Source: Anadara kagoshimensis (Eukaryota; Mollusca; Bivalvia; Arcoida; Arcidae). Taken from it: 64,000 nucleotides of DNA. The notes below the pieces were generated by a model. The model did not search any database and was not told the origin of the DNA. It worked only from the letters and a program-made list of their open reading frames with translations. Below are positions 1 through 64,000 of this stretch, piece by piece. The first letter of the stretch is position 1; each line of letters opens with the position of its first letter. Location: positions 48,228,508 through 48,292,507 of the forward strand of contig CM037870.1 of assembly GCA_021292105.1 (NCBI GenBank), read 5' to 3'. Position numbers and translations under genes: made by a program.

Positions 1-35
1 TACTATATGTAGTCACAAGGTTTTATCATGTTACT

Positions 36-2245
36 GTTACTGTTTGGAACACTAAAACAGGCAGTAAAGTCCTCTGTTACTGTTTGGAACACTAAAAACA
101 GGCAGTAAATGTCCACTGTTACTGTTTGGAACACTTAAAGCAGGCAGTAAATGTCCTCTGTTACTGTTTGGAACACTAAAAACAGACAGTAAATGTCCTC
201 TGTTACTGTTTGGAACACTAAAAACAGGCAGTAAATGTCCTCTTTTACTGTTTGGAACACTAAAACAGGCAGTAAATGTCCTCTGTTACTGTTTGGAACA
301 CTAACAACACGCAGTAAATGTCCTCTTTTACTGTTTGGAACACTAAAACAGGCAGTAAATGTCCTCTGTTACTGTTTGGAACACTAAAAACAGGCAGTAA
401 ATGTCCTATTTTACTGTTTGGAACACTAAAACAGGCAGTAAATGTCCTCTGTTACTGTTTGGAACACTAAAACAGGCAGTAAATGTCCTCTGTTACTGTT
501 TGGAACACTAACAACACGCAGTAAATGTCCTCTTTTACTGTTTGGAACACTAAAACAGGCAGTAAATGTCCTCTTTTACTGTTTGGAACACTAAAACAGG
601 CAGTAAATGTCCTCTGTTACTCTTTGGAACACTAAAAACAGGCAGTAAATGTCCTCTTTTACTGTTTGGAACACTAAAACAGGCGGTAAATGTCCTCTGT
701 TACTGTTTGGAACACTAAAAACAGACAGAAAATGTCCTCTGTTACTGTTTGGAACACTAAAAACAGGCAGTAAATGTCCTCTTTTACTGTTTGGAACACT
801 AAAACAGGCAGTAAATGTCCTCTGTTACTGTTTGGAACACTAAAAACAGGCAGTAAATGTCCTCGGTTACTGTTTGGAACACTAAAACAGGCAGTAAATG
901 TCCTCTGTTACTGTTTGGAACACTAAAAACAGACAGTAAATGTCCTCTGTTACTGTTTGGAACACTAAAACAGGCAGTAAATGTCCTCTTTTACTGTTTG
1001 TAACACTAAAACAGGCAGTAAATGTCCTCTGTTACTGTTTGGAACACTAAAAACAGACAGTAAATGTCCTCTGTTACTGTTTGGAACACTAAAAACAGGC
1101 AGTAAATGTCCTCTTTTACTGTTTGGAACACTAAAACAGGCAGTAAATGTCCTCTGTTACTGTTTGGAACACTAACAACACGCAGTAAATGTCCTCTTTT
1201 ACTGTTTGGAACACTAAAACAGGCAGTAAATGTCCTCTGTTACTCTTTGGAACACTAAAAACAGGCGGTAAATGTCCTCTGTTACTGTTTGGAACACTAA
1301 AAACAGACAGAAAATGTCCTCTGTTACTGTTTGGAACACTAAAAACAGGCAGTAAATGTCCTCTTTTACTGTTTGGAACACTAAAACAGGCAGTAAATGT
1401 CCTCTGTTACTGTTTGGAACACTAAAAACAGGCAGTAAATGTCCTCGGTTACTGTTTGGAACACTAAAACAGGCAGTAAATGTCCTCTGTTACTGTTTGG
1501 AACACTAAAAACAGACAGTAAATGTCCTCTTTTACTGTTTGGAACACTAAAACAGGCGGTAAATGTCCTCTGTTACTGTTTGGAACACTAAAAACAGACA
1601 GTAAATGTCCTCTGTTACTGTTTGGAACACTAAAAACAGGCAGTAAATGTCCTCTTTTACTGTTTGGAACACTAAAAACAGGCAGTAAATGTCCTCTGTT
1701 ACTGTTTGGAACACTAAAAACAGGCAGTACATGTCCACTGTTACTGTTTGGAACACTTAAAGCAGGCAGTAAATGTCCTCTGTTACTGTTTGGAACACTA
1801 AAACAGGCAGTAAATGTCCTCTGTTACTGTTTGGAACACTAAAAACAGGCAGTAAATGTCCTCTGTTACTGTTTGGAACACTAAAAACAGGCAGTAAATG
1901 TCCACTGTTACTGTTTGGAACACTTAAAGCAGACAGTAAATGTCCTCTGTTACTGTTTGGAACACTAAAAACAGGCAGTAAATGTCCTCTGTTACTGTTT
2001 GGAACACTAAAAACAGGCAGTAAATGTCCTCTGTTACTGTTTGGAACACTAAAAACAGTCAGTAAATGTCCACGGTTACTGTTTGGAACACTTAAAAACA
2101 GGCAGTAAATGTCCTCTGTTACTGTTAGGAACACTAAAACAGGCAGTGAATGTCCTCTGTTACTGTTTGGAACTCAAAAAGCAGGCAGTAAATGCTCTCT
2201 GTTATTGTTTGGAACACTTAAAGCAGGTAGTAAATGTCCTCTTTT
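36..2245. repeat. 42-bp minisatellite array (about 50 units)
   Basis: A unit of 42 bp (some 41 bp) built on TTTGGAACACTAAAAACAGG and then CAGTAAATGTCCTCTGTTAC repeats head to tail. The 42-bp units keep frame as a 14-residue repeat, but scattered 41-bp units break it, so the short ORFs on both strands are by-products and I do not call a protein. Each unit holds a small dyad, CAGTAA with TTACTG about 10 nt apart. Rare variants (a GACAGAAAATG form at 721 and 1303, a CCTCGG form at 861 and 1443) recur 582 bp apart, showing a block duplication within the array. Confidence 0.95.
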
Positions 2246-2361
2246 ATGATGTCATGAAGGCCAAGTCCTAGTTAGAGACATTGGTTGATGACACTGGTAT
2301 TGTAAACATGGTTACTCTAGAAACATCGCATACCTTTCTATGTGCACTCTTTATTAACAGA
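2246..2361. other. Short spacer between arrays
   Basis: Non-repetitive AT-rich sequence between the 42-bp array and the RT-element fragment. No ORF or motif was recognised. Confidence 0.5.
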
Positions 2362-2452
2362 ATGTGCTTACCTTTCAGAAGCACCAGGCGTCACTTCCTT
2401 GTTGGAAGTTCACGTGTTTAACTTAATTGGCCATTTCCAAAGTTTTACTTTG
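2362..2452 (+). mobile_element. RT-retroelement 3' end fragment (copy 1)
   Basis: This stretch matches by eye the non-coding 3' end of the RT element at 20010-20130. Shared blocks include GTGCTTACC, the CCTCACTTCC/CGTCACTTCC segment, GTGGAAGTTCACGT-like sequence, and TTCCAAAGTTTTACTTTG. No coding part is present. It runs straight into the 39-bp array, whose unit is an expansion of the element's terminal sequence. Confidence 0.75.
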
Positions 2453-2855
2453 TTTTGCGATTGTGATTTGGACATGGACTGGCTGTGTTTGTTTTGCGAT
2501 TGTGATTTGGACATGGACTGGCTGTGTTTGTTTTGCGATTGTGATTTGGACATGGACTGGTTGTGTTTGTTTTGCGATTGTGATTTGGACATGGAATGGT
2601 TGTGTTTGTTTTGCGATTGTGATTTGGACATGGACTGGTTGTGTTTGTTTTGCGATTGTGATTTGGACATGGACTGGTTGTGTTTGTTTTGCGATTGTGA
2701 TTTGGACATGGACTGGCTGTGTTTGTTCTGCGATTTTGCTTTGGACATGGACTGATTGTGTTTGTTTTGCGATTTTGATTTGGACATGGGCTGGTTGTGT
2801 TTGTTTTGCGATTGTGATTTGGACATGGACTGGTTGTGTTTGTTTTTTATTGACG
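2453..2855. repeat. 39-bp minisatellite (about 10 units) derived from a retroelement 3' end
   Basis: The unit holds TTTTGCGATTGTGATTTGGA followed by CATGGACTGGTTGTGTTTG, 39 bp in all. It is a multiple of three, so it stays open in several frames on both strands. The unit corresponds to the last bases of the dispersed RT element (GGATTGTGATTCGGACATGG then TTAGTATGTTTG at about 20110-20137), so the array is an amplified element terminus. The ORFs here are not genes. Confidence 0.93.
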
Positions 2856-3608
2856 AGATTCTTGCAAACTCAAATGTACAATACATAGTATGGGGCAGCC
2901 ATAAAGTAACCAACAAGAGGCGCAGACTTAAGAAAACCGCTATGACACAAAAGGACAGGGAGTCCTTTATATAACAGAACAACTCGATGCTCTAGCGAAA
3001 GAATTAATACTAAACATATGGATAACAAATAACGATAAAAATGACATACGACATTAAGATTTGGATAGCATTTGGCACATGGGAGTATCTGTGATATATT
3101 TATGTTAAAGAACGTATTAGTTCACTTGGACTGCTGAAATCGACGACGTTGCCTCTACTAGTTGTGACTAAACTTCGTATGCGCTACTTGTATGATGTAT
3201 GACGACACGAACATTGTCATTGCTCTAAGTGGAACAGCAAATGTTGACGTTATCAATGTTAACTATTCTCTATTGGAATATTTCATCATTTTAAGAATTT
3301 GTAGAGACATCAATCAGGCACATACAAATGGTCAATATAAAGGCAGGGGTCAGTTTTTCGAGGTCTGATAAGTTTAATCAATTGATAAGTCAAAATTTGA
3401 ATTTTGCGTAAATATATTGTGAACATAGGGTTGAAATGTTGGAATTAATTTTCTAAAAAATATCATCAAATTAAAGCACATTGTAATAAAACTAACAATG
3501 ATGATGATTTGAGTTTTATGTTTTAAATTTCTGCTAATCATTGATTAAGCTAATCAATCTTCCAACAACAGAATCCAGGTGTGTAATAGATTGGTTGCTT
3601 GAATGGGG
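2856..3608. other. No recognisable feature
   Basis: AT-rich single-copy-looking sequence with frequent stops in all frames. I see no exon, RNA gene or repeat. Confidence 0.5.
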
Positions 3609-3928
3609 TTTTATGCCACAGTCAAGAATATTTCACTAATATCGAGACGTCACAAGCTATAGATGGATTTGCAAAATGTTAACCGTTGCAGTGCGTTTAG
3701 GGCAACGTGCAAGGAGGATTCTTTAACGTGTCACGTTCTGTCGTGACACGTGGCGTCAGTTTGTTAGGTCTCTGCCAAAGGACTCCTGACTTCTATTTCT
3801 AAATGCAGAGTGCTTGATGAAATAACAGTCACTAGCTGTTTTAGTTTTGGTCAGACTCGGCCGAAGTTCGAACCAACGGCATCCCGCATACGGAGCGAGC
3901 ACTATCAATTGAGCTATAGCAGTGGTTA
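3609..3928 (-). mobile_element. tRNA-derived SINE, near full length, antisense
   Basis: Read on the minus strand it has a tRNA-like head (A-box-like GCTATAGCTCAATTGATAG and a B box reading GGTTCGAAC), a middle with a GTGTCACG-like segment, and the tail GTGAAATATTCTTGACTG. The order and spacing match copies at 30383-30702, 34826-35145 and 37994-38312. The head is diverged, so this is an old non-functional copy. It faces the truncated copy at 4050-4234 tail to head. Confidence 0.85.
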
Positions 3929-4049
3929 GGTGCGTAACGTAGTTCTTGTCATCAACTAAAGCTTCTTTAGAACATTGGTAGTTTAATTGTGACATTTAAT
4001 GCTGATTAAATTGGTAGTGAATGTTTTTTTTGCATTAAGAAATTAAAGT

Positions 4050-4234
4050 CGCAGGGTCCATCGAAAAAGACCTTAAAATCCGATGTCCCGTGTCACGACT
4101 GCTGTGACACGTTGAAAAACTTTCCCTGTACATACCCCTGGGCCCAATGCAAAGGTCATATTGTATACCACTTCACCAATAGCTGGTGGTGTTTCGTTAT
4201 AAATGTAATATTCTTGACTGGGACATAAAACCAC
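4050..4234 (+). mobile_element. SINE fragment (3' part only)
   Basis: Contains the middle segment (GTCCCGTGTCACG) and the tail with ATATTCTTGACTGGGACATA, but no tRNA head. It is therefore a 5'-truncated copy of the SINE family in this window. Confidence 0.75.
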
Positions 4235-6134
4235 ATTCATTCCACTTTCTTATGTATATGTCAGATTCATTCACTGGGCATTTAGGTTGTATAATACAGG
4301 TTTGTAGGCATCGTATAGGAAGGCAACAAATTATCGCTTCAGTTGCAATGCTAGGGATATTATGTCGATATATTTTATCACATTTTATTAAAGCTTCAAG
4401 TGTGTGCTTCTTTCTTTTTTATTTATTTATTTATTTATTTATTTTATTTATTTTTTTTTTTTTTGCTTGCAATATTGATCAATTTACAATGATATGCTTT
4501 TTTTGCCTGCAATATTGCTCAACTAACAATGCTAGGGGCGTCATGGCGATTACTTCTCTGGTCAAATTGCCACTCATATCAATTTTAAAAAAAGCATCGT
4601 ATGACAAAGTACAGTTTTTTTTATTAAGCGTTTGAAATCCTCACGAAAATAACAAATGCGTTTTTATATTATCTCATCGTCATAATATTTATTTTTATTG
4701 CGATAAATTTTGTTTCGGTTTAAAGAAACAGGGACGCAGACATACTCGCTTGTATTATTTTAATTCATAAGAGACAAGAATGTCATAAATAACTTTCCTT
4801 TTGATAAGAAATGAAAACTTTTCGCACTGAAAGCTAAAAGTTCAATTAATAAAAATGCAAATTTATAACAAAGTAAACAGTACTCTCTGAGAGTGTATTC
4901 TTAACTCTCCGAAGCAGATGATGAATCCCCATGTATCAATGTGAAGGCCGTATCTGCATAATACACCGAAAAGTCAACGTGACCCGTCAACAAAAAATTG
5001 GTTTCAATAATTGCAAGTCTCTCGGAAATGAAGTGGAAAATAATTGTAAATGACCTGTCGACTGTGAAAAACTGACCTGTTCGTTAAACATGGCCTTTGA
5101 TCCCGTTTTCTGTGTGTAGTATTGGCCGCGTGCGAATTGGAGCAGAGTTAAAATAAGTTTAATTTTACCAGGGACATTAACGCGATGATTTATTGCTGAA
5201 AGTCATTTTCTTTTGTAAAAATCATGAGAATTTAGAAATCATTAGACACGTTTTAAAATTTCTAAATTTTATTTATTAATTATAATACTGCCCTATATCT
5301 AATAAAACCGTTTTACTTTTTGTCCCCTTTTTTCTGTCAGAATTTTGACAAGGGATTAAAACGTCATAAAAGGATGTCATTATTAATATTTTGTAAGCCG
5401 AGAAAACGGGACTCGGCGAGACAGAATCATGACACTTTAACGTGTCGCAATGCACACTGCACACGCGCAAGTGCGAACCGTACACACGAGTGCATATTTG
5501 TCAGGATTAGTTTCAAATTTATTTTCATAATTAATATCAACAATCCATAAATATCAGTATGGACTTCTGATAATATCAACATTGATATAAAATTGTATTT
5601 TGATTGTAATATATTGTAATGTAAATAAACGATCAACTTATCATTAAACTGCCAACATTTCCAATTATTTAATGCCAACTAGAACCTTTACCAAATAGAG
5701 ATCCCGGTATTAACCAGTCTCAGATTCCGTAAATTAAATTAGAACGGTCAAAATTGCACGCCTCGTATCACGCATCACGTCGATGATCTCATGAATGTGA
5801 CAGTCAATTTAAAAATATGAAATTTTAACATACTTCAATATATTTAATTTTATTGTTAAATTACATTTTAAAAAATGAAAACATGATAGCTAGTTTTCAC
5901 TTTTTAACATGTTTCATTCTATTATAAATTTGTAAATGTTGCTTTTTAAAAAATAAAAAAGTTGTAAGATGATGACATTTTTCAGTTTAATAAGAGCAAA
6001 AAAAGCGAACGTAACGAAGTTTTATCTGATGCCATTAATTTGCAATGTAATTAGATGACAATGGGGTTTCTTTTCTAATTAGTCAGGTTTTGACGCGGGT
6101 TTTCGTTTTTATTTTTACAACAAGATGTAGTATT
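4235..6134. other. AT-rich spacer with a TTTA microsatellite
   Basis: An (ATTT)n/T-run lies at about 4421-4464. The rest is AT-rich with no convincing ORF, splice signals or repeat; short ORFs at 5276-5678 overlap on both strands and show no known motif. Confidence 0.5.
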
Positions 6135-6850
6135 TTTAACATTTTTACATAGTTCATAGTTCATAGTTCATATAGTTTATTTACGTGTCACATGTTATAA
6201 AACATAATATACATATTAAAATATTACATAAAATAATAACATCCAGCCTTAAAAGACTTATGAGACACGAGTTAGAAGTTATTTACATATAACATAGTAA
6301 AACAAAAATTATAAATAAGGTATTTTGGTTATAAGTTAGTAATACGCTTTCGTCTATTATACATATCACATAAAGTTTTGGCTAAAAGTGTTTGAACATC
6401 ACCAGTACACATTATAATTAAAAACTTTTCATCATCGTTTAAAAAACTAAAAAAGGGATTTAACTGTTGCATAAAATTAAAAATATCATGTCTTATATCA
6501 GAATAAAAGTCACACTCCATTAAAAAATGTTGTTCTGATTCGACTTTGTTACTATCACAGAATTTACATAGTCTATCACATAAAGCTATTTTTGGCCTGG
6601 CGTATCGTCCAAGTTCAATCGCAAGGGGCAGACAACCACATCTAAAATTTGCGAGAATTTTTCGCCTGTCTCTATATTTAACATTTTTAACATATTCACT
6701 TGTATTTAGTACTGTTTTAAAAGTTCTATATGTTCTTAGCTTATTACCATTATCATTACCATTATCATTAAAAAGTTCTTTATACCATAAAATATTATCA
6801 ACTTCATATAATTTTTCATTTTTTACATAGATATAGTAATGAAGAATTGT
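6135..6850 (-). mobile_element. LINE (non-LTR retrotransposon) 3' fragment
   Basis: The minus strand is open without a stop from about 6850 to the stop codon at 6329-6331. It encodes the C-terminal tail typical of CR1/L2/RTE-like LINE polyproteins: a W-Y-K-E-L segment, K-L-R-T-Y-R, an R-R-K-I-L-A-N-F-R-C-G basic stretch, and a CX2C...HX4C zinc-knuckle (C-K-F-C ... H-F-L-M-E-C). The fragment is 5'-truncated: the RT and endonuclease domains are absent. On the 3' side, about 150-200 bp of untranslated sequence with an AATAAA-like motif ends in copies of a TGAACTA-type microsatellite (6150-6175), a common LINE 3' terminus. The frame is intact, so the insertion may be fairly young. The clade cannot be fixed from this piece. 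Confidence 0.8.
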
Positions 6851-6859
6851 TCTAAAAAG

Positions 6860-7149
6860 CTATTCTCGAAGCTAGACATTAAATCGGAAATGGACGCAAA
6901 CTACGTTCAAAATCCACAACACCTTTTCCCGAAAAATCGCTTCGACCAATATAGGCACGGTTGTTATTATTAAAACATAATGTATTTGAAATGTATTTCT
7001 GAAAAAAAAAACAAAATCCGATTTATGGTCTGTGTTGGGTTATTATTTGTCATATTGCAATTTAAAAAAAATTAAATGTACTATTAAAAATTATATTTCA
7101 CGCAGCAACTTCATAAAATATGTCATGCAAAAAATATTTAAAAAAAAAA

Positions 7150-7180
<31 letters not shown>

Positions 7181-7967
7181 CAACCCTATATTTTATGTAG
7201 AAAATTTAAAACTTTATAACATGATTTTGTCTAAGATCGATATTGCTATAAGTTGAAGTTTATATTATTATTACATGTATTATAATCTTTATTGACCAAA
7301 ACTACCTATATAATCACGATAAACCAGGTAACTAAGGATACCAATTGTAAACTGTCCAGGACAAGATTATAATGAACATGTATGTGACCATTCAAGGTGG
7401 ACATGGTACGGGCGGGGTGTTAACAAATGTTGAGCAATTTGTTGCATAATGCAAAACTAATCTACTGTTATCTCCTAGTTACGGGGTTGATTGACCTCTT
7501 GGTGCTATACTTAAGAACAAATGTAAACGTAATGACACACGGGTATATGTTTAATTAAGATCTCTGACCTCGTCTGGGGTAGAGGTCAAGCTTCAGACAA
7601 ATCCATTGTCCGACATGGAAATATTACACAATGTTGTTTGTATGGGATTATTATGTACATAAAGTACTTATGAAATATAGATATAATTTATCGACCATTT
7701 CTGTCAACTTTCGTGGGAACTAAATTGTTTTCATTGACTGAATTCGAAATTTATTCCGGCGATAGATTTATATTTGTTTTAATTTCTGATATATTTTTTT
7801 TTAATTTTAAATTTGGATTGCTGATTAAATTGTCTTAAGATACAAAAACTATTCGTATAGTTTACCTATTTGATAATTTCAATTAGTCATGAAAAGTCGG
7901 TAAACACATTCATTTTAAATAAATAAATAAATACTAGTCAGAAATAAATAAATAAAAGGGATATAAA
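6860..7967. other. AT-rich spacer with A/CAAAA run
   Basis: A-run at about 7138-7155 followed by (CAAAA)n to 7182. No gene or dispersed repeat is recognised in the rest. Confidence 0.5.
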
Positions 7968-8019
7968 TGGCATGTGCTGTTTTTGAATTTCTATTAGCAT
8001 TCAAAAACAGTACATGACA
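7968..8019. mobile_element. Short hairpin element, TSD TAAA
   Basis: The 52-bp element starts TGGCATGTGCTGTTTTTG and ends CAAAAACAGTACATGACA. The arms pair over about 18 bp with one mismatch around a 10-nt loop. Perfect 4-bp direct repeats TAAA flank it at 7964-7967 and 8020-8023, supporting insertion as a unit. Confidence 0.85.
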
Positions 8020-8333
8020 TAAAAGTTCTAGACATTTCGCGACTAGTTTACGTTCAAGTAATGCATGTACAATGCATGTTATGCAACGTGAAGTTTATTT
8101 CGTAAACGGCATTTAACAATGTCATCCTGACACCTAAACAACATACGGAAAATCAATAATGTCCGATTGCCTCCCGGAATACTCCTACCAGATGGAAAAT
8201 CCATCTAGAAGTGGTCAAATTGACCTCTACAGTCCATCCTTATCAACAGCAGCATGTAAGATAATAAATTACCAGAAACAGAATCCTTGTTAATAAATAC
8301 CATTTTACAAGAAAATCACGTACTCTGACTCTT

Positions 8334-8335
<2 letters not shown>

Positions 8336-8385
<50 letters not shown>

Positions 8386-8416
8386 ATGATCTCGAGAGAG
8401 AGAAAGAGAGAGAGAG
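8336..8416. repeat. (GA)n microsatellite
   Basis: GA dinucleotide runs at 8336-8380 and 8393-8416, interrupted by a short unique segment. Confidence 0.97.
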
Positions 8417-8476
8417 AAATTAGAATGTCATTTGTGTCAAATCGTAACCAGCTGTAAGTAATGTGTATTTCAACCT

Positions 8477-8590
8477 TGTCATATGATTTTTTTTAATTTT
8501 CTGAATGAAATAGTAATTCTACTGCTGGTTGTCATCTTTTAAATTGTTGAATATTTCATTCAGAAAATTCAAAAAATTATAATTATGAGA
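8477..8590. mobile_element. Short hairpin element, AATTTTCTGAATG subgroup
   Basis: Starts TGTCATATGATTTT and ends near AATTATGAGA. A perfect 17-bp inverted repeat, AATTTTCTGAATGAAAT, lies at 8495-8511 and 8553-8569. The same inner arm is found in the element at 59445-59548. The outer right end has mutated, and the flanks ACCT/CCGT give no clean duplication. Confidence 0.65.
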
Positions 8591-8594
8591 CCGT

Positions 8595-9195
8595 TACTGT
8601 GACAGGTAAGTTGAGGTAACATATAGGATTTTAGTATACTCTTATGTCTTGTTTTATAAAATGGTATTTACATACATGTATATAAAAATGTATACTGAAA
8701 CAATTTTTCTTCAATCTATATGCCACGCAACACAAGAAACGGACCTTAAAAGTTTAAATTTATGACATAAAACAACAAGAACTACTCATCCTCGGATCGT
8801 AATTATCTCTCTGAAATTTATTATTATTTCATTAATGGTGTTTTTATACATCACAATCAAATCAAAACAAAACATTGAAAGTCATCTACGTACCTCAAAG
8901 TAAACTATAAGATGCCTTCAACAATTTGATTCTGGTTTGATGGACCAGAACCCTAATAGGCCAAACTCTTGCTTAATTGAGAAATTCTGAAATTGTTCAA
9001 TGTACTTAGGCCTAAGTGAAATTAAACAACCAGTTGTACATTTGTACATTGCTTTGAAAGATAGTCTACTTGTAAGAGAAAAATAGAAACAAAGTGCTTA
9101 TATCAAAAACAAAAAATGGTTTACAAATATTGAAGCGTAGTTTCGCGAGAACTCTCGCGAATTCATAATTCACGCGAATATTCCAAGAATTGCAA
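8595..9195. other. No recognisable feature
   Basis: AT-rich sequence with no supported gene, RNA or repeat. Confidence 0.45.
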
Positions 9196-9199
9196 AAAA

Positions 9200-9252
9200 T
9201 TAAAAAAAAATAATCATAAAATACATGTACATTAAAAAAATGGTATATGACA
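9200..9252. mobile_element. Hairpin element, degraded left arm
   Basis: The loop motif AATCATAAAATACAT and the right arm AAAAAAATGGTATATGACA are clear. The left arm is reduced to TTAAAAAAAAA without the TGTCATATACC end, and no target duplication is visible. Confidence 0.65.
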
Positions 9253-9439
9253 ATAATACCATTTAAAAAAATGTATATTTTGATTAAATTTAAAAAAGGT
9301 ATACGACATTTCTAAAGTTCGAATTCCGCGCAGGTAGACTAGGCACATTTTCAGAAAAGGCGTCGTTTTAAAGAGGAAGAGGCATTTTTTAGTAAAAGCA
9401 AACCATATATCATTCTTACCTAATTTGGGTGTGTTGAGT

Positions 9440-9522
9440 CCGAAAATGGCGGATACCAAGCTGAAAAATTGCTCTAAGTAGGTCAAAATTTAAATACAAA
9501 ATGGCCGCCAAAATCAAAATGC
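9440..9522 (-). repeat. Single diverged copy of the ~172-bp repeat, antisense
   Basis: AAAATGGCGGATACCAAGCT and AAAATGGCCGCCAAAATC are the reverse complement of the two conserved blocks of the tandem repeat at 12360-13345. Confidence 0.55.
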
Positions 9523-9644
9523 ATTTTTGCATGAAAGTTGATATAGAAGTTGATTTGGTAGCAACAAATAACTATTAATCAAAGATTGTAATAATTCAAG
9601 GCTTACTTGTGTGTTAATAAACAGAAAATTTAAACAAAATACCT

Positions 9645-10105
9645 ATGGGCCTTATTGCTCACCTGAAAACATTTAAAAGATACTGAAATTTTAAGGGCAA
9701 CAACACCTTCGTTGATTATCACACACAAAATTTGCTACGAAGTTAGATATTGGCATGTTGATTATTTTGCAACTTGGTGTTGTTATCTATTTATAATACT
9801 CTTTAAAAAATATGGCCAAAAACACAAATTCGCAAAAAATTATACTCCAGGGGTAACAACTCCTCTTTGGATCATCGTATTCTTGCAAACATTGCTACTT
9901 AGTTTGTCATGTTCATTATTTTTTAATGTCTTCTTTATATAACACTAATAGTTTTTTAGTAAATAGCCACAAAACCAGCAAAATTTGCGAAAAAATCAAG
10001 TATTTTTTAGGGGCAATAACTCTGTAAAAAGGGTTTGATATTTATGAAATCAAACGATCTGGCATGCCGGTCAGCCTTCGTCTCAGGTGGCCTGGCGACA
10101 AAGGT
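9645..10105 (+). repeat. Dispersed repeat with GCTCACCTG ends
   Basis: Begins GGGCCTTATTGCTCACCTG and ends near CTCAGGTGGCC, giving short inverted ends. Inside, a motif like AGGGGCAATAACTC recurs three times (about 9693, 9850, 10010). Repeats with these signatures are common in bivalve genomes; their class is not known to me. Related pieces lie at 30185-30245, 30900-31260 and 33905-34750. Confidence 0.5.
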
Positions 10106-12355
10106 CATTATGACAAAATGTATATATTTCACTCATGAACGAAGTTCAAATGTTTAATTTAAGCCAGTTTTAAAGGTTTTCGCTTTTGGTTTTGGATTGT
10201 AATTTAAACATAGGACTGTATGTTTCTGTTTAATTCAATGCATTAAGTATGACACATAACATGCTGAAACACTGATATATGTATTCTAGAGTGTGAATAT
10301 AATGGCTTACAAAATTGAAGCCTGTGTTTGCACCAAATGCTTAAGAAATTTTCTTTTTTGCATTGGAAGAGCAAAGTTAATGTAACTACACTAGCCTTCC
10401 AAACCTATTAAGGGGTGCTTAGTCATCAACGAGCAGCTCTATGCTGACTATTTGCTAAAAGGTGAACTTGCACTACAAAATATTGATGTAAAGTTTGATT
10501 TTCAACTATAGCAAAAGTAATAGTACATTTTATTTTATTAAAACTGGTAAGTAGTAAGAGGGCTGAATGATATACCGTGAGTCTTCTGTTTAAGGAGATT
10601 GGAGTCGATGTCCCTTTTCAACCCTTCTATCCCCTAACTATTTAAATCCGTGTATCCGAAGACCAGTGTAATTTTGTTAGTTAATATCAACAAGGTATTA
10701 CTCTAAAATAAATAGGACTATTGACTTGGCAAATGTAAAAAATGGTGAAAGAGCAGGATCCAATATTTGCACAAGAACGGTTAGGCACCCAAGGCTATCC
10801 ATACTGATATGAATGGATTATGAACAGGACAAGCAGAACAGTAATGATGGACCCAGTCATAGAAGGTATGCCACAGCTGCAACCCCAGAAATGGTCAATA
10901 GATCTTTGTTTTCATTCCATTCATGGTAGCCGAAATCACCATTGGTTGCTCATTTTTGAGAAACCATTTTCTTTCAAAAAGCAAAAAAAATTGTTTTTGC
11001 AAATCTGTAAAAACAAAAATACTCTAGACATATCCACAAATTATGAAAGTTTGGCCACTAATAATTTTAAAATTGTGGAAACATAGATAAAAACCATGGT
11101 ATTGTTATGACTGACAGTTGAGTTACAGAAAATATAAGGGCAGTGAGTTGACATTTCACAGAGAACAATACTTTCTATTCTGACATCTTGCAATAAAAAA
11201 GCTTTGGGTCTGTTGCGCTTCTGACAATTAATCAGAAGCACACAAGATGCACTTTGTCGCGTGTTAATCTAAACATGTTAGTGATATCCTGCTAGCTCCC
11301 ATAAGAGCTTTGTTTCTATGGTACATATTACATCCTTGAGCCCAAATAACAGTCTAAACAATGGAATCACCTAGTTCATCTCCGCCAAAGAAGGCCCAGA
11401 AAGACTGTTCCATCACCACAGTTAACTTAGCTACTGATGGTACATGTAGATTATTTCCAAAAGGGACAAAAAATAAATGGCACATAATTTGTATTACTTT
11501 TCAGGCTGTTACGGAAAAATATCTAACTCAAGTGTTGTGGAAAACTCAGTAAAGGTGTCTTACTCCACTGACACAATTCTACCATTGCCTTGACTGCAAT
11601 TTATGATTGTGGCTTTTATATTGAGTGGCCAGCTTTTTGCTTAAGCTTGCACACCAGTCTTGCTGTTTACATTACCCAGTTTTATAGTGATATTATGATG
11701 TTATATATTCATTGGAGGACTTTCTGAATTTTCAAGAAAATGAATTATTTAAAAGTTGCATTGAGCTCCTTAAACATCGCTGGCAAAACTGTATAGAAGT
11801 TGTAAAATAATGCAATATTACCGTCATAATTCAAACCACTACATATTATGAGGTTCACAAGGTATCAATCTATATATGTTTTTTTAAATAATGGTTGTGA
11901 TTCTACCTATTAAAGCAATATCATTCTTAAAAGTTTAACGCACGACGACACGCATAGTAATTTGGTATTTTGACATTGACAACCACTGGTTCTACATCCT
12001 ATTTTGCAAAAACATGTGGCAAATTCTGTATAAAAAAGTGTTCTGGGATATGCTCTTTTGCATTTCAAACACAAGTTTCGATTTTGACTGGTAATTCCAC
12101 ACCATGAGCAGTATTTCCGTATGGTTATGAACTCAATTTATTAGTCTTGTAGATTTATCAGTGTACAATGCAAAAGGCACACATAATGAACAAACACTTA
12201 ACTATAGCCACCACTTTTTTTTTAGAAATTGTTTTAAATTTGGTTTAAACATTTATACTTCAGTTTATTAGCTTTTTTATTTTAATGTAACAACCCCAAG
12301 ACTGCAAGTCATTCTGAAATGTCACAAAGTACCATCTTTTGCTAACACATGGAAC
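10106..12355. other. Large gene-less AT-rich interval
   Basis: Short ORFs of 60-90 codons are present, but none has a recognisable domain, codon pattern or splice context. No dispersed repeat was identified by eye. Confidence 0.45.
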
Positions 12356-12359
12356 TTAA

Positions 12360-13345
12360 ATAACACTGAGAAATTATATGCCAATAAATTTAAACAGTCG
12401 TCATTTTGTGTTCAAAAGCTCAAAATTTTACTTGGTATCTGCCATTTTTGAAATACAGCAAACTCCAATTATGCCAAATAAGCAAACTTTTACTAAAATT
12501 TGAAACCCCAAGTAACATTTTTGCATTAGTACACTATAAGTCGCCATTTTGTTTTTTGTAATTATAGGTTCAAAAACTCAATATTGAGCTTGGTATCCGC
12601 CATATGTGAATTCAGGATCCTTAAATTATGTTAAATAAATCATGTTACCAACTTTTACTAAAATTTGAAACCCCAACTAACATTTTTGCATTGGTACAAC
12701 ATTAATTTTAGCCGCCATTTTGTTTTTGGAATTATGGGTTCAAAAACTCAATATTGAGCTTGGTATCTGCATTTTTTTTAATTTGCCATCCTCTAATTAT
12801 GTTAAATAAATCATGTTACTAACTTTTACCAAAATTTGTCAACCCAAGTAACAATTTTTGCATTGGTACACCATTCATTTTAGCCCGGCCATTTTGTTTT
12901 TGGAATTATGGGTTCAAAAACTCAAAATTGAGCTTGGTATCCGCCATTTTTTATTTCAGCACCCTCGAATTATGTTAAATAAATCATGTTACCAACTTTT
13001 ACTAAAAATTGAAACCCCAACTAACATGTTTGCATTGGTACACCATTAATTTTAGCCGCCATTTTGTTTTTGGAATTATGGGTTCAAAAACTCAATATTG
13101 AGCTTGGTTTCCGCCATTTTTGAATTCAACACCCTCGAATTATGTTAAATAAACCATGTTACCAACTTTTACTAATATTTGTCAACCCAAGTAACATTTT
13201 TGCATTGGCACATCATTAATTCTAGTCGCCATTTTGTTTTTGGAATTATGGGTTTAAAAACTCAAAATTGAGCTTGGTATCCGCCATTTTTGAATTCAGC
13301 ACCCTCGAATTATGTTAGAAAAGCATGTTACCAACTTTTACTAAA
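12360..13345. repeat. ~172-bp tandem repeat (5-6 units) with GCCGCCATTTTG motifs
   Basis: Units recur about every 172 bp. Each carries, in order, ACTTTTACTAAAATTTG, CCCAA..TAACATTTTTGCATT, GCCGCCATTTTGTTTTTGGA, GGGTTCAAAAACTCAATATT, GAGCTTGGTATCCGCCATTT and AATTATGTTAAATAAATCAT. The two CCGCCATTTT blocks per unit fit the vertebrate YY1 recognition sequence. Divergence between units is moderate, so the array is not very recent. Confidence 0.85.
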
Positions 13346-13791
13346 AAATGCCGCTTCAAGTCACATTTTCTGAATTTGTTCCTAGTCTAAGGCAGATGCT
13401 AGCTTGTAAAATCGAAAAAAATTCAGTTCGTTTGCTGAAAGTCGGTGGTTTTTCCTACACTCCTGTTTTCTCCAACATCCCAGAATGAACGGTGTGTATA
13501 TTAGTGAATACATCTTGGCAAGGCATTGTGTGTGTACACGTGTATCGTGCTTTCAATAGTCACCATTTTAACAGAAAAATCCATTAATGGAAATAGTGTC
13601 AATTATTTAAAAAAATGTTTATTAATTGTTGCATGTTCGTTAAGAAATCCCCATAATTGATTACATTCAAATTCTTCAGAAATTATTTTTGAATATTTTT
13701 AAAGACATAAAATAGATATTGAATTGTTATTAAAATTAAGGATAAACATTCACTTGTTGAGGTGTCATAATATGTAATTAGCGCAATGGTA
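13346..13791. other. No recognisable feature
   Basis: Mixed AT-rich sequence with no supported element. Confidence 0.45.
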
Positions 13792-14045
13792 TATACAAAT
13801 TTGCATGGAAAACCCCAATCACGTTTATTACAGATATGGGAATAAAAGTGATTACGGCTTGCCATAACGGAACTCCCCAATCACTTTTATTACTTAATAA
13901 ACATTATGAGGACATAATAAAATTATCGATTGATAATTAAAAATTTAGATAATGTGCGCCGTAATCACTTTTATCCCATAAAGTGCATTATGCATACATA
14001 ATGTGAATTATGTAATAAAAGTGATTGGGGCTTTCCATATATACA
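13792..14045. mobile_element. Foldback (MITE-like) element
   Basis: The left side (CATGGAAAACCCCAATCAC, TTTATTAC, AATAAAAGTGATTACGGC) is repeated inverted on the right (GCCGTAATCACTTTTAT, GTAATAAAAGTGATTGGGG, CTTTCCATATATAC). The arms are about 70 bp with an AT-rich centre. No ORF is present, so if it moves it depends on another element. Target duplications are not clear. Confidence 0.7.
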
Positions 14046-14933
14046 TGAATTGATAATTATGGTTTCATTCATTTATTTGGTTTAATTAATATTAATGATT
14101 AACTTAAAATTTTAATCTTTGTGCAACTGAGCCCAAAATATATTGCACACCATTGTGGTAAAGGAGCGTAAACTATTTTCTTTTATTTTTAAATAATTTT
14201 GATACAATAGTATCATTATAGATACTTTGGCTGTTGCTGACAAAATACAGTAAATATATTATACATTGTATATGAAACTACATGCATTTAATAATATAAG
14301 CGAGAATTGGATGATGTTCCTTTTTCAATTTTAAATTATTAAAAAAATCCACGTGTTTTACAAAATCTGGATACCCACCACCTTTGATTTTTATATATAG
14401 GTCAAGATCTGTGATAGATTTTCTCGTCCTTTGTTACTGAAAAGTCAAGGTCAACATGTAATTTAATGTATTGCGACCCAAGGAATTAGTAGAGCGAGAA
14501 TGGGGTGTTAGAAAAGTCATTATTGCTGTGTTTATCATAAACATTCGCGCCTAATTCGCTTAATTTATTTTGGTTTAGTAGTTGAATTGTCGACTGGAAT
14601 TACAATCTAGTTGACTGACAGGGACATTACACAGTAATAAAAGGTCGTTTTGACTTTAGAAGATTGCTTTGAAGGTTTACAGAAAGAATTCTGTAACGGA
14701 CAATAATCACTCAATTAAAACGACTTTTATAATCACCCTGTCAAAACATTTCTTACCATCTGTTGGTCCGCATAGTTAAAGGATCGTCTTAGTTTTCAAT
14801 ACAGATTAAAACACTTGCGTGGTAAATTCAATTTTAAAATTAAAAAAAAAAAAATTCGTGATAACTTCAATTTTAAAATTTCATTATACATGTATACTTT
14901 TACAAACTCAATTCTGCTTTGAAAAATGTGTAG
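14046..14933. other. No recognisable feature
   Basis: AT-rich; no gene or repeat was recognised apart from a short A-run near 14842. Confidence 0.45.
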
Positions 14934-14998
14934 TAATAATAATAATAAATAATAATAATAAATATAATAAATAATAATAATAATAACAATAATAATAC
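14934..14998. repeat. (AAT)n microsatellite
   Basis: Imperfect AAT/ATAAT repeats; a second purer run lies at about 15171-15200. Confidence 0.95.
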
Positions 14999-15170
14999 AG
15001 TAGAACCTGTCATAAAGACCACTTCTATATAAGGACCACCTATTTTAAAAGGCCAGAATTTTTTTTTATTCCGATTGCTCTTCATTCATACTGCCTGTAT
15101 ATGTAAGGACTATCTGTCCATAAGAGAAACATTTACATTTTCTTTTGGTGGCAATTAAAACAGGGTGACC
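14998..15170. mobile_element. pogo/Tigger-like TIR remnant
   Basis: CAGTAGAACCTGTCATAAAG followed by ACCACTTCTATATAAGGACC resembles the ends of pogo/Tigger-type DNA elements, which typically start CAGTMGAACCT. A related element with both ends lies at 42133-42293. Here only one end is clear. Confidence 0.45.
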
Positions 15171-15200
<30 letters not shown>

Positions 15201-15202
<2 letters not shown>

Positions 15203-15489
15203 TAGAGCTGTAATTGTGACAAGCACTATGACGATTAAAGTCTCCCACCACCCCAACAATTTTTAACCTATTTTGACCAGGAGAAGTAGGAAGCACCTCC
15301 CCAGAAACCATTAAAAATTTAAATGCCATATTGCATGACATAATAGGGTTTTTAAGTAATTACAATATGTATCGCAATATTCAGTATTATTCAAAATCAA
15401 AGATGTCTCTTTATAACAATTACTAGTATATAAAGACCATTCTAAGAAATATGACTTATCGTTCTAAATATTTAACAAATCGCATCTTA
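15201..15489. other. No recognisable feature
   Basis: Sequence between an AAT run and the first satellite fragment. A further TATATAAAGACC motif at about 15429 echoes the pogo-like ends. Confidence 0.4.
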
Positions 15490-15808
15490 AACTTCGCATC
15501 TCCGGTAGTATTGGAGGTATTCATTTCGTTGAAACTCGCATCTTCGGTAGTATTGGAGATGTTCATTCCGTTTAAACTCGCATCTGATGTTCATTCCGTT
15601 AAATATTCATTTCCTTAAAACTCACATTTTCGGTAGTGTCATATACCATTTTTTGAATTTATTCATAAAATACATTAAAAAATGGTATTGTCACATACCA
15701 TTTTTTTAATGTGTTTTATGCTTAAATTAAAAAAAAATGGTATATGACAGTAGTATTGGAGATATTGTTTCCGTTAAAACTCAAATCTCCGGTAGTAATG
15801 GAGATTTA
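15490..15808. repeat. Split-off fragment of the 42-bp hairpin satellite
   Basis: Several diverged units (ATCTCCGGTAGTATTGGAG, TTCATTTCGTT, AAACTCGCATC) identical in kind to the main array at 17943-19050. They are separated from it by nested insertions. One unit is interrupted by the hairpin dimer at 15637-15749. Confidence 0.88.
15637..15749. mobile_element. Dimeric short hairpin element, TSD GTAG, inside a satellite unit
   Basis: Starts TGTCATATACCATTTTTT and ends AAAATGGTATATGACA. Inside, a second TGTCACATACC start follows an AAAAAATGGTA arm, so two hairpins are joined head to head with their loops in opposite orientation. The flanks are GTAG (15633-15636) and GTAG (15750-15753). The uninterrupted satellite reads CCGGTAGTATTGG, so the empty site is known and the 4-bp duplication is certain. 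Confidence 0.93.
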
Positions 15809-16741
15809 TAGAATCTTACACCAGTAGCTGGGTAAGACAGAGATTTCTCACACCTGTGACAAGAAAATCCCGCGTTTTTACCCATGTGGGATTTCCTTGT
15901 CTCACCCTAGGGTTGAGACAGGCTTCCCGCGTAGTTATACCTGCTCTGGATTTATCGTTGAGAGGACTTAATAAGCTGAGAAAAGTTCCGAAGTCAACCA
16001 ACAATTTTTCAACTGGTGTAGGATTCTTTTTCTCACATTTTTGCAACATAAAATATGATTTGTAAACAAAAAATTGCATCAAATGTTCAGTTTTCATATC
16101 AACATCCGTGCCTACTGAAAATGACGTAATCAATTTTTGTTGACGTTCTCACGTAAAATGATTATGACGTCATCAATTAAGCGTGTGTAAGTGATTGTGA
16201 CGTTGGAGTTATGACGTTATGACGAGCCAATCAGGGCGTGTAGCTTGTCTTACACAGGGGGATTTTTATCCATGTGGGATTTCCTTGTCTCACCCTAGGG
16301 TTGAGACAGGCTACACGCTGAAATTCCCGCGTAGTTATACTTGCTCTGGATTTATCGTTGAGAGGACTTAATAAGTTGAGAAAAGTTCCGAAGTTAACCA
16401 ACAATTTCTATACGTCACAATCACTTAAACACGCTTAATTGTTGACGTCACAATCATTTTACGTGAGAACGTCAACAAAATCGATTACGTCATTTTCAGT
16501 AGGCACGGATGGTGACATGAAAACTGAACCTTTGAAGCAATTTTAATTTACAAATCATGTTTTACATTGCAAATGTGTGAGAAAAAGAATCCTAAACCAG
16601 TAACAGGGTAAGACAGAGATATCTCAAACTCGGATGAATATTTTCAATGTCCAGAAACCGCTAAAGCTCGTTCTGGACAGAAAAATATTCATCCTCGTTT
16701 GAGATACCTCTGTCTTACCCAACTACTGGTGTAAGATTCTA
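15809..16741. mobile_element. Large composite foldback element
   Basis: The ends are inverted repeats over about 33 bp, TAGAATCTTACACCAGTAG then TGGGTAAGACAGAG, one mismatch apart. Internally, a block at 15881-15990 is repeated directly at 16270-16405, and arms of about 185 bp at 16021-16203 are repeated inverted at 16409-16593. The last part (16600-16720) is itself a palindrome with GAATATTTTC/GAAAATATTC. TGACGT/ACGTCA motifs are frequent. No transposase is encoded; the ORFs at 15816-16133 are only symmetry by-products. Confidence 0.85.
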
Positions 16742-16748
16742 TTAATCA

Positions 16749-17539
16749 CATAGGCGTAGGAGGGTTTTTAATATTGGGGGGGCCAAACCGAAGCTATGTC
16801 TATGTCGTGCCGCAGGTACGACCTCGTGCCTATGGCACGAGGCGGGGAGAGTATGAGAGGGGTGCTAAACCCCTTGCATAGGTGGGGGTCCGGAGGGCCT
16901 CCCCCGGAAAATTTTCAAAACTAAGTCCTGTCTAGACGCATTTTCAATGTATTGCGCATCGTTTTGATCTGTTTAAAATACTGTGATATCAAGGCAAGAT
17001 TATATAAAATAACCGTATTACACAGGTTCCATAATCACCCCTCTCATTGGAGATGGATATCAGAGGCTGATCCAAAATTTAGGAAGGGGACGTATAATGT
17101 GAGAGTCGATGGCTCAAACCTTCTAGGGGGGTCCGGGGGCATGCTCCCCCGGAAAATTTTAAAAAAGTGGCGCAAAAATCCTGCATTCTGGTGCAATCTG
17201 AGCTGAACAATATGTATTATAAGCGACATAAAGGGGGGTGTATTCCCCCACGTCCCCCGCTGAATCCGCCACTGGATATGGGGGTACCCCGGAAAATTTT
17301 GACGCCCTTTTACAAGTATAATGATGAAATTGATAATTGATTGGTTACTAGATGGACATTTCCTGTTAAACCTCTTGGTTTTTTTATATTTTTTTGTTTT
17401 GTTTTGTTTTTATTTTTTATTTTTATTTTTTTAAGCATGATACAAAATTTCACACAATATATTGCGGGGGCCTGGCCCCCCCTTCTCTGACATTGGGGGG
17501 GCCCGGCCCCCGCTGGCCCCCCCTGCTCCTACGCCTATG
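16749..17539. mobile_element. TIR element with 14-bp ends, TSD AATCA
   Basis: The ends are CATAGGCGTAGGAG and its exact inverse CTCCTACGCCTATG. AATCA is duplicated at 16744-16748 and 17540-17544. A related site at 17888-17910 (TTATTAATCTTACACCTAGC) shows the arrangement without the insertion. Inside are G/C-run blocks with CCGGAAAATTTT and a segment ending AATCCGCCACTG (17265-17276), matching the end of the element at 38994-39289, so the element is probably nested. No transposase is recognised. Confidence 0.85.
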
Positions 17540-17610
17540 AATCATACACCTAGCAACCAACGAAATAACTCGGTGAAGTATGGGAGAAAATCATTTCGTT
17601 AAAACTCAAC

Positions 17611-17892
17611 GTCAACTAACGTCAACATATATTGATTACGTCATTTTCAGCAGTCACGGATGGTGACATGAAAACTGAATATTTGATGCAATTTTTTGTT
17701 TACAAATCATGTTTTATGTTGCAAATGTGTGAGAAAAAAAATCCTACACCAGTACCAGTGTAAGACAGAGATATCTCAAACTCGGGTGAATATTTTCAAT
17801 GTCAAAAACTCGCTAAAGCTCGTTTGGACAGGAAAATATTCACCCTCGTTTGAGATATCTCTGTCTTACCCTGTTACCGGTGTAAGATGTTA
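17611..17892. mobile_element. Partial copy of the composite foldback
   Basis: 17611-17745 matches the right arm of the element at 15809-16741 (GATTACGTCATTTTCAG, GGTGACATGAAAACTGAA, TTTACAAATCATGTTTTA). 17750-17890 is the terminal palindrome (GTAAGACAGAGATATCTCAA ... TTGAGATATCTCTGTCTTAC). The left half is missing. Confidence 0.8.
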
Positions 17893-17942
17893 TTAATCTT
17901 ACACCTAGCAACCAACGGAATAACTCGGTGAAGTATGGGAGA

Positions 17943-19050
17943 AAATCATTTCGTTAAAACTCACATCTCCGGTAGTATTGGAGATGTTTATTTCGTTAAA
18001 ACTCACATCTCCGGTAGTATTGGAGATGTTTATTTCGTTAAAACTCACATCTCCGGTAGTATTGGAGATATTCATTCGTTAAAACTCACATCTCCGGTAG
18101 TATTGGAGATGTTTATTTCGTTAAAACTCACATCTCCGGTAGTATTGGAGATGTTCATTCCGTTAAAACTCACATCTCCGGTCGCATTGGAGATATTCAT
18201 TTCGTTAAAACTCACATCTCCGGTAGTATTGGAGATGTTTATTTCGTTAAAACTCACATCTCCGGTAGTATTGGAGATGTTCATTCCGTTAAAACTCACA
18301 TCTCCGGTAGTATTGGAGATATTCATTTCGTTAAAACTCACATCTCCGGTAGTATTGGAGATGTTTATTTCGTTAAAACTCACATCTCCGGTAGTATTGG
18401 AGATATTCATTTCGTTAAAACTCACATCTCCGGTAGTATTGGAGATGTTTATTTCGTTAAAACTCACATCTCCGGTAGTATTGGAGATGTTCATTCCGTT
18501 AAAACTCACATCTCCGGTAGTATTGGAGATGTTTATTTCGTTAAAACTCACATCTCCGGTAGTATTGGAGATGTTCATTCCGTTAAAACTCACATCTCCG
18601 GTCGCATTGGAGATATTCATTTCGTTAAAACTCACATCTCCGGTAGTATTGGAGATATTCATTTCGTTAAAACTCACATCTCCGGTAGTATTGGAGATAT
18701 TCATTCAGTTAAAACTCACATCTCCGGTAGTATTGGAGATATTCATTTCGTTAAAACTCACATCTCCGGTAGTATTGGAGATATTCATTTCGTTAAAACT
18801 CACATCTCCAGTAGTATTGGAGATATACATTTCGTTAAAACTCACATCTCCGGTCGTATTGGAGAGGTTCATTCCGTTAAAACTCACATCTCCGGTAGTA
18901 TTGGAGATATTCATTTCGTTAAAACTCACATCTCCAGTAGTATTGGAGATATTCATTTCGTTAAAACTCACATCTCCGGTAGTATTGGAGAGGTTCATTC
19001 CGTTAAAACTCACATCTCCGGTAATATTGGAAATATTCATTTCGTTAATA
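17943..19050. repeat. 42-bp hairpin satellite (about 26 units)
   Basis: The unit is TTAAAACTCACATCTCCGGT then AGTATTGGAGATGTTTATTT and CG. Each unit contains the dyad CATCTCC ... GGAGATG (7-bp stem, 9-nt loop). The unit length is a multiple of three, so both strands stay open: a 380-codon frame on plus and long frames on minus, each a 14-residue repeat. The opposite-strand frames and high unit identity indicate tandem duplication rather than coding selection. A unique leader (ACACCTAGCAACCAACGGAA, 17903-17922) precedes it and is duplicated at 17547-17566. Confidence 0.95.
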
Positions 19051-19054
19051 CTTG

Positions 19055-19455
19055 ATATCAGAACATGGCATTACTAAACACGAAAGGTTAAAGATACACA
19101 TCATGATTAATATGTGTTACGTGTTGTTAGTACGAATCCGATAGGTAATATGTACTTTACAACTGTCGGACCGACAGACCAAAAAATCATGACAAGAAAA
19201 ACAGAAAGCAAATAATAAAACACACGTATCTATAACTTGTTAATGCCGTCAAACATGTTTACAAATTTCTATATGTATCCTGAGATTCAAGTACTTTTGT
19301 ATATGGTTGTTTTAAAACCAAAAGCGCCTTATGTTGCTCATTTTAAAATAAAATACAATTTTTTATTTTTAGGCAACAAAAAAGCATAAAAAGAGTCTTG
19401 TACGACTAAAATATTTAGAAAAATATGCAAACACAAAAGAGTTAAAAAATAAATC
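19055..19455. other. No recognisable feature
   Basis: AT-rich sequence between the satellite and the RT element; nothing supported. Confidence 0.45.
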
Positions 19456-20140
19456 CAAACACCAAAACATACAGATATATAGATGACGTTCTGTCTCTCA
19501 ACAATCCTAAATTTGGAGACTATGTAAATGTCATCTATCCTAGTGAGCTTGAAATAAAAGACACGACTGATTCCTCAATTTCTGCTTCATATTTAGACTT
19601 ATACCTGAATTATGACGCACACGAAAGGCTACATTTGAAACTTTATGACAAACGCGATGACTTCAATTTTTCTATTGTCAACTTTCCTTTTTTAATGCAA
19701 CAATATACCTGCTTCTCCGGCTTATGGTGTATTTGTTTCCCAATTAATACGCTATGGTAGAGCTTGTTCCCACTACGGGGACTTTGTACAACGAAGTAGA
19801 CTGCTTGCAAATAAATTGTTGACGCAGGGATATTGCAGGCCTAGGCTTATCAAGGCCCTCAAAAAGTTTTATGGCCGTCATCACAGTATTGTTGATAAGT
19901 TTGATGTCTCTGTGTCCAGGATTGTCCTGGATATATTTGACGTCTCATAGTTCAATGTTCCTTTCACACAATTTTGATTACACACGTGACGGGTGTAGCT
20001 AGGTAAACAGGAGGTGCTTACCCTTCCGGAGCACCCGGCCTCACTTCCCTGGTGGAAGTTCACGTATCTTACCTAACTTGTCAGTTCCAAAGTTTTTACT
20101 TTGCTTATGGATTGTGATTCGGACATGGATTAGTATGTTT
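19456..20140 (+). mobile_element. 5'-truncated RT retroelement, best preserved copy
   Basis: This copy starts next to the catalytic YIDD motif of a reverse transcriptase (19476-19487), continues through the C-terminal coding part (separate entry, 19473-19950), and ends with about 190 bp of non-coding 3' sequence that is shared with the other copies. The last recognisable block is GGATTGTGATTCGGACATGG. Everything upstream of the RT active site is missing. The 3' sequence is the source of the 39-bp array at 2453. Confidence 0.85.
19473..19950 (+). pseudogene. Reverse transcriptase C-terminal region, one frameshift
   Basis: The first frame reads R-YIDD-VLSLNN, then a glycine/aromatic stretch, ELEIKDTTD, ASYLDLYL and LYDKRDDFNF. 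Near 19693, at a T-rich stretch, the frame slips by one. The second frame continues without a stop: an AYGVFVSQLIRYGRAC-like block, a HYGDFVQR block, KFYGRHHSIVDKF and a TAG stop at 19948-19950. YIDD is the two-aspartate RT active site. The downstream blocks match an RT family that I know as widespread in cnidarians, molluscs and fish; I cannot say whether it is Penelope-like or another non-LTR class. The N-terminal RT palm and fingers are absent, so the copy is dead. It would act, if whole, in copying its own RNA into DNA. Confidence 0.82.
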
Positions 20141-20149
20141 GTTTTTGAT

Positions 20150-20805
20150 ATATATACGAGTCTCAAATAGGGTTGATTTTGACAATCCACAATAGACTTG
20201 AAGCAGAGCACTACTTCTTCGTGAAATAAAACTGACCAATGGTTATATCATTGTACTTTTAATACTAGTATGTTTTAGAATTAGCGTTAATGGACCCTGG
20301 TCCATATTAATTTTTTCTATTCGAAACAATTTGCAATTTTTTTATATTTATGTCTTAGTATAGTCTTAACAAAGCAGTAGTAGTCTACTAGTAGTTCATA
20401 ATGTACAGTCATTTCATGTAATAGTGCATTAAAATGTAGAGCATTACAATACAATGTGATGATGCTTGAAGTTTAGCTCATTTCTAAACTAGCTATTAAG
20501 TTTAACTTGAGCAATGAATGGTGAAGCGTTGAACATAAATCTGTCGGAAAGTGTTTGTCTTGATACTATTCAGTGTGTGGTCAATCGGGTTAAATATGTG
20601 GTCCGTATTTATGTGAGGAATGCTTTCTACAGTTTAATAGCTTTGACCGGAAAGTTCTTATCTTTATTTTATTTTGAATGAAACACAAAAGTTTTACATA
20701 TATAGTTTGCACTTGTTTTAAATCCTTAAAGCGGAACAGAAATAATGTGTACACTGAAGCTGTAAGAGATAATCTGCAATATGTCACGGGAGTAAAGAAT
20801 ACGAA

Positions 20806-20806
<1 letters not shown>
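20150..20806. other. No recognisable feature
   Basis: AT-rich; no supported gene or repeat. Confidence 0.45.
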
Positions 20807-20847
<41 letters not shown>

Positions 20848-20985
20848 AGGACTGCCAAGAACACGAAACAATTTACACACATCAGAAAAACATGTTCTCG
20901 GCATTAGATCACGGCTACCAAGAACACAAATCAATGTACAAAAACAATTATTCGTCACGGCTACCAAGAACGCGAAACAACAAAA
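20807..20985. repeat. Poly(A) run followed by three short direct repeats
   Basis: An A-run at 20808-20846 is followed by three copies of a segment containing GCCAAGAACACGAAACAA / GGCTACCAAGAACACAAA / GGCTACCAAGAACGCGAAAC, spaced 50-70 bp apart. Confidence 0.8.
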
Positions 20986-21119
20986 TCAGCAAATCATTAT
21001 TTTATTCTATTCGTGGTTGAGGGTTTCCATCTTATCCGCGAGTTTGAGTTGTGTCTTAGCACAAATAATGAAAATAGTAATTCTTTTGTAATCAGACACC
21101 TTAGCTTGCTTTATCAGGC

Positions 21120-21560
21120 CCATAGCAAATTAAATTAAAAGTGCTCGAAAATTGATGAAATTGTATAGAATGGTTGTAAAGGGACCATAGAACTCATTCT
21201 AAGGCTTAAAAACAAATGCGACCGTTGCCATGGAAACGGAAAAAGGCAAACAAAATAAAATGTCACTAACAAGATGAAACTTTACAGAAATATTGTTTTG
21301 GGTATAATGAAATTATTTTCAGGCTAAAAATTCCAAAAATGGTGACCGTTGCCATGGAATTGGACGAATCAAAAGTGCTCCAAATAGGACAAACTGGATG
21401 AAACTTTACAGAAAGGTTGTATAGGAACTACAAAATTCATTTTCAGGATAAAATTTAAAAAAAAAAACATGACGACTAAGCCATGAAAACGAAAAAACCA
21501 AATGTGTTCCAAATTGGATGAAACTTTACTTAACGATTGTAACTACAACATTCAAAAACA
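21120..21560. repeat. ~125-bp tandem repeat (3-4 units)
   Basis: Shared blocks are GATGAAACTTTACAGAAA, a GTTGTA...GGAAC segment, CATTTTCAGG and GACCGTTGCCATGGAA. Units are diverged. No coding potential is seen. Confidence 0.75.
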
Positions 21561-21569
21561 TATCGCCAC

Positions 21570-23295
21570 TCAATTCTTCGTTTGGGAAACTTTTGTATCT
21601 GGAATTATTGTTATGGATTTTTTACCTCGATCTCTATGGATGTTTCTTTCTTCTGTAAACTGTTTAAGTGCCCTTTATTGATTGGTACAATTAACTTTAT
21701 TTCGGAACACCAACAGCAATTTATGTGAAGATCCTACTTATGTAATGCGCATAGTTATTTTTGCCACCTCTATTGTAAAAACAGGCATCGGACTTTTATC
21801 TACTTAATGACTAATTTCAGTAAATAGATATATAATTTTTAATAATATTTTTAATTGAGACAAGTTTCAAAGTGACTATGATTCAAATAAAACTTCAATA
21901 GAAAACCGAAAGTAACCTGAACTAAATATAGAACATAATGCCTAACTGACTTTTATTTTGTTTCCATTAATTGATAAGCAGATAACGATTTTAATTCTTC
22001 CTTCAGAGTTTTAAAAGCATCCTTGGACTGTAGCGCCGCCATCAAAGGCGATATGCTAATTACAAGTACTAATTGCCATTTCTAATTTACGAAACTATCG
22101 GAACCATATCGTAAATAACATGCAATATGTCACACGGTGATTTATGCAAATGAACACCAACTGTCATCTGTTCATCCTGAGCAGGTGTCTAGAGAGACGG
22201 TTATTTTGGTACAGTGTTATAATTATTGGAAATACAAACCCCTTTGATGTATCCATAACAGTACATTTCCAATATATTTCTAATTTAGGACACTGGTATT
22301 ATGCCTGCTTTCTAAAATTGCTAATGTAATAGTTTGCTGTCTTAAAGTTTTATTTCTGTTATGATTTTTATTGTCTATTTTTTTTTCAATTTAATAAAAC
22401 AGAATTAATGAATGACTTATTAAATTAACTATTTCATGATAAAAACGCATAATTAACACTTAACTCTGAAAAGCGTTTCCACATTAAAATGATTTGATTT
22501 TTTTTTTCTTTTTAAAAAAAGTAGAAATCTATGGACGGCCGTTTTATCATAAATTCTAATATTTTGAGTAGCTAGACGCCCTCTTGTGTTGTAGTGTGTA
22601 TAACAACCCTTACTTCACTTTTTTAGTTCTGTCAAGGCATCAAGCTGAAATGATCGACAGAAGATAGAAATATTCGTAACTAAAAACATGATCATCATGG
22701 GTATAACCACCAAGGACACTAAATAATACAAATGAACGATACGACCTAAACAAGAGAAGAAACGATAAACAGACAATGTGATAAGTTTTTATAGAACTCC
22801 CGACCTTAGACTGACATTGGAGTTAAGTAAATGTCCAACGGTGTGGTAATAGGACCATTGTAAGAACATCAACCATCCAACTTATTTTACAACCAGAGTC
22901 ACTATGCCAAACTCAAATTGCTTCTGCTCAACGTGTCTATATTATTTTAGTAGATATTCCTTGATCGTTCTTCATATACATGTAATTGGCCAGCGTCTGT
23001 CTGGCTTGCTGATATACACGGGTCGTTTTAACTACGTCTGACTATTTCAGTGTTAGGGTTTGTACTATCTCCAGGAAAGGATTAACAAGCCCTTTTATGA
23101 CGTATCACAATGCATATTCAACCATTGCAGGGTAGATCTGGAGCCAAAACATTAGCCAATTTTGACAAACAAAAGCATCAATTTTCCTTCTTATAATGCA
23201 ATTGACAAAAATTTCGAGCGAAAATATTAGCAAAAAGTTATTTTTGTGAGGAGAAATTAAAAAAATAAAACAACTGGCTCAATTTGGGAATGGTT
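21570..23295. other. Gene-less AT-rich interval
   Basis: Short T-runs near 22376 and 22498; otherwise nothing recognised. Short ORFs are isolated and lack known motifs. Confidence 0.45.
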
Positions 23296-23299
23296 AGTA

Positions 23300-23343
23300 G
23301 TTCCAGCGACATTGAATACAGACTGTTTTAATGTCGCTGGTAC
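23300..23343. other. Perfect 11-bp inverted repeat
   Basis: CCAGCGACATT and AATGTCGCTGG are separated by a short AT-rich loop. It is GC-richer than its surroundings and could be a remnant of a palindromic element. Confidence 0.6.
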
Positions 23344-23499
23344 GTAGTTCAACTACATATTCCAATTGCGTGTAAAAAAAATAACAACAGGTGAGTGGAA
23401 CTTGTGTTGATTTTCACGCTGGTGTTCATACCACTGTTTGTTTATAGTACATGGGCAAATATCAATTAACACAAAATATCTTCATAAAGTGCTGAATAA

Positions 23500-23606
23500 T
23501 TTTATAAAAAGAGTGTTACGTCAGACTTCAAGATTATAAAACCAGGGATGTATGGTTTTATAAAAAATAAAAGTGTTACGTCAGACGTCGGGCTTATAAA
23601 ACTCAG
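23500..23606. repeat. Tandem duplication, about 60 bp x 2
   Basis: AGTGTTACGTCAGAC followed by a TTATAAAAC block occurs twice, with a TTTTATAAAAA leader before each copy. Confidence 0.7.
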
Positions 23607-23814
23607 GATAATTGGCTTGGTACATTAGGTAGAACATTATTGTATATATTTTTGCACAGTTTAATATTAATTAAGGGCATATTAAAATCATTTTTGCATA
23701 AGGGTACCCAAAAATATTATTGTACACATGAATGAACAGGAAACCCTACTCGATTTACTAGTATACATAAATGTGTTTCAATATGGAATCTTATCCTAAA
23801 AATGTCTTGACGTT

Positions 23815-23905
23815 AATACTGAACCATTTTCCCTTGTTGCTGGAGAAAGTTTTGTGTAAGCATTGAGTTATGTCTTGGAGCTGTACATAATGTTAAAATT
23901 CCTGC
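23815..23905 (-). pseudogene. Tc1-like transposase scrap, antisense
   Basis: On the minus strand the short string APRHNSMLTQNFLQQQ matches the segment just after the second catalytic aspartate of Tc1 transposases. It nearly repeats the plus-strand fragment at 24055, so the two are inverted remains of the same family, about 150 bp apart. Confidence 0.6.
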
Positions 23906-24049
23906 TAGTTTTCGGGTTCGAGGGGCAAAAAAGGAGTTAATGGTGTCGATTTTTTTAAACGAGTGAAGGGGTGGGGGTGTGGAATTAGCAGATTCAAGTA
24001 TAAAAATAATAAATAACTTAAAAATTGTTAGTGATTGTATGGTTTTTCC

Positions 24050-24345
24050 AAAGAACAATTTTGTATTTCAGCAAGATGTTGCACTAAGACATAACTCAAT
24101 GTCCACACAAAACTTTCTTCAGCAACAAGCAATAACAATGTTACCTTGGCCAGTCAATAGTTTTGACTTAAATCCGATAGAGAACGTATGGGATTATTGA
24201 AAAACACCAAAGATTCTGTGCTAACAAAGAAGGGGGGTTTTATGAAAGATTTAATCAAGTGTGGTACAATATCCCTAAATATCCCCAAAAACGATGTTAA
24301 AGGTCGATCCATAGCATGCAAAATAGAATTTAGGCATTAATGGCA
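24050..24345 (+). pseudogene. Tc1-like transposase C-terminal fragment
   Basis: The frame reads FQQD (second catalytic Asp), then LPWP and DLNPIE (catalytic Glu). Thirty-four residues separate Asp and Glu, which is the DD34E spacing of Tc1 elements. A stop codon follows WDY at about 24198. Beyond it the same frame resumes with a VWYNIPKYP block typical of the Tc1 C-terminus. The DNA-binding and first catalytic segments are absent, so it cannot be active. Together with the antisense scrap at 23815 it marks an old, rearranged insertion. Confidence 0.82.
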
Positions 24346-24380
24346 ATGTTACTAAGACCTGGTTGTTAATTTGGCCGCAA

Positions 24381-24477
24381 TGTCATGTACTGATTAAAAT
24401 AATGCATTCAAAATCAGCACATGACAACTGATTTTGAATGCATTATTTTAATAAAAATTCAAAATCAGCACATGACA
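24381..24477. mobile_element. Dimeric short hairpin element, TSD GCAA
   Basis: Starts TGTCATGTACTGATT and ends AAAATCAGCACATGACA. A second internal CAAAATCAGCACATGACA lies at 24410-24426, so two units are fused. The loop is GAATGCATTATTTTAAT-like. GCAA flanks it at 24377-24380 and 24478-24481. Confidence 0.9.
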
Positions 24478-24489
24478 GCAATATATGTG

Positions 24490-25508
24490 ATAGAACAGCT
24501 TTGGATGCACAAATAGTAATATATTAAATTTCATGGGTCCAAATTTCCGTTGTTTTCGTGGAAACCTTGATATACTTATTTGCATATGAAAAGCATATTT
24601 CTTCCATACCTGCTCATTTGAGATTGGGCTCTTTGCCATGTGAGATACCCGTGAATGGATTCTGTTTCTCTCATATCCGATATATGCATGTTTGTAATAT
24701 GGCTCAGTGAATAAAGAATTGAATTGTAAAGCTTTATTGGTAGATATTATGATAAAACTTAAACAAAAAGTACATCGTTTGCATTGTGCACCCAATGACG
24801 TCACAATTTAATAATAGTAATAATATCTTTGCTATTGTTGTGGGAACAAAGTTATTGAGACTTAACTAACAACAACGTGTAATTCAAGACATGGCCGTCC
24901 ACATTTTTATAGGAAATAAAAACCGACCGACGACCGAACGGGCGGAATCGTACGCGAGGTAATCATATATGTTTCTTAATCAACCCCATGATATCATTGT
25001 CCAGACAGACAGATGTGTCCGACTTTATTCGTCCTTGCAAAGTACCAGGGTCAAGAAATGTATTGAAAGACAATTAAATATTGTACTAACTGGCCTTTGT
25101 AGAGTAACGCATGAGTTCCTTCTCAGACCAATGTGACTGTGTCCAGCTGAATCTCATCTCTTGACGGGGGATCTTTATCCTCCCATAAAATACATCCCAT
25201 GCAATTATATATCGTCATAATAAACTATGTTGAAATAATTAAACTTTTAAAGATTCAATGATTCCTTCTTTTTATTGTACTTTAAGTAAGTTTCGTTTAC
25301 CCCGACATACTCTGCCCATGGTCTTGTTAAAATAAATTGCAACTGGTACGTTTTGATTTTATGGTGTGTTTTTTTAATTTCTAAATGATGAGCGGATATT
25401 GAAAATTTTTATCGATAGAGAAAGTGAGAAAAGTATAGTGAAAAAATAAACTGAATGTATAAAAGTTTACAGATAGAAAGAGATAATTTTTTAATGAATG
25501 TTGAAAAG

Positions 25509-25510
<2 letters not shown>
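24490..25510. other. No recognisable feature
   Basis: AT-rich; the ORF at 24448-24804 on minus begins inside the hairpin element and shows no domain. Confidence 0.4.
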
Positions 25511-25556
<46 letters not shown>

Positions 25557-25690
25557 AGCATTTGTTACATAAATCACCTTTTTAATTAAATGCCAATAAT
25601 TGATCAAGTAATTATATAAAAATAGTTAATAAGAAATAGTTAATAAATAAATAAATAAATAATAAATAAATAAATAAATAAACAAATAAA
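25511..25690. repeat. (GA)n and (AAAT)n microsatellites
   Basis: GA run at 25511-25556 and imperfect AAAT run at about 25640-25690. Confidence 0.95.
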
Positions 25691-26177
25691 TCTGACAAGC
25701 GATATAACACATTACATGCAATACCTACAGCAATACGCAAAGACAATATTTTACAGAAGCGGTGTATTATTGTTACATCAAAGTCTATAAAATAGAAAAA
25801 AAGATGAAATGGTTTTTTTTTAAATCTACCAAAGATAAATTACAATTATAATTGTTACCCATCAAAAAATACGCGAATTATTGTCAAATGATTTCCGGTT
25901 TACACCAGAAATCGGTCATTGTAATATTGTCCAGTCTGTGCCCACCGTGCTACAATAATTTATTTGTATTGAATGTCACATAAATAAAATAGATAAAATT
26001 TAAACAAACGTTAAAATATACGGTTAATAAATTTACTTCCAACCTTAAAACCGCGGGTTTTCAAAAGACACGGAAGAATAATAATAGACGCCATATGATA
26101 TCGTTTCTGGAAAGTTAGTTAATCTTCGGTCCATGAGGGGCTTTATGAGTGGCAAATTTTTAGTTTTTGATTGAATT
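25691..26177. other. No recognisable feature
   Basis: AT-rich; nothing supported. Confidence 0.4.
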
Positions 26178-26470
26178 GACTTTTACGTCCCAGTCAAGAA
26201 TATTTCACTTACATCGAGACGTTATCAGGTACAGGTAAAGTGGCAGAAAGTTTTGCCTTTTCAGTGGGTTCAGGGCAATAAGCAGGGAGGATTCCTTAAT
26301 GTGATTCGCTTGCCATGACACTGGGGATCAGTTTGTAAGGTCTCTTCCGAAGGACCCTGTGACTTTCATTTCTAAATGCTGTGTGCTTTCCGAAAGAACG
26401 GTGCCTACTTATTTTCATGTCTTAGTCAGATTTCGACGTGGGTTCGAACTTAATACCTCTCACATACCAA
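26178..26470 (-). mobile_element. tRNA-derived SINE, antisense, head eroded
   Basis: The plus strand reads TACGTCCCAGTCAAGAATAT (inverse of the tail), then the middle, then GGGTTCGAAC near 26440, the B-box region. The A-box region is largely lost, probably by truncation near 26470. Confidence 0.8.
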
Positions 26471-26820
26471 AGTTTTAGTTAACCTAAACTAATTTAAAAT
26501 CGACTTTTCAGTTTAAGTCCATACTTATAAGATTAGTCATTATGCGACATGTCGATGCTCTCAAAACCTGCCTTACGATACTTTCAGATTATAAAACTTC
26601 GTCAAAGATCCCTAATGAAATCTATGTAACATTTTAACATATAAGTCAGTAGTGATTGAAATTTGAAGGGACGAGAGTTTGGGTGCTACATTTAATTTAT
26701 CTACCTAAAAAGGAGGTGCTTATTGACATGTTTATCAAACACACCAGCAAAACAAATGGCAATGAAACACAAGACTGATCATAGAACCCCCACCTACGCT
26801 TGATAGACATTTATGATCAA
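26471..26820. other. No recognisable feature
   Basis: Sequence between SINE and RT-element fragment; nothing supported. Confidence 0.4.
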
Positions 26821-26821
26821 A

Positions 26822-26943
26822 AATACCAATCCATGTCCAAGTCCATGAAAAGGCAAAAGTGAGACCGGGTGCCAAGGAAGGGTAAGCGCCTCCTGTTTAA
26901 CTAGCTACATCTGCCACGTGTATAATCAAAATTGAGACAGTAA
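26822..26943 (-). mobile_element. RT-retroelement 3' end fragment, antisense (copy 3)
   Basis: Matches the inverse of 19985-20130 in part: CCAATCCATGTCCAAGTCC, GTGAGACCGGGTGCC, GGTAAGCGCCTCCTGTTTA, CTAGCTACATCTGCCACGTG and ATCAAAATTGAG. The segment holding GAACTTCCACC is deleted. No coding part is present. Confidence 0.75.
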
Positions 26944-27094
26944 ATCCCGTGTCACCGTGTGGGCTTGGTACGCCAGTGAACCCTGCTGTATAATGCCATC
27001 AGTGCAACGCACAGGCAAAGTTTCTGCACCTTGCCTATAGCTGGTGACGTCTCGATATAAGTGAAATATTCTTGACTGGGACGATAAACACCAT
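26944..27094 (+). mobile_element. SINE 3' fragment joined to the RT fragment
   Basis: Holds the SINE middle (CCCGTGTCACCGTG, TGTATAATGCCATCAGTGCA) and tail (GTGAAATATTCTTGACTGGG). It abuts the RT-element piece directly, without its tRNA head. Confidence 0.8.
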
Positions 27095-28178
27095 TTTTCA
27101 ACTCAACTCTAACTAAAAGAAGTCGAGGCCTAGTTAACGATTGGATGATATATAAATAGCTAGTGACTGCCGATAGAGATATTATAACTGTCGAAAAACA
27201 GACGTGCAAAAATGTATTCGGTCACTACGTAAAATCCTTCTTTATTTCATATAAAACCATTATTATTATTATTATTATTTTTTAATTCCTTCATATTTAT
27301 TTCTTGAGTAATTTTTATTCAATTTTCGCTGCTAAATCCAAAATTAGTTGTAGTTTTCCCCAATAATTTATAACTGAATATTGTCTGTCTTATACGAGAA
27401 TACAAGAAACATAAGGTAAATAGCATGGCAAATTTTTAACTGAGATGTGAAGCATGATTATATAGTAGATTTCATTTTTTTAAAAAAATCTGTTGAATTT
27501 AAAATGTTTACCTATTAAAAACAACGATATTCCCTTTTCTAATTATTTTTAAGACCATAGCTAGTAGCAAAGTTCCCACTTTAACCACATCATACCTGAT
27601 ATTAGCGCATGTATTCTACTCAGGTAAAAATGGACACTTCAATGAGCACGAGTGTATCCCACAGCACTCGTCCAGACACACGTGAAGCAGTATTATAGGG
27701 TGAAATGGAATACATATACTTAGTATATACAACACTCGAATTATTGAAATTGAATATGACGACCCTTGTATATTTTTATAGAGAAAAGTACCCTGAGCTT
27801 GTTATATGAAGATCCAGGTACTACTGAACTGGTTAAGCGCCCCACTTGATGACGAAGAAATACAGTATAGTGTTAGCTTTAATTTATCACTGATTATTAT
27901 ATTGGACTATTGTAGTTCTGCACTTTAGTCATCACAGCTTGGCCTACAGGATTGTACTAGCAGGTCATCATGACCGCTGGTCAACCTTCAAGTTTTTTTT
28001 CTCCAGACATAATTTTTCAAAGTAGCGTAGAGTACTTATGTGCCTGTTATTACCAATCATCTGTCGGTCAGTTTGACCAATACTAGCCATTAGACCGGTC
28101 AAATTCTACACTCAAAAAGTTATTAGAAAACCAGTTACAACTTTAAGATTATGATACATACCTCAATAACCATAGTGC

Positions 28179-28181
<3 letters not shown>
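27095..28181. other. AT-rich spacer
   Basis: (ATT)n at about 27261-27281. Nothing else recognised. Confidence 0.45.

Positions 28182-28222
<41 letters not shown>
28182..28222. repeat. (CT)n microsatellite
   Basis: Uninterrupted CT dinucleotide run; it creates an artificial RERE-type reading on minus. Confidence 0.97.
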
Positions 28223-28226
<4 letters not shown>

Positions 28227-29710
28227 CCGACTAAAAGAGACCCATATGTTAACACCAGAAATTGCTGATACACATTGTATATTATATTTCTATTTTTAAT
28301 TTTGAAATTACAACTCGAAAAAAGTAATAAATAAATAAATGAATAATATAGAATATAATAAAAATATGATCCCAAAAACAGTGCAATTTCAGAATTTTAT
28401 AGTGTAGATTTGTTTAATTTATACACAAAAAATATATATAAAACATTACGATATACAGAATTTTAAATATATTTATAAATATTTTATATATTAAAAAAAA
28501 TAACATCTTACACATGACAGAAACCTCACACGTACTGCAATGTAATCAGAAAAGATAAGGGACATCGATGGCTTAGTGACTTAGGATCACAAGGACTACA
28601 CACAGGAAGATACTAAATAAGTAAGTTTGTCAGTTCACTTGCCAAATGTCAGCATTTTTCTCCGGATTCTCCGATTTTCTACACTATCCTGTATCTGACT
28701 ACATCGATATATAAGTGAAAGGTATGAAACAATATTATGTTGACTAGTAAAATTTTAATTTAAATATTAAATTTCTAAATATGTAACAGAATGATAGTAT
28801 ATGTAGTTTTGCAATACGCAATTGATTATTTTACGGATAAAATTTGAAAAATTACAAATTAAGGAAGAAGCAGGAACGAATTTTAATTATCTCGAATACA
28901 TGTACTTGCTACAGTGACCAATCAAAGACAATCGTGCCATACTGTCCAGTACTGATTGTTCTACATAGATGATGATGCATCAATAGACAGAAAACCCACC
29001 CTTGTTGGCATTTTTCCCATGAAAGCATTTGACTTTAATGGACAGATATAGGTCAATGACATGGTCTGGATGATTTTCGGACACAAAAGAATTGCAAACT
29101 AATTGCATCCTTCAATTTAAGTGAAAAGATTTCTGTCAAGTAATTGTAGTCTTGGTGAGGAAGCCTTTATAAAGCTAGAAAAGCCCATCTTCACGACAGG
29201 TGCCCGGGTATGGATACAAAGATACGACATGGGGTCTGTTTACGTGGATAACCTGGTCTTATTTTTGTCAATGTAAATGTTCCTTTGCCCGGGATGATAA
29301 CTTTTGCAAGATGGCAGCTTTCTCATACCCGTCATGATACGATGTCTTTGTTAGATAAAGTGAAATATGGCTTTGTCATACTACACTCTTCGGTTCTTTG
29401 GATACTACGTGATCCTTATTTAGTTAATTGCTTACCTGCCCAAATTATTGACGTTTAGTGAAACTAATACATATTAAAATAATTATGTACTATCATTAAT
29501 GTAATTGAACTTGAATGTTTGTGATAAATGTAATATAATATTTTCATCTATACATTAGAGTTTACTTGAAGATAAAATTTCTTGGAAATTGTCATCTCAC
29601 GGCTTCCTCTACCCAAAATTGATATCAAGTTCCTTAATGTAACAATGAGAAAGATGTAAAATTTACCAACAAACTTCAACATGTTGAAAAGTTGTGCTTA
29701 AATACAAGTA
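28223..29710. other. Gene-less AT-rich interval
   Basis: No feature supported on either strand. Confidence 0.45.
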
Positions 29711-29768
29711 TTTCATATACTACTTTTGAATACATTATTTCATAAAAATTCAAAAGCAAAACATGACT
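29711..29768. mobile_element. Short hairpin element, diverged
   Basis: TTTCATATACTACTTTTGAA, loop TACATTATTTCATAAAAA, then TTCAAAAGCAAAACATGACT. The GCTACTTTTG-type arms are still recognisable. No clear 4-bp duplication. Confidence 0.7.
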
Positions 29769-29927
29769 AGATAAAAAAGCTAAAATGTTTATCTGCTTAA
29801 ACACCTATAATGAATGTTCTGTGGAAGTATTGAACTGTTCTTGAAGCTTATTCTGTAAGTGTTCTAAATACTTAGACTGGTGACTTTTCTTGTGGAGGTA
29901 CGAGTTATACAAACTTGGCGGTTATAT

Positions 29928-29985
29928 TGTCATGTGCTACTTTTGAATGTATTATTTCAATCAAATTCAAAAGTAGCACATGACA
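29928..29985. mobile_element. Short hairpin element, TSD ATAT
   Basis: TGTCATGTGCTACTTTTGAA pairs perfectly with TTCAAAAGTAGCACATGACA (20-bp arms) around the loop TGTATTATTTCAATCAAA. ATAT flanks it at 29924-29927 and 29986-29989. This is the cleanest monomer in the window. Confidence 0.93.
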
Positions 29986-30184
29986 ATATCGATCGTGAGG
30001 CAAGTTTTATTTGCAATTTGCGAAAATTCTTGAACAACATAAAATGATAACATATATATATATATATATATCATATAATAAATTATTTATTCTTTATTAC
30101 CTCATTTGCATAATTCTTGATAAACCAGTCAATAAAATTTTCAGAAAACCCTGTTATGTATGTTCAATGTCCCAGGATCTTTTT

Positions 30185-30250
30185 TATGAAAAACAAAAAG
30201 ATGTCCAATGGGACTTAAATGCTCACCTGCCAAAGAATGGCTGGGTCGAA
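30185..30250. repeat. Piece of the GCTCACCTG dispersed repeat
   Basis: ATGTCCAATGGGACTTAAAT followed by GCTCACCTGCCAAAGAATGG resembles the starts at 9645 and 33905. Confidence 0.5.
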
Positions 30251-30382
30251 AGATGCAACAGACCTTGCATAATATCTATCATTTTGAAATATGTGATAAT
30301 TATTCATCTTCTACGTAATTTCAATCAACGATTGATAGATTAAGTCTATATAGATTGTGAAAAACTAAAAAGTAGCAATTCT

Positions 30383-30702
30383 AAGGTCCCGGTCAAGAGT
30401 ATTTAACTTATATCAAGACGTCACCTGCTATAGACAGAGGTGCGGAAATTTTACCTGTGTGTTGCGCTGATGGCATTATACAGAAGGGTTCTGTATCGTG
30501 TCCCGCCTGCGGTGACACGGGATCTCATTTATTTAAAGTTCACATCCGAAAGAACTGTGACTATCATTTCGTAATGCCGAGTGCTAGGCGAAAGAACAGT
30601 AACTACCCACTTTAAAGTCTTGGGTCTGACCCGGTCGGGGTTCGAACCCACAACCTCCCATTTATGGATTGAGCACTCTACCAACTAAGCTATCGTAGTG
30701 GT
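30383..30702 (-). mobile_element. tRNA-derived SINE, full length, antisense
   Basis: On minus: tRNA-like head with A box (TTAGTTGGTAGAGTGCTC) and B box (GGGTTCGAACCC), a middle with GTGTCACCGC, and a tail with AATACTCTTGACCGGGACC. The length of about 320 bp matches the copy at 37994. SINEs of this kind are transcribed by RNA polymerase III from these internal boxes; this copy has a well-kept B box. Confidence 0.88.
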
Positions 30703-30899
30703 TAATATTTTAAAGGAGGTCATAGTCCTGGTGTTTGACTTTGGATTCCTGTAGAAAAACTAAAACTAACACTACAAAAGATCAGAAATTAAAATCAGCA
30801 ATGAAAATAACTAAAAGTCATAAAACCACAAAGGTTGATATCTAGGTTGTGACCATGATCTAATTTTAAAGAGTATTTAAAGACAATATCAAAATTGAA

Positions 30900-31260
30900 A
30901 CACTTTGTTCATGTCATGCGTAACCTATTTTTAACCAAAATTTATAAAAAAACCACAATTGTTTGGTTGCAGGTATACTACATGTATCACCTTTTTTTTT
31001 TAACTACAAGCTATAGTTCCAGAAAAGAAGACGTCTCTTGTTACTTTTATTTTTTTTCTATGAACGGCGACCACCTTTGTTTGCGAGTTAATACCCCGGA
31101 GCAATTTTTAATGGCTTAAACTATGGAACATATTCTTCCAAATTTAATCAAAATCGGTTCGTCAGTTTCAGAGAAGTTGATAAAGTCAAGATAACACTTC
31201 CACACACGGACGCGCGATTTGTCATGCCATAAGCTTCGCAAAGTGAGCTTATTACAACAC
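30900..31260 (+). repeat. 3' part of the GCTCACCTG dispersed repeat
   Basis: Contains AAATTTAATCAAAATCGGTT, CACACACGGACGCGCG and GCCATAAGCTTCGCAAAGTG. These features close this repeat type in bivalve genomes as I know it. Class unknown. Confidence 0.5.
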
Positions 31261-32600
31261 AAGACACTGACTTATGCGCAATTATGTATTGCAAGTTGTA
31301 CCAGATAAAGCATTGTTATTTAACAATCTCATTTTTAATGTATAAAACGGCGGTAAAATGATAAAATTGACTCTGAATCACTTTAGTTAGAGGCAGCATT
31401 CCGACCTAGAAATGCCAACATCAAACTCAGAAGCTATTGTTGAAAATTTAATAAGTTTTCCAGCCTGGAGATCCTAAGAAGGGGATGTTATATAACACCC
31501 TCCGGGATGTCGACAGAACGCCAGATTTTCCTCCCCGGATCAGTCATTTTATATTTGCGTAAAACGGTAGGGGTACTTGTTTTTCTTTTCCGAAGGAGGC
31601 ACAAATTGAAATGGTAACGTATTTGATTGTTTAACATATTTTTAAAGCTTCCCCTTTCTGCAGAAAAAATGTCTTTTTTTCTGTTGTTTTCATGGCCTTT
31701 AAAATATATATTTTAAAAAAAATAATTTTAATTTTAATTGTAGTATTTGATTGAAGAATTCAACTCCTGGTTCCTTTATTATGCCTCTTTCTAACAATCA
31801 TATTATTTCTACACAAATACCCCAAGATAAAGATATCAATGCTATTCACGAATTATAAACGCCCTTCAAATACAACGTCTGGCGGGACAATGTATGTGGG
31901 AATTTAATTGACTTTGGACACTGAGTTTTAATTGATTTTATTAAAAAATTCTATATTTAGTAATAGGAGCTAAATAATGTCCTTGAGTTGTCGACAGGCT
32001 AGACTAGTTACTACGCTTATAATCCCTATTGCCTAATAAAATCAGACATCGGTTTAGTTTAATACTGGATCTCAAATTAAGTATAGTGTTGTCACGTGAT
32101 AATTATTAAATTTTATCTAAAATAAGACATTTAAACATTAACACATGAAAACGTTTTCAAAACTTCCAAAGTATCTCGCCCATTCCGACGGTTCGTTTCA
32201 GTTTTAGATGAAAAATATGAAAAATATAAATGCCACAAAAAGGTTTTCCTTTGCATACTAGTATTAGATTGATAGGGAATGACCACTTAAATAGGAAACT
32301 TACAAACGTGTTCAATATTTCTTACTAAATACATAGGGAATGGAAAGTTTTTAGCACCCCCTCTCCAACAGTTTCTGATCATTCATTTGTTCAGTTAAAT
32401 ACAATATGTACCCTGAGAAATTGAAATTACTAATTTATTACTAATTTGTTATAAATAATAACAATAATTTGAATTTGCGTCAGTAATAATGACGGGTTTA
32501 AACTACTTTAACTTCAGTTGGAAAGACAATGGTGAAACTTTCAAATGATTTAGTCCCGTTTTAGTCCACTTCCGGTGAAACTGGAAGGGGGCTGTTTTGG
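31261..32600. other. Gene-less AT-rich interval
   Basis: Nothing supported. A short palindrome GTTATATAAC lies near 31490. Confidence 0.45.
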
Positions 32601-32601
32601 A

Positions 32602-32664
32602 TTTCATTCAAAAGTGGCACATGTCAACTTCTGAAAGTAAAATTGTTTCATAAAAAACATGACA
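32602..32664. mobile_element. Degenerate hairpin element
   Basis: TTCAAAAGTGGCACATGTCA and a downstream TTGTTTCATAAAAAACATGA block resemble the hairpin family, but the arms no longer pair well. Confidence 0.4.
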
Positions 32665-32886
32665 GAGACTATAGGTGTTCCCTCCATCTGTGTCTGTCCG
32701 TCTATCATCAATCATTTTTGGGACATTTTTCCTGTATTTGTTGAAATATAGGATTTATATTTAGGGTATGCCAGTCTTTATATGGTTGACCTACAAATAA
32801 AGCCATGATCGTTTGAAATTTTCACTTTTTTAGTATTTTTTCATTCTTTTTTTATTTGTTGAGATATTGATTTTATATTTGGCAGG

Positions 32887-32945
32887 TGTTATATACCACT
32901 TTTTTAATTTAATAATAAAATACATTCATAAAGTGGTATATGACA
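32887..32945. mobile_element. Short hairpin element, CCACTTTTTT subgroup
   Basis: TGTTATATACCACTTTTTTA pairs with TAAAGTGGTATATGACA around the loop AATTTAATAATAAAATACAT. Note that the C-to-A change relative to the ACCATTTTTT subgroup is matched on both arms. No clear target duplication. Confidence 0.8.
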
Positions 32946-33149
32946 AAACATAGTTAACCTACAAGTCAAGTTTCATTTAGACTCAATATCGATTAGAGTT
33001 ATGGCCCTTTGAAAATTTCACTTTTGTAAGAGTTACTAATGTGAACACATACCAATTTGAAGTGCATATGTCAAAAGCGAACAAAATCATAGAAATGACA
33101 ACTCGGCAATGTTGGGAACGACAGGGGTGGTTTTGTCTCTCAAGAGACT

Positions 33150-33410
33150 GCGCTAGTTTATTTTTATACCCCTGCAAACGAAATGGGGCGCGCCGCCGTA
33201 CCACGTGATCAAAACCTCTTAACGTTTGTGCAGAACATTTTGAAAAAAAGTCAACGTTACAAATTCCCGGAATAACGTCGTTTTTACGGGAAAGCGTCAT
33301 ATTGTGCGATTCCATGTCCATTGGAAACAAGCGTTTCACAGACACGTTAAAAGGTATCACGTGGTACAGCGGCGAACCCCATTTAGGGGTAAATAGGAAT
33401 AAATCCTGTC
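33150..33410. mobile_element. Foldback element around ACCACGTGAT
   Basis: TACCCCTGCAAACGAAATGG, GCCGCCGTACCACGTGAT and CTTAACGTTTGTG on the left are mirrored by CACAGACACGTTAAAAGG, TATCACGTGGTACAGCGGC and CCCCATTTAGGGGTAAATA on the right. Arms are about 75 bp, diverged. No ORF with a known domain. Confidence 0.65.
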
Positions 33411-33500
33411 TGTCTGATTGTCCGTCCCAACACTATGTTTGCTCCATATATTCCATGTTTATGTGTGGATTTCGCTCAAACTTGCAATCAAAATGAAAAT

Positions 33501-33584
33501 AGCACATGTGTCATATACCATTTTTTTACTTCAATCATAAAATACATTAAAAAAATGATTAAATTAAAAAAAATGGTATAAGAA
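33501..33584. mobile_element. Composite hairpin element, right end mutated
   Basis: TGTCATATACCATTTTTTTA, loop CAATCATAAAATACATT, then a second loop-like ATGATTAAATT and the arm AAAAAAAATGGTATA. An AATAGCACATG end of another subgroup sits directly to the left (33498-33508). Confidence 0.65.
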
Positions 33585-33904
33585 TCGAGGTCACAATATC
33601 CAATCTTAGAAACAACACTTCGGTAATGTGGATGTAGGGGACATTCTTCTTTCAAGAATGGCTTCTCTCAAATTTATTCTAAAAGTTTGACCGTACTTTA
33701 AAACGAAAGAAAATGTTTACAACAAAAGAAAACGTTTACATCACATTGTAAAAATCAATTAACACGACATCACATTTACCACATTTGAATAACAATATGT
33801 TTTGTTTTATAAGTGTTTATAAGTATATAACTACAACAATAATTAACACAAATGTATAAATGCATTGCGGCAAGTCATTTATTTATTGTACAGAATGGAA
33901 AATA

Positions 33905-34750
33905 TACAACAAGAGATCCAATGGGCCTGATATGCTCACTTGATAAATAATGGCTAGATGAAATGGTTCAAGAAAATGTAAAAAATGAAACGCCAATTTC
34001 AAAATCAGTACATACTAGTATAATTAAGGTTTAACGTTTTTCCATAGATAATTGACCATATCAGTATTCTTTTGTTTTATGACCTTGACCTTTGAACCCA
34101 TGCCCATCCATATGTCAGAATGATTATTGTATAAATACCTACGATGTTCCTAAACAATTTTAGTATTTTTCCCATCTATGACCTTGACCTTTAAAAGCTA
34201 TGGCTTTCATCTATATGTCAATATGACCGTGACATCAATACAAACAATATTTCAAGATACATGTCAATACAAAATTATTGTTCTCCAGATAATTAATAAA
34301 AGCACAGGGGTTAAAAAATGAGACCATGATCTTGATCCCATTTTGAAGGTAATTTCAAGTACTAGTATATGTCAAAACTGAAAACCCCATGTCATTATGT
34401 GCTCATATAGTCAAGTTATAACAATTAAAATCAATTGTACGACATTTTTTCAAATTTTCAATCCATTTTTGTCCGAATTTCACAAACTCTAGCCTTGTAT
34501 ACGTATGAGACCACAGAAAAGCGAAATATCACATCAGATTTGTTCTCTAACCGTCAGTTTCGGTGAAGATTATTAGAAATATTTGCCTGCCAGGTTACTG
34601 TGACATTGAAGGTGGGTTAAGGCCATTGATTGAAATGACATCATCCAAAGAATATTCCTATAAAACTTGAATGAATTCATTCTGCCCAGTGGTTTCAGAG
34701 AAGAATTAAATTAAGAAATGATAAATATTTATAATTTTCATGACATTTTG
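33905..34750. repeat. Dispersed repeat, GCTCACTTG start, with GACCTTGACC motifs
   Basis: Starts AAGAGATCCAATGGGCCTGA then TATGCTCACTTG. Repeated TGACCTTGACCTTT motifs occur at about 34080 and 34180. Looks like a longer copy of the repeat seen at 9645 and 30185. Confidence 0.5.
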
Positions 34751-34825
34751 ATTTTTCAATAACCATTTTGGTTAAGCTTACGAATCATTGAACAGCCGGA
34801 TCCTGAAGGAGTTGAGTTAATTGTC

Positions 34826-35145
34826 TTTAACGTCCCAGTCAAGAATATTTCACTTATATCGTGACGTCGCCCGCTATATGCGAAGGTGCAGATATTTTAA
34901 GAACGAGTTTCACTGATGACACTATAGTGCAGTGTTCTTTATCGTGCAGCGCTTACCGTGACACGGGACCTCGTTTGTTTTAAGTTTCCATACGAAAGAA
35001 TCGTGACTTGCATTTTGTGATGACAAGTGCTTGGTGAAAGAACCGTTACAGCCCACGTTCAAGTCTCAGTGGGTCAGACCATGTCAGGGATCGAACCCAC
35101 AACCTCCCACTTACGCAGCGAACACTCTACCAACCACAGTAGTGT
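34826..35145 (-). mobile_element. tRNA-derived SINE, near full length, antisense
   Basis: The plus strand begins CGTCCCAGTCAAGAATATTT (inverse tail), passes GTGACACGGGACCTCGTTT, and ends with GGATCGAACCCACAACC and CACTCTACCAACC, the inverse of the B- and A-box regions. The B box has one change (GGTTCGATCC). Confidence 0.85.
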
Positions 35146-35149
35146 AACA

Positions 35150-36307
35150 AAAAGCGATTTGCATTACGAATATAACTGACAGAAGCTGCTTGTTTTTGTT
35201 TCAAATAGAGGGTACATTTGACGTCAGGATAAAGAAAAATAATTTACTCAATACCAATCGGTTCTAACAACAGAAAGATAAATTATCACAATAAAAATAA
35301 TCTTTAAATTTCCTATTGTATGAAATTAAAACATTTACTATTACATATTATACCAATGGTAATTCTACAGCACTTGACAATCGTCTCGGAATACAATTCC
35401 TCATCAATAGTGCTTGGACCAAAATTGTAAAAACAAAATTTGTTAAAGGATTTAAAAAAATCCAAAGGACCAAAATATGTTTAATCAAATTTCGCTGAGG
35501 CAATGATTGTATATACCTTATGTTTGGCAATTCAGATTTAAACTAGCATTGATTAGTGTAAGAGGTTAATTTGGGTGTTGCCAAGTACATTTTTATAAAT
35601 TTTATAAATTGTTATAAATGATTTCGCCTTTCTGTATAATTAAATGGTTGGTAGCAGCAAACATATACATGTACATGCCTCTCAAACAAGTTATATTAAG
35701 TTACATTTTTGTTTACTATTTTGTTATATTCTGTAATAAGATGGTTTTCATTCTAAATGATCGAATGGCTTGAATCGAATTTTGTAATCAAAAAGGGTAA
35801 CCATCTGATGCTAGTCTATCACTTTGATATCTTCAATTCACATATATTTAATGAGGTGTTATTAATAGTAATATCTAATAGCGATATTAATTACCCCTTT
35901 CAGTATATCTTAAAGTTATGTTTTTATATATATTTTTTTCTTTTTCGAAACATATTTCAACTAATAATCTTGAATGCGCAATCAGAAATCCAAAGCAATC
36001 CTAGTGAATCTGTTCATAGAAAACTGCAGCTAGTTATCCCGCCAAATATCGGTCATGTCAAGGACGTCTGCGTCCAACAATGTATCAATTAACAGACAAT
36101 CAATAAATGACAACGATAAGGATAAGACGGGCGTAAGTGCTTGACGGAACTACGGACAGATCGGATTTAATCTTAGGGTCACATTGGTCAAGATTTTAAT
36201 CTCTGGCCAAACAACAGACTTTTGATCTTGGAACAAAAGAAATCCTTTAACTCTCAATGAAATTGTAGTTTGACGGCGATAGAACGTCTTCTCATTGTTT
36301 TCATATA

Positions 36308-36309
<2 letters not shown>
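35150..36309. other. Gene-less AT-rich interval
   Basis: Short ORFs on both strands without motifs; nothing supported. Confidence 0.45.
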
Positions 36310-36376
<67 letters not shown>

Positions 36377-36378
36377 CA

Positions 36379-36422
<44 letters not shown>
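36310..36422. repeat. Compound (CA)n(GA)n(CA)n(GA)n microsatellite
   Basis: CA and GA blocks alternate twice, suggesting duplication of a CA-GA pair. Confidence 0.97.
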
Positions 36423-36428
<6 letters not shown>

Positions 36429-36671
36429 TATTTTGTTATAAATATAAAACTACACTTTTTCTTTAACATGAAATGTTTGTGAGAAAGAAAAAGATCACTT
36501 GTAAATTTTGGGTACCATATGTACATGTATGTAAATGTATTGTACTTTAGCTAATGAGAGAGGATGTGTGAAATAAATCTGGGTTCAACAGAGCTCCGAC
36601 ACCTAACTGGCATTTTATGATTTTACAAGGATTTTTCAAGGGGGTAAGATGGTAAAGGATGAAACTAACAT

Positions 36672-36820
36672 GTAGTTTACACTTATTTCTTTATGTAAAC
36701 ATTTTATTCGTTAAAATAACACGAATTTCTTGTAGTTTTCTTTCATAGTTTACACTTATTTCTTCATGTAAACATTTTATTCGTTAAAATAACACGAATT
36801 TCTTGTAGTTTTCTTTCAAG
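36672..36820. repeat. 72-bp tandem duplication
   Basis: Two nearly identical copies of a segment holding GTTTACACTTATTTCTT, TGTAAACATTTTATTCGTTA and CACGAATTTCTTGTAGTTTT, differing by very few bases, so a recent event. Confidence 0.92.
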
Positions 36821-36861
36821 TTGTAAGTAAATTTAAAATATATAAAGGCAATATAATTAAT

Positions 36862-36945
36862 ATTGTAGAACTTCGATAACTCGAAGTGCAAGGGACTTCG
36901 ATGATGACTTCAAGTTATCGGGGTACTCGAGTTTTTGAAGTTGAA
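36862..36945. other. Imperfect palindrome, pogo/Tigger-like end
   Basis: GTAGAACTTCGATAACTCGA and the nearby ACTTCAAGTTATCG, GTACTCGAG form overlapping dyads reminiscent of Tigger-type termini. Only one end is visible. Confidence 0.4.
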
Positions 36946-37356
36946 GGATGACGTCACAATGTAGACTGTCATATCTATGCCGGGAGAAATGTTGGATGGT
37001 GTTAAACTATTTACTGATACAATAGTGTAATATGTATCGCATAAAATGATTAAAATCTATTTATTATTTATGTTTTTATAAGGGCTGATGGCGACGACAA
37101 ACGCATACATGTGTATTACCAATACATGATCATAATGCGTTCAAAGAACTGAATCAGATAAACACATTCATGTACATTGTAAACAAAACACATCGTAACT
37201 GATACTTGATACCCGAGACACATATGTAACATATATAAACCATTAAAAATGAAACTCTAACTTGGAGCTCTATAGAAAGCTAAAACACAAAAAGAAAAAT
37301 GTTACTTAGTTAATGAGACATCTCCATATCAAGGATGTAAAGTGGTCGGCGAGTAC

Positions 37357-37358
<2 letters not shown>
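36946..37358. other. No recognisable feature
   Basis: Nothing supported. Confidence 0.4.
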
Positions 37359-37387
<29 letters not shown>

Positions 37388-37393
37388 TGGGGG
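37359..37393. repeat. Long G homopolymer
   Basis: About 29 G in a row, then T and five or more G. It could form G-quadruplex structures and is also a likely site of assembly length error. Confidence 0.95.
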
Positions 37394-37736
37394 AACTACG
37401 GACCTTCAACAAGCGAGTTGAAAAACGTCTAAAAAACTAAACATGCGTCTTTCTAAAGTGCTTTTTAACTTTGCTTTGAACTTGGATCGGTGTTTGTTTG
37501 TGATTATCTATGACCTCACGAATGAGTGGCCTTCAGCGCCCTGATCATTATAGCTGAAGCGCAGGTTCACGTTATTAGCTATTGTTCTGTTAGCAAACAA
37601 ATTTTCAATTCTTTCTTATTCTCCGTATCACACTTCATCGATTATTAAAAAAAAATTATTTTCACATATATAAGCAAACAATACATTGGAGAGGTTTAGT
37701 AAATTCAATTTTTCAAAGTAACAAGATACCAGATGT

Positions 37737-37737
<1 letters not shown>
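37394..37737. other. No recognisable feature
   Basis: Nothing supported. Confidence 0.4.

Positions 37738-37772
<35 letters not shown>
37738..37772. repeat. (TA)n microsatellite
   Basis: Uninterrupted TA run. Confidence 0.96.
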
Positions 37773-37777
<5 letters not shown>

Positions 37778-37993
37778 CATTAAGTGTGATGATCACCACG
37801 ACAAAGTTAATATGGGAACGTCATTTTGAACATTTGTTGGTGGTCAACCCACGACATCATTACCATAGGAATTGATATATATTTGTGCATGAACCTTTCC
37901 AACAAAATTCAGCTGTCCTTGTTAATGGTTACTATGGGTACAGATCATATGTTTTTCTCAATTTTGTTTTGTTTTGTTTTGTATTTTAAAGTA

Positions 37994-38312
37994 GCGGTAG
38001 CTCAGTTGATAGAGTGCTCACTCCGTTAGTGGTAGGTCGTGGGTTCGAACAACGACCGGGTTTGACCCAAGATTGGAAAGTGGTAGTGACCGTTATTTCG
38101 CCAAGCACTCGGCATTACGAAATGAAAGTCATGGTTCTTTCTGATGGGAACTTAAAATAAACGAGGTCCCGTGTCACGGTGGGCTTGACACGATAAAGAA
38201 CTTTGCTGTATAATGCCATCAGCGCAATGCACGGGCAAAGTTTTTGCACCTTTGCCTATAGCTGGCGACTTCTCCATATAGGTGAAATATTCTTGACTGG
38301 GACGCTAAACAC
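37994..38312 (+). mobile_element. tRNA-derived SINE, full length, best preserved
   Basis: The head GCGGTAGCTCAGTTGATAG contains a good RNA polymerase III A box (37998-38014), and GGGTTCGAAC at 38041-38050 is the B box, 40 bp further on, as in a tRNA. The middle carries GCCAAGCACTCGGCATTACG and CCCGTGTCACGG; the tail is GTGAAATATTCTTGACTG then GGACGCTAAAC. The tRNA-like part does not fold into a full tRNA with a matching acceptor stem, so it is a SINE, not a tRNA gene. All seven copies share the tail, which presumably binds a partner LINE's RT. Confidence 0.9.
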
Positions 38313-38429
38313 TCATCAATATAAAGTATATGCATGTAGATTATTGTGATCTAATGAATATCTCCGATGAATTCGTGACCGACCAGATAATCATCTACTA
38401 CAATATAGTAATCCATTGTCAGCCATATT

Positions 38430-38493
38430 CAACGTTCTGAATTGTAAATTTTTGAATAGTTCATTCAGAAAATTAAAAAATGTTTAATAAGAC
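38430..38493. mobile_element. Degenerate hairpin element, TTGTAAATTTTTGAA subgroup
   Basis: TTGTAAATTTTTGAATAGTT then CATTCAGAAAATTAAAAAAT matches the inner part of the element at 59445-59548; the outer ends are lost. Confidence 0.5.
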
Positions 38494-38559
38494 AGAGCTA
38501 ATAGATAATCTATTGCATATGTCATTAGAAATTTCCGGGAAATGCATACATGGTTTATT

Positions 38560-38850
38560 CTGACCTACTAGATGAACATCTCCAATGAATCTTCAGTTGT
38601 TAAGTTGTTGAAGCACTAAAATACGACGATACAACTAATCTATAAATATTTTTCAGAACCATTTTGTATCTATCATAAATACAGTACAGACCTGTCGAAA
38701 GTTTAACACTAAGTTGACTAAAAGGGGTTGAAGTGACAGAGATGCTGATAGCTCCCCTCGTACATAATTCATGATGATCTACTAGATGAACATCTCCAAT
38801 GAATCCTCATTTAGTAAGCTACTTAAGCACTGAAATACAAACAGACCACA
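38560..38850. repeat. Diverged direct repeat with an internal MITE end
   Basis: CTACTAGATGAACATCTCCA followed by an ATGAATC..CA segment and GCACT(A/G)AAATAC occurs at about 38563 and 38776. Between them, CAGTACAGACCTGTCGAAAG at 38682 is one terminus of the MITE seen complete at 52061-52271. Confidence 0.75.
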
Positions 38851-38993
38851 GATTCATTAATTTTTACAGAGTATTTTATATCTTTTTATAAGTAAACCCA
38901 GGTAAAGACAATCAGTATTTGGTGTGAATATATCTAAATCAGATCTCACAGTCTTGTTATTTTTCTACATTATTGAATTATTTTGTTTCCTTA

Positions 38994-39289
38994 CAGGGGC
39001 GGATACAGGATTTGTTGAAAGGGGGGGGGGTGAGAACTATCCAGGATTTTTTTAAAGGGGGGTTGAGATCTATACAGGATTTTTTAAAGGGAGGGTTGAG
39101 AATTATATCAATGCTAGATGCGCGCGCCGAAGGCGCGAGCTTCCAGAGACGATGGGTCTAGGGCAGAGCCCCGATGGGGGCCAAGAAAATAATTTTAATC
39201 AGTCAATATCTCACTCTCTCTCTCTCTTTAAATTGTTCAAAGGGGGGGGGGTTGCAACCCCCGCAACCCCTCCCCTAAATCCGCCACTG
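38994..39289. mobile_element. TIR element CAGKGGCGGAT, TSD CCTTA
   Basis: The left end CAGGGGCGGATACAGG and right end CCTAAATCCGCCACTG are inverted repeats. CCTTA is duplicated at 38989-38993 and 39290-39294. The interior is G-run rich, with three copies of a CAGGATTTTTTAAAGGGG-like block and a GCGCGCGCCGAAGGCGCG palindrome. No transposase is present, so it is non-autonomous. Confidence 0.85.
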
Positions 39290-39294
39290 CCTTA

Positions 39295-41170
39295 TAAAAG
39301 TTGAAATAAAAAGGAAAGTCAATGCGCCGTAGCAACATACTTTTTACCCTCACACCTTAACAAAGATCAGTGTCTATAGCTATCAACCTGTAGTATCAAT
39401 AACATCTAATCTTTAGACAGCTGAAAATAATTGAAACCGTTCTTAAATTACTTTTACATGTCCGACCAATTGACCATGTTAACAATTTAAGTATTTTTAT
39501 TTGACCCTAAAAGGTCAAGGGTTACCAAGCTTGACCTGTCCACAATGACTTTATGAGAACAGTTGTTATTTCATATTTAAGCCCTTTTATCCTTCGAATC
39601 ATTCACAAAAAATAATAATTGCTTTTTGGAAAATTGAAATATTATCCATATGCCATTTTTAAACTTGCCCGTTCTAAGGGTCAGCTTGACCCTGAGTTCA
39701 TAAAAAGACAAGAAAAGAATATTGGCGAGGACTTTTGAAGCTGCAAAAAATATCCCATTGTGTGGGTCAATTCTGAGGACTATTCATCACACACAGACAG
39801 GTGTGAATTTTCTGAAACTGTAGTTTTATTACCTTTTGAAATGTGCAAGTTTTTGTCTGCACAGATTTATAGTCTAAATCGTTATTTAATTTAGAATTCG
39901 TTTTAGTAAAAGGCGGTGAAGTGGAACAATATGTCAGGTGGATCATTTCCCATATGCACCGTTGACTGCAATTTATCATATTCACGAATTGGTTCAAAAA
40001 CACATCATTATAAATAGGCAGTGCCCAATATTCACAAAAGATGCACAAAATGATTTTGCGCTGTTTTTTATTTATTAATTTCTTTTAACTATTTATTTAT
40101 TTAAAAAATATTCAGTTTTTAGTTTTAATTGTCATTAAAAAAAATAAAAAGGAAATATTATCCAATAATTTATCGCTGTTTCTGTATTTTAACACAGAAC
40201 CAGTATCGATGCGTTTCCGAAATTTTAGTTTAATCACAGAAAACAGCTTAAAACATCGCTCGGACACGCCCATCATGTAACCAGACATCAACTGTCTGAT
40301 AAATCAACCAATCTCGAAAAACTACGATGTAACTATTACTTATAGTATGAAGAAAAAAAAATATACGAATCGTAACTATACATAAAAATCTTTTTTGTAT
40401 TATTATTATTATTATTATTCCACCATCGGTATTGTTAGACAGATATTGTTTTCTTATGACAAATAATTATAGTTTATTTTTAAACAAAACCTAAATAAAA
40501 CGCCAATTCATTGGTAAACACGCACTATAAGATATGACAGCTGATAAGCCGCAAGAACACTATGACCAATTCTAAGATTATTTATTTTCTGGACAACATT
40601 TTCAGTTGATGCAACTGAGACAATAAATCATGTTTTCTGATTCTGTAGTAGGTAAAGTTCAGGGCAACCTAACCTGGTATGTGTTTGTCTATCTGGGTAA
40701 TACATCATATGTCTAAAGCTTTCTAACAACATTTCCAATAATTGCTCGTTCCTAGAGGATAATTTTCATCTTCCCTTGCATGAAGTCCCATAAAATGTGT
40801 CAGTTTGGCTTTTGAAGCCAGTGGTAGCACGAATGTATTGATTGCATGCAAAGAGATTATTTCACAGCGGTCAAAATATACCAAGTTCACACGGACGGTC
40901 ACTGGTCAGATGGAATTCTTACTAATAACGTCATTTGTTAAGTCGTAATTGTTTTAACTTCCCCGTTCGTTCTTCCTTAACATAATTAGAAATTCTAAAC
41001 TGATGGGCGGTCTGGGAAGTATTATTTGTTGTTAAAGTTGGAGTGCCAATTTATCCATAGTGATCCCCTCCTTAAATTCAGAAAATAAATATAAAAGACA
41101 GAAATAAATTTCTATATATTTTTTAACTGATGATTTTTTAAAAATAGACATATATATTAAATAAGAAGAT
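39295..41170. other. Gene-less AT-rich interval
   Basis: (ATT)n at about 40399-40420. Nothing else supported. Confidence 0.45.
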
Positions 41171-41462
41171 AAAAACAAACATACTAATCCATGTCCGAAT
41201 CACAATCCAGAAGCAAAATAAAAACCTTTGAAACTGACAAGTTAGGTTAAACACGCGAGCTTTCACCAGGGAAGTGAGACACGGGCGCTCTGGAATGGTA
41301 AGCCTCTCCTGTTTAGCTCGCTACATCCACCAAGTTTGTAATAAAAATTGAGTAAAAAGAACATGGATATATATCCAGGGTAATCCTGGACACAGAGACG
41401 CCAAACTTATTAACAATACTATGATGACGGCCATAAAACTTTTTGAGGGCCCCGATCAGCCA
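41171..41462 (-). mobile_element. RT-retroelement 3' part, antisense (copy 4)
   Basis: Reading on minus from 41462: the last coding block (inverse of TGGCCGTCATCATAGTATTG, the YGRHH-type segment), then the non-coding end (GAAGTGAGAC inverse) and the terminal inverse of AATCCATGTCCGAATCACAA at 41187. The RT active site is not included. Confidence 0.82.
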
Positions 41463-42132
41463 ATATACCTCGGATCCTAGAAGATGTTTGATGGTCCAGA
41501 CCCATGGATAAAATGTAAACCGAATACTAGTAGCGTACTATCTCTAGTCTATATGTAATTGTCACTTGACTATCTAGATGAGCACGGACATTAAAATCCA
41601 TTTTTGTTTTTATGATATGTTATTAGTGGCTTAAAACGCCACGATTCATAAATTGTGGATTTAATTCAAAACCCTGCACAATGATAAAACCATTAACAAC
41701 ATTGCAGATTCTAAAAAAAATGGTCCATGTCAAACCCCTTTATAATGACAAACTTTGAACAAATGGCGGTATACTGCACTTCAATGTGACCAAGCTTTGA
41801 GATAACCCACAATTCAAATTTAATTCAATTGAACAATACAACACAATATCAATATAATCATAACACCAGTGTCCACCAAAAGTCGGCTTTGTTTTAATAA
41901 AGCACATGTGTGTATGTGTTTGTATTTTCTTGTTTCTTGTTGTTTGGCATTGACCTGCACTGTGCTGTGTCTTGTCTTGATTTGCCTGTCAACAGTTTAA
42001 CACCAAACTAGCTAATCATCTCGGTCTCTCTTTAGTTATATATCGACGACTTTTCGAAAAATTAAAATTAATAATAAAAACAATCAAACAAAATTATCGC
42101 ATTTCAATAGTAGGCGTGTGCAATACAGATGT
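41463..42132. other. No recognisable feature
   Basis: Nothing supported. Confidence 0.4.
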
Positions 42133-42293
42133 CAGTCCAACCTTCCTTAAAAACCACCTCTATATAAGAGCACCTGATTATAAAGGCCAGTAGAATTGTA
42201 TAACAATTGTTCTTTATTCATACTATTTGAACCTGTATATAAAGGCCACTTTTACTGGTTCCCGTGGTTGGCCTTTATAGATAGGTTTGACTG
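42133..42293. mobile_element. Short pogo-like TIR element
   Basis: The left end CAGTCCAACCTTCC and right end ATAGGTTTGACTG are imperfect inverted repeats; TA follows the right end. CCACCTCTATATAAGAGCAC and GGCCTTTATAG blocks match 14998-15060. It is about 160 bp, too short to encode a transposase. Confidence 0.6.
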
Positions 42294-42514
42294 TATATAC
42301 ATTAGGGACTATTACTGGAATTATAAGTATATACCAAACGAAAGCGTCAAATCAAGAACAAAAATTTACACTTTTAATCTTAAAAAAGAAATCAGACGAT
42401 TCTATAAAGAAATAATTTAAGGTGCGTTGTGACGTGTTTTAAACAAGGTGAGGTTTTCCTTGATTCATGTAAGGGAAACCGTCTTTAATTAATAAATAAA
42501 TGGATCTGATCTAT

Positions 42515-42756
42515 GTATAGGTAAACAACATTGACCTGTCCGTTTGGCCTTTCATTAGGTATATTCATATAGGAGGGTCCACCCAATACATGGGTAGTGT
42601 TGAGGTTCGCGGTTAATACATTTACACATTACCCATGATGCGTGTTCGTAACATATAGACGAAGTTTACACGCGTGATCCCTATTCTTAAATCAACTCGT
42701 CCATAATGAATATTTAAATCAAATGTCAAACGGACAGGTCAATGTTTGCCTACACA
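42515..42756. mobile_element. MITE-like TIR element
   Basis: TGACCTGTCCGTTTG near the left end (42532) is mirrored by CAAACGGACAGGTCA near the right (42726-42740). The match extends outward as TAGGTAAACA / TGTTTGCCTA. About 240 bp, no ORF. Confidence 0.75.
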
Positions 42757-42784
42757 GTATGTTTTTATTGTTAAAAAACAAAAA

Positions 42785-42990
42785 ATACTAAGGCAGTACA
42801 ATCAAAAACAAACAAACCAATCAATGGTCAAACCAAAATCCTAAAGCAAAGTAAAAAAAAAAAACATGTCCAAACCCAAATCCCACTTTGAAACTGGCAA
42901 ATTAGGATAATCACGTGAACTTCCACCAGGGGAGTGAGACCGGGTAATCCAGGAGGGTAAGTAAACCCGTCACGAATGTAATCAAAATTT
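42785..42990 (-). mobile_element. RT-retroelement 3' end, antisense (copy 5)
   Basis: AAACATGTCCAAACCCAAAT, CTTTGAAACTGGCAAATTAG, CGTGAACTTCCACC and GTGAGACCGGGT correspond to the inverse of the element's non-coding 3' end. No coding part. Confidence 0.78.
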
Positions 42991-43907
42991 AAAGTACTGT
43001 GGGGGAAATGATATTATGCTAAATATATCTGGATGGTCTTAATCCTGATTTGATTTTGCATCCGGATACGATCGTGTTTAGTGCAACCCAGTGACATATG
43101 GATATGACATCGTTTACACATGCTTTTGTTATTGTGTCCTGTACTTCTTGTGCTGCATCCGTCATGTGATAATTCTTTATGCATTATGCCATGTAACATT
43201 CAAAAACAGTACATTGCAATTGTACCACATTCAAGCTAGTTACTTTCCTATCATTAAACTTACATCAAAACGCCATAAAAACCACAAATAATATATAAAC
43301 CAAATTTTAAAATTCTTTAAAAGCCCTATTCATAATAAATTCACATGATAACCTTGAAGCATCTTAACAGTAACACGAGACACAAGTGTTTATGTGCAAT
43401 TTGAAAATGTTGTCTTTAGCAGTTAATTTGTCTTAATGTTCCAGATGCCATTTGTTAATTAGAATCAATTAACACTACATAACATTTCAAACTTGTCGAT
43501 GAGATGTTTAAAATATTGGATATGTCAGTACGCTGGACCATATTTCAAATTGTTACGACAACTTTGAAGATAAGGATTTCATTGGCTACCATAATTATAG
43601 GGTTACTTATCTATCTATCTGATATTTAGCGTGTTATAAATGATGAGACATGATATCTCTTAGAGTGTTAAATGTGTCAATTTTTTGTCGAATTGTACTT
43701 AAATTGTCATCAAAAGATAGCCGTGACATGGATTTCATGATAAATACAGAGTTCAAGAAAGCGTTTAAATTCTGAATAAATTTATCATACGGTTTGTGGC
43801 GGTAGAGTGCGTGGTGAGTTTAAACGAATATGTAAAATTGAAAAGGTTCTAAAATGTTTTAGTGCACAGCAAACTACAATTATGTATGACATCCCGTCTC
43901 AACAATC
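42991..43907. other. AT-rich spacer, one possible hairpin remnant
   Basis: GTCATGTGATAATTC and CATTCAAAAACAGTACATTG at 43160-43217 resemble a degraded hairpin element. Nothing else recognised. Confidence 0.35.
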
Positions 43908-44030
43908 TAGAACAAATGAAATATGTAACCAAACAAACTCAATCCTCCAGAATTTTTTTTTATCAAACCAGCTTACCAGTCGAGAACAAACAATAAAATA
44001 TGTTATAAATCAAAAACAAACATACTAATG
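43908..44030. repeat. Degenerate 43-bp units next to RT copy 6
   Basis: Three weak units (TCTAGAACAAATG..., TCCAGAATTTT..., TCGAGAACAAACAATAAAAT) resemble the CCAGAATCAACAATACAATG unit of the satellite at 44776. They lie exactly at the 3' terminus of the antisense RT copy. Confidence 0.55.
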
Positions 44031-44745
44031 CATGTCCAAATCACAATTCAAAAGCAAAGTAAAAACTTTGAAACTGACAAATCAGGTTAAAAACGCGAAC
44101 TTCCACCAGGGAAGTGAGACCGGTGTCCCGGAAGGGTATGTTCATCTTGTTTAGATAAGGTTATGATAATAATATATCATAAATAAATAACTGTGCAACC
44201 ACGTGTCATGTTTACTTGACTGACTGACGTCATCTACAGTATATAACTGACGTCACACATACGTCATACAGCATACTTTACATCATACAAATCTATATAC
44301 AGGGACCATATCACAACAGATAGCTTCACCTGCCACGCGTGTAATCAAAACGAAGAGTGAAAGGAACTATTGACCGTCAAATACCGGTACATCCAAGTGA
44401 ATCCTGGACACAGAGACATAATACTTATTAATAAATTAGTGATGACGGCCATATATCTTTTTGAGGACCCTGTTAAGCCTAAACTTGCAATATCCATGCT
44501 TCGTCGTATAAAGTCCTCGTAGTGGGAATAAGCTTTATACGGAGTATTAATTGGGGAACAAATACACCATGAACAGGTATATTTCTGCATAGAAAAGAAA
44601 ATTTGACAATAGAAAATAAGTTTGGGCGTCATAACTACTATGAAGCAGAACTTGGAGAATCAGTCGTGATTTAGTTTCAAGCTCGCTAGGATAGATGGCA
44701 TTCACAAAATCTCCAAATTTAGGATTATTAAGAGATACAAATGTA
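44031..44745 (-). mobile_element. RT retroelement, antisense (copy 6), with a 155-bp insertion
   Basis: On minus, from about 44745: the region just after YIDD (inverse of CTCCAAATTTAGGATTATT), the ELEIKD-type segment, the PAYGV and HYEDF blocks (partly in one frame, 44632-44345), the YGRHH segment, then the 3' non-coding end. Several frameshifts are present, so it is a pseudogene. The 3' part is split by an insertion at about 44161-44316. Confidence 0.82.
44161..44316. mobile_element. Small insertion rich in TGACGTCA, possible TSD AGATA
   Basis: It interrupts the conserved RT 3' end between TTGTTTAGATA and AGATAGCTTCACC, so AGATA is probably duplicated. Inside lie TGACGTCAT, TGACGTCAC and ACGTCA motifs. 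The ends are weakly inverted (GTTATGATA / TATCACAAC). Confidence 0.6.
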
Positions 44746-44769
44746 TACCCAATTATATTCCTAAATTAC

Positions 44770-45940
44770 CGACCTAGAACAAACAACAATATTTGTAATC
44801 AACCAAGCATACCAGTCCAGAATCTACGACACAATGTGTAACTAAACAAGCTTTTCAGTCCAGAATCAATAACACAATGTGTAATCAACCAAGCATACCA
44901 ATTTGTAATTAACCAAGCCTACCAGTCCAGAATCAACAACACAATGTGTAATTAACCAAGCCTACCAGTCCAGAATCAACAATACAATGTGTAATCAACC
45001 AAGCCTACCAGAGCAGAATCAACAATACAATGTGTAATCAACCAAGCCTACCAGTCCAGAATCACAATACAATGTGTAATCAACCAAGCCTACCAGAGCA
45101 GAATCAACAATACAATGTGTAATCAACCAAGCATACCAATTTGTAATTAACCAAGCCTACCAGTCCAGAATCAACAATACAATGTGTAATTAACCAAGCC
45201 TACCAGTCCAGAATCAACAACACAATGTGTAATTAACCAAGCCTACCAGTCCAGAATCAACAATACAATGTGTAATCAACCAAGCCTACCAGAGCAGAAT
45301 CAACAATACAATGTGTAATCAACCAAGCCTACCAGAGCAGAATCAACAATACAATGTGTAATCAACCAAGCCTACCAGTCCAGAATCAACAATACAATGT
45401 GTAATCAACCAAGCCTACCAGAGCAGAATCAACAATACAATGTGTAATCAACCAAGCCTACCAGTCCAGAATCAACAACACAATGTGTAATTAACCAAGC
45501 CTACCAGTCCAGAATCAACAATACAATGTGTAATCAACCAAGCCTACAAGAGCAGAATCAACAATACAATGTGTAATCAACCAAGCCTACCAGAGCAGAA
45601 TCAACAATACAATGTGTAATCAACCAAGCTTGCCAGTCCAGAATCAACAATACAATGTGTAATCAACCAAGCCTACCAGAGCAGAATCAACAATACAATG
45701 TGTAATCAACCAAGCCTACCAGAGCAGAATCAACAACACAATGTGTAATCAACCAAGCATACCAGTCCAGAATCAACAACACAATTTTTAATCAACCAAG
45801 CATACCAGTCCAGAATCAACAACACAATTTTTAATCAACCAAGTCTACCAGTCCAGAATCGACGACACAATTTGTACCCAGTATACCAGTTCAGAAGAAC
45901 TATAAAAATGTGTAATTGATTATAACCATTTTACCTATCG
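44770..45940. repeat. 43-bp satellite (about 26 units) between two RT copies
   Basis: The unit is ACCAGTCCAGAATCAACAAT, then ACAATGTGTAATCAACCAAG and CCT. Two unit types alternate irregularly (ACCAGTCC and ACCAGAGC). Being 43 bp, it opens no long frame. It ends at the 3' terminus of the antisense RT copy at 45945. Confidence 0.95.
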
Positions 45941-45944
45941 AGAA

Positions 45945-46585
45945 AACATACCAGTGCATGTCCATATCACACCCCTAAAAACAAGTTTAAAACCTTTGTA
46001 AACTGGCAAATGAAGTTAAACGAATGCAACTCCACGATAGAAGTGAGGCTGTGTGCTCCGGAATGGTAAGCACCTTCTGTCTAGGTAGCTACATCACCGT
46101 GTCAAAAAAAGAAAAACTGAGAATGAAAGGAACATGGAGATACGGGACGTCAAATATACTCAGGGTAATTGTGGATACAAAAACATTATACTAATCAATA
46201 TTGTGATGACGGCTACAAAACTTTTTAGGGTACCTGATATGCCTATGCTTGCATTCTTCAGTCAACAGTTTTTTGTAAGCAGCTTGCTTCGTTGTATGAA
46301 GTTATCGTGGTGGAATCAAAGTCTACCATTGGTATTAATTTTAACACAAATACATTTACACCATAAGCAGAAGTAGGTGTATTGCTGAGTAGAAAGTAAA
46401 TTTGACAATAGAAAAACGTTGTAGCCTTTAGCGAGTGTTACAATTGAAGTTAACATCCAATTATGAAGCAGAACTTGAAGAATTAGTCTATCTTTTATGT
46501 CAAGCTCAATAAGATTGTTACATTTACATAGACTCCAAATTTAGGGACATAGAACGTCATCTATATATATGTAGATAAAGTACTG
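45945..46585 (-). mobile_element. RT retroelement, antisense (copy 7), starts at YIDD
   Basis: On minus, from 46585: TATATAGATGACGTTCT encodes YIDDVL, followed by diverged SYLD, KLYD, PAYG and YGRHH regions and the non-coding 3' end, which reaches GCATGTCCATATCAC near 45957. It has multiple frameshifts. The plus-strand ORF at 46134-46376 is a shadow. Confidence 0.82.
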
Positions 46586-46589
46586 TATT

Positions 46590-46972
46590 ATGATTTTGTG
46601 ATAGTCTTCTTTTTAGCTTTAACAATTCTGCTTATGATTAAATACTAGTAAATAAATCGTCAAGCAATAGTTTACGGTTTATATCCAATAGTAAACCGAT
46701 GTCTGTCGGACAATTACATTGCGAAACGCGACAATTTATGTCATCCATCAAAAACTATGTAAAACAACTTTTTTCAACTTACCAAGTTGTTTCTTGTGAT
46801 AGAATTTTCATGGTTTGGAAAATCTGTAGAGGGGTCTTCGGTCGCAAAAAGTGGTGCTTTCTATAATATGAATTGTTGCCACAAAATCTAAAGTCTCGAC
46901 TTTATAGACTTTTGTCGAACTCTCATCACCAGTATGGACATTTGCATCCAACAGACAGGAACTTCATATGTA

Positions 46973-46975
<3 letters not shown>
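46590..46975. other. No recognisable feature
   Basis: Nothing supported between the RT copy and the TA run. Confidence 0.4.

Positions 46976-47038
<63 letters not shown>
46976..47038. repeat. (AT)n microsatellite at the mariner 3' border
   Basis: About 31 AT repeats ending exactly where the mariner end GAGGGGAGGTCAAAAAGTTC begins. Confidence 0.95.
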
Positions 47039-47041
<3 letters not shown>

Positions 47042-48168
47042 GGGAGGTCAAAAAGTTCATAGAACGGGGTATATATTGCCGAATCAAACCATACATTTTA
47101 TTATTATTTTTCAATATATAGTCCCCATTTACCCCAATGCACTTAGCCCACTTTTCTTTCAGACTGTCTATACCTTTGAAATAGAAGTCTTCGGTTTGGT
47201 GCTGACACCATGCCTCTCTGGCAGCCTTAAGTCCATCTTCATCAAGAAATCTGATTCCCCGTAAATGGGATTTCAAATTTCTAAATAGGAAATAATCAGT
47301 GGGTGCTAAATCGGGACTGTAGGGTGGGTGATTAAGTTGTTCGAACTTGCATTCACCAATCGCTGCTTGTGCAATCCTTGACTTGTGCACAGGAGCATTG
47401 TCGTGAAGAAGCAATACCCCTCGGCTCAACTTTCCCCTCCTTTTTTTAGCTGCTTTCAGCTGCTTCATTAGATCAGTATAGTAAGCCCGGTGATAGAGAT
47501 TCCAGCAGGTTTATAATTGATTAACAGAACACCCTTTGAATCCCAAGACACAGTGGCCATGACTTTGCCAGCTGATGGTTGGGTTTTGAATTTCTTTGGT
47601 GAGAGTGAGGCAGGGTGCTTCCATTGCATGGACTCTTTTTTGGTTTCTGGGTCCCAATGATGAATCCGTGTTTCCTCATCAGTTACTAAACGTAAATGGA
47701 AGCTCTTCGGGTTATCATTATAAATGTCAAGAAGCTCCCGACTTGACTGGAGTCTTTGGAAGCGATCCTGCACATTAAGGTTTTTGGGGACCCATCTTGC
47801 GAATACTTTTGACATCCCAAGATGCTCGTGGATAACCGTGTATACACTTCCATGTGAAATGTCACACTCCCTAGCTATGTCATCAATCCTAATTCGACGA
47901 TCATTCATGATGAGGGTCTCCACAGACGTGACAATTTCCTTTGTGATGGCATCAGCTGACCGACCTGGCCGTGGGTTATCCTTCAGTGAGGTGCGCCCAC
48001 GTTTAAATTCAGCTGACCATTTTGCCACTGTAGAATAGGCAGGACCACTGTCACCGTACACCTCGGCCATTCGCCGGTGAATTTCTTTGGCATTTGATCC
48101 CTCTACTGTGAGAAATTTTATTACTGCCCTAAACTCAACATTTTGATTTTCCATCATTGCTTGATGGT
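47039..48168 (-). mobile_element. mariner-type DNA transposon, one end missing
   Basis: The 3' end (plus-strand left) is GAGGGGAGGTCAAAAAGTTC, a plausible mariner terminus next to TA. The other end should lie beyond 48168, but only 10-12 bp separate the start codon from a second TA run (48169-48182), and no inverse of the terminus is found up to 48400. The usual 100+ bp leader and the terminal repeat are therefore gone. Confidence 0.82.
47070..48157 (-). pseudogene. mariner transposase, frameshifted, D34D family
   Basis: The first frame runs from ATG at 48157 to about 47478. It has an N-terminal helix-turn-helix (residues about 5-50), a second one around DDIARECDISHGSVY (about 95-110), a WVPKNL linker (WVPHEL-type), and a first catalytic region reading VTDEETRIHHW. 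Known mariners have TGDE there, so the aspartate appears replaced by glutamate. One net base loss near 47490 shifts the frame. The second frame holds LLHDNAPVH (second Asp) and YSPDLAPTDYFLF (third Asp), with 34 residues between the two: the mariner D34D signature. A full transposase of this family has about 340-350 residues, which fits the sum of both parts. It would cut and paste DNA at TA. The frameshift and the changed Asp make this copy inactive. Confidence 0.88.
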
Positions 48169-48185
48169 CATATATATATATATTG

Positions 48186-48412
48186 CAAAAAATATCAGTA
48201 GTTCCCAGGCAACAAGCTGACAATACTTGTGATTTCTGTGGCTGTCGCTATCATGACGTCCTGTCTAAAACATATCACCTTAGAAACATATTGTTTAACA
48301 TATTGTTAGATAATTTTAACATCCGTCTATCTGTAGAAATAGTTGGATATGACGAGGAACCACTCAACCAGTGTCTTCTAGGTAAGGAAACTAAATTTAG
48401 ATTTTATAATAC
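48186..48412 (+). pseudogene. LINE C-terminal coding remnant
   Basis: The plus frame reads NTCDFCGCRYHDVLSKTYHL, then about 45 residues including LDNFNIRLSVEIV and a GKETKFRFYN end. The CX2C start, aromatic/leucine spacing and terminal basic-aromatic segment resemble the zinc-binding C-terminal tail of CR1/Jockey/R2-like LINE proteins. It is cut by the hairpin element at 48413 and bordered on the left by the mariner. No RT domain remains. Confidence 0.55.
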
Positions 48413-48516
48413 TGCCATGTGCTACTTTTCAACTTTATGAAATAATATAATTCAAAATGTTGTCAAGTGCTGATATTTGAATGCATTATAAAAAAAATCA
48501 AAATCAGCGCAAAACA
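48413..48516. mobile_element. Composite hairpin element inside a LINE, TSD ATAC
   Basis: Starts TGCCATGTGCTACTTTTCAA and ends AAATCAGCGCAAAACA. The left half belongs to the GCTACTTTTG subgroup and the right half to the GCTGATTTTG subgroup (internal TGTCAAGTGCTGATATTTGA), so it is a mixed dimer. ATAC is duplicated at 48409-48412 and 48517-48520. Confidence 0.85.
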
Positions 48517-48745
48517 ATACATTTAAAAAGAATTATTCTAATCTATCTGCTAGTGTCTACATGAAATGATTTATTCTATAATTATATTATATGTAAAATG
48601 TGTATAAATATATAATTGTGTGAATCTTTTCATTGCCGTAATTAGTAATTAAGTTTTGTTTTGTGTTGATTATTTAGTGTACAGGTAAATAACACTATAT
48701 GTATCTCTGTAATGGAGGAAATAAAGTTTGAATGGAATTGAATTT
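48517..48745 (+). mobile_element. LINE 3' untranslated end with TTGAATGGAA tail
   Basis: AT-rich sequence ending AGGAAATAAAGTTTGAATGG then AATTGAATTT. An AATAAA signal followed by short TTGAAT-type repeats is a usual LINE 3' terminus. It continues the coding remnant at 48186 across the hairpin insertion. Confidence 0.55.
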
Positions 48746-51725
48746 AACTAAATCAGTAGGATAGCCAACCCGGCCAGCGCATTGATTCATCAAACAAAAT
48801 TTCACGCGCAGACAAAGTGAAAAACTTGTCAAAAATTTGAATTCACTCGAGGCGGTAAAATTACACAATATTTATTTCACTGTGAGTTTTTAATACTATT
48901 TGTAGTATTTTATCGTCTTTTGAGGACAAAAGTAAGTCATTAATGACGATTTTTATCAAAGTCGGTGAGAATTTAACAATTTAAATCGTAATTGAATGTT
49001 AGGCACCGGCGAAAAATTGAAAATTGAAACTTTAAAAAATATCATTCTGTGTACGCAGTTCCTCATGCACCAAAGATGTTTTTACATGAACGGAAAGAAC
49101 TTTTTTTCACGGTTATTTTGATGTATAATTTGTCAAATAATTTTCTTTACACAAAAAACGTACCAGTTTCAAATGTCGAAAAAATCGATGACATTGCCGG
49201 ATTCTCGATCATGGGCCGCCCCCTTTCCGGCTAATTTGACACAGAAAAAATGCTAAGACAGCTTCCTTATTGTATGTAATGTATAAATTTGATAATCGAG
49301 AGACGCTGTGGAGATATTTTTGTTGAAATAAAGTAAGTTTTTCCTTAAAAATATTGTATTTTCACTCCATTTCTCGTCTAATCTGCCGATTTTTTGGAAC
49401 TACTTCCAGTCGGACATATTTGATTAGCATTCGTCCCGCTTCGATCACAATTTTAGCATGCAGAAAATGTCATCGTGTATTTTGGACAAAATAGTCAAGC
49501 TTTTTTGCCTTATTTGTCATGTATGATCGATCTGCATGGCTGCCGAACACATTAGATATGCATGTGTTCTAATTTTACCCATATGGACTCGGGATCTGTA
49601 CCAATACAGTGTACAGTGCAACCTGCTCATGTAGGGCTAGTTAGGGACTCAGAATTACTGAAAATTACCAACTGATTTTGCTTTGCTGGCAAAATATAAA
49701 CAGGACCTGTCTGTCATATCAGTACATATCATTGGATAAATAAGCTAATATCATTAAAGAGGGTTAGACTGGATTTTTCTTTATGAAATATTTCCCAAAA
49801 TGAGGAAACATCTCCCATGTTAGTTTAGCCAGAGTCAACACAACATTGGTCTTTATTATTTAAATTTTTGTTTCTGTTCTGATGCCAATAACCCCGGCAT
49901 TATTATTTTAGTACAATTTAGACATGAAAAGTTGATTATTTTGCTTCATTAAAAGTTTTAAGTCAACTTGACATAGCACAAATAACATTTAAATAACTAA
50001 AGTAGGAAATAGGAAAAGTGAATACTAATCATGTGGATTTCATTTGACTTGGTTAAAAATTTAACTCCATATTATAATGATTAAATACAGATCTGTAAAA
50101 TATTTAGGAATTTCAGTAATTTCTGTAAAATTGTAAAATTCTAATAAATAAATATCACCTTCTTTTAGGAAAATTCATGGGAACTGGTTTGATAATAGCA
50201 TTAAGAAATAAGTTGATGCAAATGCAGTGAAATTCATGACACAGTGTATCCAAATGGGCATTATTAGTTTGTAAGAATTCAAAATAATTGTAACACACTA
50301 GGCCTATTCCAGATTTATTGATTTATCAGTTAAATTTAGAATTGATTGGTTGGTATACACACCCCATTCAAGATTATTTCAATTATAATCAGGTAAATGA
50401 GATTAAGGAGAAAATAGGTACAGGGATGAAGATTTGCAGGGGGTAGCCAATGGCTTCTAAATTCGAGTATGGGCCACTTAATGTTTACACATTTAAGCCA
50501 TTTAGTACTGTTACAAATTTTTTATGAAGTGAGCTGGCCCCAAACTCAAAATATTAGGCTTCATCCCTGAGGTAAATCACACCCCTCAACAAGAGAACTG
50601 GCAAACTTTCTGACATAGTAAGATTTTAACCTATGCTGTTACCTGTATGCTACACTTCAGGCAAGGGTGCATGAAAAGCATTTCATGTGGTGAAAAAGAG
50701 GTATTCAGTATCAAGAGAAGCATTCAATTCATAAATGTGTAATGGTATATAATTCCCAGTATGTTAAGGATATTGATATGTGTTGATTCTATATAAAATG
50801 AAACATTCATAAATGTCTGATGATATCTAATTCCTAGTGTATTAAAGATATTGTTATGTTTTAATTTTACATGAAATGAGACATTCAACATTATTACAAT
50901 TTACAAAGTTGGTTTAGTCACACATAATGCATTTTTCTTTGAAAAATGTTCCATTATGTGTAAATAGTAATAACCATGAGTGTTCATTCTAGGATTTTTT
51001 CAGATGGGTTCATTTCTAATAAAATTCCTCTAATAACAAGTTTAATAACATCAATGATTTTGCATACATCTAATGTTTGATGTGACTTGTAGTCTTTTAG
51101 GCTGATGTAAAAGCTTTTGTAATGAAGTATTTAAAAGTTTCATATAATGTAGCTTTTATATATGACAATGCTATCAAATATTTTGAACTTGCATTTGAAA
51201 TCTAATTTCAAATGTGGCCAACTATGGCCTTTACAATGGTGCCATTTGGCAAAATAAAGGATCAACAGCCCCTTTCTAGAATGAACACTGCCATATGATC
51301 CATAGTTTTTGATTTATTTGTAAATGATTTATCTATTTATCACAGCCAGAACAACTAGAAAGTACCTGTCCCCCAAAAAATCACCTGTTTGTGTAGTTTC
51401 TAAATTAATTTTGATAATTTAGACAATTTTAGTCCTTTTAAATGCTATTATGGCCCACTTGTCATTCATTTAACAAACAACAATATGACAAAATTTCTAA
51501 CTATCTGCCTGTTCATAAATTTTTCTAACTTTTTAGTAATTCAATATCTTTTATTTTTTAAATGTTAATTTTGTTCATATAAAAATATTTGTTTTATTTT
51601 TCCAAAAAATATCTGAGGTTACTTTCCATGGTACCCATGCCACATTTCATGTTAGTACCTTGAGGAAAGACAAAATGCAACTTATTTTGATCTCTTTTTA
51701 TGTATTTACCCTATTTATCATCACT

Positions 51726-51782
51726 AACCTGCTCAACATATTGTGTCCCAGCTCTAACTTATTTCTCTGTAGAATGTCTGAT

Positions 51783-51817
<35 letters not shown>

Positions 51818-51935
51818 TTATCATCTCTAACCTGCTAGACATTTTGTAACCTGCTCAACATACTGTGTCCCAGCTCTAACTTATTTCTCTGTAGAAATTC
51901 TGATTTATTTATTTATTTATTTATTTATTTATCTT
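51726..51935. repeat. Tandem duplication with (ATTT)n
   Basis: ACCTGCTCAACATATTGTGT, CCCAGCTCTAACTTATTTCT and CTGTAGAA...CTGATTT occur twice, each followed by an (ATTT)n run. Confidence 0.88.
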
Positions 51936-52060
51936 TTTTTTTAATGTAGGCCCTATTTATTTATTCCTGTTGGGGTCCTAAAGTATCTCCATCAACAAAC
52001 ACATGTCATATGATGTGTGCCAGATGAGGATGCCTGTTGCAAAAAAAAAATCGATAAATA

Positions 52061-52271
52061 CAGTACAGACCTGTACAAAGTTTAGCACCCAGCTAACGAA
52101 TTAGTGCCGACAGTCCATATTGGTTCCTCGTTTGGTGTTTATATCGACAGCAGTTGCCATCTATCTCTCAGCAGCTTTTCGACCGCTACCTTTCCATACC
52201 TTAGGCACTCGGCAGTCGAGCTTTGACTTTTTTGGTTAGCTTAGTGTTAAACTTTCGACAGGTCTGTACTG
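52061..52271. mobile_element. 211-bp MITE with TA target duplication
   Basis: The ends CAGTACAGACCTGT and ACAGGTCTGTACTG are exact inverted repeats, extended imperfectly over about 35 bp (AAAGTTTAGCAC / GTGTTAAACTTT). TA flanks both sides (52059-52060, 52272-52273), as in Tc1/mariner-type MITEs. It contains no ORF. A lone end lies at 38682. Confidence 0.9.
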
Positions 52272-52852
52272 TACATTGCGTGTACTGTGTATACAGTAGA
52301 CAGTTGACCTATATATTTGACACGGGGAACGTTGTTTACGTCATTACGTTAGAAGGTCGCGGCCATATTTGTTTTCATTGACAACAAGACGTACTGAAAT
52401 CATGCTGTTGGATTTTTGCGATTTTCGCATATTTAACCCTCATGCACCAGGTACGATAATTTACTGGCGTATACTGTAATAATTTTCTGACATTGTATTA
52501 AAATTTCTAGGAAAAGTATTCTTACACAAAAAACGTACCAGTTTCAAAAATGGAGAAGAAATTTCTGTTGATTTTCAAGAGAAATCGGTTATCGTCGGGA
52601 TATCAGTAATTTTAAATAAATGTGGCGTTTTATCTCGGACTTTTTGATACATGTAGAAAGTTTAGTTAATTCCTCACACGCTTGCATCATATTCGTAGCT
52701 AGAAATGTTAATTTTATGGTATAAAAACGATTCTGAAAATGGCGAATTTTTTTCGGGTTCAGACACTTGCCAAAAAGTAATCCCTTTTTATTTACCGCGG
52801 AAGGTCTCAAATTTTAAAACCAATGCACATTTTGGACTTGGCTATCCTACTG

Positions 52853-53461
52853 AATGGTAATCTTAGTATAGGTAATTGCTAGAATAAACATTAGTCTTGA
52901 CCTGTGCCCAATTGGACCCAAGTGATTTTTCTACTTTTTTGGAAACATGTTGGTTTGTCTTCTTGCATTTTATTTATTTCTTTAATTTTAATTTATTTTA
53001 TTTATTTATTTATTATTTTTTGAATTTATTTTTAAGTATCGCCATGGACTATTTTAAATGATAAACAACACATAAAAAAATTATGATTATTATAACAACA
53101 AGAAATACAAAAACAACACTTCCTGTTTACACCAGGATGGCATCATAGTTTGACTATCGATCCTTTTACTATATGTCCAAAATCTGGATGCTTTTGTCAA
53201 TTTGCTAATATTTTCGCAATAGATTACATTTGATACATGTATATAATATCGAAAACTCGAGCTCGGGGACACATTTTTCGCTTACATTTTCGGCAAATTT
53301 ATATTTTTCAAATTTGTTTTTAAATAAATAGGACAAGTTGCTATTTTTCTACAATTTGATTTTTTTTTCAGATCTTAAAATATTGCGATTTTCTATTAAG
53401 CTTATGTTAAAATTCAAAGATTTGTTAGATTTTTTGCCGCGCTATATTTGAAATGTCAATT
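52853..53461. other. AT-rich spacer
   Basis: (TTTA)n-like run at about 52990-53020. Nothing else supported. Confidence 0.45.
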
Positions 53462-54828
53462 TTTATCACATACCCATTGAATCTTACTATAGCGATACAT
53501 TACATTTTCTTGCCATGTGATACAAAGGTCCATATCGCACATGTGCAATACAACATTCCGTATCACCATAGTAGCCGGAACAATAATATGCTTATGTGAT
53601 ACGTAATGACAATAATATGACGTCAATATGTGATAAATACAAAACCACACAAAAGTGGTTTTCTGACGTAGCTGATCGCACGAGTTTATTGTGCGGACGT
53701 ATACATTACACGAGTGCGCTCTGCGCACGAGTGTAATGTATGCGTCCGCACAATAAACTCGTGCGATCAAGCTACGTCAGAAAACCACTTTTGTGTGGTT
53801 TTGTATTTATCACATGCCCTACCAAACTAAATGAAAAGCTTTCTTTGGCTTAATCTGTCAAAGAATTCACAATCAACTCAGTATTTCATATTGATTTTTG
53901 ATCTGATTCGAAAAATCTGATACCTGACTGGAAAAACTGCTAAAGAAGTAATTAAAAACAACAGATAACTCTTCGTTTACGCATTATCGGTTAACATTTT
54001 ACTTATACCATCGTAAACACTGGGAAAAATTAAAAAACAAACATTGATTTTACAAAATTATTTAATATCGTCCGCGATTCTCCCAACTCGAGTAAATTCT
54101 CCCAACTTAACATGACGTATGTATCACATATTGACGTCATATTATTTTTGTCATTACGTATCACATAATGACGTCATATTATTGTTGTCGGAAAAGGGAA
54201 TTCCCCTAAAAGGAGTTCCGGCTACTATGGTGATACAGAATGTTGTATCACACACGCGTGATACAGACTTCCATATCACATAGCTTGAAAAAACAGTGTA
54301 TTGCTATAGTAAGATTAAATGGGTATGTGATAAATTATGTGATGTCATGTTAAGTTGGGAGAATTTACTCGAGTTGGGAGAATCGCGGACGATGTTAAAT
54401 AATTTTGTAAAATCAATGTATGTTTTTTAATTTTCCCCAGTGTTTACGATGGTATTAGTAAAATGTTAACCAATGATGCGTAAACGAAGAGTTATCTGTT
54501 GTTTTTAATTACTTCTTTAGCAGTTTTTCCAGTCAGCTATCAGATTTTTCGAATCAGATAAAAAATCAATATGAAATACTGAGTTGATTGTGAATTCTTT
54601 GACAGATTAAGCCAAAGAAAGCTTTTCATTTAGTTTGGTAGAGTATGTGATAAATACAAAACCACACATATAAGTGGTTTTCTGACGTAGCTTGATCGCA
54701 CTCGTTTATTGTGCGAACGCATACATTACACTCGTGCGCAGAGCGCACTCGTGTAATGTATCCTCGTAATAAACGAGTGCGGTCAGCTACGTCAGAAAAC
54801 CACATATGTGTATTTATCTAACAGTAGA
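53462..54828. mobile_element. Nested palindromic element complex
   Basis: Modules in order: A (53462-53627), P (53628-53815, itself a near-perfect palindrome), B (53816-54117), A inverted (54118-54334), B inverted (54341-54643) and P again (54644-54828). B arms are about 300 bp and highly similar. Nearly every module border carries ATGTGATAAA or its inverse TTTATCACAT. P has a GC-rich centre (GTGCGCTCTGCGCAC; in the second copy GTGCGCAGAGCGCAC). No coding region; the 104-codon minus ORF is within palindrome P and A. Confidence 0.9.
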
Positions 54829-55060
54829 CTAGTTTTTCTATCTGATTTGACGAAATACAAGTTTTATTGAACACGAATGATACAGAACATTGACGGTAAA
54901 GTGCACTTGCACGTTCTCATGTGACGTCATTGGGGAGAATGTAGAACAAATGTCATTAACATAGTTCAGTGGTTTTCTGTGGTAAAATGTAATTTTTTCA
55001 CATAAAGTATTGTTTTTTTTATTATTTTAAATAACCTAATTAGAAATGTTAGATAAAAAA
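54829..55060. other. No recognisable feature
   Basis: Nothing supported. Confidence 0.4.
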
Positions 55061-55226
55061 TATTATATACACAGTGTGTATGTACAACCCTTCGTATCAG
55101 GTCTCGTCCTTTTTTTCGTAGCTGTATCACTAATCGTCGCGCAAGCGCGACTCGGAGTGATACGGCTACGAAAAAAGGACTCGACCTGATACAAAGGGTT
55201 GTACATACACACTGTGTATATAATAT
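55061..55226. mobile_element. 166-bp near-perfect palindrome
   Basis: Arms of about 68 bp (ATTATATACACAGTGTGTAT, ACAACCCTT, GTATCAGGTC.., TTTTTTCGTAGC) mirror each other almost exactly around a GC-rich centre with GCGCAAGCGCG. The design is like module P at 53628, but the sequence differs. Confidence 0.9.
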
Positions 55227-55227
55227 G

Positions 55228-55266
55228 TATGTATTTTATGATTAAATTAAAAAAATGGTATATGAC
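55228..55266. mobile_element. Half of a short hairpin element
   Basis: Loop ATGTATTTTATGATTAAATT and right arm AAAAAAATGGTATATGACA, starting where the 166-bp palindrome ends. The left arm is missing. Confidence 0.75.
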
Positions 55267-55756
55267 AGTTCGAAAAAGTAGGTCGCTACGTACAAATTAA
55301 AGGACGCTTACAACTACTAGAGGTGATTGAAACAGACTGAGCAAGATAAGAATAAGAAACTATGAATGAAAATAAGAATCATGGAAGGACATTATTCATT
55401 TGTATCACTTGTCTTTAACACTAATAGCTGTGGCAAAAATAAATTTAATGTCATATTACAGTGAAATGCAAAAGATGAGGTACAGGAAGTACAAAAAACG
55501 TTAACGGTATAATGTATTATATTGTAGGTGGTTCGTAATTTCGAAAAACTATTACGTATGTTCACAATTTCGAACATTCAAAATACTATTACAAAAGTAC
55601 AAAATACTATTTCAATACGCGATGTTACGTTGACGATAGAATAGTATTAAAAAATCTTCAGAATTTAGTACCGGGTAATTGTAACGATGTGCAGATAGGG
55701 TTGTTAATAATTTTGCCATACCTACCGTGTCATGCGTGCTGTGTGCCTCACTGAAA

Positions 55757-55758
<2 letters not shown>
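55267..55758. other. No recognisable feature
   Basis: AT-rich; TTTCGAA and AATACTATT motifs recur loosely around 55540-55620. Nothing else supported. Confidence 0.4.
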
Positions 55759-55821
<63 letters not shown>

Positions 55822-55829
55822 GGGGGGGG
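55759..55829. repeat. (GT)n microsatellite with GA and G runs
   Basis: About 26 GT repeats, then (GA)n and nine G. Confidence 0.97.
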
Positions 55830-56166
55830 AAGAAAGCAACAATACAACAATTCACATCTGTTACAACACGTCCTGAACCAGTACAAATATTAGGACTCTA
55901 CAAACACCATTACACCCATTACGACTTTACCTGTCTGGGCCAAACTGGTCGACAATAAAGGTACTTAAATGTTGCATCATGGGTTGTAATTGTAAATTTT
56001 GACCTTTGGATACCCTTAAGTATTGGTAAAGGATTTAACTGGTCTAAACTGATAATATCGGACTTAAATTTTACCGCCCGATATCATATCGGCATTCAGA
56101 ATGATGCTTATGGGAAATTGTGCATGCTCGAAAACCCCCAAAATATGCATTTTTGATCACCTTGTA
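55830..56166. other. No recognisable feature
   Basis: Nothing supported. Confidence 0.4.
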
Positions 56167-56225
56167 TGTCATCTACTTTTGTTTTACTTTAATCATGAAA
56201 TACATTAAAAAATGGAACATGAAAA
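56167..56225. mobile_element. Diverged short hairpin element
   Basis: TGTCATCTACTTTTG at the left, loop TTTAATCATGAAATACATT, right AAAAAATGGAACATG. Left and right arms belong to different subgroups, so it may be recombinant or strongly mutated. Confidence 0.6.
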
Positions 56226-57084
56226 CACATTGTATATAAAGGTTTTTATTGAAAAAAACGTAAATAAAGTCAATTAATGGGTTTTCTTATGTTCAATTTT
56301 TCGTTTACATACATTTTCAAAAAATATAGACAATGGCATAAAAAGTGAACTTGGATTGATCTCGGGTATTTCTCAGTCGAATTTCTAGACACGTCTTTGT
56401 GTCACTGTTATGTAAGAAAAACAGACTAGGGGCTTTAAATACACAAATAAGTATGTGTGAAAGGTTAAATAAATAATTTTACCTAATCAGTTCTCTATCA
56501 ACCCGAGTAAAGTAGTTGTTATAATGGACACTTAAGCTAACTTTCTTAACATACACGAGGAATACTAATAAGGGGACATTTTGTTTCGCTAAAAATCCGT
56601 GATGTTTGTCCATCAATTCTCTAACTACAAAAATTGCATCTGTCCATTATAAAACACACATTTCTTACAGGACTTTTTATATATTTGTTTATGTTGTTTA
56701 CGATCAGAATAAAACGGGATGACAACAAAACACAGTGTAGCAACTCCTAATGAAGTCCTTAATTTATTAAGCGTCGAAATTACAATTTCTAATGAAGTTA
56801 CTAGGCGTTGACAATTTTGGCGCCTAATGAAGTCCATAGATTCAGATTTAAGATCTAGACACGATGTCAAAAACAGTTGTTCAATTTTGAGAATAATTTT
56901 ATATTGTAGTAGCAAAAAGACTTCTTATCTGGCGCCTCAATCTTTGGACCGACTGAAGTCTGAACTTCATCAGGGTTTATTCCAATGCAGATAGGTCTGC
57001 AAGTAAACTTGTGTCAATTAGATGTGAACATGTACACCATGATTTGTCATTAGAGAACAGATTTTACCGTCAATTACGTTTACA

Positions 57085-57085
<1 letters not shown>
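56226..57085. other. No recognisable feature
   Basis: Nothing supported. Confidence 0.4.
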
Positions 57086-57172
<87 letters not shown>

Positions 57173-57174
57173 CC
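57086..57174. repeat. (AAAT)n(AATC)n microsatellite
   Basis: AAAT repeats switch to AATC repeats at about 57120. Confidence 0.97.
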
Positions 57175-57194
57175 GAACGGCCATGTGACGTCAA

Positions 57195-57990
57195 ACAGAT
57201 TTCAGGTTTCAACGACGTAGTTTTAAAGGACTTTACCGTTTATTACGCAAAAACACGATCGGTTCCACGATTTCAAACAGACTTTACCGTGGATTACGCA
57301 AAAAGACGAACGGTTCTACGACGTCAAATAGACTTTACTATCAATTACGCAAAAAGATGAACGGTTACAGAACGTCAAACGGGCTTTACCGTCGATTACG
57401 CAAAACAAATGCACGGTTCTACGACGTGAAACGGACTTTACCGTCGATTACGCACAAAGTTGCGCGGTTCTACGACGTCAAGCAGAATTTACCGTCGATT
57501 ACGCACAAAGATGCACTGTTCTACGACGTCAAGTAGAATTTACCGTCGATTACGCACAAAGATGTACGGTTTCACGACTTCAAACAGACTTTATCGTCGA
57601 TTACACAAAAAGACGATCGGTTCCGGCCGTAATAAAGACTTTACCGTCGATTACGCAAAAAAGATGAACAGTTCCATAACGTTAAGCAGATTTACCGTCG
57701 ATTACCCAATAGCACGAACGGTTTCGCACGTTATACAGACTTAACCGTCGATTACGCAAAAATGCACTATTCTACGACGTCAAACAGACTTAGGCGTCGA
57801 TAACGCAAAAACACGAACGGTTCCGGGTGTCATACAGACTTCACCATCGATTACAAAAAACGACGTCAAACAGACTTTACAGTCGATTACGCAAGAAGAC
57901 GAACGGTTCGGGGTGCCATATAGACTTTATATAGACTTTCCATTGATGCTAGCAGACTTTTCCGTCGATCACGCAATAAAGACGCGCGAT
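57195..57990. repeat. 51-bp CpG-dense tandem repeat (about 15 units)
   Basis: The unit contains TTTACCGTCGATTACGCAAA, AAGACGAACGGTTCTACGAC and GTCAAACAGAC. Units are diverged and some are shortened. CpG is far denser than in the surrounding sequence. A partial ORF (57460-57744) reflects the 17-residue periodicity and is not called as a gene. Confidence 0.92.
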
Positions 57991-58199
57991 TCTGGACTTC
58001 TGTTAAAGCGGTTTCTAATCCCCGTCCTGATGACATGACGAGACAACATTCTCATTCCACAAGGGAACAAAATTGCTATACGAATTCAAAAATAAACAAA
58101 AACAATTGGTTCGCATCTTTTCGTCCTCCTGCTATCGCCCCTTTTCTTCTTTTTCCTAAGTCACTGGTTATTTGATGAATAATGTCCTCATTATAATTA
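57991..58199. other. No recognisable feature
   Basis: Nothing supported. Confidence 0.4.
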
Positions 58200-58252
58200 T
58201 GTCATATACCATTTTTTGAATTTAATCATAAAATACATATATAAATATGACA
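58200..58252. mobile_element. Short hairpin element, TSD ATTA
   Basis: TGTCATATACCATTTTTTGA, loop ATTTAATCATAAAATACAT, right arm ATATAAATATGACA (partly mutated). ATTA flanks it at 58196-58199 and 58253-58256. Confidence 0.88.
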
Positions 58253-59024
58253 ATTAGGTTAGAAATTACGCAATTTGACATTTTCCGTAATAAAAACGTT
58301 ATCTTAAGCCAGATATTTGTACAATTTTCCATTATATACAATTAACATTCAGAGAAGGCCGTTTTATCCGACTTTGACGTTGTTGCATTGGTTATTGTCA
58401 ATTGCATATTTTTCAGCTGCTTCCATGTGCAGAATTTTGAAATTTTACCAAAAGAAACATTCAAAATTCTGCACATCATATGAATTTTTGATATTTCTTT
58501 TGTAAGAAATCAAAAGTCTGGAAATGACACTGGAACTATTTTGAACCCCCCCCCCCCCCCACCCCTCCCCGTTTTATACTAAATTTGGTTTACTTTAAAT
58601 ACACTGGAAGAAGATTGTTTAGTGGGGTTTTTTAATTATTTTCCTGAAAGAAATATATAAAATATTAATGCTATCAAATGACTGGTATCCTCAATAAGAA
58701 ACTGACATATGTCTTTTTTTTTTAATGTACTGAAAAACAGCATCGAAACCGCTTCAAAAATAGCACCGACGTTTCAAAATTACGGTTACAAAATTATTGC
58801 ACGATATTAAACAACATATTATCAAAGAAATGTTCCACATTTTAAATGGAAAACATCCTATAATTACGTGGCACGCAGACCGTAAACAATTAACGATTTG
58901 GTGAGTTATTACGTCATGGTCAATCACCTTATATTAGCTGTCCGGTCGTTATGGTCAGTTTTCTTTTGTTGTGTCCAGACGGTCATTTAGTTATTGTTGA
59001 GTAAGATTTACTCAGGTGTGCATA
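58253..59024. other. Spacer with a C-run
   Basis: Poly(C) at 58546-58560. Nothing else supported; the short ORF at 58317-58505 has no motif. Confidence 0.45.
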
Positions 59025-59235
59025 GTCAGGTAAAGAGAATCCCACAAGAATACCCTACCCAGTCTAGTAAAGGAAATCCCAACTGAATACCCTACCCAGT
59101 CTGAAAGTATGGGATAGAGACCATAGCTAGGTAAAAAGAATCCCACAAGACTATCCTACTCAAGTCTGAAAGTATGAAATAGGGACCATAATCATGTAAG
59201 AGAATCCCAACTGAATATGATGTCCGGTCTGGAAA
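59025..59235. repeat. ~75-80-bp tandem repeat (3-4 diverged units)
   Basis: AGAGAATCCCACAAGAATAC / GGAAATCCCAACTGAATACC, CCTACCCAGTCTGAAAGTAT and GGGA(T/C)AGAGACCATA blocks recur. Confidence 0.8.
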
Positions 59236-59440
59236 TAGGAACGAATTTGATCTCTTAGATCCAAAAACAATTAAAACACAAACTGGTCATCCTTAAATTA
59301 ATTTCATAGAACTGTCCAACGCATGGAGTTTTCCCATAAAAATGGCAGAAAATTTGTCTGTTGTTCATAAAATATAAATAAACTTGGTACGCAATTCAAC
59401 TCCAACAACTTCATCACTGGTAGGCGTCAACCTTCTAAAT
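59236..59440. other. No recognisable feature
   Basis: Nothing supported. Confidence 0.4.
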
Positions 59441-59444
59441 CGAG

Positions 59445-59548
59445 TGTCATATTATAAATTTTTGAATTTCCTGAATGAAATATTCAAAAATTTGTCTTAA
59501 ATTTTTTTAATATTTCATTCAGAAAATTCAAAAATTTACAATATGACA
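59445..59548. mobile_element. Long-armed hairpin element, TSD CGAG
   Basis: TGTCATATTATAAATTTTTG then AATTTCCTGAATGAAATATT is mirrored by AATATTTCATTCAGAAAATT then CAAAAATTTACAATATGACA, two mismatches in about 40 bp. CGAG is duplicated at 59441-59444 and 59549-59552. Confidence 0.92.
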
Positions 59549-59599
59549 CGAGTATTGTTGATTGAATAAAGTACTTAACACGATGTAATCATTCTTTTT

Positions 59600-59672
59600 C
59601 ATTATTATTATTATTATTATTTGCTACTTTTGACTGCATTGTTTCATAAAATTTCAGAAGTAGCACGTGAAA
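59600..59672. mobile_element. (ATT)n followed by a truncated hairpin element
   Basis: An ATT run (59600-59622) replaces the left end of a GCTACTTTTG-type hairpin (TTGCTACTTTTGACTGCATT ... CAGAAGTAGCACGTGAAA). Confidence 0.65.
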
Positions 59673-60360
59673 TTATTATACAAAATTGTGCATGACAAAA
59701 ATACCCAAATTGTTATAAAATATTTGAAAATTAAATGTCTCCTTTTAAATTTTTTGACAATTTAAATTTTCTTACACCCCAGAAATTAGGTCAGCTTTTA
59801 AATTGCAGTGTCTGTCTGTCACCGGAGGAATAATTAACGTGGAGGGCCAAATCGACAGATGTAAAGGTCTCAATTTATAATTTAGTGGTCAAGCCATCAG
59901 TGTCCACTTCATTTAGGTTTTTAAAACTTCTTTAAATGGAGGTCATTCGTTGACTGGACAATGGTCAAGACTCCGGCCATCCATTGTTACTTAAAAAAAA
60001 CCAGATGGTACGTTTTTTAAAGCAAAAATACTGTCATCGCAAGTTCTTTTTTCTTTCCTTTTTAAATGTTTTCATGACACAAATAAATTTTTCATTTAGA
60101 CGAAAAATAAAACATTGAAAGCAATAATGATTTTCTAACGCTATTTTGTCGAAAAAAACTGCATTGTACCTCTTTCAAAAAGTATGAACAAAATGCTATC
60201 GTGTCTGTTTGTAAGGTACAAATACCATCATCATCAAATCAGTTTCAATTCTATTTCCATGCACATATATACATAAACGTTTTGTCATGGCGGTAACGTA
60301 TCTTTGTTTAATGCTCTGATAAAAATATTCAAAATGTTGTAATTTTACTATTTCTTTCAG
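59673..60360. other. No recognisable feature
   Basis: Nothing supported. Confidence 0.4.
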
Positions 60361-60364
60361 AAAA

Positions 60365-60426
60365 AAATACATGATACGAATTTTCAATTGTAGCGTTTCC
60401 TAGAAATTCAAAACTAGCAGATGACA
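60365..60426. mobile_element. Degenerate hairpin element
   Basis: TACATGATACGAATTTTC and AAATTCAAAACTAGCAGATG then ACA suggest the same family, but the arms no longer pair well. Confidence 0.35.
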
Positions 60427-60636
60427 GCGGTAAAGAATAAAATCGCAGAACTAAATAGGTTTCCCCATTATTAGGACATGTATATATGTTTCCAATATGA
60501 GTAAGGATTTCAAAGTTAGTAGTATGGACTTGCAAATAATTGTAGGTTTTCAAACTATTTGTATATGATCCAGTACCTTTTTCCAAAGATCATGCTGTTG
60601 ATATACACTACACATCAAAAAGTGATCATGTGCAAT

Positions 60637-60641
60637 TTTAA

Positions 60642-60680
<39 letters not shown>

Positions 60681-60682
60681 AA
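60637..60682. repeat. (AAAT)n microsatellite
   Basis: Imperfect AAAT run. Confidence 0.95.
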
Positions 60683-60689
60683 ATAAAAT

Positions 60690-61842
60690 TTGAAAATGCC
60701 ACTTTGCCAAATATGACAATGGTGTCAACACCCAAGTATTACTGCAAAAGATGCTGATACAACGGTCAAGTGACCTCTCGTGTAAAAGAGGGAGAAGGGT
60801 ATTTTAATTTTTTAAGAGTCTATACTCAACCAAACCTAAAAGTAAGCTTTAAACGAAATTCCTTTATTTCACCAACTAATGCGTTGATTTAAGTCCATTT
60901 CGAGGAAGTTGAGGCAAACTCCTTTTTTTCCGAAAACGCGAAAAATTAAAGACAATAAGGGAGATAAAACCTTCCTTTGACTTTTACCACTGATTTTACC
61001 GGAATATACGAGTATAAGTGTCTCTAGATCATAACACGAGTGCACTTATGTTCCGATTTAACGAAATAATCGCCTTATCGGGTTTCGCGAAGTTACGTAA
61101 GTGTGTACAAGGTAAACACCTTAATAAGCCACGCCCCTTGACCTTATGGCGATTTGAACAATTATTACTTTAGTCTGGACATTTTAACGTAAACATAGCG
61201 AGTTGTCCTTCGATGGCCTTTACCGATGGTTGGGAGAGTCCATTTTGCAACACCACTAGGTTTGAAACAGCAGACTGACCACTGGTAAATCGGCGATATT
61301 TTCTCAGTAAGCCCGTGTTTAAAAAACAGAATTGTGTTAATACTAATATATATATAAATTATATTAAATTTTGCAAATCACATTTTGTATTACTCGTCAT
61401 TTACAGGTGCTGTTAGTGCTACTGACCACTTGCCATTCCCCCTTTGGCCTTACAAGAATAGACTCGTCCGCACTGGACAAAGAGAAACGGAATCAGGACT
61501 TGTATAAAGGGGTGTTAGTTGTAAAAATTGTGCTTAGTGTCAAACTGACCACGAGGGTAGAACGTCCAGAAAATAGGAATTATTGAAAATAAGCATAATA
61601 ACCCGGGTAAACTTATTATTTTTGGAGGGAGACACTTATACCATAATCTTTAATGTATTGGTCAGTGTTTATTTGGTCAGGTTCAGTATGACCTGACCTA
61701 CCTACTGATAAGTGAATCTGGACTCGGTATTCAAATGTCAATGGTTACATCATTAGAATCGACTATTTTACCGATGCAACTGACCAGTGCTACGTCATAT
61801 GCGTGATAACTGTCACCCAGTGTAGAACTGATAATTGTTTAC
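60690..61842. other. Upstream region of the host exon
   Basis: Less repetitive and somewhat GC-richer than most of the window. A TATA-like tract (AATATATATATAAATTATA) lies at about 61343-61361, and a CRE-like TACGTCA at 61791-61797. A TTTACAGGTGCTG at about 61403 could be a splice acceptor of an untranslated exon, but this is weak. Confidence 0.35.
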
Positions 61843-61857
61843 ATTATGTCGCATAAT
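61843..61857. promoter_or_regulatory. 15-bp palindrome upstream of the start codon
   Basis: ATTATGTCGCATAAT has 6-bp perfect arms around TCG, 53 bp before the ATG. It partly resembles sites of PAR/NFIL3-type bZIP factors (TTAYGTAA). A regulatory role is only inferred. Confidence 0.25.
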
Positions 61858-61910
61858 TACAACTACTGGACACTACGCTGTTGTTAACCGACGGACATTA
61901 CCGGATCAAA

Positions 61911-62226
61911 ATGAATGAATTTCAACCTTTCCATGGTGGCCAGTTTATGTTGCCGGACACTATTCAGTATCATGGAGCACACTATATCCCTGAGATGTCT
62001 TCACCGAATTACTCTGGAAGTTATACCAATTTGGTGTCGCATGTTCCTTACTCAAACTCAACTGGAAATGGGTCCCAGTTAGGTTTAACAAATACTTCAG
62101 AAACACAACAGACGGACTTTAATGGGAAATACAGCATGGTGTCCACTCCGGGATCCTCTTCTAGTTCTGACTCATCCTCATCACAGGAGTCTAGCTGCAA
62201 CAGTGCAAAAAAGAAGGAAAGAAAAG
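61911..62226 (+). CDS. First coding exon of a probable nuclear/transcription factor
   Basis: The start ATG at 61911 has A at -3 and a second in-frame ATG is not needed. The frame is also open 30 bp upstream, but only from a TTG, which is not used in animals. The exon encodes 105 residues plus one base (phase-1 intron) and ends AAAAG before GTAATT at 62227, a good donor. The protein begins MNEFQPF, is rich in Tyr, Ser, Asn, Gly and His (residues about 10-75), then has a serine-rich run (about 80-98) and a basic cluster KKKERK at the very end. This layout, a disordered activator-like N-terminus and Ser run followed by Lys/Arg at an exon end, is common just before a DNA-binding domain in the next exon. 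A bZIP of the NFIL3/PAR group or a homeobox gene are possible; I do not recognise the gene. Unlike other ORFs here it has no repeat and no opposite-strand periodicity. Later exons are outside the window. Confidence 0.7.
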
Positions 62227-62323
62227 GTAATTAGTTTTAAATATTGAAGTGACATATTTATGGCATCTCTGTGTTTTGGCACTAAATAGATTGACCACAA
62301 AATACTACAATTAATATTGAGTC

Positions 62324-62382
<59 letters not shown>

Positions 62383-62622
62383 TGTTTGAAGATGTTACAG
62401 TGACCATATCGCATCAGTCAAGTTGTTGCCTAAAAAATAAAATTTAATCAATTAGGTGCTAGTGCTAGAAATGGTTTGTAATGATGTTTTTGATGTCTTC
62501 CTTCTTGATGATGATGATAATTTTTTTTTAAATAGATCTCGTGTGTTTGTATGTGTATATTCGTTGCTGACCGTGACTGTCATTAAGTCATTACCCATCC
62601 CCACCCAACCCATAATCCATGT

Positions 62623-62656
<34 letters not shown>

Positions 62657-62816
62657 ATAATTAAAAAAAATCCACTTGACTTTTATTTATTTTAAGCCTT
62701 TTTAGTGAAAATTAAAATTGATTTGAAATGGAATTGGAGTCTTTCCACACGGCAGTTCTTAAAATGAAGTTATTAATTTTAGCATCATTTAAAATAATAA
62801 ATATTAGAATATGCAA

Positions 62817-62849
<33 letters not shown>

Positions 62850-62935
62850 AACCAAAATTAGTACAAATAGGAATATGAGAAAAAGTTAAATAAAAAAAAA
62901 AGAAAACGTTTGACAAAATTATTTTATTTTACTTT
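62227..62935 (+). other. Start of intron 1 with CT and T runs
   Basis: The donor GTAATT is followed about 100 bp on by a (CT)n run (62327-62378) and later a T-run (62625-62655). No further exon is seen. Confidence 0.55.
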
Positions 62936-63205
62936 ATTTGTTCACAAAATATTGTTTAAAAATTACCAAATGCTCTTCATTTTACAGAACAGAACAGAAC
63001 AGAACAATTTTACAAAAATATATTTTTCAGTTTTAACTTTATTTAATTTTATTTGTTTATAAAATAGTTGCTAAAAATTAACCAAATGCTCTTCATTTTA
63101 CAAAATATATTTTTCAGTTTTATTTAATTTCATTTGTTTATTACATAGTTGCTTAAAAAAATAACCGAATGCCATACATTTTACAAAATCGATTTGTCAG
63201 TTTTA
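62936..63205. repeat. ~90-bp tandem repeat (3 units) in the intron
   Basis: ATTTTATTTG..TTATAAAAT, ACCAAATGCTCTTCATTTTA and CAAAATATATTTTTCAGTTT blocks recur three times; the first unit has a local (CAGAA)n expansion at about 62985-63004. Confidence 0.85.
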
Positions 63206-64000
63206 GCAGGGTCATCAATAATTTCAGATGGTCAAATCTATCGATTAATGGTCAGTTGTTATTGTTGATCAGAATGTTTTGTCACAATGTCCAGTTATCT
63301 AACAGGAGGTAATAAATTGTAATTTGACTGGTGGACTTTGATCCCTGGCCCGTTATTGGGGCACCATGAGGGGATATCGAATTGTGTGACAGGACCAGTT
63401 ATCGTTTTCGTAATAATAATGAATTAGTTTTATTGAAAACATGAATGAGATATTGTGTTTGTAAACAAAAATGAGTTATTTTTATTGATTTTCGCAGATT
63501 TTTGTGATAATTTAAATGAAAGCTTTCCTCTTAAAATATTCACAGGTTTCAATATTTGCTAATTAGACATAAATTTTAATTTGCGAGTTTTCAATCGATT
63601 TATCAATGTGAGAATTAATTCTGTCAGATATGAAAGAAACTTCCCAAAATGACCATGATACAAATACACCGTAGAATACACTTGTAAAATTTTAAAAATT
63701 ATGTACCTCAGAGAGAGAGAAAGAGAGAGAGAGAGAATGTACATTGATACATTATTTTAATACCCTTAAAAGTTTTGTTCAGAAAAATTATACGGAAACA
63801 GTATTTATGGCGACATTAAATTAAAGATTTATCTGAAATTACTTTAATGTTCTAATTCTTAAAATTTCGAAATAGCACATGGAATTATAAAACATATATT
63901 TTGAAATAAATAACATCCACTGCATAAAATCAGTAAAAATTAATTTTGATAAAAAAATAAGAAAGAAAAAAGTACACGACGCCTTGTATTATTTCCAGAA
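63206..64000 (+). other. Intron continuation
   Basis: AT-rich, with a (GA)n run at 63711-63736 and a possible hairpin-element remnant (AATTTCGAAATAGCACATGG) at 63864-63883. The window ends inside the intron. Confidence 0.5.

Follow-up and report, generated by a model that had tools for sequence, protein, structure and literature searches.

Palindromes with TGTCAT...ATGACA ends, dense in a 64,000-nucleotide stretch of Anadara kagoshimensis contig CM037870.1 (hereafter the window, taken at its full length), constitute a new and recently active MITE family of unusual palindromic architecture, set apart from known families by the descriptions of those families. Young, intact copies are palindromes of ~124 bp, perfect or nearly so, and they go in as single units that create a 4-bp target-site duplication (TSD). 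Family members show several features by which MITEs are recognized: they are 52-124 bp long and non-coding, carry terminal inverted repeats with arms of up to 62 bp, are flanked by TSDs of a fixed 4 bp, and reach high copy number. We consider it probable that they are non-autonomous DNA transposons in which the dimer inserts whole, many monomers are collapsed dimers, and the enzyme is encoded elsewhere. Literature searches returned nothing matching the family, as judged from brief descriptions found mostly outside subscription journals.

Copies in the window

All seven copies for which 4-bp duplications had originally been claimed were re-found with exact flanking repeats, and 13 more are present in the window where at least eight had been suspected (Table 1). 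The original prediction took the copies of 97-113 bp for single hairpins, but these are actually inverted dimers of a 52-59 bp unit, and its picture of two arms and a small loop suits the monomers only, the young form being a 124-bp palindrome of double length.

Table 1. Copies of the TGTCAT family in the window, in order of position.
Positions	Strand	Feature	TSD or flanks	Remarks
7968..8019	+	monomer, 52 bp	TAAA	left end imperfect, TGGCAT
8477..8590	.	inverted dimer	flanks 2/4 match
9195..9308	.	inverted dimer, one outer end lost		minus-strand centre GGTAT-TAT-TGTCATATACC
15637..15749	.	inverted tail-to-tail dimer, 113 bp, eroded centre	GTAG	within 42-bp minisatellite unit
24381..24477	.	inverted dimer, 97 bp, internal deletion	GCAA
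29711..29768	-	diverged monomer	no TSD
29928..29985	-	monomer, 58 bp	ATAT	perfect arms of 21 bp
32090..32150	+	diverged monomer	no TSD	family model
32887..32945	+	monomer, 59 bp, long arms	no TSD
33509..33583	.	collapsed inverted dimer	no TSD
38435..38494	-	diverged monomer, third subfamily	no TSD
43135..43218	.	probable diverged copy, 84 bp	ATTG	TSD guided boundary choice
48413..48516	.	diverged inverted dimer, 104 bp	ATAC	imperfect ends TGCCAT...CAAAACA
55224..55267	-	partial monomer		adjoins another inverted repeat, 55060-55226
56167..56224	+	diverged monomer	no TSD
58200..58252	+	monomer, 53 bp, damaged right arm	ATTA	8-bp terminal match remaining
58421..58529	.	probable inverted dimer	CTGC/CTGG, 3/4 match	family model, which scores both strands almost equally; second-half orientation judged by eye
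59445..59548	.	inverted dimer, 104 bp, third subfamily	CGAG
59615..59672	-	diverged monomer	TTAT	TSD within ATT repeat, guided boundary choice
60375..60426	-	half-unit remnant

In the window, the duplications exceed chance among pairs with exact ends. It holds 13 exact TGTCAT...ATGACA pairs spanning 30-200 bp, and a 4-bp duplication flanks five of them, whereas 30 order-3 simulated sequences gave a mean of 0.03 duplicated pairs and a maximum of 1; once one mismatch per end is allowed, the excess is swamped (9/760 pairs, simulated mean 5.4, maximum 13). An exact 4-bp repeat flanks 9 of the 18 window copies with both ends placed, including two (43135 and 59615) whose boundaries were picked with the help of the repeat, and leaving these out gives 7/16, with a binomial probability of 3e-11 at an empirical match rate of 0.0083. 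None of the 18 has an exact repeat of 3, 5, 6, 8, 9 or 10 bp, and flank matches of 2 bp and 7 bp occur in one copy each. The window is unusually rich in family copies, with 19 strong matches compared to one in a 200-kb sample taken at fixed positions, where five exact-end pairs were found, none with a TSD.

Insertion beyond the window

Genome-wide, the pattern TGTCATN40-70ATGACA has 19,756 matches, compared to 8,648 for a control pattern read backwards; one subfamily alone numbers 2215 units, and 540 units match the consensus exactly. Beyond the window, exact 4-bp TSDs are present at 29 of the 32 exact-ended dimers among 40 fetched from contigs C1-C3. Together with empty sites, these duplications bear out the earlier claim of insertion as units. 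When the flanks of the copy at 15637 are joined with a single GTAG they match 29 places (best 90.7% over 86 bp, ungapped), 26 in the minisatellite array at 17932-19052 and three in neighbouring units, and the 124-bp palindrome at C1:2614914 is missing from a duplicated segment whose 60+60 nt of flank match at 100%, overlapping only by AAAC. Precise excision is possible in principle at the latter site. Units of the 15637 minisatellite without an insertion are present in the window itself.

Palindromic dimers and their spacers

A perfect 124-bp palindrome, composed of a 59-bp unit, a 6-bp palindromic spacer and the reversed unit, occurs in 33 identical copies in the genome. Perfect long palindromes are usually considered unstable and hard to propagate; in contrast, this one has been recently mobile. 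In young dimers the unit is 58-61 bp long, and the short spacer is 6 bp in 19 of the 40 fetched dimers. Wherever the junction could be read the halves are joined on the CATTC side, giving a tail-to-tail arrangement in 37/40, with one exception (L109) in which both halves run in the same direction and the second is damaged. A tail-to-tail junction pattern had 121 arm matches (up to two per dimer) and its head-to-head equivalent none, while intact dimer centres number 198 and 209 genome-wide in two subfamilies and 0 for controls.

One subfamily has the spacers ATATAT or ATAT and the other has ATTAAT; a single copy of a third type has ACTAGT, and a few 6-base spacers in wider lists are one base off a palindrome (ATTTAT, ATACAT, ATTAGT). 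Because the spacers differ between subfamilies, separate births of the dimers are indicated, and the spacers may be read as a record of how an inverted dimer is born. Comparison of dimer halves with each other was not significant by a permutation of global identity (672/5040), although an exact-word version was (7/5040 permutations). Each subfamily's dimer may have arisen from its monomer by fusion of ends 3 nt beyond the monomer end, perhaps through sister-end fusion or hairpin copying; fusion 3 nt outside the end would explain the 3+3-nt palindromic spacers.

Monomers and the unit of transposition

Many of the shorter copies resemble eroded dimers, or dimers that have lost their centre in place, instead of the arms and loop of the original prediction. 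Two centre-deleted copies retain the outer TSD (L039 and L149), and pieces of a second unit lie within 12 bases of six solitary units (L118, L119, L129, L132, L133 and L135). Since the arms of a dimer form direct repeats of 21-22 bp that are 65 bp apart, a single slippage yields an exact monomer with the outer TSD kept. Many TSD-flanked 59-bp monomers may therefore be collapsed inserted dimers, while some may have transposed as monomers. Some counts weigh against this preferred reading: an exact TSD flanks only 7 of 21 hairpin matches with exact ends 52-82 bp apart (the 7 including one locus twice, and the 21 both halves of L059, a dimer with an exact outer TSD), and among 20 solitary units only 5 have one.

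An alternative, which we regard as unlikely, is that the 52-59 bp monomer itself transposes and that dimers are secondary products that are also mobile. It would account for the perfect 59-bp monomers that carry exact TSDs (L116, TATA; L117, CAAG; and the 59-bp units L142 and L156), and for the window monomers with TSDs at 7968, 29928 and 58200. It also draws on the 540 exact consensus units, in that only 28 of 100 exact units listed lie in adjacent exact pairs, so that solitary units are common, though an imperfect unit accompanies some of the remaining 72. However, collapse of a dimer in place yields an identical monomer with its TSD retained, and second-unit pieces lie beside two of four sampled exact solitary units (L129 and L135, not L116 or L117). 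DNA of 59 bp is also stiff and thus a hard substrate for two-end pairing, which counts against monomer transposition. Stiffness would be no obstacle if the mobile species were instead folded 59-bp hairpins, two of which an integrase joins to a target 4 bp apart, a scenario we find very unlikely. Here the unit would be extruded or copied as a single strand, the base of the hairpin would mimic a cut integrase substrate (a TGTCAT...ATGACA duplex with 3' CA), and the caps would be opened and joined, the product being either a monomer or a palindromic dimer with its halves tail to tail. If true, fixed polarity and co-varying arms would both follow, and pieces too short for bending could still transpose. 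The scenario needs a few flanking bases to be carried with each hairpin for the 3+3-nt spacers.

The family tests the lower size limit of cut-and-paste elements and, if dimers insert whole and then collapse, its natural sets of intact, half-collapsed and collapsed copies allow the decay of a palindrome to be measured in an animal genome.

Target sites and the mobilizing enzyme

The 49 unique insertion sites have in common a weak palindromic target consensus (information 1.40, compared to a random mean of 0.18 and maximum of 0.50 in 1000 draws), as is known for retroviral-type integrases, and in this they resemble the targets of an integrase-type enzyme. A preference for TA beside the window TSDs (corrected p 0.06 for seven sites, 0.007 for nine) was later absorbed into this wider consensus; in the seven-site test another dinucleotide outscored TA. 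We hypothesize that the TGTCAT ends are recognized by an enzyme whose gene lies elsewhere in the genome and which, like a retroviral-type or Ginger-type integrase, attaches them to the target strands with a 4-bp stagger, favouring a weak palindromic target. A transposase gene for the family was not found in the places searched, and so the enzyme class is read from the ends, the TSD length and the target logo only.

A search of the window, one rve family, the 200-kb sample and 23 of the 110 places genome-wide that match the end probe TGTCATGTGCTACTTTTGAAT with A or C as the next base did not turn up the larger element with the same ends, encoding an integrase or transposase, that was to be looked for. 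Those 23 places, inspected by eye in 20 stretches, are all mutated, truncated or rearranged family copies. Screening the window, L074, L075 and the 200-kb sample for TGT...ACA elements 250-9900 bp in length that are flanked by 4-bp TSDs gave five weak pairs, none with TGTCAT ends. Among ten window ORFs scanned with Pfam there was no integrase; the three transposase-family matches are two of mariner type and a weaker, sub-cut-off DDE_3 fragment. Arm motifs found four unrelated non-hairpin matches with one pattern and none with three others in a viral contig collection, and none with one pattern in a genome contig collection.

An integrase or Ginger origin, as originally proposed, thus fits in its TG...CA ends, 4-bp TSDs and palindromic target, and fails on the Ginger targets. 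That the family derives from Ginger1 or Ginger2 as non-autonomous elements is possible, if somewhat doubtful. In the brief description available (PMC2836005), Ginger1 and metazoan Ginger2 families have TGTNR ends, which TGTCA fits, and 4-bp target duplications, with an integrase-like logic in common, and a mollusc survey, as briefly described, counted Ginger elements (PMC10294476). However, the published targets (PMC2836005) are CCGG or CCGT/ACGG for Ginger1, found at 0/49 of our sites, and RTATAY for Ginger2, found at 2/49. Ginger elements also differ in coding for a transposase and in size (Ginger1 ~2.6-7 kb with inverted repeats of 40-270 bp; Ginger2 with inverted repeats of ~50-180 bp), nothing palindromic is mentioned in that description (PMC2836005), and no Ginger transposase or larger element turned up in the limited places searched. 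Ginger1 is further characterized by a Gypsy-like integrase gene, and Ginger2 by a DDE transposase with an H2C2 zinc finger. Mobilization in trans by the integrase of an LTR retrotransposon, for which the base of a DNA hairpin would resemble an LTR end, seems to us distinctly unlikely. The TG...CA ends, the 4-bp stagger and the weak palindromic target agree with it, as do 150 scored rve matches in the genome (all above cut-off, from 1594 candidates, LTR and Ginger types together). The VTAB-type duplication reported in brief for MLV integrase (PMC3790719) is likewise enriched among TSDs (9/49, compared to a 4.0% background), but the full 8-base MLV-like pattern fits only 1/49 sites (background 0.37%). 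In the single family checked (L136, L137), no LTR element was found that combines TGTCAT ends with a 4-bp TSD. This family, with frames of up to 691 aa and an apparent reverse-transcriptase motif, was considered as a Ginger candidate and set aside, resembling an ordinary LTR element by eye. A TRIM, also an LTR retrotransposon derivative, was rejected on the outer ends, which are inverted repeats and not terminal direct repeats. It is hardly credible that the hairpins are instead kept by selection for an RNA function with co-varying arms. Arms are indeed more alike within copies than between them (0.75 and 0.63; permutation p 3e-4, 13 copies), but this is also expected if subfamilies descend from separate palindromes; no Rfam family reached gathering score in the window, and mobility is evident from the TSDs, the empty sites and the 33 identical copies.

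Comparison with known elements

Foldback/Galileo elements are much longer than the TGTCAT palindromes. In brief descriptions they are alike in that much of their length consists of long inverted repeats, but Galileo belongs to the P-element superfamily. The CMITE of Acropora, as far as its brief description goes (PMC2872659), is similarly ~100 bp long, with an inner part that is conserved from family to family while the terminal repeats vary, an empty allele and tandem arrays; it differs in its TTAA duplications and piggyBac origin, and no palindrome or dimer is mentioned there. Zebrafish Angel MITEs (Izsvak 1999), in the partial account of a review (PMC12628747), have inverted repeats and a proposed amplification via a released stem-loop, but that account has no spacer-joined perfect palindrome of fixed polarity, and it ascribes insertion to local homology.

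Dimer architecture and copy number

The element enters its target as a dimeric palindrome, at a stagger of 4 bp. The seven window copies that the original prediction had set between exact 4-bp repeats all match letter for letter, and such a repeat flanks 5 of 13 pairs of exact six-base ends in the window against 0.03 expected; with one mismatch allowed it flanks 9 of 760 pairs against 5.4, and a clear excess is absent. Among placed window copies, a repeat of exactly 4 bp occurs in 9 of 18 and each other length in zero or one, the boundaries of two of the nine (43135 and 59615) having been set partly with the help of the repeat. With a family sequence model, additional window copies come to light, among them one at 58421-58529 that was absent from the model's building set.

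Monomers and dimer halves fit one alignment of 14 sequences, which runs from TGTCATRT through a variable stretch to TTTTGAATTT, crosses an AT-rich loop into CATTCAAAA and the variable stretch once more, and closes with ATGACA, with arms more alike within a copy (0.75) than between copies (0.63; permutation p 3e-4, 13 copies). The proposed plan of two arms and a small loop describes this unit, but copies of 97-114 bp are inverted dimers, not long-looped monomers. All six window dimers and the collapsed copy at 33509 read forward in the first half and reverse in the second when matched to the best reference unit, and an eighth candidate, at 56167, has a clear first half only; the dimers at 59445 and 15637 fold nearly end to end. 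Exact words shared by the two halves of one dimer are longer than those shared between dimers (observed sum reached by 7 of 5040 permutations); the corresponding gapped-identity test gave no significant result (672 of 5040).

The assembly (1.115 Gb, 36 contigs; window at C14:48228508-48292507) holds 19,756 matches to TGTCATN40-70ATGACA against 8,648 for the control. Intact dimer centres number 198 in the ATACC subfamily and 209 in the GTGCT subfamily (controls 0), and the tail-to-tail junction pattern is matched 121 times, a dimer counting for up to two, against 0 for the head-to-head pattern. The perfect 124-bp palindrome occurs in 33 letter-for-letter copies and its exact 59-bp unit in 540 (271 and 269 by strand); among 100 of these listed, 28 stand next to an exact partner, making 14 pairs, and an imperfect partner accompanies some of the remaining 72. 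In one C1 stretch (L077, C1:11605671-11606028), 90 bp separate two intact dimer centres, which seem to form a palindrome of higher order.

We took 40 intact-centre dimers with their flanks, the first 20 from each of two lists, one without a locus already examined and the other without C2:55677714, repeated loci (including L102/L103) being counted as fetched. The outer ends are exact on both sides in 32, and 29 of these 32 bear an exact 4-bp repeat; of the other three, one matches at 3 of 4 bases and two (L085, L086), a single duplicated locus, lack the repeat. Nearly all readable dimers have a single polarity, tail-to-tail in 37 of the 40, with L107 and L115 not fully readable and L109 having both halves in the same direction, the second damaged. 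Spacers of 6 bp are commonest (19 of 40), and each of the 19 is a 3+3-nt palindrome, reading ATATAT in one subfamily, ATTAAT in another and ACTAGT in a single copy belonging to a third type; the wider lists of centres contain a few 6-base spacers that differ from a palindrome at one base. The remaining spacers of the 40 dimers measure 1-5 bp, plus two of 10-11 bp, and mostly look like centre deletions.

Empty sites and indications of recent activity

The 113-bp dimer at 15637 sits inside a unit of a 42-bp minisatellite, and its flanks, joined by a single GTAG, find 29 matches, of which the array at 17932-19052 supplies 26 and nearby units the other 3 (the closest is 90.7% over 86 bp, ungapped). 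For the flanks of 17 other window copies an empty site was not found, the one spanning match (38435) being its own locus. At C1:2614854-2615097 the order is AAAC, the 59-bp unit, ATATAT, the reverse complement of the unit and AAAC; a duplicated segment elsewhere on that contig (C1:3313200-3314200) lacks the element and has a single AAAC between flanks that are 100% identical (60 + 60 nt). Identity within six further pairs of stretches taken from the duplicated region is 83-100%. Because 33 copies are identical and this empty site has identical flanks, recent activity is indicated. The large duplicated segments of C1, at about 2.24-2.69 Mb and 2.96-3.38 Mb, suit presence/absence tests; they are possibly unmerged haplotypes, and the region may either be a second haplotype kept in the assembly or have arisen by segmental duplication.

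Origin of short copies

Insertion of short elements at their own size of 52-59 bp, as originally supposed, is possible. Flanks were examined for 50 places among the TGTCATN40-70ATGACA matches listed, all on C1, giving 51 pairs (some loci twice, such as L057/L067, both counted). Exact duplications flank 7 of the 21 pairs with hairpin arms, two of the 21 being halves of one dimer (L059), and 2 of the 30 without; these two (L046, L050) are nearly identical loci with family sequence by eye. Solitary units of the first subfamily carry exact duplications in 5 of 20, in a sample that left out dimer halves, places below 3.4 Mb examined earlier, and 6400805, 8088266, 8342581, 8371901, 8401936, 8435304, 13721653, 13948221, 14144406 and 14755235. 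Pieces of a second unit lie within 12 bases of the solitary unit in L118, L119, L129, L132, L133 and L135, and ATAT adjoins it in L126 and L130, so these look like halves of broken dimers. Copies with deleted centres exist, and duplication-bearing copies of 71-104 bp (L007, L039, L149) bridge the sizes of dimer and monomer. In-place collapse of dimers is probably a main source of short copies. A 39-bp remnant (L143, C3:41848920-41849280), TGTCATGTGCTACTTTTGAATCAAAAGTAGCACATGACA, is barely more than two arms and lacks a duplication.

Target sites and candidate enzyme

The 49 unique duplication-verified sites (30 dimers, 12 others and 7 window copies) have a weak palindromic consensus, TTRATA-[GTAC]-TATYAA. 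Its information content over 8 core positions is 1.40; 1000 random draws average 0.18 and reach at most 0.50. T stands two bases ahead of the duplication in 57 of 98 half-sites (background 33%), VTAB within it at 9 of 49 sites (4.0%), and the full 8-base pattern that we take to be MLV-like at 1 of 49 (0.37%). MLV integrase is described, in PMC3790719 and PMC4477651, as making a 4-bp VTAB duplication, and an integrase chimaera as giving a T...A logo. The suggested Ginger fit fails on targets as given in PMC2836005: Ginger1's occurs at 0 of 49 sites and Ginger2's at 2.

We hypothesize that an integrase-like enzyme acts in trans, and that dimers would originate where two ends fuse at a point 3 nt beyond the unit. 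A larger element with the same ends did not emerge from an end probe at 23 of 110 places, which gave damaged copies only. Matches to the integrase domain rve (150 of 1594 candidates scored) are probably mostly LTR elements; one rve family was examined as a candidate and set aside.

Other repeats

Strong family matches number 19 in the 64-kb window against 1 in a 200-kb sample from 18 contigs, so copies cluster strongly. A tandem array at C4:49739060-49739700 (L153) reads like half-units of the palindromic family, as in MITE-derived satellites. One window ORF, used as a protein query, has 13 relatives with uninformative names; the two nearest share 88% and 97% identity with it across 73% and 52% of its length.

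Other repeats and transposase frames in the window
Feature	Position	Remarks
Minisatellite	34-2246	42-bp unit
Minisatellite	2449-2846	39-bp unit
Minisatellite	17932-19052	42-bp unit; source of the empty site for 15637
Minisatellite	44899-45876	43-bp unit
Minisatellite	57229-57854	51-bp unit
Long palindrome	16147-16468	ends unlike the TGTCAT family
Long palindrome	53628-53815	ends unlike the TGTCAT family
Long palindrome	54032-54428	ends unlike the TGTCAT family
Long palindrome	55060-55226	different ends; adjoins broken family copy at 55224
Mariner-type transposase	46929-48247 (-)	two frames (Pfam Transposase_1, HTH_48, DDE_3); AT repeat within the second
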